This document shows positions 1-64,000 of a DNA stretch of 64,000 bases, piece by piece (positions within the stretch are counted from its first letter, which is position 1; each line of letters begins with the position of its first letter). The position numbers were made by a program, and so were the translations under genes. The notes beneath the pieces were generated by a model, which saw only the letters and a list, made by a program, of their open reading frames with translations, searched no databases and was not told where the DNA came from. Origin of the DNA: Thuidium tamariscinum (taxonomy: Eukaryota > Streptophyta > Bryopsida > Hypnales > Thuidiaceae); contig OX344755.2 in assembly GCA_947034885.2 (NCBI GenBank), positions 28,403,052-28,467,051 of the forward strand. The letters run 5' to 3'.

Positions 1-339
1 ATGATCAAAAAGTTAGGACATGACGTGTTGTTTCCTTTAAAATTGTGCGTAGCCCGGGCACCAAAAAAAAACTTCTTTAGAAATTGTGACATTAAGAAAT
101 AAAAATTTGAAATATCTTTATTAGATTTTTATCTATGTGTAAACCTTCGAATCATTCCATTTCAATACATGAGTCAAAAGTTATGAGGAATTTTAGTTTG
201 GGGTAGTCAATGGGTACTTATAGAATCTCTACTCTACCAAAAAAGTTTGAAATTCTTTATTCCATTCAATTTTTTATATTTTTGAAAAAAAAGTGAAACA
301 TTGGATGAAGATTGTTTCTTACAATACTTTAACTAAAGT

Positions 340-800
340 AATTGGCATTTGTCATTTTTATAAATAATTTGTTGACAACTTAGTATTTTCAAGCATTTTC
401 TATTTTTTTGTTGGTTTCTAACTTAATGTTTTTTCTCCCATATGTTGAACAATTCCAAATGATTACAAATTTGTAGAATGTAGAGCATACATACCACTTT
501 GATTCTAATATGAGTTTAAAGAATAACCATCAATTTTGAGTGTTTTTTATACTAATGTCACCTTGTCAAGGGCAATTGGCCAATTGCCGGAAAAAAAGGG
601 GTTTTGCTAGTACAAATGTTAATATCTTGCAATGTACATGGTGAAGATTTTCTCCACATCTTCTGAAACCATCCCACAAGAATATCTTACCATTTCATAT
701 GTGACAACAAAAATTTCAAAAACATTGCACTTGTATTACAAAACGCAATTTTGGAGCAATTTGGGTAGAAATATACTTAGTTAAAAATCTGTGAGGTTAA
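340..800. repeat. Diverged copy of AT-rich repeat family TR1
   Basis: This AT-rich stretch resembles the right arm of the inverted repeat at 12520-13692, in the same orientation. Shared landmarks in the same order are an ACAACTTAGT segment, a TTCCAAATG segment, a CAAATGTTAATA segment, a CTCCAC segment and an ACTTGTATT segment. It lies beyond the 3' end of the hAT gene. Positions 1-340 and 800-1013 are AT-rich with no recognisable gene. The match was made by eye, so the ends are approximate. Confidence 0.45.
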
Positions 801-1013
801 CCAACTAAACCAAAGGCTAGAAAATAATAAAATAACCCCAAAGTTAACATGACGAAATACGATGAAAATGCCTAGTAAGGTGCTACAACATATCAATATG
901 TAAGGTACTAAACTACTAGGCTATAAACTTCCGCTAGAAATCTTTTCAAAAAAACATTTTTGGAAGATACAGTGGGACTAATTTACCTTCCAAACAATTG
1001 GACTAATATCTAG

Positions 1014-2159
1014 TTACAAACAAAAATCTGAATCGTTCTGCACTTCGTCAGCATCAGGGTCCATATCTTCGCGCGATGCGTAACCAGCGTCTGTGTCGCT
1101 ATCGTGGCTTGAGCTGTCATTCTCGTCCTCTTCTCTTGTTATTGGTTCTGGTCGTATTTCTCTTTCCACCTCCGAGGTCAAATTCCGCACAACTATGTCT
1201 TGACCACCAGGAATCGCAGTCTGGACTAGTCGTTTTGTGGGACGCGTTCCATCAATAATTCCATCAACTACAGATTCAGGACCTGCTTGAACCGCTATTG
1301 ATTGGCTTGATTGCTGGACCGCTTGCGTGGAGCATCCTGCCCCAAGCCTACAAGGTTCCACAATTTGATTTGCGCGCTTCGGATGTCTGTGTGTCCTTTC
1401 ATCTACTCTTCTAATGCGCCTTTTTTTACTTCTGTCTCTATTGTTGCTGTTGCGTAGTCGTTCTTCCAACGATATTTCTCTTGGCTCAGACACTGGAGTT
1501 GGTTGGGTGGCTTGTGGAGCGGACTCGGGGACTTCTTCATTGATGCTGGATAGTGGACCTCCATCTAAAGGCGTCCTTGTCGATGAACTACGGGCCGATC
1601 TTCTGACTCTACCTTGGCTTGTATCTTCCCCTCTGGGCACACGGCCCCTTATAGAAGGAGTTGTGACTGACCTTCTGACTGTAGTCTGCCCTGTATGTCC
1701 ACCTCGAGTCAAGGAAACGTTCCGACTACGGTTGAGGATGGTATTCAGTGGCGCATCTGAATCATACTCAGCTGCCTCCATTGTTTGTATGGTCGGTGAA
1801 TTCATTGCTACCGAAATAGGAGTTACTTCTTCTACAACCTCTTCAATGTGATCCACCTCTTCTTCTGCTTCAATTCCCGCATTGATTGGTGCAATGTTTC
1901 CAATATTCATTGCTCTGCTTGAAGGAATACGTGTTGGTACTGGAGATGTTGGTACTGGAGATGTTTCTTGAACATCTGAGGCAGGCATTTGATTATCTGC
2001 TTGTTCGTTGTTGTCAGAAGGTGTTCTTGCCGCAGTTCATGGTGAAACTATGCCCCAATTTCCGACCCACGCATCATCAGGGTTCCGCTCTGGAGAACGA
2101 AAAAGTTCTTCTTCAGCAACACCTTCCGCATCATTGCCACTTGCAAATGTGTTTCCATA
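1014..2159 (-). pseudogene. In-frame C-terminal extension of the hAT gene, cut off by two TGA codons
   Basis: Past the TGA at 2160-2162 the same frame continues through one more TGA (2037-2039) to a TAA at 1014, giving about 380 further codons. From an internal ATG (1988) it could also be an independent 324-residue protein. The composition is protein-like: an acidic stretch, a basic RSKKRRIRR segment that could be a nuclear signal, and Ser/Thr/Pro-rich regions. I recognise no domain. Both TGAs would be CGA (Arg) before a single CpG-to-TpG change. Either the transposase once carried a longer disordered tail, or this is a separate downstream ORF that happens to be in phase. Confidence 0.5.
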
Positions 2160-4394
2160 TCAATATGGCGGTGGACTTGGTGGAGGTGGGACCATATCTG
2201 CCCATTCATTGTGATCGCGCAAGAGATCTTCTTCTCTTCGGACTAAATTATCTTCGATAAAATCAAAATAACCCTCGTCCTCCGATCCTGAAGGATTAGG
2301 CTCGTCCCTCTCTTCATCAGTGTCTCCATCCACGAGGACCCTTTCATAAAATTGAGCAGCATTGTACCCACGCTTTTGACGTTCCAAGTGGTAGTTAGCA
2401 TAAATGTACACCAAATCTTGAGCCTTCTTTGTGGTCAAACGATTTCGCGTTTTACTGTGCACGAATGAATACATGCTCCAGTTTCGTTCACATGAAGATG
2501 CTGAACAAATCAACCCTAGAATTCTCTTTGCAATCTTCGGAAGAGCATCGCCGCCTACATGATTCCACCATTGATGAGGTTCTAAATTGGTCTCTGTGAT
2601 GTCGAGAACCTCTTCTCGGGGATCAAATGGCCCTGTCTTCTCCTCAAATTGGACAAGCTCTTGCATTGCCACGACCACTGAAACTCCTAATGATGGAGCT
2701 AGTTTTCGTATGACTCGATTCAAAGCTGCTTTGGCCGCCCCATCGTTTTGAATTTCTTCTACTCCTGCCAAAAACGGATTCAAGAGTGCTCCTGCATAGT
2801 GGAGGTCCGTTCGCATTAACTTCCAACGAGCTTCAAATTTCTTCTCGTAACGCGTTGCAACCACAGGGTCTAAAAGAAATGGAGGATCCCTGAGAGCATA
2901 CGCGTGTTTCTTCAACTCGAACATTATCAACCAAGCTTTTGGCATTGCTAGTTTCTTGCCATCAAAGTGTCGTAGAGCAACGAGTACTGGCTCTATCATA
3001 AACACAAAATTCTTGCATTTTGACCAAAACCTTTCAAAATGAATGTTTAGCCGAACATCCATTGCTTTGCGCCTAATGGTACCTCCATTAGTCCGATTCT
3101 GCAAACTGAACTCGAAGGTCATGTAAGCGTCATCTGCAACCACGGTTTGCAAAGCTTGTTTGCAATCGAGCAGGCGGTCTACCATAAGGAAATTGGTGGC
3201 AAACCGTGTCAAAGTAGGCAGCCTAAGCATTTTGTTTGGAGAATGTTTCCGAAACAAAGCCATAGTGAAATGGTATTTCCTAATATGCTTCACCATTGTC
3301 CTACACTCGCTTACCAAATCCTTCATCGTTTGAGACTTTCCCCAATCTTCCAAAAGCAAATCCAAGATGTGAGCCGCACACCCTTGTTTGTACATGTGGG
3401 GATATTTCAGTAACAAACATGACATAGTTCCAATCATTACTGAAGCATTGTCTGTACACAATTGCACAATATTTGAAGGACCGGCCTTGTCTATGTACTT
3501 CGACATTAAAGCTGTCGTGTAGGCAATGCCCTTCTTCGCTCCCGTACTGTCCTCTGATCCCCAAAACACATCCCCTGCTGGACAAACGAGCATCACATTC
3601 ATCAACGGCCGCTTATTGGTATCTGACCACCCATCTGAACAAATAGTTGCTCCATATTGCGCAATAGAGTTCTTTGTCCGGTCATTGACCATTTTTTGGA
3701 CAACTTCTTTTTTCACATCAATCATCCTGGTATGCAACGCGTTGAATGTTGGTGGACCATATAAAATTCCAGCTGCTGCAGTTTCCTTCACTGCATTTAT
3801 AAATGCAGGGTGTCGCGTGACGTTGAATGCAATATTGGCTTCATAAAAAAATGAAGCCCACGTCGCATCCAACTTTTGTCTCAAGCCTATTTGTAATGCT
3901 TCATCCATACTTCTTTGACGAGAAACCACAGGGCGGCTTCCTGTTCTGTCAACCGTACTTGGAGTAGAATCCACTGAATCTGGGGTAGGGTTTGTCGGGC
4001 CGGTTGGACCCGTTGGATTTGAAGAACCACCCACCTCACCACCCTCTACCTCTTGAATGAGGGATTGTGCCGCACCAATGGCCTCATTGCCCACAAATGG
4101 TGTTTCAAACAATTCTTCAAAGCTCATGGCTTTTGGAACGTTTCCGCTGCAAGTCATAAACTTTTCACGTGCACTTCTAGGGATTTTTGGACAACGTTCT
4201 GCTGTTGCCGAGCCACCATATCCAAAGTGACTAAATGCCCTTTTCCGCACAAAGACTTTGCTCCACCCGCAAAACAAGCATTTCCGAGGATAGGGTGAAT
4301 GATCATTTGGAACGCATGGTATAAGCCAAGGGTCCCAATCTTTTGTAGCCCTACGCGTATCGAGCCGACCTTGACCACCACCTGGGACAACCAT
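2160..4394 (-). CDS. hAT-family transposase with BED-like finger and DUF659 core (left copy)
   Basis: A 744-residue protein read from the ATG at 4394; an upstream TTG-initiated extension exists but is not needed. The N-terminus holds a Cys-x2-Cys...His...Cys cluster like a BED zinc finger (about residues 35-75), expected to bind transposon ends. A Ser/Thr/Pro-rich linker follows. The DUF659/RNase-H-like core shows SDGWSD (Asp about 254), CTDNAS (Asp about 315) and GCAAHILDLLLEDWG with the hAT C-x2-H signature. The C-terminal hAT dimerisation motif CERNWS is near 635-640 and is followed by a TTKKAQDLVYIYANYH helix. Members of this superfamily cut and paste DNA and typically make 8-bp target duplications. 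Length and motif order fit a full-length transposase. The stop (TGA, 2160-2162) may itself be a mutation, because the same frame continues downstream. A GC-rich class A array precedes the gene. Confidence 0.88.
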   Translation of the reverse strand: MVVPGGGQGRLDTRRATKDWDPWLIPCVPNDHSPYPRKCLFCGWSKVFVRKRAFSHFGYGGSATAERCPKIPRSAREKFMTCSGNVPKAMSFEELFETPFVGNEAIGAAQSLIQEVEGGEVGGSSNPTGPTGPTNPTPDSVDSTPSTVDRTGSRPVVSRQRSMDEALQIGLRQKLDATWASFFYEANIAFNVTRHPAFINAVKETAAAGILYGPPTFNALHTRMIDVKKEVVQKMVNDRTKNSIAQYGATICSDGWSDTNKRPLMNVMLVCPAGDVFWGSEDSTGAKKGIAYTTALMSKYIDKAGPSNIVQLCTDNASVMIGTMSCLLLKYPHMYKQGCAAHILDLLLEDWGKSQTMKDLVSECRTMVKHIRKYHFTMALFRKHSPNKMLRLPTLTRFATNFLMVDRLLDCKQALQTVVADDAYMTFEFSLQNRTNGGTIRRKAMDVRLNIHFERFWSKCKNFVFMIEPVLVALRHFDGKKLAMPKAWLIMFELKKHAYALRDPPFLLDPVVATRYEKKFEARWKLMRTDLHYAGALLNPFLAGVEEIQNDGAAKAALNRVIRKLAPSLGVSVVVAMQELVQFEEKTGPFDPREEVLDITETNLEPHQWWNHVGGDALPKIAKRILGLICSASSCERNWSMYSFVHSKTRNRLTTKKAQDLVYIYANYHLERQKRGYNAAQFYERVLVDGDTDEERDEPNPSGSEDEGYFDFIEDNLVRREEDLLRDHNEWADMVPPPPSPPPY

Positions 4395-4619
4395 GGTGTG
4401 AATCCACAATGAGTTTCACCCCCAAAAAATCGATCCAAGAATCCAGTAACGAGGAAAAAGTTATGACAATGCTACCTACTGTGAGAGGGTTTTTAAACCC
4501 CCTCAAAGCAAGGCTCTTGCCCTCCAATGAACCAAAACATCCGCAAGAAGCCTCTTTCGAAGGTTCAAGGCTAGAGTCTAATCACTGAAGCAAGGTAATC
4601 CCTCAGTGTTTCAGCTGCA

Positions 4620-5115
4620 GCTTTATACTCTGTCGCCACAGGGGCGACTGCGGGTACAGGGCGACTTCGGGTGAACAGGGCGACCGCGGGTAATGGGGGC
4701 GACGGCGCCTGCAAGGACGACCGCACGTACGAGGGCGATCGCGCGTGGAAGGGCGACCGCGGGACAGGGTGAGGAACTGCAAAAAATGACCCGCGATCGC
4801 CCCAAGCGCGGTCGCACTCCCCGAACGGGCGACCGCGCATGGACGGGTGACCACGCATGGAGGTGGCGGTTTAGGTTCTGGCACCGAAGGTCGCCCCTGA
4901 CCCGCGGTCGCCCCAAGCGCGGTCGCACTCCCCGGTCGGGCGACCGCGCATGGACGGGCGACCGCGCTTGGAGGTGTCGGGCGGCAGTTCTGTCACCCGA
5001 GGTCGCCCCAAGCGCGGTCGCACTCCCCGGACGGGCGACCGCGCATGGAGGTGGCGGGCGGCAGTTCTGGCACCCGAGGTCGCCCCTGACCCGCGGTCGC
5101 ACCTTTGCAGGTTTT
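4620..5115 (-). promoter_or_regulatory. Class A GC-rich repeat array with TATA-like box upstream of the hAT gene
   Basis: A CpG-rich minisatellite built on GGTCGC/GCGACC cores in both orientations. From about 4795 to 5100 a larger unit of roughly 100-120 bp is repeated. On the gene strand a TATAAAG box (complement of 4622-4628) sits at the gene-proximal edge, about 230 bp before the ATG at 4394. Its position and TATA box suggest a promoter. Alternatively the array is the subterminal repeat of the hAT element, since hAT transposases bind short subterminal repeats. Open frames through the array are by-products of its composition. Confidence 0.65.
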
Positions 5116-5199
5116 CAATTTTTGGAAAGCGCGGTTGCTGTACACGCGGTTGCCTTACAGGACCAGCTGGCCTGAGCAAGGTGGACAGTTATTAACCTA

Positions 5200-6840
5200 G
5201 CTGTAACAGGTATTATTTGAGAGATTCGGAGATTCCTCCTAGTTCCACATTATATCCCACTTCATTCTCATTAAAAGCAGCATCTAAATTACTATGTAGC
5301 AATAGTTACTCCAAAGTGATTTACCATTTCATGCACATAGAAGCTTTTAAAGGTATTTCCAACCCCTTCACCACCAAGCCCTATTGGCTCTTTCTCCAAG
5401 AAATCATGAACCTTCAAACCTCAATAAAAAATATCATACTTTTACTTAGGAATGTTGAGTTCTATGAGAGCTCAATTATGGAGGAGGACAACCCTCAATT
5501 TCATGATATTTCAAATGCTTAATCCCTAAAGGACTAAGAAGATACAATGTGTCATCTTCAAAGTTTTCAATGGCAATTTCTTGTAAGGGTGAAGCAAATC
5601 TCAATATGAAACAAAGGGAATGTAATATTTTTGGGATCTCAGTATTAGACTTAGATTAGTGGGAAAAAAAATGGGAAGACAAAATTTTAAAAAATGACAG
5701 TTATTCAAAAATGTATACTTGAACTTCTACCAAAACATTATGGAGATAGAGTTTCTATTAAAATTCAATGGAACCCCCCCCCTAGTACTTTAAAAAAGAA
5801 GGGAATGTAATATTTTTGAGATTTCAATATTAGACTTAGATTAGTTGAAGAAAAATGGGAAGACAAAATTGAAAAAATATGGCACTTATCCAAGAATGTG
5901 GAAATAGAAGGACATTTACAAATAAAATATTAGAAATTTAAGTTACCTTTTTAGCTCTAACATGGACCTTAATGACATTGATCTAAGCAATTAGATAGTA
6001 TCCTAAAGAGGATATCTTAGCCTCCAAAATTTATGTGGATTTAGTTGCAATAATGGATTATGTTGAATGCATCTTAAGGACAAGTATTTATTGTAAAGAT
6101 GCTTGCATTGACCAAATGATAACAATGTTGTGTACAATTTGAGAAGAACTTTACTCCAAGTCAAATGAGTAGGAGGTTTCCATAAAAATGAATCCAATCT
6201 CATGTCATAGTATTTTGTGTTTAATCCTTATTTGAAGCCTTTATGTAGGCTTCTCATGATTTAAGGGTTTAGGTAAATGGTTTTTTTTTTGCTATATAAC
6301 TTCCATTCTAAAGTTGTAATTGAAATATCAATTATATTTCTAGATAAATAACATTCCAAAGTAGAGGGACAATGGAAGTTTAGGGATAATTAAGGATTTC
6401 GGTTTTATTGAATATAATACTCCAAGAACATATAATTTAAGATCTAAAAAATGTTCAACAAAAGATCTTTAGGAATAATTAAGGGTGAAGCAAATCTCAA
6501 TATGGTAATACTAAATTATCTTTAGACTCCAAATAAATTTTTCTAAGGGGTTAAAAAATCTATATTCATCTTTTTATAAATTTGTTTCTCCCAAAACTAC
6601 GTTTGTGGCCCATGATGTTGATCATCAAGAATTGCTATAATGTAAAGATCTAACCATTGAAATGTTCTACAATTAATTCCATACATGCTAGATATAATAA
6701 TTTTTACTTTTGTACAGTTAAAATTTTAAAAAATGATAACACCTATGTGCCCAAAAATATGGAAGGATAGAATTGATTGAAATCCTCCATTGTCAAAACC
6801 GTTTTAGTCTTGTAGGGATTAAAGGAATGCAATATTACTA
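5200..6840. other. Gene-free AT-rich DNA with a diverged ~186-bp direct duplication
   Basis: No gene is supported. A segment at about 5611-5710 recurs at about 5797-5900; both contain GGGAATGTAATATTTTT followed by a TTAGACTTAGATTAG block and a GGGAAGACAAAATT block. The segment around 5520-5600 also resembles 18457-18535, so it is a dispersed repeat. Confidence 0.4.
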
Positions 6841-6844
6841 TTGC

Positions 6845-8350
6845 ATAAAAAATTTGTAGTTAATAGACACTTGAGCAGAATGCTACTTCAATGTTGCAAA
6901 ATTAAAAATTAAAAATTGAAGTTATACATATATCTTTTAGTAAATGGCAAACACCATTGTATTAGAAATGAACATTTAGACCAAAAACATTTGAGCCAGA
7001 AGGGGTGAACAATAAAAATAAGTTATACTATAGTGAAACTAATACAAATATTTGAATGCAATTCAATGGACACACTCCAAAAATGAATTTTAAGCCTTTA
7101 GGTGATTTGAATCAGGTAGTTTTGACAATTGCTATTTTTAATTCAAGTAATAGATTTTAGGAAAAAATATGAATTTAGGCACATATAATTGTAAGATCCT
7201 ATATTACACTAGTTTGAGAAGATGTGGAGGAAAGTTAACCAATTTTCTACTATGAAAATTGCCAAGATATTAACATTTGAATTTATTGTAATTCTTTTGA
7301 GGGCCTTGTGATGTATGAAAACCTAGGAAGTTGCACTTCATACAATCACATTTGTATAAAATAATTGTCGTAATGGTGTTTCTTTTCTATACCAAATTAC
7401 CAATGTTCAAAGGCAATTCATAAGATGCTTGAAATTTTTTTTAGACAAACTACAAGTGTATAACATTTTTGGAAAATATATGTCAGTACATAGGAATATA
7501 GAATGATTTCAAATAGTAAGTTGTTAAGAGTTGAATTATATAGAATTGAAAATGCGAATTCCAATGGTAATTATTATCCTGCATCTAATATTTCAATTTT
7601 TGTTATAGATTTTGAATATTGAATTAAATGAAGAACTTTACAGAATTTATTGTGCATTTGTTGATTAGAAAACTAGGAAATCCCTAACAACCCTTAATCA
7701 AAATCCCTCTTAACGATCATGACAGATGCTACTATATGAGTCTAAAACTGTGAATCCCCAAGACTATTCACCTATAGTATAGGTGTTTAAATCATAGAAA
7801 CTTTTTATAATTAGAGATTTCTAGTGTGATTATACTATACACACTTATATTATTGGTGCATATGTTATAAACACATTGAAATATTCAATAGTTGTGGGAT
7901 ACCTACTTATATCTATAATCAAGGCTTACATACTTGCATTTCTATCTTCTCATGCTAGCATTTTAGTAACAAAATCAAATTAAGAAATTCACATTTTAAA
8001 TTTATTTTGAAAATTTGTAGAGCACTTATTTCAAAGCCCAAAACTTATTGGGGTTATGCGTCTCCAATGTATGCATCTCCAATGTTTGTATCTCATTTTT
8101 TCGGTGACCAAATTTTTTAAATTGAACATATGAAAAGAGGATTGTAAGACTGTGCATGTGTTTTGTAAATTTAACACACTCGTGAAGTCGTGATCAAACA
8201 TTATAATCTGTCATCCATAAGTGATAATATTCTATTTTCTTTACCTTCATAACCTCTAATATGCACAGTTTAAATTTGTATGCTTATAATTTAAAGAAAA
8301 TTGATGAAGCATATGAAATATTATCCTATTCCTAAAAACTAAAAAGGAAT
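6845..8350 (+). repeat. Left arm of a ~1.2-kb inverted repeat (TR1)
   Basis: This region aligns with the reverse complement of 12520-13692. Landmarks in order are a TTTAGTAAATGG block, a CATTTGAGCC block, an AACTAATRCAAAT block, a TAAACACRTTGAAATATTC block and a CCATAAGTGATAATATT block. The left arm carries about 300 bp of extra sequence (roughly 7915-8215) absent from the right arm. Together the arms bracket the gene at 8717-10114, as expected of a large terminal-inverted-repeat element or an inverted duplication. Confidence 0.7.
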
Positions 8351-8716
8351 ATGAAAGTTGCATGTACAAAAATGTATTAATTGAAAGAAACATCTATTTT
8401 ATGAAATTTAGATATGGACACTTTCTTCATAAAAATTTGAAATGTCTACATATTACATATTGAGCATTTTATGGAGATGCTTTTTGAAAGATTGAATGAG
8501 CATTTTGGATGTTTAAAAAAAACCCGTCAACATGCAAACAAAGGAATATGAATTCTTTTGCATCCATACACATCAATGATAGAAATGAAACACCCCAAGT
8601 TTGCAAAATAATACGAAAAAATAATAGTAGCCTTTTTATATATAGATGTTTACAAAAGTCATAAGTCCTCCAAAAAATGCTAGCATTGCTAGCCCCCCAA
8701 AAGATCATACAACATT

Positions 8717-10114
8717 CTACTTGCTTTGTTCATCTGTCTTTAGCCTTTTCTTAGCTTCTAAGTCTTTCTTCGCCTCCTTGTAGGCACTATCCAAATTGGA
8801 TTGAAGAGGAAAATCCCACCATTTATTTTTCATGTACTCTTTCTTCAAATTCTGTGCATTGAGCAAATTCATCTTCTTCTTCTCCACTTCCCCGGCCACA
8901 TCACTTTCCAATGCGAGAGCATGGGCTAACTTCTTCTTTAGGTCCTCTGCTTCCAACTTCAATGTCTCATGTTGCCTCTCATGATCTTCAGAATCTTGTA
9001 TATCAACAATACGATCAAGAGGGGCTTTGTCCTTCATTTTCTGAAGGTCACGTAATTTTGATTGTGCACCTTCAAGAGATCTTTTTTCATTTTCCAAGCA
9101 GTCAGCTTCGATGTGACAATCTTCCTTGAGTTTAGCCAATCGTTCTTCTACAAATTTGTTAGTTGAAGAACTAGAACCTTCACCCCCTGAAACGGAGAAG
9201 TTCAGATAGAATGCTTCCAAGTTCAAGATTTGCTCATGTTGCTTGGACAATTGAATTCGTCCCGATTCAATGAGGGCTTGAAGGGTTGGAACATCATCAG
9301 AAGTATCAGTCACTGCCCCTTCCTCCAAAGTCCTTTTCTCTTCATTTGCTCTATCCAACTCTTCGAGCACACTCTTCAATTGAACTTTATAAAAGTCGTT
9401 CAATGGAATATCTTCGTTGGCCTCCACACTTGCAGCTTCAACAGATCCTTCAATTCTTGGCATCCCTTCCAATGAAGGCAATGTCAACGTGGGGCCCGCC
9501 TCCACTTCCCCCTCCTCCAAAGGCTCCAAATTAGCCAATGTCTCACCCACATGTGGCAGTCCAACATCCATCAACTCATCTTCACTACTTTCGTGATCCG
9601 ACCACACGAACTCATTGTTCGGAACTTCATTCTTGATGAAAATCTTTTTCCCTAAACCTTCACGTGGGTTTTGGGAGGGACCCGCCCTAGGAATGTCCTT
9701 GGTTGACGGTTTTTGGACAAGCTTTGCTCCCTTAATGGTGCTCCAATCCACCCTTCGTCGAAGAATAACTTCCGCGTACACCATCTCACACAGAAACAAG
9801 GGAATTTCATTCCGAGGCACACTTCGTGTCTTGTACAAGTATCGATATACTTCGATACATCTTTGTACAAATCCATCGTGAGTGCAAGCATGAAGATTTG
9901 CCATATTTGACTTCAAGTGGATTTTGTGTCGATGATAGGGGAAAAGCTTATCGATGTGGCACCATTGTACAAATGCCCTACAAGTGGTCGCGGTCCAAAA
10001 GCCTTCGATCCTCTCCCAACCTCCATGAGCCACGACATTAGAGTCCACAAGGACGTGTTGTTGTCTTTTTTGCATCTTGCCTTTGGCTTTACGGTTCCTC
10101 CGGGTGGCGTCCAT
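8717..10114 (-). CDS. WCHI/VDWST-domain coiled-coil protein (copy 1)
   Basis: A 465-residue protein from the ATG at 10114. After a short basic leader (RRNRKAKGKMQKRQQ) comes a domain of about 110 residues containing WCHIDKLFP, HRHKIH, FVQRCIEVYRYLY, YAEVILRR and VDWSTI. The same order recurs in four other genes in this window (21329, 26513, 46597, 57565). I do not recognise it as a named family. The middle is acidic and Pro/Ser-rich. The C-terminal ~200 residues are rich in Lys, Glu and Leu with heptad-like spacing, so a coiled coil is likely. This suggests a scaffold or dimerising partner rather than an enzyme, which is inference. The gene lies within the TR1 inverted repeat and has a class A array upstream. 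Confidence 0.75.
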   Translation of the reverse strand: MDATRRNRKAKGKMQKRQQHVLVDSNVVAHGGWERIEGFWTATTCRAFVQWCHIDKLFPYHRHKIHLKSNMANLHACTHDGFVQRCIEVYRYLYKTRSVPRNEIPLFLCEMVYAEVILRRRVDWSTIKGAKLVQKPSTKDIPRAGPSQNPREGLGKKIFIKNEVPNNEFVWSDHESSEDELMDVGLPHVGETLANLEPLEEGEVEAGPTLTLPSLEGMPRIEGSVEAASVEANEDIPLNDFYKVQLKSVLEELDRANEEKRTLEEGAVTDTSDDVPTLQALIESGRIQLSKQHEQILNLEAFYLNFSVSGGEGSSSSTNKFVEERLAKLKEDCHIEADCLENEKRSLEGAQSKLRDLQKMKDKAPLDRIVDIQDSEDHERQHETLKLEAEDLKKKLAHALALESDVAGEVEKKKMNLLNAQNLKKEYMKNKWWDFPLQSNLDSAYKEAKKDLEAKKRLKTDEQSK

Positions 10115-10269
10115 TGGATTGAAGTAGATGGAGGTATTAAGAAATACCAAAATGCGACAATAGCTGCCCCAATAGATGCACGAACCACACAATCACAATA
10201 AAAAAAAACCAAGTACTGGACACGCAGTCAGCCACGAGAAGCGGGTGATAGAGCAGTGTGCAGCGCTGG

Positions 10270-10575
10270 AATTGCAAGTGGGCGAATGCGGATGGGGCGA
10301 CCACTTATAAACCCGATGTCGCCTGGGGCGCGTGCGTTCCGTGCGAGGGCGACTGCGGGTGGGGCGAGTGCGGGAAGGGTGACCGCACGAGGGCGACCGC
10401 GGGTCCTTTGAAGGACCTGTTTTGCGGTCTGGGCGACCGCGCCTGGGCGAGTGCGCGAAGGGCGACCACAGGAAAGGTGACCGCGGGTCCTTCACAGCAG
10501 TGGCGACCGCGGGTCCTTTTACGAGGTCATTTATTTCTGAATTTCCCGCCTTCTGACTTGGGCGACCACAGGTTG
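10270..10575 (-). promoter_or_regulatory. Class A GC-rich array with TATA-like box upstream of copy 1
   Basis: Six exact GCGACC cores plus near variants (GCGACT, GCGAGT, GGTGACC), several inside GGGCGACCGCGGGT. On the gene strand they read ACCCGCGGTCGCCC, the same sense as at the other class A genes. A TTATAA box at about 10304-10311 lies at the gene-proximal edge, about 195 bp before the ATG. Confidence 0.65.
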
Positions 10576-10619
10576 TTCACCAAGGAAATCTGAATTTTGG
10601 ATTTCGCCCTCTGAAAAAT

Positions 10620-12520
10620 AGTTGTAGAAATGAAAAGGAAGCCGATGTGAACTAAAAAAAGGATTCATGGGAAGAAATGGTGTGTAAAAGAACAAGGAAA
10701 TGCCCATTTTTTCAAAAAATAAAAGTTTATAAAAATAAAAAGGGAAATCATATTAACTAAAGAATGCTCATTTGGAGAAAATTCCATGAGAAAATAAATA
10801 TAAAAATAACACAATCAATGAAAGGCTTGAAAGAAAAATGCATTGTAGGAATGAAAAGAAAAATCTCAGTATCAATAAAAAAAAATCATGAATTCAACTA
10901 CAATAGTGCAGTAATGACCTGAAGTATGTCAAAGCTAAATGCTCAATAATGTAATTGAATGCCTATATAAGTTAAAATGCAATGGTATACATTTCCACCA
11001 ATATTTGGTGTGTAATTTTTGAGCATAGGAAGCTGAGATTCATTTTATATAGATTAATAATGATGTCCAAAGTTGTACACCATCTAATTTGGTGGGAAAA
11101 ATATCTAACTAAAGAAATTGTTGCAAAAGTATTCTATATAAAAATAACTACCAAGTGGACTACTAAGTATTATTCAACCTTCTTTTTTGGATCCATATTG
11201 CTTACATAAAAAAATATAGAAGCATGTCTATTCTTTATTGTTTTTTTATTTAAGTTGAAGGTGACATTTGAGAGCCATTGTAAATACAAAATCACATCAT
11301 TTCTTTGTTTTCCTTACGACCCCCAATCAACATCCAAGAGCATAATAAAACATGAATTTCTTTTTTGGGTTTTAGAATATGATGATTATGGTGTGAAAGA
11401 CCTTGAATCCAAAAGCACATTAGCCTTGTTTTTGTGGGAGGTTTCTATTGGGAACCTCATTTAATTCTAAGACATATTTTTTTATTTTTTTAGAAAGTTT
11501 CCCATCATAACTTCATTAAATTCAAAAGAGCATTTTCTTTTAAGAGGTTCACATCAGAAATCTCATTTAATTATAAAACTAATATCTTAATTATTTAGTA
11601 AGGGTTTTCATTAGGAACCTTATTTAATTCAAAAACATATTTATCTTGAACCCCTTTTTTTAAAGGGTTCCCACTGAGAACTTCATTGCACTCAAAAACA
11701 CATTTTTTTGGATGTGGTTCCCATTGGAAACCTCATTTATTTCAAAAACACAATTCCCTCTTTTTTTGGCGTGGTTTACATTGCAAACCTCATTTCATAA
11801 AAAACAACAATTTCCCTCTTTTTCAAAAGAGGTTTGCATTGGGAACCTCATTCAATCCAATAATTTGTTTTATTTTATAAAAAATTTGGTTCTTGTTGTG
11901 CATAAACTCATATGCATTAAATTCTGTGATGCCTTATTTGGAATACTCATTCAAAAGATGTTAAGTGATATAACCTCACCTTTGGAATTCTCGGAAAAAA
12001 ATTAAATTTTTAAGCTATTAGTAGTTGAGGTTAGGGGTCAACTTTAAATCAACCTCTACTTAAATAACTATTTAGAGAGAACAAAACATTATTTTCTTTA
12101 GGGTGAAATCGTAGATCAAATATTGAAAGATTCCTTAGTTATTGGTCACAGGATTGATGATATCATCATTTGGAACATGAAGGGGGGGGATTTTAGTGCT
12201 CAATTTCCTTTTCTATCTAGCCTTTCGGCCCTTTTCAAGCTTGGCCGCTTTGTATATTGGATTCATCTTAATGCAATAGTTCTTCCATTTTTTCAAATAC
12301 ATATTTAATTTTATTTTTTGCAAATTCATTTCAAAAATAAAGTATTACAAAATCTAAATTCAAAGTGGAAAAACTTTAGGATCTAAATATTCTAAAACGT
12401 AGGTATTGTATATGGTATTATTGTCCAACAATATGTTATAATCTTATTAAAATATCAAGGATTATTTTGAGTTTTCTTCTATTCTAATCCTTGCCTTTAT
12501 CCTTTACAAATTAATATCAA
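10620..12520. other. Gene-free AT-rich interior of the TR1-bracketed region
   Basis: Only short AT-rich frames with no family resemblance. The one organised component is the palindromic minisatellite at 11440-11855, listed separately. I see no gene. Confidence 0.5.
11440..11855 (+). repeat. Palindrome-containing minisatellite, about eight units
   Basis: About eight diverged units of roughly 50-65 bp, each with a form of GGTTCCCATTGGGAACC followed by TCATTTAATTCAAAAACA. The GGTTCCC...GGGAACC part is an inverted repeat. Cores lie near 11444, 11500, 11550, 11605, 11668, 11719, 11773 and 11832. The function is unknown. Confidence 0.65.
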
Positions 12521-13692
12521 TCCTCTTTAGTTTTTTGAGATAGGACAAGTTCTTATACACTTTAACAATTCCTTAAAATTATAAGCGTACAAGTTCTAAC
12601 TAGGTAAATGCAGAGATTATCAAGGTAAAGAAAATATAATATTATCACTTATGGAATTATGGATCAAGAGAGTATAAATAGGTATGCCACAACTATAGAA
12701 TATTTCAACGTGTTTATAACATATACCCTATAATATAAGTGTGTATAACATAAGTGTACTAGAAATCTCTTTTCTATGATCCAGACACGTATATTATAAG
12801 TGAATCGTCTTCTAGTCTTAGGGACTCACATTCTTAGGCTCATATAGTAGCATCCGTCACGAGTTTTAAGAGGGATTTTGGATGCAATAGATCTCCCATT
12901 TGTTCAAAAAATAAAAAATAAAAAATTGTACAATGGTTTGTAAAGTTCTTCATTTAATTCAATATTCAAAATTTATTACAATAATTAAAATATAATGTGT
13001 AGGATAATTCTTTCAAATTTGAACCATTGAAATTAGCATTTTCAATTCTAGAATTGAACTACTAACAACTTAGTCTTTGAAATCATTCAATATTCCTATC
13101 TACTTGCCATGTTTTCCCAAAATGTTATACACTTCCAAATGGTTAAAAAGTTCTCAAGTATATTATCAATTGCCTCTAAACATTGGTATAAATAAGCACC
13201 ACCATTTACGGCAATTGTTTTATATAAATGTGATTGTATGAAGGGCAACTTCCAGATTTTCTTACATGTCATGGCCCTCAAAAGAATTTCAACCAATTCA
13301 AATGTTAATAGCAAGGTAATTCTCATGGTAGAAAAATTTGAAATTTCCTCCACCACTTTTCAAACTAGTATAATATAGGATACTACAACTATATGTGCCT
13401 CAATTCATTTTTTTCCTCAAAATCTACTACTTGTATTCAAAAGAGCAATTATGGATAAAACAAAATTCAAATCACTTAGAGGTTTAAAATTCATAGTTGG
13501 AGAATGTTCATTGAATTGCATTCAAAGATTTGCATTAGTTTGGCAAAGGTATAACCTCTTCTAATTCTTCACTCCATTTGGCTCAAATGCTTTGTTCTAT
13601 TAAATGTTAGATTTTAGTACAATGAGATTTTCCATTTACTAAAAAACTAGGATACAATACATTAAACTATTCCCTAATGACAAATTTTTAGT
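12520..13692 (-). repeat. Right arm of the TR1 inverted repeat
   Basis: Reverse-complement partner of 6845-8350. Homology stops at about 13692, where class A GGTCGC-type sequence begins. The abrupt boundary suggests that the arm end is an element end or that the array is the next cassette's start. Confidence 0.7.
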
Positions 13693-13699
13693 TGTCATG

Positions 13700-14500
13700 T
13701 AAAGCGACCGCCTTTAGAGCGACCACACTTCACAATTTATTTATTTATTTTGAACCAAAGGGGCAAGCCCTCTGCATGAAGAAGCTTAACAAAATTTGCA
13801 AACCCTGAAAGTAAGGCGACCGCGGGTAAGGGGCGACCGTGCCTCAAGGGCGATCGCCAGTGCCACAAGTTGCGTCAGAACACACTACCATTCCAGGCTC
13901 GATCGCCCCTTAAGAGAATATTCTATTTACTAAATAGGTTTCATCCAGTGTCCCGCAATGCTCTATCAGCAGGGTTGAAGTTCGAGTTTCAACGAGACAT
14001 TTCTCGATTTTATCCATCTTCAGAAGTTTTTTGTTGTAGACATCATAAACTCGATTGAAAACATGATGAGCACTTTTCACTTGCAGCTCCGACGACACGG
14101 GATTATCTCGACACTTGGCAGTGCACAGCACAATTGCCTTCCCGAGCAAAACTTCCACCACATTCTCATTCTCAACTCCCTTGATATTGCCTTGCGATAT
14201 AAACACCTCCTTCCCGGCCTTGCGTGGAGGAAGCTCTTTCTTCAGAGTAAGGGAGCTCCTCAAACGCGGTCGCCCCCCAACCGCGGTCGCCCCCCATCCG
14301 CGGTCGCCCCCCATCCGCGGTCGCCCCCAGCCGCTGTCGCCCCCCAGCCGCGGTCACCCCCAGCCGCGGTCGCCCTCCAGTCACGTTCGCCCCCAGTCGC
14401 GGTCGCCCTACCCGCGGTCGCCCTACGCACCCGAGGTCGCCTACCCGCGGTCGCGTCTGGATCCGCACGCGCCTGGGGCGACTTCGGGTACTTAAGTAGT
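13700..14500 (+). promoter_or_regulatory. Split class A array upstream of the kinase-like gene
   Basis: A small cluster of GCGACC/GGTCGC cores at 13705-13915 and a dense one at 14255-14455, with nine exact GGTCGC cores and three one-base variants in CCGCGGTCGCCC context on the gene strand. The dense part ends in GGGTACTTAAGTAGTC (about 14488-14503), where other members carry TATAA; the ATG is about 185 bp on. From about 14470 to 14620 the leader is similar to that of the gene at 21329 (around 20965-21120), including GCATGCCCGTG, so the two promoters are homologous. Confidence 0.65.
13916..14254 (-). other. Non-repetitive insert between two class A sub-arrays, possible captured gene fragment
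   Basis: This ~340-bp stretch has ordinary base composition and sits inside the GC array. On the minus strand it is open for over 100 codons with protein-like composition, including VFISQGNIKGVENENVVEVLL and HHVFNRVYDVYNKKLLKMDK. I recognise no family. It could be an exon captured by the element, as in Pack-type transposons, or a chance frame. Confidence 0.3.
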
Positions 14501-14676
14501 CTCCGGGACCGCATTCGCCATCTTGCCTCGGCCTTGCGCATTGTCTTTCACCCGCCTTGGAGTGGCTGAATGCATGCCCGTGGGCCGGGGTCCTTTATTC
14601 GATTTTGGGGGGATTTTTTTGTCATTTTGATCTATAAAATTCCTCAAAGCTACGGTGAAGCTTTCGATTACACGCA

Positions 14677-16332
14677 ATGTCCAACCCAATAGAAGATGGT
14701 GACGTGAGGCACAAAGGTGTTTTGGATACTCATCCAATATTCTCAGAAATGCCTAATCCCACAGAGGGTACCAGTACCTTGAGGCGAAAATCCCTTTGGG
14801 ATTTGGATGATCCACAACACTTTCTAGAGCCTATATTTACAAGCGAAACAACAGGGAATGAAGCTCGATTGAAGAAAAAGAAGTCCAGGTCTGCTCATGA
14901 TAAGGATCCAACATATCCTCCTTCAAGTTATACGAAGTATGCATACGAGGTGTGCCTTCAATGGTACGCTGGCAAAAGTGTACAATTTTTGGAGGCAAAC
15001 TATTTGAGGGATGCTGGAACAGGCACGGAGAAGCTGACGGGGGATTTGGAGGCCCGAATCTTAAGCAAGTGTTATGAATCAGAGGACTTCAAAGACGTGG
15101 ACTTAACGTACAATTCCAGATTTTGTGATTGGATGACTGATACTATTCAGGCAGTAACTTTTAATACCAAGAAATTGATGATAGAGTTCCGTGCACCAAC
15201 CACAGGACGAGTGGAAGATGAAGAGGCAAAGGAATTCCGTGCGAAGATGGAGTGGTGGCATACTGCGTCCAAGAGATTGTCAAAGTTTGGATCGAGGGGT
15301 TTCAAGTGGAAAAATGACGCTGTGAAGGCTGCATTTGCAAGAGATGGTGGAGTGAGTATCATATGGATTCCACCCACGGCAAAGGTTGAGGCCCTCGGTG
15401 GTTTTTCTCGTGAAGGTGGCCACGGAAAGGTGCGAAAGGTTCGAATAACAGGTCTAGATACCATTCCACCAAATATTGCTCTTGCGGGGAAAATGCCAAA
15501 AACGAAGGACTTGCGTGATCAACGGGTGGAGCGGTCCGTAGAGGCCTTGGCATGCCCTTTAAATCATGTAGGCTTAATTAAGTTTTTTGCCTTAAACTCA
15601 ATTACCATGGAAGCGTATACATTGTGGTGGAATGGAGGTCATTTGGGTGACTTACTGAATGTGGATAAGTTGGTGTCACGAACTACTGAATGGCACGAAG
15701 TGCATCGAATCAAAGAACTTCCTGAAGAGAAACAAAAGGAAGTTAGCCTTTTTCGAAGGCATAAGGCAAAGTTGGCATGGACCTTGGTGTATGTGACTCA
15801 CCTCATGCACCAATCATCAGTGCTACACAACGATTTATCTCCGAGAAATGTATTGTTGCACTATCCTGATTATTCAAATGAAATAATCAACATTGGGATT
15901 TGTGATTTCGGAATTACAAGCCGTGTAAACGAAAAAGCCCCATCGCATTATGGATATCCTACCAAGGAAGAGACACGGAAGCAACAAGAGGGACGATGGT
16001 GGGTGGCTCCAGAGTTGTTTTATACATTTGGACCACCTAATTCGGATACAAGCATACCAATTATGCAATCGAGGCATAAATATACAAAGCAGTCAGACTC
16101 GTATTCTATTGGAAAGCTGGTGGAAGCTATGAAGATTGGGGATATGTATCCTTTTGACAAAGAGACATTCACAACGATGGATGCATGTAGGTATTTTGCT
16201 ATGAAGGTGGGCCAACTCAAAAATGAAGATCTGAAGGAGAGACCAACATGTACAGAGGTGGTGAATTTGGTCCTGGGGCCTCCATGGTATATGAAGCCTC
16301 CAACATTTGTATTGCGCGATTCCCCCCTGTAG
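14677..16332 (+). CDS. Protein kinase-like protein (left copy)
   Basis: 551 residues from the ATG at 14677. After about 240 unrecognised residues the C-terminal half follows the protein-kinase fold: a glycine-rich loop EGGHGKVRKV, a lysine in ALAGKM (K272), a catalytic loop HNDLSPRN (H384, D386, N391), a CDFG metal-binding motif (D410), an APE motif in WWVAPEL (444-446), and SDSYSIGKL in the helix F region. The essential kinase residues are present, so it may be active, though HNDLS replaces the usual HRDLK. The substrate and pathway are unknown. It is homologous to the protein at 51853-53340, sharing YMYWWNGG-like and HNDLSP segments. Known kinase families do not obviously include the N-terminal half. 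The upstream array is class A, and a long fold-back repeat follows the stop. Confidence 0.8.
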   Translation: MSNPIEDGDVRHKGVLDTHPIFSEMPNPTEGTSTLRRKSLWDLDDPQHFLEPIFTSETTGNEARLKKKKSRSAHDKDPTYPPSSYTKYAYEVCLQWYAGKSVQFLEANYLRDAGTGTEKLTGDLEARILSKCYESEDFKDVDLTYNSRFCDWMTDTIQAVTFNTKKLMIEFRAPTTGRVEDEEAKEFRAKMEWWHTASKRLSKFGSRGFKWKNDAVKAAFARDGGVSIIWIPPTAKVEALGGFSREGGHGKVRKVRITGLDTIPPNIALAGKMPKTKDLRDQRVERSVEALACPLNHVGLIKFFALNSITMEAYTLWWNGGHLGDLLNVDKLVSRTTEWHEVHRIKELPEEKQKEVSLFRRHKAKLAWTLVYVTHLMHQSSVLHNDLSPRNVLLHYPDYSNEIINIGICDFGITSRVNEKAPSHYGYPTKEETRKQQEGRWWVAPELFYTFGPPNSDTSIPIMQSRHKYTKQSDSYSIGKLVEAMKIGDMYPFDKETFTTMDACRYFAMKVGQLKNEDLKERPTCTEVVNLVLGPPWYMKPPTFVLRDSPL

Positions 16333-16626
16333 TGATGAATGCATTAGTTGAAGGCAAATTGTTGAGCTATTAGAAGAAATTGTTGGCAACAATGTGAGCC
16401 TATCATTTTGTATTACTATACACGAATATATAAATTTTTCTTTGGCAAAACAAAGTGTACATACCATTGCCTTCCATGCATTGTATTTTAAAAGTTAAAA
16501 TATAATTTATCTTGGAGTCAAATTTGTCTTCACTGTGAGTTGAAATGTCATATGACATGTTTGTATCAAGTCCATAAGATCACCTTTTTGGGGAGTATGG
16601 GAAATAATATATTACGCAGGCTTTAT

Positions 16627-17718
16627 GGGTGATTGCATGAAACACTTGTACTGCTGTGTTGCATCATGTTTTGTGGTGACTAGTTTTTTAGCCATAACTT
16701 ATGTTTTTTAGCTCCAAATGATTCAAATTTTTAAAAATGGGTACTCATAACTATTATACATCATTTAGAATTTTTGAAGATTTAAAAAAAATATTTTACT
16801 ATTTTTAAATAGCCCCCAATTTTTTGTCACATATTCCAATTTAGGGTTTTTTAGTACTACTTAGAACCCCAAAAAAAGGATTTTGAGCTGAAATTTTGAG
16901 AGAATGTTTTTTTAGTAGAATTATAGCTTACCTCCAAAGGAATTATAAAAATAGTCATTTTTTGGATGTATAGAAGTCCACAAAGAGACCTTCTTTCTAC
17001 TTGCTTTTTGAAACATATTAAACATTTTTTTGGTGATTTTCTTGGTCAAGCCTTATCACCAAAAAATCTTCTCAAATGGCCAATTTTTATTTTTATTTTC
17101 AAAAATGTTTTTTATTTTTTATTAATTAGAACATTGAAGTATGTATTTTCTTCACCGGAATTCTATGTGTTCTATGTCCAAAATCCTAGTGAAGAAAAAT
17201 ACAACTTCAACATTTTAATTTGTAAAAAATAGAAAAAACAAATTTAATGAAATCTAAAAATTGGCCATTTGAGAAGACTTTTTGGTGATAAGGCTTGACC
17301 AAGAAAATCACCAAAAAAATGTTTAATATGTTTCAAAAAGCAAGTAGAAAGAAGGTCTCTTTGTGGACTTCTATACATCCAAAAAATGACTATTTTTATA
17401 ATTCCTTTGGAGATAAGCTACAAGTCTACTAATAGAATATCCACTCAAATATTCAACTCAAAATTCGGTTTTCTGGGTTCTAAATAGTACTAAAAACCCC
17501 ACAATGTCAAAGTGTGACAAATTAACAAAATTGAATTTTAAATATCAAATGTTTTTTTTTAATTTGTAAGAAATAAGAATAATAATTTGAGTCAAGATAT
17601 CGAGGAAGTGTTTTTTTATTTTGGACACTTAGTTTTTTATTCAAAAGTTAGAGCCATCTTAAAGCGGTCAACCCAAAAAAACGCAACAAATAGTACAAGT
17701 GTTTCGTGCATTCACCCT
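16627..17718. repeat. Long fold-back element 3' of the kinase-like gene
   Basis: A near-perfect inverted repeat. 16930-17087 is almost the exact reverse complement of 17257-17420, both carrying the GACCTTCTTTCTACTTGC block and its complement. A more diverged match extends outward, with an ACACTTGTAC block near 16648 pairing with GTACAAGTGT near 17694. The arms total about 460 bp around a loop of about 170 bp. A transcript through it would form a long hairpin, as in MITE-like or siRNA-generating loci. Confidence 0.8.
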
Positions 17719-17719
17719 T

Positions 17720-20700
17720 AATATGCTCACAAATTTCATGCTCATGCCTCATGGAGTCATGGCTCTTAGCTCACAAGCTCTTTGTTGCAAGCTCTCATAC
17801 TAGTGTCGTTGAAAGTGAATGTGTTCAAATTACTTGTTAAATTGTGTTAAAGGATTTTCATTATTTTGTCATTTTTAAAAAAAAAAAAAAAAAAAAATAT
17901 TTTGTCATATTTTTAAATAGTCACTTGATTGCTTGAAGTCAATGACATTGACATGTTTGTTGGCCCTTTAGTGTGCAATTTTTTTTCCCAATAATAGACA
18001 ATATTGAGTAAAATTACAATTCCCAAAATGTTATAGGTTTTTTTTGTCCATAGTACTCTATAGTATAAGGGATTTTTTTCCTCTAGTAATTTACATCCTT
18101 AAAGATTTAAAATAGACTTAAGAGATATGGGACTTCAAGCAACAAAGGACCCAAACATTTGAGACTTCATTCACTTCAAGAGTTCAAGTTGGTAGTAATT
18201 AAATAAAATATGATGAGCCTTTATCCGTATAGTGAAACTAAAAAGTCCTTGATAATTGTATCCTCCATTTCTTTGCTCCTCAATCCTTACGTGCAAAGAT
18301 TTTTAGGTGATTTTTTAGATTAGAGATGAATTAGAGATGAATTGACATGATTGACTAGTGCATGTATTCAAAATTTGAATTTTCTATTAAAAATTTCCGA
18401 TCATTATGAAATATGAATTTATGAAGAAAGCTTAAAAGAAACTAATATTCAATACTTAATCCTTGAAGGGCAAAGGGGGATATAATGTACTTACTCGAAA
18501 TTTTCAATGACAAATTCCCGATAGGGCAAAACTAATTTAAGTCTTCATTCTTAATACACAAAGAAAAATTTTATTTTATTTTCAAATTTTATTTATTATA
18601 AATCTGAAAAATATTACCCTAAACCTAGAGTTCTAGAATTATAGTGTGAATGTATGATAGAAAATACCAAATAATTAGAATGATTCCAATTTTCTGGGAA
18701 GATGTTTCTATTTATGGAATGATAATAAAAGATTTATAAAATTTGAAAATTTACACATATATAGTTTTTATAAAAATGTTAAGATCCAATTTGGCCAATT
18801 TCCCTATTTTTTACAAATTGAAAAATAAAAGTGCCTATTTCCATGAGCCATTTGTATTTTTCTAGTTCACCACTTCACCTACTTAGAAACCTTTTCTACA
18901 CTTTTCCTTCATCGGATATCTTCTTCTAGAAGAAATATACATTCCCTATATTTTTTATATTTTTTAAAAATTGTTTTTGTATTTTGAAAGTACTCCCGGA
19001 AAATCAAGAGTACTATGGCCAAAGTGTACCAAAACCGGTCAACCCTCCTATGAAGATAGGCTGTTTGTTTGTTTGGATGTTTGTTACGTTGAGATCTCCC
19101 GGACCGTGAGTCCCCCGGGTGCGTGTTTGGTACCATTGGAAAGCCCTCGGCGAGGAGGGGTGCACGGGCTTTGATTCATGGTGTTCTGACCTACGGCATG
19201 AAAGTTATTGAATTTTGAAGTTTCTATATGTTACGTTGAGATCTCCCGGACCGTGAGTCCCTCGGGTGCCTGTTTGGTACCGTCAGAAAGCCCTCGGCGA
19301 GGAGGGGTGCACGGGCTTTGATTCACGGTGTTCCAACCTACGAAATGAAAGTTATTGAATTTTGAAGTTTTTATACATTTATAAAAATATTTTTTTCTTT
19401 TCTTTTAGACCGTGGCAACGGCACGGGCCACCCTAGTCTTTCTTGAACTTACGATAAATGGCCTACAACATAAAATTCTTTGAAAGATCTAACATGTTGA
19501 ATACTTGAATTAGAATTTGAACAATTTTAATTAAAAGAAAGTTGTCGAACTTGTCAAAATGTCGACAATTTTTTCAATTTACAACAAATTCCAAGAAGCT
19601 CAAAATAGGCCTTGGCGCCTTGTCATTAAGGAGTTAATGGCTTTACGTGTGGAGAAGTTTCTTGTGCCATTCCATGTTTGATAGTTTTGCTATAGATCTT
19701 GAATAAAGTACAAGATTTCAATTTAGAAATTTTGAATGGAAACGAAATTTAATTCCAAATATTCGGTTTTGTTACCTTTTATGAATAGCTAATTGGTTAA
19801 GTTTGAATGTCAAAATGAAGTTATAAATTTGTAATGGGAGAAACCAAGAAAATATTGAAAGGCACTATATTTTTTTATTTTCTTTAATGATTTTAGATTG
19901 GCTTACTGACATATTGGATATTTGGATGAGGAAATGGAGTTTGTCATCATGCTTTACAATAATTTGTTTATTACATTTTGGAAGAATGGATGTGAATTCA
20001 TTTATTCATGGTATATTTAACTTCTTTATCTTATATACTATTATAGATTGAATTCCTTTATTTTGTTTTGTTTGCAATATTTTCAAAGAAGGAAGAAAAT
20101 GATAGATAGTACTGAACTATGTTGTTTAGAAATCATTTAAACCATAGGGATGGTCAATTATGTTATTCCATCAACACTTTTTTGCCATTTTGGCATGTAC
20201 AATAATTTTCTACCTTTGCCTATTTACAATTTATTTCCCTTATCATATATAATTTGAATAGTTTTAAAACCTTTTAATACAGTATCAAATTTGTTTTTTT
20301 CGTAAATATAGAAGAAGACTACTATTTTTTAACTACTTGCGAAACCATTTCTAGATACATGAGAGGTTCCTCAGAAATAAATTATTGAAAATAGATATCT
20401 TTTTTTTGGTGAACTATTATCTTCAAAGATTATAGAAAGTTACAACACAAAGGATTTTTCAATTTCAACCATACAAAATTCTTACAAATTTGGGACTTCA
20501 CGACTTTAGGGGATGCTAACTTCGTAGAAGTCACTGAACTAATCATTAACCAGTAAATGGCCAGGGGCTATTTTGAGCTCCTTCGAATTTGCTTTCATTA
20601 AAACGGAATGTAAACATTTTCATAAGTTTTTATTATTTCACTCTTGATTAGAAATGACAAACATTATCATCAAAGGTTGCATAGGAAAAAAAATATATCA

Positions 20701-20760
20701 CTTATAGAGTGAAAGACTATAATATTTGATAATGAAGGTGTTAAAACAACAAAAGAACTA
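17720..20760. other. Gene-free AT-rich DNA
   Basis: No supported gene. It contains a poly-A tract near 17880, a dispersed repeat around 18457-18535 related to 5520-5600, the tandem duplication at 19084-19377, and just after it a GC-richer GTGGCAACGGCACGGGCC segment near 19412-19431. Short frames here resemble nothing I know. Confidence 0.45.
19084..19377 (+). repeat. 147-bp tandem duplication
   Basis: Two adjacent copies begin TTACGTTGAGATCTCC at 19084 and 19231 and share CTCGGCGAGGAGGGGTGCAC. They differ at a small number of positions. They are GC-richer than the surroundings. Their origin is not recognised. Confidence 0.85.
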
Positions 20761-20769
20761 GAAGCCCCA

Positions 20770-21010
20770 AACCCGAAGGCGCGGTCGCCCATCCCGCAAA
20801 CGCGCACCCGCGGTCGCCCGTCCCGCGAACGCGCACCCGTGGTCGCCCAGCCGCGGTCGCCCGTCCCGCGAACGTGCACCCGTGGTCGCGCACCCGCGGT
20901 CGCACCCCACGAACGCGCACCTTTCTGGACTCGCGGTCGCCTTGAATGCGCAGTCGCCCTTGCGCACGCGCCCTAGGCGACTGCGGGTACTTAAGCAGTC
21001 GCCCCGACCC
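20770..21010 (+). promoter_or_regulatory. Class A GC-rich array upstream of WCHI/VDWST copy 2
   Basis: Seven exact GGTCGC cores, mostly CCGCGGTCGCCC alternating with CGAACGCGCACC, all in the gene's sense. The array ends with GGGTACTTAAGCAGTC at about 20985-21000, the same element as at the kinase-like gene. The leader to about 21120 is also similar. The ATG is about 335 bp further on. Confidence 0.65.
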
Positions 21011-21328
21011 GTAGTCCACCTCCTTTGCTTTGCGCATTGACCTTCACCCACTTAGATGTGGCTGATTGCATGCCCGTGAGCAAGGGATTCCATACTTCAC
21101 GTCGGGATTTGCCATTTTTGTGCTCGAGCTCTGCACATGCTTGGCATACTGTTATGTATGAATATGTTTCTTTTTTTTATAAATTTTTTTTTTTGTAAAT
21201 GCATATAGGTTTGTAAATGTGTAGTTTGCTTATTCTAGGGATTTAGGTTTTTAGAAAAGAACATTTTAGTCGTAGAACAATTAGTTAAGTTAACCATAGA
21301 GTAGCATAGTACTCAGGTAGCAATAGTT

Positions 21329-22825
21329 ATGGAGGATGAGACTGGAGCAGCCCAGCCTAGTACAGGCAAACCATTGACTTCACCACAGAAGAGGGTAGCT
21401 CGAGACAAGGACCGTAAAAGGAAGGGGAAATGTCACAAGAAGCGAGTGCCTCTCCTTCAACATCTAAAAATCAAGGCTTTTTTGGGTTGGAGGACTAAAC
21501 CTGAGCCTTGGACTTACAAAACAGTCAACAAATATGTTGATTGGTGCCACATCAACAAGTTGTTTCCACATTGGCGCCACAAGATTCATTTGGGGCAAAA
21601 CAAGGCCAATCTTGCATATTGCAAAGATGAAGACTTCACACTCAGATGCTTGGAAGTATGGATGAGGTTGTATGGGGAGACCAAGCCATATAGAAACGAC
21701 AATTTCTGTTTCTTCCTGGTCCAAATGGTGTATGTTGAAAACATATTGAAGAAAAAAGTGGACTGGTCAACATTGAAGGAGCTTCTAGTTGGAGACCATG
21801 TGGAAGAAGCATCTATTGTGACAGAAGGTGAAACAATTGATGTGAAGAAGTCATTGGCACGAGTGAAGCTTGGGAAGTTAGCTGTTTTGGATGAAGACGT
21901 AGTATGGTCGCCTAATTCTAGCTCGGATGAACACACCCATGAATACGATGGATATAATTTCCAGAGTGACGATGAGGATGTTGGCATGGGCGACCAAAAA
22001 AAGGCCTTGGAGTTGGAACTTGCCAAGAAAGGCAAAAGAAAGGTGGAGGACCGAGGGACTCCATCAAACATCCCAAAACAAGTCAGGGAGGGTCATGAGC
22101 ATATGGAAGTAGGCCAAAAAATTGTTGAAGGCCTCCAAGATGGGAGAGTAGGTGATGGAGAAGAGAGTGTGGACATTATCCAAGCTCAATTAGATTCAAC
22201 AATTGAGGCCTTGGATTTGGTGAAAAGACATGTGTTAGAATTGCGCCAAATAAGAGCATTGGAACTTAGTGCTGGCACAACTGCACACACCATCCCTATG
22301 TTGAAGGAAGAGATGAAGGCCATACATAGGGCCATCTCTGAAAATGACGAGCGCCTAGCTTCTATGAAAAAAAGTAGAGATCTTTATTACAAGAAGAAAC
22401 AAGAGAAGCGTGGACACCCAATGGACGTGTATGCCATACTTCAACAAAAATTGAGAATTCTTGAACGCGAACGTTGGCGGGTGCACAATGACGTAAGAGT
22501 CCTCAATCGGCAAATAGATGAGGAAGAAAAGACCAACTACGTTGCTGCTCTACAATGTGCCTCAAAGCTAGATTTTCTCGCTATGGCTCCTCAATACGGT
22601 ACCACAGAAGAAGAAGTATTAGTATTGCGGAAGCTTGTAAAGCTACATGAGAAGAAATCTGTGGAATCAGTGAAAGAGGTGGGACAATTGGATTCACAAA
22701 TTAAATTTGAGCACGCTTGGATGAAGTGGAAAGTGCGTACTACAGCTCGAGGTGTTACTCGTAAAGACCTTGAAGAGATAGGTCCAGAACCCAAAGAAGA
22801 AGATTTTTGTAATACCACACGTTGA
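21329..22825 (+). CDS. WCHI/VDWST-domain coiled-coil protein (copy 2)
   Basis: 498 residues from the ATG at 21329, ending in TGA. A basic leader (KDRKRKGKCHKKR) precedes the shared domain at about residues 48-155, with PWTYKTVNKYVDWCHINKLFPHWRHKIH, LRCLEVWMRLY and VDWSTL. An acidic Ser/Asp middle (WSPNSSSDEHTHEYDG) follows. From about residue 290 it is rich in Glu, Lys and Leu with coiled-coil character (LRILERERWRVHNDVRVLNRQIDEEE). No enzyme motif or RING is present. It is an intact paralogue of the N-terminus of the gene at 57565. A class A array precedes it, and a TR2 copy starts about 315 bp past the stop. Confidence 0.78.
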   Translation: MEDETGAAQPSTGKPLTSPQKRVARDKDRKRKGKCHKKRVPLLQHLKIKAFLGWRTKPEPWTYKTVNKYVDWCHINKLFPHWRHKIHLGQNKANLAYCKDEDFTLRCLEVWMRLYGETKPYRNDNFCFFLVQMVYVENILKKKVDWSTLKELLVGDHVEEASIVTEGETIDVKKSLARVKLGKLAVLDEDVVWSPNSSSDEHTHEYDGYNFQSDDEDVGMGDQKKALELELAKKGKRKVEDRGTPSNIPKQVREGHEHMEVGQKIVEGLQDGRVGDGEESVDIIQAQLDSTIEALDLVKRHVLELRQIRALELSAGTTAHTIPMLKEEMKAIHRAISENDERLASMKKSRDLYYKKKQEKRGHPMDVYAILQQKLRILERERWRVHNDVRVLNRQIDEEEKTNYVAALQCASKLDFLAMAPQYGTTEEEVLVLRKLVKLHEKKSVESVKEVGQLDSQIKFEHAWMKWKVRTTARGVTRKDLEEIGPEPKEEDFCNTTR

Positions 22826-23139
22826 AGTGAAGTATTATAGGGTTGTGCTTTGATTTTGCGTTTTGGACAAATGTGTCTAATTTTAGGATGTAATTTTTTG
22901 GTAATTAATGTAAAAAGCAATTTTCGGAAAAAATGTGCAAGTCGTGAGGATATTTTATTGAAGATGTGAAATAGTATTATGATAGTTTAGGACATAACCA
23001 CTTGAATAATTGTTCCACCAATTGAAAATCCTACCCAAATCAATATAAAATCAATTATTTTCTGTTGTTTAGGAGTTAGGACATTGTAATGACAAATGTT
23101 TATCTATAAAAAAGAACCAATAATGATTAACTTCTAAAG

Positions 23140-23375
23140 GAAGAATGTCAAATTTTTCGAAAAATTACTTTGTGGTGCCATTTCTGTTGCATTCATCCAA
23201 AAGAAGACTTTTTTTTCCATAATATCCAACCGTAGGATCTTGTACTTTGCTTGCCTAAGATCATGTGGTGAAATGTTTAGGAAGTTTGACCGGACAGATT
23301 GAAAGATATGGCCATCGAAAGTTCGAAATAAAGTTTTCCGAGATGCAATGCCTATAAATGGAGAATACAAAATAC
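23140..23375 (+). repeat. TR2 repeat, 3' of copy 2
   Basis: This shares CATTTCTGTTGCATTCATC, CCGTAGGATCTTGTACTT, an ATGTGGTGAAA block and a TTTGACCG...GATTGAAAGATATG block with 47950-48645 and the complement of 50510-51365. It reads in the same direction as the gene before it. Only about 235 bp of the longer unit is recognisable. Confidence 0.65.
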
Positions 23376-23399
23376 TAATTACATTCATTTGCTAGAAGA

Positions 23400-24700
23400 A
23401 ATACTTCATGTTTTTATGGTGGAATGAAAGTGGAGTTTTAAGAAAAATAGATTAGGTACATTTCCAATTTCCAGTTGTGGTAATAATAAAAAAATTATGA
23501 TATTTTTTAGCAAACTTTGATAATCTTTTTGGCATAGTAAATTAACAGTCATTGATAAAAAGAGAACTTTCTAAAAAAAATTGTGTGACAAAGTTCACTT
23601 ATTTTTTCCAAAGATCCGTTTGAGAATTGAGATTTCAAGCTTCTGATCAAAAGTAATGTGCAAAAATCATAGAAGGCTTCAAAGGCCAAAAAATTACCAA
23701 AAACTTCAACATTATTTCTCCTTTTTATCCATAAATTTTGAAATAAAGATCCAAATGTCAAATCAATTCTTGGACATTTAATTGAACTTCAATTCAACCC
23801 TTTTTTTGGTTTAGAAATTTCCTTCAAAAATTCATTTATTATACCTAATGGATGTCCGAAGTGTGTTGATTTGGTTTCAAATTATATGATTTCTAATTAT
23901 AACATGGATTCTAGACTTTGTAGAGAATTCAAATAATACGTGATTTTTTGAAAAATGAATCTATATTTGTACAATCCTAGGTTTACAAATACATTTGCCT
24001 ATGGTTTTCAAAGAACATAAAATTAGGAAAATAAATTTTCCTCTAATATGTCAATGAACAATGAATTATGGAAAAACAAAATTCATGAGACATATTTTGT
24101 CTATATTATTCCATAAAAGTATGTATGTAAAAAAAAATTTGAACCTTCAACTTCTCTCATTGTTCATTTTTTGATATTTATCATATAAATTATTAGAATA
24201 AAAAAATGCGGTCTTCTTGTATGGGATTTAATGATCGAAGTACCTTTCTTTCATTCAAAAATAAAACCGACGTAGGCTACTTCTTTCCATGATCCAACAT
24301 GAAAGAGTACTTTGTTATAAAACAAGAATAAAAAACAAATCAATTTCCTTAATACAAAGATTCAATTCGTATTTATAGAAATGAAGCCATTCACTATTTA
24401 GACAAGTGCAAACAATAGAATTTCTATACAGTAAGGTAAAGCTGAAAAAAAAGTATATATTAAAAAGAGATAAACACAAAATTGTTATGAAATAACAATT
24501 AATGAAGAAAACCTACTAGAATCCATCAAATAAAACTATAACAATAACACATAGGCTAATACTTCACAATGCAAATAGTGATGAAGTTCCATCGTATTAT
24601 CGTATAAGAAGACTCTAAGAGCCTTCTTTTATATATATAGTATGACGAAAAGTCACAAGTGACCTAGATGATTACGAGGCTAGCTATAGAACCATAGTTA
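23400..24700. other. Gene-free AT-rich DNA
   Basis: Only short frames. The part next to 24713 presumably includes the 3' untranslated region of the minus-strand RING pseudogene. I see no other structure. Confidence 0.4.
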
Positions 24701-24712
24701 GCATCTTAAACC

Positions 24713-27187
24713 CTAAACATTTGGGTCTTCATGTGCATTGCTTGATTCACCACGCTCGTGGTTGGATGATTCTCCAACCACAAGTTTGCGCTTGGCGCGA
24801 GTGCGTGAAGCTGGTCCATTCGCATTTAGAATGGATTCTAAGACGTTGGAATCCTTCAAGGCTTGGAGGGTCCTCATGGTCTGTGGAGAGTGTTGCTCCA
24901 ATAAATAGTCAACTGTTTGACTCGTGTAGTAGGGCCCATATGTAGAGTCAAGCAATGCCATACTAGTAAGATCTTCTTCAGAGGCATTTGCAGTCTGGTC
25001 GCACACTCTTTTTCCTTCAAAATCCCAACGGTGACATTTCGGATGACGTCCCCACATGAAGCTTTGTGATTGTTTATCGAAAAATCCACCAAGGCATTGG
25101 AAAAAAAATGCCCTTCGTCCCTCGTTCTATGGACCGTTTCTCATGAGCTTGGATGCAACTTGCACGATCTCTTCTGGGTCAGTTTCCCAATTCAATTGAG
25201 AACTATCTGTGCCCTTTTCTTGATCATGTTGGCCTTGTCGCCAACTCCAAATCAGGTCTCGGCCCCATAATCTGGTCTCCGGAGTTGTGTCACCTGTGTG
25301 TTCCCAAGAGGGCGGCATATATGTCATCAAGTTGAACAAGGCGTATAAACGATCATGGAATGGGGCTGAACAAATAACACAACGTCTCCGTATGAGGCAT
25401 TGTGTAATTAGACATTGAGGATGGTATACGTGCACGCATGATCCAAGTGCCCATCCTCCTTCAGGGCCGAAGGATTCTTGACATATAGGACATTTTGTAT
25501 GGTCCAAAACAAAAGTTGTTGGCTTTGGCCACAAAAGTTGTCGTTGTTTCTCATCTACGTGGCACGACATCTGGTTTTTGTGGTCCCAACCAAGCTGTGT
25601 CCAATTGATTCCTTCATTTCCAAGGGTGTTCAACATAGGCATATTCTCAGGAAACATGTCCTCCATAAATGCCCACGATGTGAGTCCATTCTCACGTTTA
25701 GGGGCATTTGCGACGAAGTTCTTTGAAATTTTGTCCAACTCCTTTGCAACTTGCTGTGATCTGTCCACGGAGAGAATGCACGCAACCTTCTAGTGATAGT
25801 ATGTTGCTGCCAACTCATTCAATCGTGCACGAAGCATCTTGTTTTCCTCTCGAAGGCCTAGTTTCTTCGGAGATGGTACCGGTACTGGGAGTAGAAGTGA
25901 TGGAAATGAAAGTGAATCTTGAGTCTCGTGAACACCATCTGCCCCCATGATAGCATCTTCCGTGACGGTAGGCAAAATCGTAGCTGGCAATACTGAAGAA
26001 CGTTTGACACGCTTGCCAGGAGGAGTACACTCAATGAGACCGCTAGTGAGGTCTTCCACGACCCTCTCCAAATGATGAGGATCATGTTCAATGAAACCTT
26101 CGTCCATATCTGACAAAGTAATCGTCTCATGTTGTTTTTGTCGAAGGCGTTGAAGTTCTTTGGCTTGTTCTAAAATGAGAGCATTCTTCTGATCCAAATT
26201 TGATTGCAATTTCTTCACATCAGATTGGAGTGAAGCAATTGTCGTGTCTTTGGTCTTCAAGAGGTCAAGAGCCTTATTGAGAGCCATGGTTGAATCCCCT
26301 TGAGCTAAAAGAACAGGAATGCTCGCATCCACAGGCGTTTCATCGTTTGGTTCGAAGTCGAAGACATCGGTCGCATTTTGCAGTGGTAATGATGGACTGC
26401 GAACTGTTGCTGAGGTCGATCCAAGTCCGATTTGATTCGGCGAGCGTGGAACCTTAGAGGGGCGTCTAGGTTTCCGTCCTCGTGATGATGAAGCTCCTCT
26501 GACAGCTGGATCTTAAATTACTGGTAGAGGGGCAATTTGTGGAGCAATCCGTATTGGCCTTGGAGCATGTGTGCCATCGGAATCGCTATCTTCTTCAGAT
26601 TCCGATGTGATAACTTCGATGACACTCTTATCGAAAGGATCTTTTCGAATTGGTCCAAGTCCACCCTCCGGAAACTTCAAGACTCTTCTTGGTATTGATC
26701 CAATTTCTGGAGGTGAAACATATATACTTTCCTTGATGGTGGACCAATCCACTTCTTTTTTTAGAACCACCTCAGCATACGCTCCTCGAGCAATGGAAAG
26801 CGTGACTTCATTCCTTTCTACAAAAGGAGTGTTGTAGAGGACTTGCCAAATTTCGATGCACCTTTGAACAAAAGCTGGATTTTCACAATATTTCAAGTTC
26901 GCCTTGTTTGTGTGCCGATTGTGATGATGGCGCCATGCCGGAAACAATTTCCCAATGTGACACCATTCAATGTAGTCTTCGCACATTTGAATTGACCAAG
27001 GCTCCTCCTCCTCGCTCCAGCCTTTAAATGTGGGGTGATCAGGATTGTTCAGCACGTGTAATTGCTTGCGATGAGTATTGCCTCTACGCTTCCGATTTTT
27101 GTCTAGTATAGACTTCCTCGCAGCATAAGTGATTCGTGTATTGCGTGGAACAACGGGGGGCACCTCCGGGGTCTGCTCTGTAGCCAT
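24713..27187 (-). pseudogene. WCHI/VDWST-coiled-coil-RING gene with three in-frame stops
   Basis: One frame of 825 codons runs from the ATG at 27187 to 24713, interrupted only by TAA (26513-26515), TAG (25790-25792) and TAG (25127-25129), with no frameshift. In order it encodes the WCHI/VDWST domain (IEWCHIGKLFPAWRH, FVQRCIEIWQVLY, VDWSTI), a Ser/Pro-rich linker, a coiled coil, a RING-H2 finger (CPIC x13 CVHVYHPQC, then CVIC, about 25350-25505) and a tail. Order and local sequence match the intact gene at 57565-60882; for example, FFFQCLGGFF aligns with ELFCRGMGGHW across the last stop. RING-H2 proteins usually act as ubiquitin ligases. It could be a recent pseudogene, or be expressed by readthrough or as truncated products. 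Confidence 0.75.
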
Positions 27188-27339
27188 GAGATAAGTTGGT
27201 GTTCAAAACACCAATAAGGAAACGTGGATGGATGAAGAAAGAAGTAATTATTCAACCCGAAGTTAATGCATGCAGCCAATGAAGGATGCAAGACGAAGAG
27301 CCTCGATGGAGAATTAAGGTACCAATGCCTTGTGCGAGC

Positions 27340-27620
27340 ACGGCTTTATAGGCGCGAGTACGGGTAAAATCCAGGGCGCGTGCGAATCAGAGGCGACCAC
27401 GGGTGGCGCCAGGGCGACTGCGGCTAGAGGCGACTGCGGCTTAGGGCGACCGCGTATTGGAAGGGGGCGACCGCGGGTCCGAGTAGGGCGACCTCGGGTG
27501 CGGATGGGGCGACCGTGGCTGCGCATGGGGCGACTTCGGGTGAGCCGCGGTCGCCTAATCCTGCAGTCGCCCCTAGCACGGTCGCCCCCACACTAAACCG
27601 CTACCCGTGGTCGCCCTACC
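27340..27620 (-). promoter_or_regulatory. Class A GC-rich array with TATA-like box upstream of the RING pseudogene
   Basis: GCGACC/GGTCGC cores with CCGCGGTCGCCC on the gene strand. A TATAAAG box (complement of about 27343-27350) is on the gene-proximal side, about 160 bp before the ATG at 27187. The promoter region is preserved although the gene has stops. Confidence 0.6.
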
Positions 27621-27639
27621 TGCATGCGCCCTAATTTTT

Positions 27640-29400
27640 GCCACGCGGGCATCCAGGTGGCATTATTTTCCACGTGGTAATTTTTAAAAAGTCAAAGGTA
27701 AATTTGACTTTTATGGACGTCGCGGAGGGTCTACTGGACGTTTCGTGACGTCGCAATGTCGCGATGTCGCAATGTTCGGCAGAACAACCCTGTTGCATGC
27801 TTCTATGGTTTCCTACCGAACAGTGGCAAAAAAGTGCATACTTCTGGATCAAATACAGCTTAAGCAATTAGATTGCATGAAGACAACATTTGTCATAGAA
27901 TATGAATGTTTCATAGCATTGTCACTTCAATATTTTTGTTGTTGACTTTTTTGCATGCAAATTTCAAAACATTAACAAGCCTTTGAAATTATCTACTATA
28001 CGAAGAGAGTGTTCTATGTTACATAGGAATTATTTTGGAAATTAAATACCAATGTTAGAATTCTTAAAAAGTCATTCAACATGAGTTCACTCTTTCATTC
28101 TTTGTTTCTAATTATTTCTGAACTTCTATACAAATTCATTTGAAAGCATAGTAGATTAGTAGCAACGCGATTCTTTATTTTGAATTAGGCAGAGATTATA
28201 AATTAGTTGTCATTATATTGACATTGATTACAGAATCTTATTCTTCATAGAGAATGGACATTGTAATTTGTTTATTTATTTATTTGGTTTTATTGGTGGT
28301 TAAAACAAGAGCAATTGTACATTTGCAATTAATGAAACTGATTTTGTGAGATTGCACGCCTTCTTCGTATGACCCACAAATAATGATTTTAAGAAAGGTT
28401 GTTATTTTCTTCAAAGAAGTAGCTCCAAGAGGTTCAAAATTGTTTATGAAGAAGCTTCTTACATAAGAACATTTACAAGCTGCAAGTCTAATAGTTCTCA
28501 TTTTAGATGGACAGCAAAGTCCTGTTCCAAGTACTTCAATATGACCTCTTAGTTAATACATCATGAACTTCAAATCACAAATTAGGCATTGTACTTTGAA
28601 CGGAGATTAAATTTGATGAACTAGTAAAGGTTTTATATTCAAACTAAGGTATCCTTGCCCTAAATCATTGATGCCATTAAAAATAAATTAATATTAAAAT
28701 GAGGCACAACAATTTAGAAGCGTGTAAGTCATGATTGAGGTAATGAATACAATTGATAATGAAGAAGCTTATCATGGCATGCATGATGATGCCATAATTC
28801 TTGTAAGGAAAAGCATTGATGTCGCTTGTGTTATATTATTAACCCAAACCATCCATTCCAAAGAAATCAGTTGAAAGGCCACTACTTTTAAAACTAATAA
28901 TGTTTTTATTTTTCTTCTGTTTCTATGTATTCCAATAGCAGAATGTCTCAAAAAATTCTAAGCCCTCAAAGATGATAAATAATTCAAACGTTTATTTTAT
29001 GATTCTTTACATTTCAAAAAATCTTTGAAAACTACTACATAATTACTTTTACATTATAGTCTCTATGTTCATGGATTTAGGGTTTAGGATTTTAGGATTG
29101 TAATTTATTTATTTAATTACTGCTCTTGATTTTCATAAATTTAGCAAGATTTCCAATTAGAATCTCCTCATCTTCTAGCATATCCTATGTATTAGGGTTT
29201 AGGCTTAAGAAGAATGTAATGAGTTTAGAACCATGAACAAAATTTTAGAACTTCTTCAGTGACAATTATTTTCCATCACAGTTTTTTATTTCTTTTGCTC
29301 TCTATCTATTTTTGAAAAAACTTAAATGAAAATTCTAACAAGATTTTGTAGGAAAAATTTGAATTGGTTCTTAAAACTTTTTCATGGTCTACAATTCTGA
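27640..29400. other. Gene-free AT-rich DNA
   Basis: A short GC-richer tail with repeated GTCGCRATGTCGC at about 27747-27773, then AT-rich sequence with no supported gene or repeat structure until the satellite begins. Confidence 0.4.
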
Positions 29401-30465
29401 GAAGAAATCCAAAACAAAACTACAAGGTAGCCCAATTTTTGAAATTCAACTACAAATTCAGAATTACCAGTTTGACATGGGAATTAGGGTCAATTTCAAG
29501 TTTGGCATGGGAATTTGTCATATAACATGAATGTTCTATGACAAACCAACTTCCCAATACTTTTTTTTATTCTCCATTCACATTGATGTACAATTCAATA
29601 GGCCAATCATATATTAACCTAACAAAAAGCAAGGTACCCTACTTTTTGAAATTCAACAAAAAACAGACAATTTCATGTTATTAACGAGAATTTGCCCTAG
29701 AACATGAATGTTTGTTGACATTCAAACTTACACATATTTCTTTTCGACCCCCCTTCACGTTGATTTTCCACTCTTTAGGCCATTTAGAACAACACCCCAA
29801 AATAAACATGGTACTCCTTCTCTCCAAATCTAACAAAAGGTAGACAATTTGAAGTTTGGAATGGAAATTTGTCATACAATATGAAAGCTCTATGACATTC
29901 CAAGTTCCCCATTTTTTTTTTTGTCATAACTTCACATCCATTCCCAATTCTTTAAGCCATTTAAAAAAAAAACCCAAAAAATGGCCGGGTACTTCTTTTC
30001 TCCAAATCCAAGAAAAAATAGACAATTTGAAGTTGGGAATGGAAATTTGTCGTAGAACATGAATGTTCTATGTCATTCTAACTTCCCCATATCTTTTTTG
30101 TCCACACTTTACGTTGATTTTCAATTTTTTTGGCCATTTGCATATAAACCCCAAAATATGACAAAGTAGTCTATTTCTTGAAATTTAACAAAAAATAGAC
30201 AATTCGAAGTTTGGAATGGAAATTTTTCATAGAATATGAAAGTTCAATGACATTCCAAGTTCCCCATAGCTTTTTTTGTCATCACTTCACGTTCATTTTC
30301 AATTCTTTAAACCATTTGAAAAGAAAACCCCAGAATGGCCGGGTACTCTTTTTCTCCAAATCCAAGAAAAAATAGACAATTTGTAGTTTGTAATGGAAAT
30401 TTCTCATAGAACATGAAAGCTCCATGACATTCTAAGTTCCCCATATAATTTTTTGTCATCACTTC

Positions 30466-33400
30466 TGTGGGAACCTAGAATACAGGTTTTTAATATTTAG
30501 TATAGAATTAGGAATAAGGAAGCTAATCTTAGATAAATTTTTCGATTCTTTGATCAAGAATAGGGAAAGTTAGTAAGATTAGGAAGAGGTGGAAATTGGA
30601 GACATCCAATGGAGATAATTAGGTTAAGGAAGGGAAGTAGAAACCCTTACCTAACCGGAAAATCCGGAACCGGATTGAGGATCTGGGGTTCAGCCCTAGG
30701 ATCGTGGAAGGGTCCAGATGTCATCCTAAGGCCACCACCAGTTGTCCAGGAGCCAACAGAACCCTAACCGGCAAAGGCGGCGCCGCCGGGAGAAATTGGA
30801 TGAAACCCTAACGGTGGGACATCCGGAAATCACGGAACTGTCAGTTAAACGGCTAGTTCTGGGATTCCAGGGGTCATGGCTGATGGAAGGGTCGTCACTC
30901 TCATTTGGTGGCGATTCATCTTGGTGCTTCTTGAGTGTGTTTTTGAGAGCTCTTTTGTGTTGCAAGGGCGGGAGTTTGAGTCTTTGAGGGCTACAGAGTT
31001 TCCGGTTCCTGTATCGCGGAAGGGCGCGCGGCCGACTTGAAGGAAGAGGGTTTTGAGTGAGAACCTCGTGGTTTCTTTGAGCGCTGGTTGTGTGTAGAGG
31101 GTTTTGTGGTGAGATAATCAGTCTTGTAACCTTGAGCGCCTATCTGAGTGAGAGATGGGGAAGTCCAAGGAAGCGGAGGATCCGGTTTTCGTGAACCTAA
31201 AGTCCATAACTCCGGGAGTGCCCAAGGATGCCAAGGAGCGCGCTTATTTGGAGGAGGACCTGACCCAGATTGGCTGCCTAGGGTTGCTGCAGCGCCCATG
31301 GAACCTTAAAGACGAAGACATGGTCCGGGAGGTGATGGAGGATCAGTCCAGTGAGTGGAACCGGATTGTTAGGGCGCTTCCTAACCGGTGGACAGCGGAA
31401 CTTTGGAGGAAGGCGTATGGATTTCCTAAGGAGGGAGAAGGAGGAGCCTCAAGGACGGACAAGTTCTTGAAGGGTAAGTTCTCCAAACCACCGCATCCTA
31501 AGGACGGGTATACGGTCGCGGAATGTGCAAGCAAGAGGGATAGGGGAGTGTTAGAGTTCCTAACCCCGATTCTGTATCCGAAAAGGCCAACCCGGATTAC
31601 AACCACGATAGCCAACACGATCTTCGGGGCACTATCCGGGGAGCGGAAGGTTAGTTGGGGGAGGGTAATCCGGGATCATGTAGAAAAGTTGGTATCCTTG
31701 GCCGGAAAGTCTAAACCCACCATCCTCAGTCCTTTTCTCTTTCATCTGTATCACTCTCTTGATTTGCTGAGGGATAGAGAGGCCACATTGTACAAATCAG
31801 CCTCCGTAATGCTGAAGTTTGACATCAGTCCTTCCCCGGAATCGGAAAGTGAGGAAGAGAGAGAGGGAAAGGAAGGTTTGAAAGGACCAGGATCTTCAGA
31901 GAAGGAGAGAAAGCAAGGGAAGGTTCCTGTTTCAAGGAAGGGAAAGGAGCCAAAGGTTGAGGAAGTGAAAGAGGATCCGGTCTGGCCGAGTGATAGGAAG
32001 GAGGATCCGTTAGGAATTGTTATTACGGATTTGGAGAGGATCCGAAAGGATCAGAGTGGGGAAAGGGAGGAAGTCCGGAAGGCATGTAGACTGATGGGAA
32101 ACATCAGTCCCTCTGTTTTGTGTGAGAGAATAGAGGAACTTCTCAAAAATCAAGATGTTGGGAAGTGGGAAAGCCGGATTGAGGAATTGACCACTCAGGT
32201 TAGGAATCTCCAACATCAGTTGGAGAGGAAGTCAGAAGAGTCTAGGAGGCTTTCGGGTGAGTCCCAAGCAACCCTCATACGGATCCGGGATTCAATTAAG
32301 ATTCCGGGCGATGCACTTAATAAGGCTAGATTATTTGATGAGGAAGTGCATAAGGCAGGACCATCCGTAGCTCCTAAGATGGTGAAGGTGCTAGTGGAGT
32401 TTGGTGAGAGGATGGAGAGGACTTTGTTTGAGATCAGGGAGGCTTTGCAAGAGGTTGGACTGTATTCGGATCCGGAAACGGGGAAGGAAGCCAGCCAGGG
32501 TAAGGAGAGTGTAATCCCGATTCCTGAATTCAAAATGGCTTCTCCACTTGACTCTGGGAAGTCCAAAGGCAAGGGTTCAGTGGAAGAGAAGACTCCACAG
32601 GCGCCCAAGGCAGCTTCCCGACTTGATCTTGATGTGGGGGAAGGGGCAACACCCGGATCCCAAATCCGGAAGCAAGTCCAAGCGGAAGACCAGGATCAAG
32701 AGACGCCTCCGAGCAAGGTATCCGAGAAGTCCCCCAAGGTTCCTAGCACGTTGAAGAGGAAGGCTACAACGAAGAGGGCGAGGGAGAGTCCCATTCAGCT
32801 GGAGTCAGACGAAGACGAGTCCCCAGAGCAGAGCGAGCACGAAGAAGAGGAGTCGGATTCGGAATCCGGATCCGGATCGGAACCGGAACCGGAACCGTCA
32901 GACCCGGCGAAAATCACGCCTCCGAAATCTGCGGGGAAGGGTAAGAATGTTGCCACGCCTTCCAAGGGCAAAGCAGCTGCGTCGGCAAAGGTTTCCACCA
33001 GTAGGAAACAGCCAGCACGCAAGGGAGCCGCCAAGCATGCGGATTCCCCCAAAAAGCGGATGAAGAAGTAGTTAGGAATAGAAAGTAGAGTAGGTAGAGA
33101 ATTTTGAGGAGCAGACTTAGTGGAAAAGGTGGAAAGTTACCTTTCCAGTAGGTAGGAAGTAGTTAGCAAGGTGCTTTTCACTTAGAATGCACCTGGTCAG
33201 TCAGATCCGGATTTTTTGGATCTGAGATCCACTTTTTTCGGGTCCAGTTGGGTGGATAGGGAAGTGACTTTTGCGGATAAGGAATGCCACCTGGCATTCT
33301 CTTGTCCTCTGATTTTGTTCCCTTGGGGCTTTTAGGGTTCCCTTGGGTTGGTATTTAGGGGTGGCTGTTAGTTGGTTGCCCCGGGTGTTCCTACTTCTGT

Positions 33401-34388
33401 TTTTCCTTTCATTTGCAATCTGATTTCCAGATTTCTACTTTCTAAGAGTTGGTCTGAATAAGTCTCGACTCTGGATTGGTATGCCGTGCAATGCTAGAAC
33501 CATTGGATAGTGCGAGGTAGCTGGGTTTGCAGGTGTTTGGATGAGGTGTCTCCCCCAGACTTTGTCTGAATCCGGTTCCGGGAAATTGAAGCGATTTGGT
33601 TGAGGCTACTGGTGTATTAGGATTGAAGTCTAGTTGCTGCAGTCACTTAGAGGCTTCTGTGTGGGAAAGCCGCTCTTAGATTGGGTGTGTTCTGCTAGGA
33701 GAGTGGACGCATGCCAATTGACGTGTTTGTTGAGGTCCTACTATAACCGGAAGTGAGGGATGTGCAGACAGTTAGGATCCCCTAGTTATCTGGCTCCTAG
33801 ATTAAGCCTTAGGAACTGAGTTTTGATGAGTGTGTCATTGTAGTAATGTGGAGTTTGTAGGGGTTTCCTGAGTGACCTTCTAGTTGGGATTGCAATCCGG
33901 ATTAGTTGTGAGGAGGAACTTGCAACCTATTTCTTTTATGTCTTTTGTTATTTTTCTCTTTTAGTGGAACTCCATTCACTATAATCCTGAGGAGGGTAGG
34001 ATTCAACGCATCCTTCCTAAATGCCAACCGCGGACCCCTCTAATATAGAGGCTAAACTTCATTGGTTACTTGAGTGATTGGATCCGGAAACCGGATCCGG
34101 AAGAGGTATAGAGTTTGGGCACTCCCCCCTGTTTGGAGGTTGTTGTGAGAGTGGTAAAGTATGTATGAATGGTGAGAAAGGCAATCTAAAGGAATGCGGA
34201 TGTTGTGAGGAAGTTTCCGGTTAGGAATCCGGTTACTGTTGTCTTGGGGTTGTTTTCCGCATCCTATTATTCCGGATATCTTGAGGAATCTACGTAAAAT
34301 CCTGTGGGAACGATACACGAGTCATTTGAACGGTGTTAACGCCAAATTAACACCTACAGACGGATTTGTGCTTCCTTGTGCTACGACA
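30466..34388 (+). mobile_element. 3.9-kb TG...CA element with 5-bp target duplication (solo long LTR or non-autonomous LTR element)
   Basis: The satellite is interrupted exactly between two copies of ACTTC (30461-30465 and 34389-34393). The insert begins TGTGGGAACC and ends GTGCTACGACA, so it has the TG...CA termini and 5-bp duplication typical of LTR retrotransposons. Its last ~90 bp (TGTGGGAACGATACACGAG...) resembles the end of a plant LTR. I found no second LTR copy inside, no primer-binding site and no reverse transcriptase. It may be a solo, very long LTR carrying an ORF, or a non-autonomous derivative. Confidence 0.75.
31155..33071 (+). CDS. Retrotransposon-associated ORF inside the TG...CA element
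   Basis: 638 residues from the ATG at 31155. The N-terminal ~260 residues are compact (NRWTAELWRKAYGFP, NTIFGALSGERKVSWGRVI, LSPFLFHLYHSLDLL) and recall the putative plant transposon protein domain found in ORFs of plant LTR elements (family recalled, not searched). The rest is Glu/Lys/Ser-rich with coiled-coil potential (about 325-380). The tail holds long acidic Ser/Glu runs and ends in a basic KKRMKK that could be a nuclear signal. No protease, reverse transcriptase, integrase or zinc knuckle is visible. Codon use is GC-richer than in the surroundings, as expected for an inserted element. It is intact, so the insertion is probably young. Confidence 0.7.
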   Translation: MGKSKEAEDPVFVNLKSITPGVPKDAKERAYLEEDLTQIGCLGLLQRPWNLKDEDMVREVMEDQSSEWNRIVRALPNRWTAELWRKAYGFPKEGEGGASRTDKFLKGKFSKPPHPKDGYTVAECASKRDRGVLEFLTPILYPKRPTRITTTIANTIFGALSGERKVSWGRVIRDHVEKLVSLAGKSKPTILSPFLFHLYHSLDLLRDREATLYKSASVMLKFDISPSPESESEEEREGKEGLKGPGSSEKERKQGKVPVSRKGKEPKVEEVKEDPVWPSDRKEDPLGIVITDLERIRKDQSGEREEVRKACRLMGNISPSVLCERIEELLKNQDVGKWESRIEELTTQVRNLQHQLERKSEESRRLSGESQATLIRIRDSIKIPGDALNKARLFDEEVHKAGPSVAPKMVKVLVEFGERMERTLFEIREALQEVGLYSDPETGKEASQGKESVIPIPEFKMASPLDSGKSKGKGSVEEKTPQAPKAASRLDLDVGEGATPGSQIRKQVQAEDQDQETPPSKVSEKSPKVPSTLKRKATTKRARESPIQLESDEDESPEQSEHEEEESDSESGSGSEPEPEPSDPAKITPPKSAGKGKNVATPSKGKAAASAKVSTSRKQPARKGAAKHADSPKKRMKK

Positions 34389-36759
34389 ACTTCACGTTCA
34401 TTTTCAATGATCTAAGCCATTTTCAAAAAAACACCCAGGAAATGGCTGGGTAGTACTTTTCTCCAAATCCAAGAAAAAATAGACAATTTGAAGTTGGGAA
34501 TGGAAATTTGTCGTAGAACATGAATGTTCTATGTCATTCTAACTTCCCCATATTTCTTTTGTCCACACTTTATGTTGATTTTCAAATTTTTTGGCCATTT
34601 GCATATAAACCCCAAAATATGACAAAGTAGTCTATTTCTTGAAATTTAACAAAAAATAGACAATTCAAAGTTTGGAATGGAAATTTTTCATAGAATATGA
34701 AAGCTCAATGACATTCCAAGTTCCCCATAGCTTTTTTTGTCATCACTTCACGTTCATTTTCAATTCTTTAAGCCATTTTCAAAAAAGCCCAGGAAATGGC
34801 CGAGTACTCCTTTTCTCCAAAGCCAACAAAAGGTAGAGAATTTGAAATTTGGAATGGAAATTTCTCATAGAACATGAAAGCTCCATGACATTCCAAGTTC
34901 CCCATATTTTTTTTTGTCATCACTTCACGTTCATTTTCAATGATCTAAGCCATTTTCAAAAAAACACCCAGGAAATGGCTGGGTAGTTCTTTTCTCCAAA
35001 TCCAACAAAAGCTAGAGAATTTGAAGTTGGGAATGGAAATTTGTTATAGAACATGAATGTTCTATGTCATTCTAACTTCCCCATATTTTTTTTGTCCACA
35101 CTTTACGTTGATTTTCAATTTTTTTGGCCATTTGCATATAAACCCCAAAAATGACAAAGTAGTCTAGTATTTCTTGAAATTTAACAAAAAATAGAGAATT
35201 TCATCCTAAGAATGAAAGTTTTTCATAGAATATGAAAGCTCAATGACATTCTAAGTTCCCCATATTTTTTTGGTCATAACTTCACGTTCATTTCTAATTC
35301 TTTAAGCCGTTTTAAAAAAACAGAAAATGGCCGAGTAGTTTTTTTTCCCCAATCTAAGAGGACGTGGACAATTTGAAGTTAGGAAAGGAAAATTTATCAT
35401 AGAAAATGAATGTTCTATGACATTCAAACTTCCCCATATTTTTCTTATGTACCCTTTACGTTGATTTCTAATTCTTTTGGAAATTTAGAGAAAAACCCAA
35501 GAAATGGCAGAGTAGTCTATTTTTTGAGATTCAACATAAGATAGTCAATTTTAAGTTTGGCATGGGAATTTGTCATAGAACATGAATGCTCTATGACATT
35601 CAAAATTCCGCATATCTTTTTTTGTCATAACTTCACGATTATTTCCAGTTCTTCAAGCCATTTTATAAAAAAACCAGAAAATGACCGGGTAGTTCTTTTC
35701 TCCAAATCCAACAAAAGGTAGAGAATTTGAAGTTTGAAATGGAAATTTGTCATAGAACATTCATGTTCTATAACATTCCAACTTCTGCATATTTTTTTTT
35801 TGTCCCCCTTTACGTAGATTTCCAACTCTTTAGACCATATAGGAAAAATCCAAGAAATAGACGGGTAGTCCATTTTTTGAAATTCAACAAAAGGTAGACA
35901 ATTTGAAGTTTGGAATGGGAATTTGTTATAGAACATGAATGTTCTATGACTTTCGAGCTTCCCCATTTTTTTTTCCGTCCCCCCTTCACGTTGATTTTGA
36001 ACTCTTTAAGGCACGTTAAAAAAACAACCCAGAAAATGGCAATGTAGTTTTCTTTTGGCAATCCAAAAAAAAGATAGACAATTTCATGTTAGGAATGGAA
36101 ATTGATCATAGAACATTTATTTTATATGACATTCCAACTTCCCCATATTCTTTTTGTGAGCTCTGCACGTTGATTTTGAACTTTTTAAGCCATTTTAAAA
36201 AAAAACCCAAAAAATTGTAAGGTAGTTTTTTTTTTCCAAATCCAACAAATGGTTTAGGGTTTAGAATTTAAAATGAAAATTTGTCATAGAATGAATGTTC
36301 TATAATATTTCAAGTTCCCCATATTTTTTTTGTCCCCCTTTCATATTGATTTTCAAGTGTTTAAGCCATTTTAGAGGAAAACCCAAAAAAGGGCTGGGTA
36401 GTTGTTTTTTCAAAATCCAACAAAAGGTAGACAATTTTAAGTTAGGAATGAAAATTTGTCATAGAATATGAATGCTCTATGAAATTTCACCTTCTTCATA
36501 ATTTTTTTATTCTCCATTCATATTGATTTCCAATTCTATAGGCCATTTGGAAATTAACGCAAGAAATGGCAAGGTGTTCTATTTTTCGAAATTCAACAAA
36601 AAGTAGACTATGTTAAGTTTCAATGGGAATTTGTCATAGACTGTGAATGTTGTATGACATTCTAACTTCTCCATATTTTTATGGATCTATCCTTCACGTT
36701 GATTTTCAATTTAATAGGCCATCATAAAGAAAATGCACGAAATTGCAGAGGTTCATGAG

Positions 36760-38600
36760 GGATGAATGATTTCATTAGAAAATAGGATTCTCTATACTTT
36801 ATTTTATTGCAAAGCACTCAAATAACTTGTACCTTAGGTTATGAAGTTCCTCAATCTTTAATGGTACATGATGGAAAATAATAACCATTTTCTTCTAATA
36901 ATTACTTCAAGGAACCCTACTTTAACAGGTATTTCGTTAAAATGATGGTATTGCTACACCACTTTTCCATTCAATTTCTAGGATTGATATAGATTTGAGA
37001 CTTCAAATTCTAGAAATCAAGAAGAGGTGTACAATGAAGACCACATGGTCTAAACCTTGAAATTGCCAAGTTTGTGGCATACCGCCATTTTAACTAAATA
37101 GCCGTTGTTTTTTATTCCCATGAATTGATTGACAATTTCAATGAAGTATTTTGAAGTACATTTTGGGTTACTTATTACAACGCCTACTTGATGCATTCAG
37201 TAACAGTTTTGTGTCTTCTGTGTCGATCAAATTAAAAAAAGGTTATTTGATTTTCAAATGGGTTTTAAGTAAAAAAATTTACATTACCCTCCCGCATTCC
37301 CGTTTTTTTGTAATTTTTAGAACCCAATTGCTTTGACAATCAATTTAGGACAATTCATCTCATATCCCATATTTTGTATTTGTATCACGTATTTGTAATC
37401 TATATAATTCCATATTTATATTTGTATATCCATATTAGCATTTAATTTTATCTATTCGAATTATCTTACACGTTTATATGAGGTACAATACTTGTACAAT
37501 CAATTTCTAGTTTCATGTTTGGAATACAAAGTTTTACATGCTTATCCTTTCGCGTTTGAATTTTTTTGTAATTTTCAGAATCTAATTAATTTAAAAACGA
37601 ATTTAGAAAAATAAAATTTCATATTCCATATTCTGTATTTGTATCACGTATTTGTAATCCATATCTCATATTTATATTTGTATATCTATAATAGCATTTA
37701 AATTTATCTATTCAAATTATTTTATACATGTATATGAGGTATGATATTTGTTGTTGTTTTTGTATTTGAACAACTTAAATCATATTTGGTGATGGTCAAT
37801 GGCTTTTCATTTTTCATGAGATGAATGAGGCATTTTGAGAAGCACAATTTCATTCGTATAGTCGTAGGTGGTCTTAGTTGGATAAATCGTGTTTTACTAA
37901 GGATTTAAAGGGATTAATTTTGAGGTTCATATATGTGATAGTTATTTGTGTTTGCTTTGACACTTCTTCGCTAATTTGATGTCTTTGATTACGAAAATCA
38001 ATTCAAAATTTGAAAGATAAAAAAAATAAAAAGAATAAAACTTTCAATGTTCTCCCTTGTGATAAATCTAGTATGTGGGCCCACCTTTGAATGTAAGATT
38101 TGACACTACACTTTTGCAAGGGAAGGAACTACAAAAAAAAAAGCGCTGTGGCTTCCAATTGTTCGATAGGAATTAAAAGCTGAAAGAAATCAACGGCCTC
38201 CAATTTTTTAGAGAGAGGGGGGGGTTAACCCTTAAAGGACGAGGCGGACGTCCTGCGTACGATGGATGACAGAAGAGCTCCTTCCTGTACAGAAAAAAGT
38301 CTTTTTTTCATGGGTTTAGGGGTAAGTGACTATTGAATGTAGTTGCTTCATGTTAGCCACAAAATAGTTTCATTCAATTCATTCTTATTTTTAGGCATTT
38401 TTATTTGTGACAAGATGTCCATGGAATTGTCATACACGGTTTTAGAATCCATACTGTTCACCTTACAATTTCACAGAGGGCAGCATGCACTGTTAAGTCT
38501 CGACCCACATGAATAGTGTCCCGGTCTGCGATGACGAAACATTGTTCCCAGCCCATATTGTCACACGGTGATCCATTCGGCATTTGAGGGTTAGTACACG
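36760..38600. other. Gene-free AT-rich DNA
   Basis: No supported gene. It contains the 258-bp duplication at 37250-37745 and a G-rich tract near 38215-38225. Confidence 0.45.
37250..37745 (+). repeat. ~258-bp tandem duplication
   Basis: GTATTTGTATCACGTATTTG occurs at 37376 and 37634, in copies that also share a TTTTTTTGTAATTTT segment before it and a TATATGAGGTA segment after it. The two copies have diverged. Confidence 0.8.
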
Positions 38601-38639
38601 GAGATTGAGCTTGGGTATTGGCAAGTCAATAGCGGGTAT

Positions 38640-38775
38640 CGTAAGGTGGGGAGGGTACCGTGAGGTGGGGCGGGTACCGAGAGGTGGGTGCGGGTACCGA
38701 GAGGTGGGGCGGGCATCGTGAGGTGCAGGCGGGCATCGGGAGGTGGAGGCGGGTCTCGGGAGGCGGAGGCGTGTC
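38640..38775 (+). promoter_or_regulatory. Class C GC-rich array upstream of the multi-exon gene
   Basis: About seven units of roughly 17-18 bp of the form GAGGTGGGGCGGGTACCG with RGAGGTGGAGGCGGGTCTC variants. It differs in sequence from arrays A and B but sits similarly, at the 5' side of a gene. No clear TATA box was seen. Confidence 0.5.
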
Positions 38776-38779
38776 TTGG

Positions 38780-40560
38780 AGGGCGCTCCTTCGTGTTTCC
38801 CATTTGCAACCCTAAATGCAGGTGGGAGTAGCGCGTTCGAGGTTGTTTGCTATTTGCGCGTTCGAGTAGCATGTTGTGGGATTTGTAGTTTGCTCTCCGC
38901 GCCTTGGGATTTGTGCTTCAAATTGTTGGGTTTGTGTGTTTTGCATTCGCTCTTGAATTTCTGAGTCGGGGAGTGAAGGAGGCTCCAATCTGTGCGGAGC
39001 GTCGACGTCGCAGCCTCCGTGGTCGCTGCCTCCATTGCCGCTGAAGCTAGAGGTATGTGATCTCTCCCATCTTTCCAAACTCTGAGTTTTGAAGTTTTTT
39101 GTTTTGATGCGTTTTGATTAATGTGTAGCAATTACGGTTGGTGTGGGTTTAGGGTTTGGGATTGCTCAGATCGGGCTGTTGGGTTTTCGTAGCTGTTAGA
39201 TCTCACAGATACCACATTCAACTAAAGAAAACTAGCGGCTTTCTAATTAGTTTGCTTTGTGTAATGTGGGAGAGAACCTACAACCGGAGCAAGTACTTCT
39301 GCGTTTGCAAAGAGTTTCGCGCATGGAACGATCGGTCTTCTGGCAGGATCGGTAGCTTAGCTTGAATTTGGTTTCAAATTTTGCAAGCATGCATTGCATC
39401 CAGTTTTGACTGGAATTCTCGTTTGAAAGGTTTCTTAATTAGTTGTGTACTAGTGTTAGTTAGTTAGTAGAGCCAAAGTTTTGAGCGGTGGAGGACTTGA
39501 GGTTTTTGTTAGTTTGTAGTTACATTCATTCTGTACTACTGAGTGGCTTGTGTTCGTGTGGGTTTAGGGTTTTGTGATGCAAGTCTTGGTTTCTGATTCT
39601 GTGTGTTGAGGTTGGTATTTTTAGTTAATATTGCTGGATTCATAGGAATTGGAATTAGCGGCTTTCTATTTGATTGTACCCTAAATGGAATTAATTCTTC
39701 TTTGTTTCTTAGCTAAGTTAACCATGATAGCTTTGGTTGTGCTTGTATTTAGGTCTAAGAGCTGAAGCTTGCGAGGATCGGGAGATTGTTATTGTCTTCT
39801 GCTGAGAGAGCAACCAAACATACAGGTGAGGACACTTTCAGTGCATAATGTGGAATGCAATTGAGCAGTTGATTCAGAATCCAATTTTAGGGTTTGTGAT
39901 GGCTCTGAATTCAGATCTAGATTGAAGCATGATGATGTGGTTTACTGTTGTGTTTGTGACGGTGTGTAGAAGTTGATTGGATTCTGATAGTATCGGTAAG
40001 GTGACTGCATTTAGCATAGCATTCCTTGCTTGTTTCTGCGACCATTCACTTCTGTAATTTGAGCAGCCGAGAATTCAGTCATAGCAGTTTAGCTCGATGT
40101 CACTTTAGGTCGATTATCGTCGAAAAGCAAAGTCTGGAAATGTAGAAGTGCAATAGGTTGTTTAGGTCGGGTCGACCTAATCAGACGAATACGCAAGAAA
40201 TTACAAATAATTTATTCAATGACCCAACGAATAATAATCAGAGAAGGTCCATTTAGGTCGATTCGACCTAAATGATTCATTATTGCATATATCAGAGAAG
40301 CTAATTCCAAATACTAGAATAATACTGGGTACTTCTTAGAGAATGTTGAAAAATACACTCGCTACTAAGCTCCTTCAAAATCCTTATCCTAAAGCAGTTA
40401 AAACCAGTTAGGTCGACTCGACCTAAACAGGGTTCATATAATATTAACTAATCCCTTTTAGGGATTCAAAGCACGTGCACAAAATAATTACATACATTCT
40501 ACTGAATTAGGTCGAGTCGACCTAACTAGACAACTCACTTCCATTGTCTTCTTTTTGCAG
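38780..40560 (+). other. Probable 5' leader with introns for the 40.5-46 kb gene
   Basis: The region is GC-richer than its surroundings and has plausible splice signals: a donor in GCTAGAGGTATGTG near 39051 and an acceptor TTCTTTTTGCAG at about 40560, directly before cATGGAAGAG. No long reading frame is present. Five of the palindromic TCGA motifs (one a half site) lie at 40104-40525. The exact exon structure cannot be set without transcripts. Confidence 0.4.
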
Positions 40561-43500
40561 CATGGAAGAGTACGTTCCAAAACTTGAACAATTCTTCAAG
40601 AGAGTGGACCTTATCAGAGATGATGAAGACGGTGACGACTTCAACAACGAAGGCGAGTATTGGGAACTCATCGACCCAAGCGTCGTTGAATGCTGGAGTT
40701 TGAAAATGATCCCCATGACGCACATGTACTGTTTCTGCAGAAAGTACAAGGACTAGAATATTTTCCATCCGGTATCATACGAGGAGAAAATTAAAATGAT
40801 TTCACCGGATATTGGCACCATGATTAAAATTCATTGTGTTACAGCAATCATCGGCAAGAAAGCCGAAGATCAGTACCATTTCACTCTCGTGATTGACTCC
40901 CTCAAGATCCCATTCTACATAACCCATTTCATTGATAGTTTGGAGGATACGGAGTACATCGATGAGATTCCAGAGCTGGAGAAGAAGGTAGACAGCGGCT
41001 ACTGGAGGACCAAGAAAGGATCGCAAGTATCAGGGAAGAATTTGTGTGACAGGCTGTGGCAACTGTTTGTAGACTTCGCTGTCCTAAAAGGGAAACTGGA
41101 CCTAAAGAAAACACAGAATGCTGCACGGTCAGTGTCCCACGATCCCCCAAGCCAAGTTGAAGGCCAGAGTTCGCAGGGGACTCCCGGGATCCAGCAGAGT
41201 CGAGGGACCACAAGGTCGAAGCCGGCGGGAACACCACCTACAGCAGCACGAAGGAGCAATCTTGCCTCCTCTTCAGCGAAAGATACTCCTGAGAAAGGGG
41301 AGGCTACTTCCAAAAAGGTAGACCTCAGTTTTGCGTCGGCTGTAACTCAGGTCCCAGCCGCACATGATCCCAAGAAGAAAGTTGACTATCAATAGTCAAC
41401 CGAGGCCTACAAGAATTACTGGGCAAATTGCAGCGACGCATATGTCTTCGACATCGAGGTGAAGAAGAAAATTTCCATTGACAAGCTCATTTCCGCGCCG
41501 GCTGATGTAAATATTCGCAGCCACGAGGAGAGGCTCGTTGAGGACATGTTTCACTTCCTCATGCACATGCCGGACAAGAGTGCGAAGCAGACTCTTTGCG
41601 TGATGCCCAAAGGTGAGGCAACTATGCCTACAGAGGAAGACTGGGAACGACTTAGCCGAGGTCAATTCTACATTGTGAATGGTCAGTACAGTGTTTCGGC
41701 TAGCAAACTGATGGTAGAGAGACAGGTTGATGAGAGCATCCTCAAGCATTTCCGCGAGTGGGATTGCTACATTGTATGGTCCAAAAAAAATGAAATTCTC
41801 AGGACCATTTCGGCGTACTACAACCGTGTGAATCATTTCGTTGCACTCAAACCTTCTTGGTCAACAAATATTTTGGGTGCCAGAACTTGCTGGGTGAATA
41901 TGGGGAGCCCAAAAAACCCCAAGGATGCTGCTCCAGTGGGGACATTGTCCATTGCCAGGCGCAATGTTGAGACCAAGAAGAATGCGAAGAAATTCAAGGT
42001 AAATCCATTTAGATCGTATCGACCTAAATTGACTCTGTTATCATTTTCACTGTAATACCTAAACATGTCTGTTTAGGTTGGTTCGACCTAAATGTTCTCA
42101 TACTCATAGAACTTGCAACCATTTTGTGCAGGAATTTACCAAGGCGATGAACATCCGTTTCGCGATGCTTGACGTCGTCAAATCTCAGAAATCGTCACGG
42201 GGAAAAAGTGGTGAAGAGAACCTCAAAATCACGAACGAGTTAGAAATCATCACAGCCCCCGACGATGTCTTCAAACTTTGGAGTGAGGTGATTTCCAGCG
42301 CGGCGCACGGGGAGCTCTTAGACCCCGACACTCTAATGAAGTTCAACGAAAAAACGGGGTGGAAGTCCGAGAGTGGGAACCTCACTCATGAGTTTTTTAA
42401 GTGGCTAGGAAATCTCTCCTACGACGACTTAAAAAAGCTCGCCCAGCACATTCTGCACATCAACCCCAAGAGGCAGAATAAATTATACCCGAAGGTCACT
42501 GTAAAGATGATCTCGTCGGTACTGGAGAACTGCTATACAGCGAAAGACTAGGTCGAGCGTCGGAAGAAGAAGTACCTGGTGAAGAGGGAGTTGCACATCA
42601 TCGACCCTTCACTTGGTCTGCTCAACGCGTTCAATGAGTTGAATCCCTTGAAATGGAGGGAATTCAAGAGCAGCCGAAGCATTACCAGCGCGACCATGGC
42701 TGTTTTGCTCGAGCAGCCAGGTGATGATTTCTGGAAGGACGCGAAGCAGACGAAGGCGAAGAACAAAACTGCAGCGGACTTGTCACCCTATGCAGCAGAG
42801 TTCTTCAGGGTCTTTCTGGAGCGGAGGAGCAATTTTGTAAAGCCTCAGTCAACCGCGCACTACAGAGCGTATAGCACTTCTGAGGACAAGCACTATGACT
42901 GGCCCGTCGGAGTATGGCGTCCAAATACTCTTGAAGACATGAAGTTTGGGATTATAGACTTCCGTTATACTCCGGTAGTCTTGAACAAGGGCAAGTGCAC
43001 GCCGCTAGATCCATACTTTGCCTCTGTAATGAAGTCGTTTCAGGCGATGAAGAAACCAAGTTTGGAGGACATTCCAAGTTGGCTCTTCATTTGTGGTGAT
43101 TTCATCGAGCAGACGCAAGTCGTCAGCTTCATTACTCAGAACGCCACTCTGAAGGAGTACTACAAACAGTACTCAGATTACTATCCTGCGAAAAACGAGA
43201 GGATGGGAGACTATTCTGCGAGCAACAGCAAAGCTCTTGAGAAAGTCTACCTCACGTTTCTACAGGATAAAACAAGGATTGACTGGATGTTGCCTCGGCC
43301 TGCGTACCGGGCCCCTGATACGGACGTCTTCAACAAGCCGAGACTGTACAACGAGACGTCGTACCGGATTCATAACATGGAGCTGTGAATGGAATTTTAC
43401 CTCGAAATAGCGAGGAAATTTGCCTTAGGGTCAAGGCATGTTTTGACACTGTTTGCCGGCTCAAAGCTGACATGTGCCCTCATGGTAAGAACTATTTAGG

Positions 43501-44750
43501 TTGAGTCGACCTCATGTGATTGGATACCACTTGTGACTGTCAGTGTGCTCAACTTAGGTCGAGTCGACCTAAGATGTCTCACAGTTTTTACAGCTCTACT
43601 TTCCTTGAGTTCTTATCTTGTGATTTTCTAATTTTATTTGTTCGAGTGTCATCTTGCAGATGACAAACCACAATGTCTTCGCCGTTGGCGCGTCTGAGGA
43701 GTTAGAGGACTGGACTAACGTTGTCGAGCTTGGAAAATCACTTGACATGAATGACTTCCTCTTGAAAGGATATCCAGTGGACGAGGAATTCCATCCGCGC
43801 AAGCCTTTGGAAGGATCAACGCCCTCATCCTCCAGGCGGAAGAAGTACGCCTGGGACCTGCCGAAGACACCTTCGTCGAGGTCCAAGAAAGCAGTGACAG
43901 AGGTGCAGGACTTGTCCAGTGACGATGAAAGCTCGGAGGAAGAGTCATGTGGAATTGACCCAACTCCGTTGAACGAAGAACACTGCACACATCCGGTGAA
44001 CCTCTCGCAGAGTGTCAGGGGTTCATCTGCTTCTTCAGGGCAACCTGTGGAAACGCCCGTTGCTGCAACACCGGTTCCTAGGGCAGCCCAGAAGAAGAGA
44101 AGACGGGACGACGACGATGAGGATGAGGAGGATCTCCAGACCCAAATGCTGAGGATCAAGGAGAGCAGGAAGAAGGATCGAGCTCAAAATCTAGCGTTGC
44201 ATGTGCAAACTAGCGAGCAGCTCGACGAGATCAAGAGCTTCATGATTAACAGCGACGCACAAAATAAGGTCTTCCAACAATCGGTCATAAACCACCTGAC
44301 AGGTGTTCGGCCTATATCTTGGACTTTCCCCGCTGCAGGTACTGGTAGCCCAGTGACTATTCAAGGTTCAGGATTCGGGTCAATGAGTGATCTTGGGTTT
44401 AGTCTTCCAGGCGTAGAGCCTTCCAATCTGGCATTGCAGGGTCTTCTCTGTACACCGACAGTTTCTGCGGGGCCTGCTGCGGAGGCTCCGCCCCTTCCGT
44501 CGTCAGATCCAACACCGAACCCTCCTCCACCGCTTTCCGCAGTTGAATCGGAGGCAGTACGAATGGACATCGAGCCAGCATCAACACAACCACCAGCCTC
44601 CCCAGAGGTTATTGAAGGCGAAATGGTTGATGTAGTCGCTCCAGAGTTAGTGGACGAGCAACCTTCCTCGGATCCCACGGATGCGTCCGCAGGTGCCTCC
44701 AGCTGACACTCTCATGTGCTTCTTGGCGTCTTAGGTCGACTCGACCTAAG
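40104..44750. repeat. Recurrent intronic palindrome TTAGGTCGA-N-TCGACCTAA
   Basis: Full or near-full copies at 40161-40180, 40251-40273 (perfect over 23 bp), 40408-40426, 40507-40525, 42008-42028, 42072-42092, 43495-43514, 43553-43573 (perfect over 21 bp) and 44730-44750 (perfect over 21 bp), plus a half site near 40104. The central base varies. All lie in the leader or introns of a single gene and none in its exons. It could be a binding site for a dimeric protein, a splicing or RNA structure element, or a very short mobile palindrome. Confidence 0.85.
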
Positions 44751-45381
44751 TTGTATGATAGTCTATACGTAGGCAAAGAAGATGATAGCATTTGTGCTTC
44801 TGAGGTTTTATGCAGATCTCCAAGTGGATCCAAACCATAGAGTTCTTCTTTTTGATTTTTGAAAATCAATTTTGTAATATAGAACTCATTTTGAGATATC
44901 AATACACGACTTTCTTACATTTTATGTCTCCTGGAATACTTAAAACTGCAGACGTTGCACATGCCTTCAATGATCTTGACGTTGTTCCATCTCCATCTAA
45001 AAAAGACAAATCTGTTGAGCTGGTTTCCTCAAAGCCATCTGAACAAGAACATTCTATCAACGAGGACGATCTAGCTTTTCCAGATGAAGTTCAATCCCTG
45101 GAAGCGGCGTCTCCGACTTTAGGCGGACTTCCAGTCACGGACGCGACCCTCTTGGAGGTGGAGATCCCAACACCAGCGACTGTGGTTGCTGATGAAGTCA
45201 TAACAGTTCAGCCACTGCAGGTGTGTAATGTAGCTCTAACATGTATTTCTTGAATGGCAAGGTTTCCTCTTCGTTCTCTTTTATTTTCTGCGGACGGTTT
45301 TTTTTATGTTTCTTGAATCGTCAGTGGTCAATCCTGAGAAACCAATAGTGACTAGGCTGCCATTTCTCCGTTGCATAACAG
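41999..45381 (+). other. Four introns of the ParB/FCP1-like gene
   Basis: Introns run 41999-42131, 43485-43659, 44693-44951 and 45221-45381. Donors are AAG|GTAAAT, ATG|GTAAGA, CAG|GTGCCT and CAG|GTGTGT. Acceptors are TGTGCAG, TTGCAG, ACTGCAG and ATAACAG. All preserve the reading frame across the junction, which is the evidence for them. The first two introns each hold two copies of the TCGA palindrome and the third holds one. Confidence 0.7.
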
Positions 45382-46014
45382 GGATCAGACCCTGCGTGTC
45401 ATCATGGAGGAACGTCGGAGGATGTCCCGGTCCCATTGAGTTCCAGGGTGCTTGATAAGTGGTTGAATGTCATCCTGGACCTGAATGGGATCCTTTGTGT
45501 AACCGAAGACGCAAAGTCAAAGGGTTGGGCAAAGTCACTGCGTGACGCTAGGCAGACGCATTCGGCTACTCATCCCGCACTGGTGGGACCGAAGCTAGTG
45601 TATGTACGTCCGAACTGTGCAGAATTCTTGCGGCAATTATCTTCAATTGCACACGTCTCGGTGTGGAGTTCCATGAAGAAGCCCACGGTTGAGGAAATTT
45701 GTCTTTTCCTTTTTGAGGGATTAGAATTTCCAGATTTTATACTCGGGCAGAACTCGTGCACCACACTAAAATGCCGAGAAAACACCGGGTACCTCACGAC
45801 GTTCAAGGAACCGGGAACAACTAAGGAGCTATTCTTGAAGGACCTAAATCAGCTTTTTAGTAATCATCGAGGGAAGTTCACTAGTGCTAACACAATCATG
45901 GTTGACGACAGTCCGGTGAAGCACATTTTGAACAAACCAGAGAATGTGGTTCTGTCGGACACGTGGACTAGGGATGACGGGACGTCCGGACGTCCGGACG
46001 TCCACGAGACGTAG
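45382..46014 (+). CDS. FCP1/NLI-interacting-factor-like phosphatase domain (last exon)
   Basis: Entered after the acceptor CATAACAG in phase 0. It shows the FCP1/HAD order: a LDLNGILCVT motif in place of LDLDGTL, then VYVRPNCAEFLRQLSSIAHVSVWSS, then TIMVDDSPVKHILNKPENVV. The nucleophile Asp is kept, but the second Asp is Asn and the Thr is Ile, so phosphatase activity may be lost or altered; DLNG variants occur in plant relatives (recalled). The last residues (DDGTSGRPDVHET) are encoded by the start of the class B array. The natural C-terminus was therefore either replaced when the array arrived or ends near LSDTWTRD. Confidence 0.7.
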   Translation, partial: GSDPACHHGGTSEDVPVPLSSRVLDKWLNVILDLNGILCVTEDAKSKGWAKSLRDARQTHSATHPALVGPKLVYVRPNCAEFLRQLSSIAHVSVWSSMKKPTVEEICLFLFEGLEFPDFILGQNSCTTLKCRENTGYLTTFKEPGTTKELFLKDLNQLFSNHRGKFTSANTIMVDDSPVKHILNKPENVVLSDTWTRDDGTSGRPDVHET

Positions 46015-46440
46015 GCGCTAATCCTTGGACGTCCATTGACATTTGAAATTTTTTTTTACGTACGTCCAGCGGACGGACGACCGGACACTTCCGCGGACGG
46101 CATTTTGGACGGACACAGTGCGGACGGGCACGCCGCCGACTTGCGGACGGGCGGACACAGTGCGGACAGACTGCGGACGTCGTGCAGACGGGCGGATGGT
46201 GTGGAGAGCGTCCGCAGGCCGTCCGCACCCTGTCCGCCCGTCCGGAAGGCCGTCCGCAAGCCGTCCGCGTGTCCGCAGGCCGTCCGCACCGACGATGACA
46301 ACTTCTGGCCGCACGATCTCCCGTCCGCTCTGAAGGCCGTCCGATCTCGATGGAGACGTCGCCTGCCGTCCGCGAGTATAAGTAGCATCACGGACGGCTC
46401 ATTCAGGCACAATCGTCCGCCTTCCGAAGTGGGTAATCCA
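45975..46440 (+). promoter_or_regulatory. Class B GC-rich array with TATA box upstream of WCHI/VDWST copy 4
   Basis: It starts with tandem CGTCCGGA units, then has many GCGGACGG cores (about 46060-46200) followed by inverted GCCGTCCGC cores (about 46205-46375). TATAAGTA at about 46376 is followed by CATCACGGACGG. The ATG is about 220 bp on. The array begins within the final codons of the FCP1-like exon. Confidence 0.65.
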
Positions 46441-46596
46441 GTGCCTCGAGCTCTGTGAGCCCCTTTCATTTTAGTGAGATGGTTGTGATTAAAACTTGAA
46501 TACTTTCATAGTATTGAGTTTTAATTATTATTTGCTTTTGGGCGGCCCTGAAATTCCCATCACCCTAATTCTGGACTTTGGGGTAATTTTATTACC

Positions 46597-47676
46597 ATGC
46601 CTCGCAACGATAAACCAAAATCTAGTTCCAAGGGCAAATCCCAAGACATGAATTGGGAGGATTGGGCAAACCCTTTGTGTGTAGCAGAACTTGGATGGGA
46701 GGAGGAGCCGAAGAAATCTTGGGACTGCACAACATGCAAGAAGTACGTCAAAATGACGCACCTCTCAAAAATGTGGTCAAGAGAACGTGCTGAAAAGCAA
46801 GTTCGTCGTTGGGAGGGACAAATTTCGACGTGCCTAAGCAAGCACTTTGTCCACCGATATGAGGAAGTCACACGGTCAGCTGAAATACGTGACTCCAAAC
46901 CGAATGTGATGAACTACTCCAACATGGCCATGGTTTGGGCAGAGATTGTGCTCCACAAAGATGTGGATTGGCGCACAATTTACGGCAAAAATGTCCACGA
47001 ACTGCATCGTACTGATGCTGTTATTTATACGAGTTGGATTGGTATAAGTGATTGTATGCCAGAGTGGTCTAACCGAGGCCAACTTGGATATGCACCGGTT
47101 GTATTGCCGGATGCTGAGGATGATTGGTCAGAGGAGGAGGAGGAGGAGGAGAAGGATGCTTCAGCGCCTGTGTCATTTGGAGAGATACCTCGGCGTAGAC
47201 AAGAACGCGAAGACATCCAATACGAGCAAGAAATGCGAGATGCAATGCAACGAAGTCTCGAGGATCGTGGTCGACCACATGGGCATCATGGATCGGATCA
47301 ACATGACCATAGTGTTTATGGGACCCAAAATCGCCAAAGTGATCCACACTACAGTAATGACCCTCGAGGTGGCTATGGCAACTACCAAGGTAGCCAAGGA
47401 ACCACACGTGATTATGGTTCCAACCAAGGTAGTTCTCAGTACTATCCTGGATTCTCTGGAAGTAGTTCTTATAATGATACACGGCACAGGGGATCTCAGC
47501 GTGATGATTCAATTCCTCCTCCAACTTTTGGAGGACCTTACTATGGAAATTATGGGCATGGAGGTGCATCAAGCGGATCTGGAGACATATGGGGTGGTGG
47601 ACCATTTCTCGGGACTTTTGGATCTGGTTCAATTGGCCCAACTCGCAAAGATGACACCGATTCGGAATCTGAGTGA
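46597..47676 (+). CDS. WCHI/VDWST-domain protein with low-complexity tail (copy 4)
   Basis: 359 residues from the ATG at 46597. A short basic/Ser leader precedes the shared domain (about residues 25-135: KSWDCTTCKKYVKMTHLSKMW, FVHRYEEVTR, WAEIVLHKDVDWRTI). Here WCHI is replaced by MTHL, as in the closely similar gene at 57565 (MYHI). A run of Glu (DDWSEEEEEEEKD) near 175 follows, then a 130-residue Gly/Tyr/Ser/Gln/Asp-rich tail with GGYGNYQGSQG- and YYGNYGHGG-type repeats, like prion-like domains that drive condensates. It lacks the coiled coil and RING seen in its paralogues. A class B array lies upstream, and TR2 begins about 275 bp past the stop. Confidence 0.75.
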   Translation: MPRNDKPKSSSKGKSQDMNWEDWANPLCVAELGWEEEPKKSWDCTTCKKYVKMTHLSKMWSRERAEKQVRRWEGQISTCLSKHFVHRYEEVTRSAEIRDSKPNVMNYSNMAMVWAEIVLHKDVDWRTIYGKNVHELHRTDAVIYTSWIGISDCMPEWSNRGQLGYAPVVLPDAEDDWSEEEEEEEKDASAPVSFGEIPRRRQEREDIQYEQEMRDAMQRSLEDRGRPHGHHGSDQHDHSVYGTQNRQSDPHYSNDPRGGYGNYQGSQGTTRDYGSNQGSSQYYPGFSGSSSYNDTRHRGSQRDDSIPPPTFGGPYYGNYGHGGASSGSGDIWGGGPFLGTFGSGSIGPTRKDDTDSESE

Positions 47677-47949
47677 GGGTTTAGGGTTTGGAAGATTGTA
47701 GCGAAACAATGGTTGCTTTAAAATAGAAATATAGTAATTAGCAATCGATTTTTGTATATTCTTGCCATAGGATATAGATTGGCATAAGGACGATATGAGG
47801 ATGTTCGCCATTTTTTGAATATAAATTTTGAGTATGCCTATTTGTAAATTCCGATCCAATTATGTCCCATTTTCTTTGTGAAGCTTCTATGCTTCCTCCT
47901 TATTTCCAAAGCTGTGAGTTTGTGTGTTCATTATGTTTGCCCCAAAAAC

Positions 47950-48645
47950 AAATTAACCCCTAAGTTACCAAGGCATTTTCTGACTATCAAACCACTGAAA
48001 ACTGCCATTTCTGCTGCAATCACTCAAGAAACCTAAGAACACTTTTTTTCTTAGAATCTAACCGTAGAATCTTGTACTTCACTTCTCTAACAACATGTGG
48101 TAAAAATTTCATGAAGTTTAACCGTACGGATTGGAAGATATGAGCATTCAAAGTTGGAAAACAAAGTTTTTTTCAACTACGCCCTGCAATTTCAGGTGAC
48201 TTTGATGGCCATTTCTGGATTTTTTTTGCAGTACACACCATGAGGTCAAAATTTTTTATCTTCAGCATTTGAGTTGAGAGTTCGTAAAAAAAATTTTACA
48301 ATGCCAACACTTGATTTCCACATTAAAAAAAATTGTTAAGTAGAAGTAGGTCCAAAGTTGAAGAAAAAACTGAATTCTTAATAGCCCTTATATTGAATAA
48401 AAAAACCATAATCCGAACGGTGGGATTGTTCTTGAAAACAAACTTAAGCTTTAAGAAAAAAAAAATGGTACAAATTTAAAATTGCACTCAAAAATAAATT
48501 CTACAAGCTGTTTAGGGTTGAAGATGTGTACATTGTCCAAAAACCAAGACTGTCCATAACTTTCTCATTATTAGTCCAAATAGGATGAATCAAAGCTTCA
48601 AATGGACACAAAAACTAAATTGGTGACAGGTCTTGCATCAAATTG
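47950..48645 (+). repeat. TR2 repeat, left arm of a large inverted repeat
   Basis: It aligns over about 690 bp with the reverse complement of 50690-51365. Shared blocks include ACCGTAGRATCTTGTACTT, AAAAATTTCATGAAGTTT, ACGGATTGGAAGATATGAGC, TGTCCATAACTTTCTCATT and GAATCAAAGCTTCA. It follows copy 4 in gene orientation. Confidence 0.8.
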
Positions 48646-48649
48646 AAAC

Positions 48650-50505
48650 GCATTAATTCCAATGGTGAAACCGTTTTCAAAAAAAAAAAAAAAAAATTAT
48701 GCAATTCTCTATTCAACTATTACAATGGATGTAATGCTTCTTCTTCTAAAAAGTCTACTGTTATTGCTTGAAAAACAAGAAGATTCATAGCCGTTACAAC
48801 GTCCTAGGCAATGAAAATAAATTAAGTTTCTCTACGTAGAAAAAACTGCTATTAAAAAAAAAATGTAATTTTCAAAATCATGCTTGTTTTTCTTTCTATT
48901 GCCTACATTGCGCCTTAGGGGGAATAAATTTTCTCTCAAATTACAATTGAAATAAAATTATATTACCAAAAACCCGATCAATTTTCCCATACCGAAGAAG
49001 GCCCAGAATTTGTTGCCACTAATTTAGTTGAAGTGTACTTCTTCAACACTTCAATATCCCAAACCTTCCAAAGTCCTTGAATATATAGGACTCCTGAGAC
49101 TATAGAATTAGTACTTTAGTAGATCTTCACATTGTTTTCTTTTAACAAATAATGAACAAGTTCAAAAGGCCGATACATTTTGAACCCCTATAACCCCAAT
49201 GGATTAGGACAAAACCCAAATGTGTTATAAAATATTAACATTACGATTGTTTTGAAGTTAGTATCAAAGAAGAATTAGAAGATAATGTAAAGCACAAAAA
49301 AAAGACAGTACACATCCAATCGAAGTAAAGAAAAAATTCCGATTATTTTTAAATAAATGTTGAATATAAACTTTCAATACCTCACCAAAATACTATTTCG
49401 ATTGTCACGGTTCGAAATTCTTCTTGATTGGTGTAAATTCTGTTTTTTATTGACTTATAAAGAAATGCAAAATATTCAACCTCTAACAGCACAAGGTATT
49501 AAGGGCCGGTTTATATTGGGCCTGGGGCTGAATGGAAAGTCGGCCGGATTTGCCTTCAATCCGGCCTTCTATCCGGCCCTAATTTTCCCATCCGGCCCTA
49601 GTTAATATAAACCCCTTGGGCTGGATTCTAGGGCGCAATTTCTAATTCATGTTCTCTTAGATTCTCTCAATGCTCAATGAAATCAATTAAAAAAAATTTT
49701 AAAAACTTAAAAATATGCGTGCTTATCTTTTCTCTACCTCTAATCTTTATAGAAAAATAAACAACAAAATTTTTGTTTGTGTTTCTCTATTTTCTTCCAA
49801 TTTATTTTACTTCCAAAATAAAAACATTGTTTTTCTACAAATTTTTTACCTTCCAAATTAGTGGGAGGTGGTGCAAATTTAATTAGACCATTCAAAGATG
49901 TATAAGATGGACTATCAAGGAAAAAAATTCATTGAAATTTCATACTATCTAGCAGACCAGCACTAGAATGGCTATAGAAAGAGGTTTTAGATGTTTGAAA
50001 GGAAGATGGAGGATTCGATGTGCTACTAATTTACAAAATTGATTTATGCGAAAATATAAAATGACTTCAATCAAATGCCAAATTCAACTTCACTCTTCCT
50101 AGTTCCTACAATTTTTTGAAAATTGTTTGAAGGAGCTCAAATTCTTTGAAAAGTCAATAAGATATGAAATAGTAGCTTGAAAAGTAGACTAGCATATTTT
50201 AATAAAACTATTTTGAAACATAAAAATATAATATAGTATCCAAATGTTGCGTTCTTTGGTCTATAGGAAATTCCTTTTACATTCCAACTCCCAAGTTCCC
50301 AACAATGAAGTAGAAAAATATGAACTATTTGTAATGGTAACTTTTAGCAAGTAAACAATTAAATTTATTCAAATTGTTAAACACAATAATTTTTTTTTAA
50401 ATTTAACCATATGAGGTTTATTTATTTATTTTAAAAACTATTATGTTATTATTATGAAGATTAAAATTATTTAAATAATTGTTTGACCTCAATTTCTAAT
50501 GAATC
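48650..50505. other. AT-rich loop between the two TR2 arms
   Basis: No gene. One GC-rich palindromic segment lies at about 49500-49625; the rest is AT-rich with a diverged TR2-like stretch near 48640-48690. Confidence 0.4.
49500..49625. repeat. Short GGCCGG-rich palindromic element
   Basis: It begins with GGGCCGGTTTATATTGGGCC and ends with an inverted GGCCCTAGTTAATATAAACC form, with four GCCGG or CCGGC units between. It looks like a small fold-back or MITE, though no target duplication could be set. Confidence 0.5.
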
Positions 50506-50509
50506 TTTT

Positions 50510-51365
50510 TGAAAATTTCTCATAAGATAGTAAAACTGATTAGCTTCATGGGAATGTAAATTTTATTTCAATTGGTGACCGGGAGAAAACGTTATACCAC
50601 AAAAAGCCCAAATTTTCATTCGCCGGGCAGAATTTTATTTTTTGCAAAAAGTCAGAATTTAATTTTTTTATTTAATTTTTCTAAAATAATATAATATTGC
50701 TTACATGTGAAGCTTTGATTCACTCTTTTTGGACTTACAATGAGAAAGTTATGGACAATCTTGTTTTTCGGTCAATCTAAACAATTTCTTGAAAAAATAA
50801 CTTATAGGAATACATGATTCATTTAAAAATGCAGTTTTCACTATTTTTCAAAACAAATTGTTGGACAGGGTAAGGTTTACTTTCTAAAACAATCTCACCA
50901 TTGGGATTATTGTATTTAGATCCCATCTTAGAGTTATTAACCATTCGTTTTTTCTTTCAATCTTGGACCTACATCTACTTAACAATTGCAAAAGAATGAA
51001 AATCAAGTGTTTTTGTGTGAAATTTTTTTCCTAGACTCTCAACTCAATTTCTTGACACAAAAAATTATAGATTCAAATTCTTCAATGCGATTTTTTAATA
51101 CAAATTCCAGTCAAAGTCATCTGAAATTGCAAACCGCAGTTCAAAAAACTTGTATTTCCCACTGTGAATGCTCATATCTTCCAATCTGTACGGTCAAACT
51201 TCATGAAATTTTTACCACTTAATCCCAATCAAGTTAAGTACAAGATCCTACGGTTAGATCCTTAAATTTTTTTTTTTTTTTTTTTCTTCGATGAATGCAA
51301 CAGAATTGGCAATTTCGAGAGTTTATTGACAAAAAGAAGGCCTTGGTCCTTTAGGGGTAAGAAGG
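50510..51365 (-). repeat. TR2 repeat, right arm, 3' of the kinase-like gene
   Basis: The reverse complement matches 47950-48645 and also 61535-62275, where the inner part (CCCGGCGA...GGTCACCAATTG...CATTCCCA) is shared as well. Since the kinase-like gene is on the minus strand, the repeat again follows the gene in the gene's own direction. A T-tract at 51271-51290 expands this copy. Confidence 0.78.
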
Positions 51366-51852
51366 ATTTCCCAATTAATGTACAATTTCATTTTAAAAAT
51401 CTAATTGACATAGCAATAGAGTTATCGATATGGATGTAACCATGGGTCATACTTTAAAATTTTAAACTAGAAGTGACACATGTAACCCTAAGATCTTCTA
51501 GTGCACCAATTGGGAGATGTACACAAAATTCCAGAAAAATTAGTAAGTCCCATAGGGCCTAATGTTCATCTTACAAATCAAAATGGAATTATTCAAAACT
51601 TTCCAAGTAGATCAAAATCTAAAGAACCAATACTTCAAGGCTTCAAGGGTCAACTCATCATGACAGGTTCCAAAAGACCAAAACATGCAAAAACAAATGT
51701 GAGATAGAAGTGAATTGCACATATATTTGGGAAAATTTGTAATGCACACATCTTTTTAAGATATAGTTGAGGACTTGAAGTACATAGGGATATATTTCCT
51801 TGCCGGTACATCTATTCAATACTTATGTACTTCTACGTAAAACACTAAAATA

Positions 51853-53340
51853 CTAATATGAATGGCGGAAATGTTCATCTGGGATAGGCCAATTGTAACC
51901 TGGGCCAGTAAATCGTTGGACGATTTTAGTCAAACTTACTGCCCTCTCTACATCTGTAGAACACAGAAGTTCCAAATAATTATGAAACACAAGTCCTAAC
52001 TCATGGTGGCTCCACTTCGTATGTCCTCTGTTATCACGATGGAGCGCCGCGTACTCCTTGGACATGCATTGCTTGTTGATCTGTTGAGCTAGTTTACCAA
52101 CCGCAAACTCTTCTGATTTACATGATAAATGTGGAATCGTTTCCACATCTGCATCTTTCTTATGCACATACACAATAGACGGATCCACCCACCATCTTCT
52201 TTGCAAAGCTTCTTTCTTCTCACTTTCAGATGTGAAAGTGTACAAGGATTTGGGTGGATCACTATGTACGGTAGTCATGCCCCAATCGCAAACCCCAATA
52301 TATACACGTGACTCATCATCCGGAAAGTGAAACATGATGTTGTCCGGCGAGAGATCGTTGTGTAGATGCCCCGCTTGATGCACCGCATGCAAAATGTGCA
52401 CCAATGCCCATGCGAGCTCCGTTCGTTTCCTTCTCCATCGAGCTAGAAAGAATGCTCGATTCACCTCTTCGGGTGATGGCTTGGAATAAGCCAATCGAAT
52501 GTGAATGTCATCTGGATAGTCCCTATCCATGTTCAACATTTGCCTCAACGTTCCACCATTCCACCAATACATGTACCCTTCATTGTTTGTTCCATGGACT
52601 GCTGCGAATCGTATAACTCCGTCATGTGGAATCCGCACTGCCATTGACTCGTTCTGGTGTTCCAACTTTGCGAGTTGAGGCCTCAAGCGTTGTTGATGCG
52701 ATACCTTCGCTGCAAACTCCCAAGAGGCAGGTATCTCAGCACATCCTTCAATTCGCACCCTCTGTATTGTTGCATAGCCCCCCTTCAAGACCGTACTGTC
52801 TTGTGGAATCACCCTTGCGGTAATGGGCAATGCCACAAGATGCCGCCGCCCACGTTGCAATTCTAGAGCTCCTTCATCCGTGTTCCACCACCCCAATGAT
52901 CCTTGTCCCTTCCGTTTCCTAGCATTCTTTGTAAATGGAGCACATCGTTGTACAAACAAGTCCGCCTTCAAAATGACTTCTTCAAATGTGGGATCATCCA
53001 CCCGATGTTCCTTCCCGTACTTTGTCAATACCACTTTGGCATTCCACAATGAATCTTGCACCCTGTTCTGCAGAAACCTTTGGAAGCCTCTCTTCTCCGT
53101 TTCATGAATCCATCCTGGAATAAAGAGAGCATCCGTCATCCTCTTCGTCATATCCGATTTGAACTTCTCAATGCACTCCTCTTCGTATCGGATGTACTTG
53201 GTATCAAGGGATGCAATGCTCTCCTCCTCATAAAACTGCACTATGATACGGATGACATATGCCTTGCAATCATCCGAAGGCATGCCCTCAATGTCTAGCG
53301 CTACCGGTTTTGCCTTTGCTACCTTCTTTCCTTTCGGCAT
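51853..53340 (-). CDS. Protein kinase-like protein (right copy)
   Basis: 495 residues from the ATG at 53340 (a TTG-led extension upstream is not needed). It parallels the gene at 14677. An N-terminal half without a named family is followed by a glycine-rich LKGGYATIQRV, a lysine in WEFAAKV, a YMYWWNGGTLRQMLNMDR segment and a catalytic loop HNDLSPDN (H327, D329). CDWG stands where CDFG is expected, followed by RRWWVDPSIVY in place of an APE motif, and then EEFAVGKL. The lysine and both aspartates remain, so activity is possible, but the degenerate DFG and APE motifs make it less canonical than the left copy. The substrate is unknown. A class B array lies upstream and TR2 downstream. Confidence 0.78.
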   Translation of the reverse strand: MPKGKKVAKAKPVALDIEGMPSDDCKAYVIRIIVQFYEEESIASLDTKYIRYEEECIEKFKSDMTKRMTDALFIPGWIHETEKRGFQRFLQNRVQDSLWNAKVVLTKYGKEHRVDDPTFEEVILKADLFVQRCAPFTKNARKRKGQGSLGWWNTDEGALELQRGRRHLVALPITARVIPQDSTVLKGGYATIQRVRIEGCAEIPASWEFAAKVSHQQRLRPQLAKLEHQNESMAVRIPHDGVIRFAAVHGTNNEGYMYWWNGGTLRQMLNMDRDYPDDIHIRLAYSKPSPEEVNRAFFLARWRRKRTELAWALVHILHAVHQAGHLHNDLSPDNIMFHFPDDESRVYIGVCDWGMTTVHSDPPKSLYTFTSESEKKEALQRRWWVDPSIVYVHKKDADVETIPHLSCKSEEFAVGKLAQQINKQCMSKEYAALHRDNRGHTKWSHHELGLVFHNYLELLCSTDVERAVSLTKIVQRFTGPGYNWPIPDEHFRHSY

Positions 53341-53524
53341 CGTGATCAAATCAATGATAAGAGTTTAAAAACTCTTGATTTCAAGCACAATGCACAAAAG
53401 ATATACAAAAAAAGGGCAACAAGTTGACCCTAAATCCCACTCCTAACTTCCCTTAGAAAGGAGCCAATGGAGGATTAACCACCAAGCTCTCCGCTCTCTC
53501 TTGTGAAACACAAGGGGGAAGATA

Positions 53525-53795
53525 AGAATGCGGTTGCGGACGGGCCGTCCGCCTATCTTATACCTTGCGGACGGACCGACCCGTCCGCAACCTCGTCGGG
53601 GCCGTCCGATCTGTCCGCCTCGCCTCGTCAGGGCCGTCCGATCGCGCTGGCCGTCCGATCGGGGCCGTCCGCGTTGCCTCGTTAGGGCCGTCCGATCGCA
53701 CTGGCCGTCCGACCGGGGCCGTCCGCCTCGTCGTCCTCGGGGCCGTCCTTGGGGCCGTCCGATCACTGTGGCCGTCCGATCGGACGGCCCCGGGG
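53525..53795 (-). promoter_or_regulatory. Class B GC-rich array with TATA box upstream of the right kinase-like gene
   Basis: About a dozen CCGTCCG cores on the plus strand, in GGCCGTCCGATCG and GGGGCCGTCCG contexts, so the gene strand reads CGGACGGCCCC. A TATAAG box (complement of about 53558-53563) is at the gene-proximal end, about 220 bp before the ATG. Confidence 0.65.
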
Positions 53796-53799
53796 CATT

Positions 53800-55160
53800 C
53801 CAACTTCAAAATTTCATAACTAATTCTACGAAGCTTTAAAAAATACAAAACCAAATGGGGTACACATCAATTCCACTTGTCTTGAAAGAGAATATTTTTT
53901 AGAACTACCTCAAGAAGTTTTACCTACCTATTATTTACTTTTAATCCTTCAATGGTCAATTGTCCTTGAAAGATATGTGCAATTAGCATGTAAACCAAGT
54001 TCTTTGGAACTTTGTGGAACTATGTCAAATTAGTTATGAATTTTTAGAGTTGAAATGGCATGGGGACCTAAAATCGCCCACCTCCTAAAATGTACATTGT
54101 TTGCACATTGCTGAAGTGCACAGGAAAACAACATGTTTAAATAACTTACATTTGAAGAAGTGGGTGGTCTTCGGTCTTGAGCACTTTTAGGACCTCCTCT
54201 CATTTACTGATTGCACAACCTGTTTGTATACCATATTCAGGTTTTAGAATTGTGAATAAAACATTTGTTATGATAAAAACAGATATGCTTTTTTGATTCC
54301 TAGTATCTTAGTTTCTTATATATAATATTTTATTTTTAGAATTTGGAAAAAATTGTAGTGTAATCGTATTTATTACTTAAAAAAATTGACCTTTAAATTG
54401 TATGACTATGCGTAGAATATGTTTGAAAAAAAATATCAATATAGAAATCCATTATGAACACTTCTGTTTTCATGTGTAAAATAAAACAATGTGGTCTCAT
54501 TAGTCCTTTATTATGTTTATTTTGAAGATGTCAATTCAAAAATTATTATGTCTACAAATTTCAATCTATAACCCCTAAACAACGGAAAAAAAATTGAAGC
54601 AACTTATAAAAATTTGAACATAAATTAGTGCGAAGTTCATGGATGGAGTGATTGACTCTAACTTATTTCACTTTCTTTTGATGTGGATGGGATTCTAATT
54701 CATGAAAACTTGAACATAAAATAGTGCAACAATGCTAGTAAATGAGCATGAACACGAGCATGTGAACTCCTAATATGTATATAAGTAGTTATACTTCCAC
54801 CTAAGAAGGTATTTATAGTAAAAATACCTACAATATAGGGCTCTATAATATAAATACACTCTTATTATACAAGGTTTCTATAGTGTAAACAACTACATTA
54901 CAGGTGCATCATCTTTGAGGCTTACAAGCTCACAGTTAGGGCATAAATTTGACACCCTAGCCAAATTTCTAGGGGACACCGTGGTCAAAATTTTGGGTGT
55001 CAAAAGGACACCCTTGTCCAATTTTTGGGTGTCCCTCATTTTCCATACATTTTTTTTGGTGAGTTTGAATATTATCAATTTTGAAAAATTTGTAATACCA
55101 ATATGAATTTTTTGTTGCACATGAAAAGAGTCACTATATACCATAGCGTACAAAAGAAAA
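53800..55160. other. Gene-free AT-rich DNA
   Basis: No gene is supported. Around 54949-55035 GACACCC and GGGTGTC alternate five times, forming overlapping small hairpins. This may be the end of the hAT fragment that follows, but no target duplication was identified. Confidence 0.4.
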
Positions 55161-55165
55161 CAAAC

Positions 55166-55603
55166 CTACAAGCCGCGACCTTTCATGCCACACCATTTCA
55201 CCCAAACTTGTTCAAAGTCAATGGCTTCTATAGGAATTCTTGCCACTGCAACTCGAATTTCTGCTTCCAAAGTCTCCAATACTAAACTAGAATGTAAATT
55301 AGACTCAATATAATTTTGAGTAGAAAATGCCCTCTCACAAGAATCTGTGCTACCAGGAATTACAAGAATACTTTGCCACAGCTTGGACATGTGAGGCTAC
55401 CTTCCAATATAGTCCAAATTGGAAGAGTACACTATAATTGCTTGGTGCATTTTCAAACCACCACATGAAATTTGAAGAGTACCAAAGATGATCGATGGTT
55501 GGCATGGATTCAACTCCTGTGGAGTCTTGGAACTGAATTTTACCACCTCGAGAAACGTCCAAGAAATGTGCCACAAATTTCGTATCTGCATCAAACTCCT
55601 CAT
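55166..55603 (-). pseudogene. Frameshifted hAT dimerisation-domain fragment
   Basis: One minus-strand frame (55166-55390) has SILVIPGSTDSCERAFSTQNYIES, a hAT C-terminal dimerisation motif, followed by LETLEAEIRVAVAR. The preceding residues (WFENAPSNYSVLFQFGLYW) are in another frame at 55350-55574, so there is at least one frameshift near 55390. It belongs to a different hAT lineage from the two larger transposases, which have CERNWS or unseen C-termini. Nothing of the catalytic core remains nearby. Confidence 0.65.
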
Positions 55604-55619
55604 TATTTTCTAGTAATCC

Positions 55620-57000
55620 CTTATTTAAACATTTATAATCTTCTCAAAAATTGAAGATTGGAAAAAAATCATCATCCAATATTATTTGGAAAATTATTTT
55701 AGAATTGATGATGTACAAATCAAAGTTGTAGACTTTGAATTTGAGATTCCGTTTGCATATTAGTATATTACCTATACCACTATTGTCACCATTCTCTTTT
55801 TTTAAAAATAAAAACATATATATAATTACCTTTTCATACATTAATGCTGTATTGGATATTTGATCCATTAATACCAATTTTTGAAAGCAAAAATCTACAG
55901 TTCAAATTCCAATGTTTGAGCTAAGGACTTTCAATTTGTGAACAAATGGATAGTGTAATATAGATAAGACCTAGACATCACGGTAGATGGGGTCTTTGGC
56001 TCTTGGTGGATGGAGTCAGGTAAGACAAGAGCTTACACGGTGAAGGACATCCGGTTAAATAGGTGAGCGGTTTAAGGTGCCTCAGTAATTAAGGTTTTGA
56101 CAAACAGACAAACATGATTGCGTCAAATAAGATTGAAGTGTATAGGGTTGGTATATATGGGGTTGGGGTACAAATACTTTAGGAGGTTTGTTTGGATATA
56201 ACTAATGTGTTTTACATCCCTTGGGGGCATGAGTGCCAATAGTCATAGTGAAACAAATTTGCCAAAACTTTGCATGGGCAAGTAAAATTTCCAAAAAATT
56301 TCATATATGCTCTATATTATGTATTTATATGAGACCCTCTGGGTACAATTGTACGAACAGTGGCTAAACATGTGTATTGTAGAGCTAGTGAAGTCAAACA
56401 TGAATGACTTCAAATTACCTTCTATCCAACAATGTCTTTTGTCAAACATAAGTTAGAGGACATTGTGGACTACGTAGTAAAATATTGGCTGTTGTAAATC
56501 CTATAGTTCCAACTAATCCTTGAAATTTTATTTATTTTGCTTATTGCTCATTTTTAGAGTTAGCTTGGTAAAAAACAAAAACAAAAAGTATTAATAAAAT
56601 GCTTGAAGGGATTCCCTATAACGATGAAAATTTAGTTAGAATAGACTAAGAGTTGCTCAATATGTACATGTAAAGTTCAAAATCATTCTATTTTGATTAG
56701 TCACATGAGTACATGACAAGATAAAAGTACTGCATTCGAAAGCAAATTCATATATGTGTTGTTGACTTGTTGTGTCTGTCTTCTACATTATTGGATATTC
56801 ACTTTAATCATTTACATAATGATGATATTTGGCATACAAATTTCTTTTTCAATAGAATGTCATGAAATATGAAAATTGCCACTAAACAATAAACCCTAAA
56901 CCCTACGAACCCTACGAACCCTAAACCCTAAACCCTAAACCCTTGACTTTGAGAAAGTCTCAGAAATATAAAAAAATTGCACATATTACCATTGCTTGCT
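55620..57000. other. Gene-free AT-rich DNA with an interstitial telomere-like tract
   Basis: No gene. A CCCTAAA/CCCTACGAA tract at 56889-56942 is listed separately. Confidence 0.45.
56889..56942 (-). repeat. Interstitial telomere-like repeat
   Basis: CCCTAAA occurs several times, with two CCCTACGAA variants inside the tract. It matches the Arabidopsis-type plant telomere repeat and supports a plant origin. Confidence 0.85.
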
Positions 57001-57104
57001 TTAAATTCCTTCTATAATTTTACAAGAACTAAATTTAAATAACTTGAACATTGGATCCCTATCCTGAATTAGTGAATTCCTCATTGCGCGCTGTTTGCTT
57101 TGCT

Positions 57105-57425
57105 GGCGGACTTCGAATCCGAGGACACACGCACAGGAGAATCCTAGGCTTAAACGCGAGTTTACAGAGCCATCGGACGCGCGGACGGCGCACGGCGCCT
57201 CCGCACCTGCGGACGGCAACTGCGGACGGGAGGACCGCTACTGCGGACGGCGGACTAGGTTTGGGCGTGCGGACGGGAGCTTCGGCGGCGCTTCTAGGGT
57301 CGAGAGCGGACGGCGGCGGACTGTCCGCCCTCGTGGCCACTTCGCGTCGTTCGGGCGGACGGTCGGTGCCAACCCCAGTTAGGTTCGGGGTCGGACGGGT
57401 ATAAGGGCGGACGGTGGACGGATTT
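57105..57425 (+). promoter_or_regulatory. Class B GC-rich array with TATA box upstream of the 1105-residue RING gene
   Basis: Many GCGGACGG cores in the gene's sense, with some CGTGCGGACGGGA variants. GTATAAGG at about 57400 is followed by GCGGACGGTGGACGG. The ATG at 57565 is about 165 bp on. Confidence 0.65.
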
Positions 57426-57564
57426 CTTTCACTCCTCTCCATTATTGGGTTCAACCTTGTCGGATGTTCTACTGTTGCTTCATTGTGCCAGTTGTATCCT
57501 ACGAGGTGGAGAGTTGGGTGATCAAACTGATTTTTCATTTCCCGACAATGGTGGACTCAAAGTC

Positions 57565-60500
57565 ATGGCAAGTGAGGGTGAAGAACGTGGTGGGGGAATA
57601 AATCCAGCGGGTGGTGACAATCGAAGGCATAAGCCAAAGGGCGCCAGTCACGAATTACATTATGAGATTTTGGATGACCCAAACATCAAAGCGGAAAACG
57701 GATGGGAGGATGAGGCAGCACCGTATTGGTCTTCAAAAATGTGCAAAAAATACGTGAAAATGTATCACATTGACAAGTTGTGGCCTAGGGAGGCCCATGA
57801 ACTTCATACACGTGGATTTTTTTGCAAACCCACCAACTGCAACAACGCGCATTTTGTGCATCGCGCTTTGGAGGTTTGGCGGGCCCTCTTTGGAAAGAAA
57901 GCAATGAGTAAAGGGTACATAAACTACAGCTTGGCTTCTATGGTGTATGCAGAATTGATATTGGAACACAAGGTGGATTGGAGCACGTATCCGACGACAG
58001 CACAAACTCCATTTGTACAAGAAATGAATGGAAAAGACATTCCCGATTTGTACAATCCTCAAGGAGGGCCAAGTGAGGTACCGAAGCCCAAAAGAGTATT
58101 AAAAAATACTAGAAAAATTGAAACAAAAGTCTCAGAGGTACCAAGTGATGGACCACGCTTGCAGCCTAGTGAGCCTACACACACTTTGAGGCCAATGGAA
58201 GATACTGAAGGTGAAGGTGTGGAAGGAGAAGTGTTTGCAACTCCTCCTACAGATTTAATATGTACACCAAATGTTACGACGGTGGCTGAACAGGGCATTC
58301 TTGAAGATATTCAAAGTGGGAAGAAAGAAGGTGGGCCCCCATTGGCTCGATGTGAAGGTACTGAAGATACGGAAGAGGTAGGCGAGGGAGATGTTGCTGA
58401 GGCCAATGCTACAATTCATGATATTATTGACAGTAATGCTCTCGACATCTTCGGGCTAAACCCTAAACCATCATGTTTGAGCAAACCGAGCGTTTCCAGC
58501 CCCGTACAGAGCGCCAGAATTGAAGCAGCTACCGCCAAAAAAAATGGAGAGGTGTCTCAGGGAAAAGGAAAAGAAGTAGTCATCGATGTTGAAGTCATCC
58601 CTAGCCAATACCCGCATTTGTCCACATTGAACACATCACAATTGGAGGCTCTTTCGAACATGCCGAATGCCGCAGAGCTGGAACGGTTGTTGGAGGGTTC
58701 AGTTATGTTTGGGTCTCACCTTCTTGACCTAAACCGGTCAAAAGAGACAAGTGAGGCCACCACAAGCATTGCAACCCAAGGTGAAGCCAATCGTCACAGT
58801 TGGGCAACTGTTGCTGAAATCCAAGTGACATTGGCAACTCTAGGTCGATTTGTAGCTGAAGTATCTTCGCAACTTACAGAGGTGGCACAGGAGTTTGCAA
58901 AATTGTCACCTGAATTGTTGGCAAGTGCATTGACGTTTCATAAGTTCACCGAGTCCTTGTTACCGTTTTTGGACGAGCGCTTCGAGGACAAGCGCCAATT
59001 GGTGGCCTTCTTGGAAGAGAATACAAAACTGCTGGCCTTGCAGAAAGAATTGAAGGGAACCTCAAACGAAATGGTAGAGCAATTGAGGACTTCTAAGAAT
59101 ACGGCACAATTTGAAGTTGCAACTGTGAAATGGCAAAGTGATCGTATTAAAGATTTGGAGTCAGAAGTTGAGAAATTGAAGGACGTGATCAAAAAAGGTG
59201 AGTTCACCGAAGTTAAGGAAGGAGATGGAGCTAAGCATTTTAGTGGCGATGAGAAAAAAAAGATACAGGAAGTGACACCTCTAGTGGCCATTGAAAATCG
59301 CAAAACTTCATTTCAAGATGCTTCCATTCAAACAGAATGCCATGAAGTTGATGAATTGAAGCAGAAAGTGGAGAAGCTCACCGAAGAAAACGCGTCTTTG
59401 CAGAGTGAATTGCAACGACTAGAGCATGTTCTTCGATTGGATGACTCCCTTCCAAAGAGTACCAAAGACGATCGATGGTTGGCATGGATTCAAAAACTAG
59501 AAGACAAACCAACTGTAGTTTCGCGAGCAATGAAAGGGCTTCTCAAATTGGCTGGAAAATCGGATGAGCAACAGCAAATAGTAGAATCTTCACTGATGAG
59601 TATGAGGAAGAGGTTTGAAACACATCCAAAGGGGACTACAGAAATCACATGTTGGGGAGACATGGACGCGATGTTCGAGCGGTTGAACCACACAAAGAAA
59701 GAAGAATCACCCCACATCAATTGGGCCTTGGAGGTAGAAGAAGGTTGGGTTCCGTACAACACTCTTTCGGCACACATCAAGGACAATGAGAAGACAGTGG
59801 TGCATGCTTCTCACACTTCTCGAGGGATCTTGGAAGGTAAATGCAGCATTTGTCAAGGTCCATTTGGTCCCGAGGGAGCCCTAACTATGGGCCAATGTCG
59901 TCACACTTTCCATGTGACGTGCATAATCAAAGCCTCACTTGTTCGCTCGGTTTGTCCGGAGTGTCGTTCTCCTTTGAGTTCAAGGTTTTACGAAATGGTT
60001 GGGACCTTGGAATGTATGCCCCCTAGTCACGAATACAATCGATGGACCCTTCCACTTGATCAAGCCCCGTTTTACTTCCAAAATTATATGCATTGGGGAA
60101 AACCTCTCACGTGGGATTCATTGGAAGAGAAGCATGGGTTGTACGAAGAGGCAATGGTGCCGCTAGATCCCTTTGTGTGGATGACCCAAGATCGACACGT
60201 GGAATTGCGAGCAAGGGGTATTGAAGATCCCGAAGCTCGCGAATTGTTTTGTCGCGGCATGGGTGGGCATTGGAGCATAGACCATCACAAGTTCTTTCGA
60301 TTTCCAGAGAAGGAAGTGAACAAAGGACCAGATGGCAATTGGGTGGATGTGGAGCATACAAAAGAGTTGCAAGAGCGATACGGGGCGTACAATCACACAT
60401 TGATAGGGAGGGCCCTCTTCCTGTCAAAGTTGGAAGAAGCTACGCAGGTTCGAGCTCTTGTAGAGTTAGACGGGGATTCCAACTCCTCACAGTCAATTGT

Positions 60501-60882
60501 GGAAGTGGCAGGGGCTTTTGACAGGAGGATGAGCGAGGCCATAATGTCTTTTCGAAAATTTTTAGTGGGAGGAGATGGCCCCGGCCCGCACTGGTTTTCC
60601 GTTGGAGATGTCAATGTAACACTGAACTTGATGGTAGCTTCAGTAGATGATGCCTTGGAAGCATTAAAGGCACATGAAGTGGATCTGCCTCAGAAGCGAA
60701 AGAATAAGCGGAGGGTGGAAGATGAGGATGACTTCTCTCCAGAAACAAAAAGACAATTCAGTGCTGTTGATATGGCAGTGGCTTCGAGAGGGTCCACTGG
60801 CGACGGAAGCCCCGGTCCTCACACTCGCCGTACAAGTGCAAGACTTAGGGATAGAGAGGGTCCATCTCGTGTTACACCGTAG
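57565..60882 (+). CDS. WCHI/VDWST-coiled-coil-RING-H2 protein (intact, 1105 residues)
   Basis: Start chosen at the ATG at 57565; the frame extends 40 codons upstream only with a TTG start. Domains in order: WCHI/VDWST (about 40-150; YWSSKMCKKYVKMYHIDKLWP, FVHRALEVWRALF, VDWSTY), a long disordered acidic linker, coiled coils (about 490-680, e.g. DELKQKVEKLTEENASLQSEL), a conserved STKDDRWLAWIQ segment (632-643), and a RING-H2 finger (about 760-800, CSIC x13 CRHTFHVTC x10 CPEC, all eight ligands present). A C-terminal region of about 300 residues ends in a basic KRKNKRR stretch. RING-H2 proteins usually recruit E2 enzymes to ubiquitinate targets. The coiled coil and the shared N-terminal domain suggest it can pair with its paralogues here (inference). 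A class B array lies upstream and TR2 follows about 650 bp after the stop. Confidence 0.85.
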   Translation: MASEGEERGGGINPAGGDNRRHKPKGASHELHYEILDDPNIKAENGWEDEAAPYWSSKMCKKYVKMYHIDKLWPREAHELHTRGFFCKPTNCNNAHFVHRALEVWRALFGKKAMSKGYINYSLASMVYAELILEHKVDWSTYPTTAQTPFVQEMNGKDIPDLYNPQGGPSEVPKPKRVLKNTRKIETKVSEVPSDGPRLQPSEPTHTLRPMEDTEGEGVEGEVFATPPTDLICTPNVTTVAEQGILEDIQSGKKEGGPPLARCEGTEDTEEVGEGDVAEANATIHDIIDSNALDIFGLNPKPSCLSKPSVSSPVQSARIEAATAKKNGEVSQGKGKEVVIDVEVIPSQYPHLSTLNTSQLEALSNMPNAAELERLLEGSVMFGSHLLDLNRSKETSEATTSIATQGEANRHSWATVAEIQVTLATLGRFVAEVSSQLTEVAQEFAKLSPELLASALTFHKFTESLLPFLDERFEDKRQLVAFLEENTKLLALQKELKGTSNEMVEQLRTSKNTAQFEVATVKWQSDRIKDLESEVEKLKDVIKKGEFTEVKEGDGAKHFSGDEKKKIQEVTPLVAIENRKTSFQDASIQTECHEVDELKQKVEKLTEENASLQSELQRLEHVLRLDDSLPKSTKDDRWLAWIQKLEDKPTVVSRAMKGLLKLAGKSDEQQQIVESSLMSMRKRFETHPKGTTEITCWGDMDAMFERLNHTKKEESPHINWALEVEEGWVPYNTLSAHIKDNEKTVVHASHTSRGILEGKCSICQGPFGPEGALTMGQCRHTFHVTCIIKASLVRSVCPECRSPLSSRFYEMVGTLECMPPSHEYNRWTLPLDQAPFYFQNYMHWGKPLTWDSLEEKHGLYEEAMVPLDPFVWMTQDRHVELRARGIEDPEARELFCRGMGGHWSIDHHKFFRFPEKEVNKGPDGNWVDVEHTKELQERYGAYNHTLIGRALFLSKLEEATQVRALVELDGDSNSSQSIVEVAGAFDRRMSEAIMSFRKFLVGGDGPGPHWFSVGDVNVTLNLMVASVDDALEALKAHEVDLPQKRKNKRRVEDEDDFSPETKRQFSAVDMAVASRGSTGDGSPGPHTRRTSARLRDREGPSRVTP

Positions 60883-61534
60883 GGTATTCGTGAAAAGATT
60901 TAGTAGAAGTGGATCTTTTATTAGTTGTTAGATATTATATTACGGAGGACTTGTTTTAACTTTGAATCTTTCGGAGATTCATTGCAAATCATTCATAGTA
61001 GCTATAGTATGGTTTGTATTTTTTTTATCAATACAAAAATAATTGTAAAATACAGAGTTGCAAATGTGTATATATATTCAAGAGTTTTATTTTAGTTGAA
61101 GTCTGACATGTACCATCATATGATCAATTGATCATATATGAAGATGTTTTTGTTTGATGATGCAAAAGGCTAATTTTAATTCTAGAAGAGAATGGGATAT
61201 GTGAATGAAGGTAGGAGCCATGCAGGAAAAAAAATAAAATTACTATGTTCACTGTAGAACTTCATAAATTCATTTTTGATCATTCCATATTTTTTTCCAA
61301 ATGCTTTTGAAATTACCATGATCTTAAAGAGTTTAAAGAAACCAAGTTCAATTTAGTCTACAAGAAAGTCTTTTGTGATTTGTTGTCTCTAAAACAAAGT
61401 TTAAGATGTTTGAAGTCCAGTTGTAAATTTGTAATAACAATTTAAGTATAATTGAAAGCCCTTAAAGACCCAACTGGGTTTTTTGGAACATAGGAATATC
61501 GAACAACTCATTATGAATGGGTTTCTTTTTGGGT
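60883..61534. other. Probable 3' untranslated and spacer region
   Basis: AT-rich DNA between the RING gene stop and TR2. No frame of interest. Confidence 0.4.
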
Positions 61535-62275
61535 TTTTCTTTCAGATTTTCACACAAGTTGTATCCAATGTGGTGGAAATTTCATGAAGTTTGACCCTAA
61601 TATGAGCATTCAAAGTTGGAAAACAATGTTTTTTTGAACTTGAGTTTGCAAATGCAAATGACTTTGTCCTCCATTTCTGTAATTTTTTTGCACTACAGAC
61701 CTTGAATTTAAACTTTTTTCTATTGAGAAATTGAAGTAACAGCTCAGGAAAACAAATTCAGCAACAAAAGTGTGTTTTTTCATTCTTTAAAAAATTGTCA
61801 AGTACATGTAGGTCCAAGATTGAAAGAGAAAGTAAATTGCAAAGATCTCATACATTGAATTGAAACACTATAATCTGAATGGTGAAATTGTTTTGGCAAG
61901 CAAAAACAACCTTGCCCAACAATTTTTTATTGAAAATTGTGGAAATTGCATTCACAAGTGAATCCTAAATTATTTTTTTTAAAAACATGCTTACATTGTC
62001 TAAAAAACAAGATTGTTCATGACTTTCACATCAGTAATCCAAATGGAATGAATCAAAGCTTCACTTGTAGTCTTGTAGACAAAAATAAAATCAATTAGAA
62101 AAAAAAATTATTTTTTTAATTCTGAAGTTTTTGATGATTTTTTTCTTCCCGGCGACATGAAAATGATATTGAAGATGGCATAACTTTTGCTCACGGTCAC
62201 CAATTGGAAAAGAATAATATTCCCACAGAGCTAATCAAGTTTTCTATCTGAGTTATGTGAAAATTTCTAGCGAAT
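61535..62275 (+). repeat. TR2 repeat, 3' of the RING gene
   Basis: It matches 47950-48645 (CATTCAAAGTTGGAAAACAA, TAGGTCCAAGATTGAAAGAG and GAATCAAAGCTTCACTTGTA blocks) and the complement of 50510-51365, including the inner CCCGGCGA...GGTCACCAATTG part. Its sense relative to the preceding gene agrees with the other copies. Confidence 0.75.
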
Positions 62276-62349
62276 TCGTTCAAAATTGAAGTGACAAGTA
62301 ACTGCCCAAATTCTTGAAGTCCCCCAAGTGCACTCTTGGTCCTTTGGGA

Positions 62350-62565
62350 TGTAGGCCGTCCGCCTCGTGGGGCCGTCCACCTCGTGGTGGCTGTCCGCTA
62401 GACCCGTCCGCCTCTTGGTGGGCATCCGAGGGGGGTCCGTCCGCGACCGCTCGCCGTCCGCCGCTCGGAGTACCCTGTCGAGCCGTCCGCAGTTTGGTCC
62501 GCAGTTCGGTCCGCTGTTTGGTCCGCAGTGTCAATCGGGATTGTCTCCCGTCCGTTGCAACGGTC
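62350..62565 (+). promoter_or_regulatory. Class B GC-rich array upstream of the right hAT gene
   Basis: CCGTCCGC and TGTCCGC cores, then four GGTCCGCAGTTTGGTCCGC-like units near 62480-62530. AGTATAAG at about 62592 follows the array. The ATG at 62856 is about 263 bp on. Confidence 0.6.
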
Positions 62566-62855
62566 ACGAAGAGCAACCTTAGAACTAAGGAGTATAAGTT
62601 TCCAGAAATTGTCATTCGCAAGCACTCCTGTAAAGCTGAACGCTAAGATTTCCAAGGGCTAGGCGCTGCAATTTCGGTTGTGTCCCTTGCTTGGTAATGC
62701 ATAGTTCAGTGGTCAGGGGGGCTTTGGTTTCCAAGGCTTCTTTCAAACTATATCGGTTACTTTATTGACGATTTTTATTCCTGCGGAGATCTTCACCCTT
62801 TTTGTGGTTACACTCGGAATTTGAAGTTCCAAAGACGCACTTAAAATTCATCATT

Positions 62856-64000
62856 ATGAGCAAGGATTGGTCTTCTTGGTATGGCGCCCCTTCAGTTGGG
62901 AAGGTACAATGCAAAGCCTGCAACCTAGTGTTTGCCAAAAAAACATGCCGTATGTTTAGCCATCTTGGTTATGAAGGTGCATCGGGGTCTCGTGATCGAG
63001 GAATCAGTCTATGTCCACAACTCACATCCCAAGTTCAGAAGCTATTTTGTCAATGCAAGGGGGTAATCCCACGAAGAGGTGAAAACAAGAATTTGGGTGG
63101 AAACGGGACATTGGAGGCCACGGTTGAAAATGATGCAAGAAATGAGAGACCTTCGACATCGCCAATACGTCTTACACCGGAAGATTCTTGTACAATACCA
63201 AAAGAGACCCTAAACCACGTGTCTTCTGGAGCACTTGCCAGTACTCAAGCATCAGATGAAGGAGACACAGGGGTAGGATCAACTAGTAGGCCTTTGGTGC
63301 AGCGGCGGATAGGAGATGGCTTCGAAGAAGCGAGTAGACGGAAATTGCATGCAGTGTGGGCTAATTTTTTTTATGCTGCGAACATACCATTTTCGGTGGC
63401 ACGGAATGCAGCATTTAAAGAAGCGGTGAAGAAAACGGCTGAGTTTCACAAACCCTATACCCCACCGTCATATCATGAATTACGACATAAGTTGCTTGAT
63501 CAAGCGAAGGCAGACATTAAAGTGAATATGAAGAAGCGAACAGAAGACAGCATCAGGAAGTTTGGAGCAACATTGTCTATTGATGGGTGGACTTCGGCGG
63601 CAAATCGTCCTTTGGTAAATGCAATGCTCGTGTCTTCTGCGGGCGAGCAATTCCTGGGATCGGAGGATACAACAGGAAAAGAGAAGAATGCCGCCTATTT
63701 AGCCTCTATATTGGAAAAATTCATAGAAGAAGTGGGTCCTCACAAAATAGTACAAATAAGCGCAGATAATGCGCCTGTGAATGAAGCCGCATTCAACTTG
63801 ATATCTCCGAAGTACCTTCATATATTTTACCAGGGTTGCGTGGTCCATGCCCTGAATTTGTTATTGAAAGATTGGGGCAACGAACGGTGGATTGAGGAGG
63901 TCATGGGCAATGCCCGTAACGTAGTGAAATTCTTCAAAAAGAGGCACATGCCTCTTGCAATATTTCGAAGGTACTCGCCGGACTGCATGTTGTTGATGGC
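62856..64000 (+). CDS. hAT-family transposase with BED-like finger and DUF659 core (right copy, truncated by the window)
   Basis: The ATG at 62856 opens a frame that stays open for 381 codons to the window edge. It aligns in order with the hAT gene at 2160-4394: KDWSSW near the start; a CKAC...HLGYEG...C finger where the left copy has CLFC...HFGYGG...C; VWANFFYAANIPFSVARNAAF (left copy ATWASFFYEANIAFNVTRHPAF); SIDGWTSAANRPLVNAML; SADNAP; and GCVVHALNLLLKDWG. Both catalytic-type Asp positions and the C-x2-H signature are present. It has diverged too far from the left copy to be a recent duplicate. The C-terminal dimerisation part lies beyond the window. Confidence 0.85.
   Translation, partial: MSKDWSSWYGAPSVGKVQCKACNLVFAKKTCRMFSHLGYEGASGSRDRGISLCPQLTSQVQKLFCQCKGVIPRRGENKNLGGNGTLEATVENDARNERPSTSPIRLTPEDSCTIPKETLNHVSSGALASTQASDEGDTGVGSTSRPLVQRRIGDGFEEASRRKLHAVWANFFYAANIPFSVARNAAFKEAVKKTAEFHKPYTPPSYHELRHKLLDQAKADIKVNMKKRTEDSIRKFGATLSIDGWTSAANRPLVNAMLVSSAGEQFLGSEDTTGKEKNAAYLASILEKFIEEVGPHKIVQISADNAPVNEAAFNLISPKYLHIFYQGCVVHALNLLLKDWGNERWIEEVMGNARNVVKFFKKRHMPLAIFRRYSPDCMLLM

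What the first reader, a model, noticed from the sequence alone, without database searches (positions are those of the whole stretch)
4620..62856. Nine unrelated genes share one promoter-like architecture built on short GC-rich repeat arrays
Arrays at 4620, 10270, 13700, 20770, 27340 (GGTCGC core) and 45975, 53525, 57105, 62350 (CCGTCCG core) each sit just upstream of a gene. The genes belong to different families: hAT transposase, kinase-like, WCHI/VDWST coiled-coil and RING. A common upstream module on different coding regions suggests a shared regulator or shared mobility ends. hAT transposases are known to bind short subterminal repeats, so the transposases encoded here might recognise the arrays. 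That last step is inference.
Basis: partly seen in the sequence, partly recalled or inferred. Interest (0 to 1): 0.92.

Follow-up and report, generated by a model that had tools for sequence, protein, structure and literature searches.

The report
Giant jumping genes with private promoters
The nine repeat arrays belong to two very large, recently mobile hAT transposons in a plant-like genome; each transposon marks its ends and its genes with one repeated DNA word of its own, which looks like a private control code shared by jumping and gene expression.

Summary
Apart from A/T-rich words, two motif families dominate a 6-mer scan, and each array lies upstream of a gene. But these are not nine unrelated genes. 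The five GGTCGC arrays lie in one 29,057-bp hAT transposon (A, window -1264..27792) and the four CCGTCCG arrays in another of 22,220 bp (B, 45969..68188). Both have short terminal inverted repeats and 8-bp target duplications. Of 22 A-ended elements checked, 21 have perfect 8-bp duplications, so moves were recent. A and B carry diverged versions of one gene set: transposase, kinase, WCHI proteins and RING (27-43% identity). Arrays also sit near both ends of each element; that at A's left end has no long open frame beside it. A third element (D, 12 kb read) has homologous genes under a third motif; sampled transposase loci give a fourth.

Best reading: arrays are subterminal transposase-binding repeats reused as upstream activating sequences, read by an element-encoded protein, most likely the transposase's BED-like zinc finger. 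Structure and mobility are shown; binding and transcription are inferred. No sign of protection from methylation was found.

The parts
1..27792 (.). Element A: giant hAT transposon of 29,057 bp. It begins at window -1264 (C7:28401787), left of the window.
   Evidence: Sharp ends against the C1 copy 7134478-7163927 (98.1% and 96.6% identity over the two stretches compared), 13-bp perfect TIR, 8-bp TSD
27780..27792 (-). Right TIR of A (CAGAACAACCCTG), followed by TSD TTGCATGC at 27793-27800. The left TIR is at -1264..-1252, TSD copy at -1272..-1265.
2160..4409 (-). A hAT transposase (DUF659, hAT dimerisation region), 749 aa in this copy; 36 of 61 listed genomic matches show a frame of 1129-1134 aa (the tool reads through stops), 31 of 61 have no stop in the matched stretch
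   Evidence: Pfam
1014..1988 (-). ORF of 324 aa in the same frame downstream, probably the C-terminal part of the longer transposase; two in-frame stops lie between (after 749 and 790 aa)
4632..5095 (.). GGTCGC array upstream of the A transposase, TATAAAGC at -281 from the start used
8717..10192 (-). A WCHI-type protein 1 (start codon uncertain)
10280..10562 (.). GGTCGC array upstream of WCHI 1
13704..13833 (.). Minor GGTCGC group (4 motifs) further upstream of the kinase
14265..14477 (.). Main GGTCGC array upstream of the A kinase
14677..16332 (+). A protein-kinase-like gene (551 aa)
   Evidence: Pfam Pkinase E 3.2e-12
20783..20998 (.). GGTCGC array upstream of WCHI 2
21329..22825 (+). A WCHI-type protein 2
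25127..27187 (-). A WCHI 3 (26513-27187), middle ORF (25790-26332) and RING ORF (25127-25768); WCHI 3 and RING match the N-terminal and RING parts of the single B gene at 57445-60882
   Evidence: (RING below the Pfam cut-off)
27392..27610 (.). GGTCGC array: upstream of WCHI 3/RING and subterminal at A's right end (about 183-400 bp from the end)
45969..64000 (.). Element B: giant hAT transposon of 22,220 bp, ending at window 68188. TSD ACGTGGAC at 45961-45968 and 68189-68196. Inserted in an NIF-phosphatase ORF.
   Evidence: Sharp ends against C1:18300882-18323299
45983..46415 (.). CGTCCG array: subterminal at B's left end (14-446 bp) and upstream of B WCHI
46597..47676 (+). B WCHI-type protein
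51853..53349 (-). B kinase-like gene (498 aa); 87 genomic matches
   Evidence: Pkinase E 9e-06, below the Pfam cut-off
53536..53781 (.). CGTCCG array upstream of B kinase
57106..57408 (.). CGTCCG array upstream of B WCHI+RING
57445..60882 (+). B WCHI+RING protein (likely start at 57565)
62357..62549 (.). CGTCCG array upstream of B transposase
62856..64000 (+). B hAT transposase, continuing to 66125 in two ORFs; then an SAD/SRA-domain frame (66630-67277, -) and the right-end array (67929-68136), all outside the window

Best explanation
The arrays are the cis-regulatory modules of two giant, recently mobile hAT transposons. Each element carries a transposase, kinase, WCHI and RING genes. SHOWN: each element moves as a unit (TIRs, 8-bp target duplications, dispersed copies); within an element one short motif is repeated near both ends and upstream of the recognised genes; related elements with homologous genes use different motifs. 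INFERRED: the arrays began as subterminal transposase-binding repeats, as in other hAT elements, and now also act as upstream activating sequences next to TATA boxes. INFERRED: one element-encoded DNA-binding protein, most likely the BED-like zinc finger of the transposase, reads them all, so that excision and expression of the element's genes form a private regulon that differs between element families.
For: Elements: sharp ends, TIRs and TSDs; 19 of 20 further A-ended elements have perfect 8-bp TSDs and one has 6 of 8, against 0 of 380 mismatched pairings with at most 1 mismatch; 61 transposase matches at 91-100% identity, only the best 60 of 702 candidates being scored. Ends: arrays lie 189-452 and 183-400 bp from A's ends and 14-446 and 52-259 bp from B's. 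Promoters: 12 of 15 array-gene pairs have TATAWR near the gene-proximal array edge, expected 25% per window, binomial 1.3e-5 (the pattern was widened after a first look). Motif by element: 15 arrays of A, B and D, mean similarity 0.54 within and 0.12 between elements, 0 of 20,000 permutations, nearest neighbour in the same element for 15 of 15; a scan of A and B without choosing arrays finds, A/T-rich words aside, the element's own words clustered at those sites. Homologous genes under different motifs. Zinc finger: A and A2 share the motif, and their finger is 87-89% identical against 65-67% for the rest.
Against: No transcript, methylation or binding data exist here. The arrays were delimited by their motif, so part of the within-element likeness is built in. 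The finger test gains support only from A against A2: between A and B or D the finger is no more diverged than the rest, and for Cp the excess is weak (p 0.08). Pfam gives no BED hit, so the label BED is mine. One of 12 sampled transposases (L059) has no array. CpG transitions are not rarer in arrays (23 of 389) than elsewhere (30 of 739), p 0.18. A's kinase and WCHI 2 and B's SRA lack TATAWR at the array edge. D's arrays are mixtures of GTCCGCGCCCTG and GTCCCCGCCCT-type units. Motifs could stay alike within an element by conversion or slippage without any reader.
Confidence: 0.57

Rival explanations
1. The arrays are targets of an element-encoded anti-silencing factor other than the transposase (for example a WCHI protein), as VANC proteins act on VANDAL elements in Arabidopsis; motif and factor change together.
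For: [quoted passage not shown] All motifs here hold CpG; element B carries an SAD/SRA frame; WCHI proteins hit no Pfam family above its cut-off (the WCHI+RING protein passes only for RING-type families) and no solved relative was found.
Against: No VANC-like domain by Pfam in the 13 of 14 element ORFs scanned. CpG transitions in arrays are not reduced. The SRA frame is broken by two stops in this copy. Arrays reach the element ends, which favours an end-binding protein.
Confidence: 0.2
2. The arrays are subterminal repeats and spacer arrays spread and homogenised inside each element by slippage and gene conversion, with no regulatory role.
For: Units are imperfect tandem repeats of varying period; within-element homogeneity is what conversion would give. 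A 10.4-kb element with A's ends has a large internal array with no known gene beside it.
Against: The gene-side edges lie 107-750 bp from the starts used and 12 of 15 have a TATA-like box there; elsewhere in A and B no group of more than two motif copies was found; the layout recurs in divergent elements.
Confidence: 0.13
3. A host transcription factor reads the arrays, and elements drifted to different host factors.
For: Array plus TATA is ordinary promoter anatomy; B, D and Cp share the 6-mer GTCCGC, so one host factor with relaxed specificity is possible.
Against: It does not explain the same motif near both ends, above all at A's left end with no long frame, nor conservation of the finger between A and A2.
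Confidence: 0.1
4. An endogenous virus with virus-type common promoters.
For: Long uninterrupted reading frames, each with its own promoter, in a large dispersed unit.
Against: hAT TIRs and TSDs; no capsid, polymerase or packaging domain among the proteins scanned; WCHI alignment against viral contigs confirmed nothing.
Confidence: 0.03

Closest known systems
hAT superfamily DNA transposons (Ac, Tam3, Hermes, Tol2)
   Same: DUF659 and hAT dimerisation domains, short CAGGG-type TIR, 8-bp TSD, short repeats near both ends. In Hermes the BED domain binds subterminal repeats of the left end (PMC10368747, passages read).
   Different: 22-29 kb with several genes. Ac is 4.6 kb (PMC3260210, start of abstract in the listing). 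The repeats also occur inside, upstream of the genes.
VANDAL / VANC anti-silencing system of Arabidopsis
   Same: Several genes per element; short family-specific motifs in tandem-repeat form in non-coding parts; motif differs between related families (PMC5735166, passages read).
   Different: Here the element is hAT, no VANC domain was found, arrays sit at promoter edges and ends, and methylation was not measured.
ToxhAT of fungi
   Same: hAT-type element carrying extra genes between TIRs (PMC6737239, passages read).
   Different: 14 kb, 74-bp TIRs; no element-wide promoter arrays in the passages read.
Giant KDZ, EnSpm and Sola transposons of Ectocarpus; giant TE review
   Same: DNA transposons up to about 30 kb with extra genes (PMC12477816, passages read).
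   Different: Other superfamilies, in a brown alga. The word hAT was found once in that paper and not in the 2019 review of giant transposons (PMC6431247, passages).
Maize En/Spm TnpA (recalled, no call)
   Same: A transposon protein that binds subterminal repeats and also regulates the element's own promoter
   Different: CACTA superfamily, one promoter region

Membership tests
hAT superfamily transposon | Transposase with hAT domains | tested here: met
   A: DUF659 2.1e-30 and Dimer_Tnp_hAT 3.3e-07; B: 5.1e-35 and 4.3e-08
hAT superfamily transposon | 8-bp target site duplication | tested here: met
   A: 21 of 22 perfect, 1 with 6 of 8; B: 2 of 2 copies, read by eye from the printed ends
hAT superfamily transposon | Short terminal inverted repeats | tested here: met
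   A: 13 bp perfect; B: about 10 bp with one mismatch
hAT superfamily transposon | N-terminal BED zinc finger | tested here: inconclusive
   Cysteine and histidine pattern visible in the alignment, but no Pfam BED hit
hAT superfamily transposon | Subterminal repeats bound by the transposase | not testable with these tools
   Repeats present near all four ends; binding not tested
VANDAL/VANC system | VANC protein and MULE transposase | tested here: not met
   hAT domains, no VANC or MULE domain in the 13 of 14 element ORFs scanned with Pfam; A's middle ORF was not scanned
VANDAL/VANC system | Motif-dependent loss of methylation | not testable with these tools
   Indirect CpG-transition test shows no protection
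Endogenous virus | Virus hallmark genes | tested here: inconclusive
   None in the proteins scanned, but only long ORFs were scanned

The most novel reading that the evidence does not exclude
Each family of giant hAT element has a private regulatory language: one protein, the transposase, both cuts at the ends and switches on a regulon of the element's genes by reading the same word, and word and reader change together when families split, insulating each family from the others in the same nucleus.
Probability: 0.35. Interest if true: 0.87.

Novelty: new variant of a known kind. Interest (0 to 1): 0.76.

Why it matters
Well-known hAT elements are a few kilobases with one gene (Ac 4.6 kb). Here recently mobile 22-29 kb hAT elements carry a conserved gene set, and a change of motif at promoters and both ends separates related families. 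That is a natural series of matched reader and DNA-word pairs, so it can show how a DNA-binding protein and dozens of its sites change together, and whether transposons escape host silencing or each other by changing regulatory language. The kinase, WCHI and RING genes are kept in lineages only about 27-43% identical, so they probably serve the element, and their job is unknown.

Tried and rejected

Uninformative: the pattern was badly chosen (its gap excludes the usual overlap; 4 matches, control 1) and was replaced. The L012 row was mis-framed and was redone. The first TATA patterns (15 of 23) missed TATAAG or TATATA; the widened one is post hoc, and I then kept one transposase copy per family (15 array-gene pairs instead of 23). 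One search printed only 6-mers with four or more G/C; one search repeats it without that filter.
Full report
WHAT WAS CLAIMED. Nine short GC-rich arrays, five with a GGTCGC core and four with CCGTCCG, each upstream of a gene from different families; perhaps a shared regulator or transposon ends.

The arrays are at the stated coordinates. A scan of all 6-mers for local clusters puts variants of these two motifs first among words with four or more G/C; without that filter only A/T-rich words form more clusters. Genome-wide, triple-motif patterns occur 3248 times for GGTCGC (controls 89) and 3248 times for CCGTCCG (controls 18). Two GGTCGC directly side by side are not enriched (16 against 30).

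THEY ARE TWO TRANSPOSONS. The window is C7:28403052-28467051 of a 363-Mb genome in 19 contigs. In the listed places the arrays recur in the same order and spacing in dispersed blocks. Comparing the window and its flanks with one such block on C1 gave sharp ends. Element A runs from window -1264 to 27792, 29,057 bp; it is 98.1% and 96.6% identical to the C1 copy over the two stretches compared (5.5 and 3.9 kb), with the perfect 13-bp inverted repeat CAGGGTTGTTCTG and 8-bp duplications TTGCATGC on C7 and CGCACTGG on C1. Element B runs from 45969 to 68188, 22,220 bp, with imperfect inverted repeats (T/C)AGGG(A/T)TGACG and duplications ACGTGGAC on C7 and GATAGGAA on C1. B sits inside a reading frame for an NIF-type phosphatase (Pfam E 6e-14) of another multigene unit; with the flanks set together the frame runs on for about 70 residues past the target site. 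Eight-base duplications, CAGGG-type ends and the transposase domains DUF659 and Dimer_Tnp_hAT place both in the hAT superfamily.

RECENT MOVEMENT. The A end 13-mer occurs 270 times (controls 26). Among the first 100 listed ends I counted by hand 27 facing pairs: 13 at 26.9-31 kb, 10 at 10.4-12.5 kb, 3 at 51.3-51.6 kb and 1 at 63.8 kb. I fetched both ends of 20 of these 27: 19 have perfect 8-bp duplications and one has 6 of 8; of 380 mismatched pairings none has at most one mismatch. With the window copy and C1:7134478 that is 21 of 22. One 51.6-kb case is B nested in A (C2: B ends 13395187 and 13417702 within A ends 13392366 and 13443958). The A transposase has 61 matches at 91-100% identity (best 60 of 702 candidates scored); 31 of 61 have no stop in the matched stretch, and 36 of 61 rows list a frame of 1129-1134 aa, which the tool counts through stops. 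The window copy has in-frame stops after 749 and 790 aa. The B kinase has 87 matches. B's left end occurs 133 times and its right end 40 times, controls 0; on C1-C7, where both lists are complete, 16 of 26 right ends pair with a left end at 22.2-22.9 kb, counted by hand.

THE SAME GENE SET TWICE. A and B share the transposase (35% and 43% over its two parts), kinase (27%), WCHI domains (27-38%) and RING region (30%). The WCHI domain is my name: about 100 residues with W, C-H-I, L-F-P and V-D-W-S-T signatures, five copies in the two elements; no Pfam family above its cut-off in this region, no PDB sequence and no informative fold match (the model is of low to middling confidence). B also has an SAD/SRA frame, just under the Pfam cut-off, with two stops in this copy.

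WHERE THE ARRAYS LIE. A: -1075..-812, 4632-5095, 10280-10562, 13704-13833 with 14265-14477, 20783-20998, 27392-27610. B: 45983-46415, 53536-53781, 57106-57408, 62357-62549, 67929-68136. Thus each element has arrays within 500 bp of both ends and upstream of each recognised gene; elsewhere in A and B no group of more than two copies was found. The array at A's left end has no frame of 120 aa or more near it, so a pure promoter role does not easily explain it. At the gene side of 12 of 15 arrays lies a TATAWR box (expected 25% per window, binomial 1.3e-5). The pattern was widened after a first look and D's kinase and WCHI share one array, so the p-value flatters. A's kinase and WCHI 2 have GGGTACTTAAG at that place instead (seen by eye).

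MORE FAMILIES, MORE WORDS. I sampled 12 of 150 listed DUF659 places, chosen by hand for varied frame length. 11 of 12 have a dense array upstream of the transposase; L059 has none. By motif: A2 (L054, 71% to A) GGTCGC; six Cp loci GGCCGTC-type (38-39% to A); four D loci GTCCGCGCCCTG-type (39-41% to A). A 12-kb stretch of one D element has kinase, WCHI, RING and transposase genes with AGGGCG-type words at three array sites; the units vary between sites, the densest-cluster scan flags two of the three, and the gene of the middle site is unknown. Genome patterns: D 472 against 0; Cp-type 2821 against 7, of which some are B kinase arrays. Over the 15 arrays of A, B and D, mean 6-mer similarity is 0.54 within and 0.12 between elements, 0 of 20,000 permutations reach this, and each array's nearest neighbour is in its own element. 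I had delimited these arrays by their motifs, so part of this is built in; the scan, which chose nothing, agrees for A and B. The motifs are not wholly unrelated: B, D and Cp share GTCCGC, and the B kinase array is rich in GGCCGT. A gradual drift of one ancestral word is therefore as likely as replacement.

READER. In the N-terminal transposase alignment A and A2 (same word) have a finger region 87-89% identical against 65-67% for the rest (Fisher p 0.003 and 0.0004), whereas A against Cp is 27% and 41% (p 0.08), A against B 31% and 35% (p 0.63), A against D 40% and 40% (p 1.0). This fits selection on the finger to keep the word, but it is one comparison, and the finger was not recognised by Pfam. 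Hermes BED domains bind subterminal repeats (PMC10368747, passages). VANC proteins of Arabidopsis VANDAL elements give the precedent of family-specific words in tandem-repeat form (PMC5735166, passages).

RESULTS AGAINST. CpG transitions between copies are not rarer in arrays (23 of 389) than elsewhere (30 of 739; p 0.18), so there is no mark of long-term demethylation. Of 16 distinct GGTCGC array loci among the first 30 places, 8 have an element gene homologue within about 1.5 kb, 1 is the left end of an A copy, 2 lie between A2 genes without a recognised gene, and 5 are unassigned, 3 of them a different GGTCGCTGGGGAG repeat. A 10.4-kb element with A's ends (L105, 7 kb read) has GGTCGC near its end and a large internal array but only a kinase remnant: probably a non-autonomous relative, in which that array has no known gene.

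MECHANISM. Most likely the arrays are subterminal transposase-binding repeats that also serve as upstream activating sequences for the genes of the element, read by the transposase's finger. Shown: anatomy, mobility, motif-by-element rule.

PRINT STATUS. Searches for giant or cargo-bearing hAT elements in plants and mosses showed none like this among the titles and abstract starts listed; one search listed 15 of 109 papers and 15 of 26. The library holds open-licence PubMed Central papers only; subscription papers and preprints were not searchable. ToxhAT (14 kb, fungi) is the nearest hAT with extra genes that I found.

Noticed in passing
window 40247-45968 and 68197-75107 (outside): A third multigene unit, interrupted by element B, with several long ORFs of unknown family, an NIF-type phosphatase, and repeated palindromes of the form TTAGGTCGA-TCGACCTAA near 40247, 42006, 43550 and 44729.
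   Followed up: partly
window 38632-38785: A different GC-rich array (19-20 bp units, GCGGGTATCGTGAGGTGGG) that may be the promoter or end array of yet another element.
   Followed up: no
window 6935-8299 and 12569-13644: Long imperfect inverted arms (pieces of 28-253 bp, 78-93% complementary) inside element A flanking its first WCHI gene; similar AT-rich arms in B (48053-48611, 50697-51262, 61570-62215).
   Followed up: no
window 29491-30465 and 34389-36712: Satellite of 177-bp units (about 5.5 and 13 copies) between elements A and B.
   Followed up: no
window 56882-56943: Internal telomere-like CCCTAAA repeats inside element B just upstream of its WCHI+RING array.
   Followed up: no
L059 (C11:4510662-4513660): The strongest DUF659 match listed has no array upstream but lies directly beside a kinase homologue (35% to A's kinase): maybe an old family that lost or never had arrays.
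   Followed up: partly
G000, e.g. C1:3115018, 6451408, 7234456: B's left end occurs 133 times but its right end only 40 times; some left ends lie next to short double-facing CCGTCCG arrays, which look like small non-autonomous elements.
   Followed up: partly
C11 of the genome: The 17.5-Mb contig C11 holds several of the more diverged transposase and kinase copies, which would suit a sex chromosome (guess).
   Followed up: no
window -3357..-1951 (L041): A 468-aa ORF left of A whose C-terminus looks like a MULE-type transposase zinc region (by eye, not scanned).
   Followed up: no
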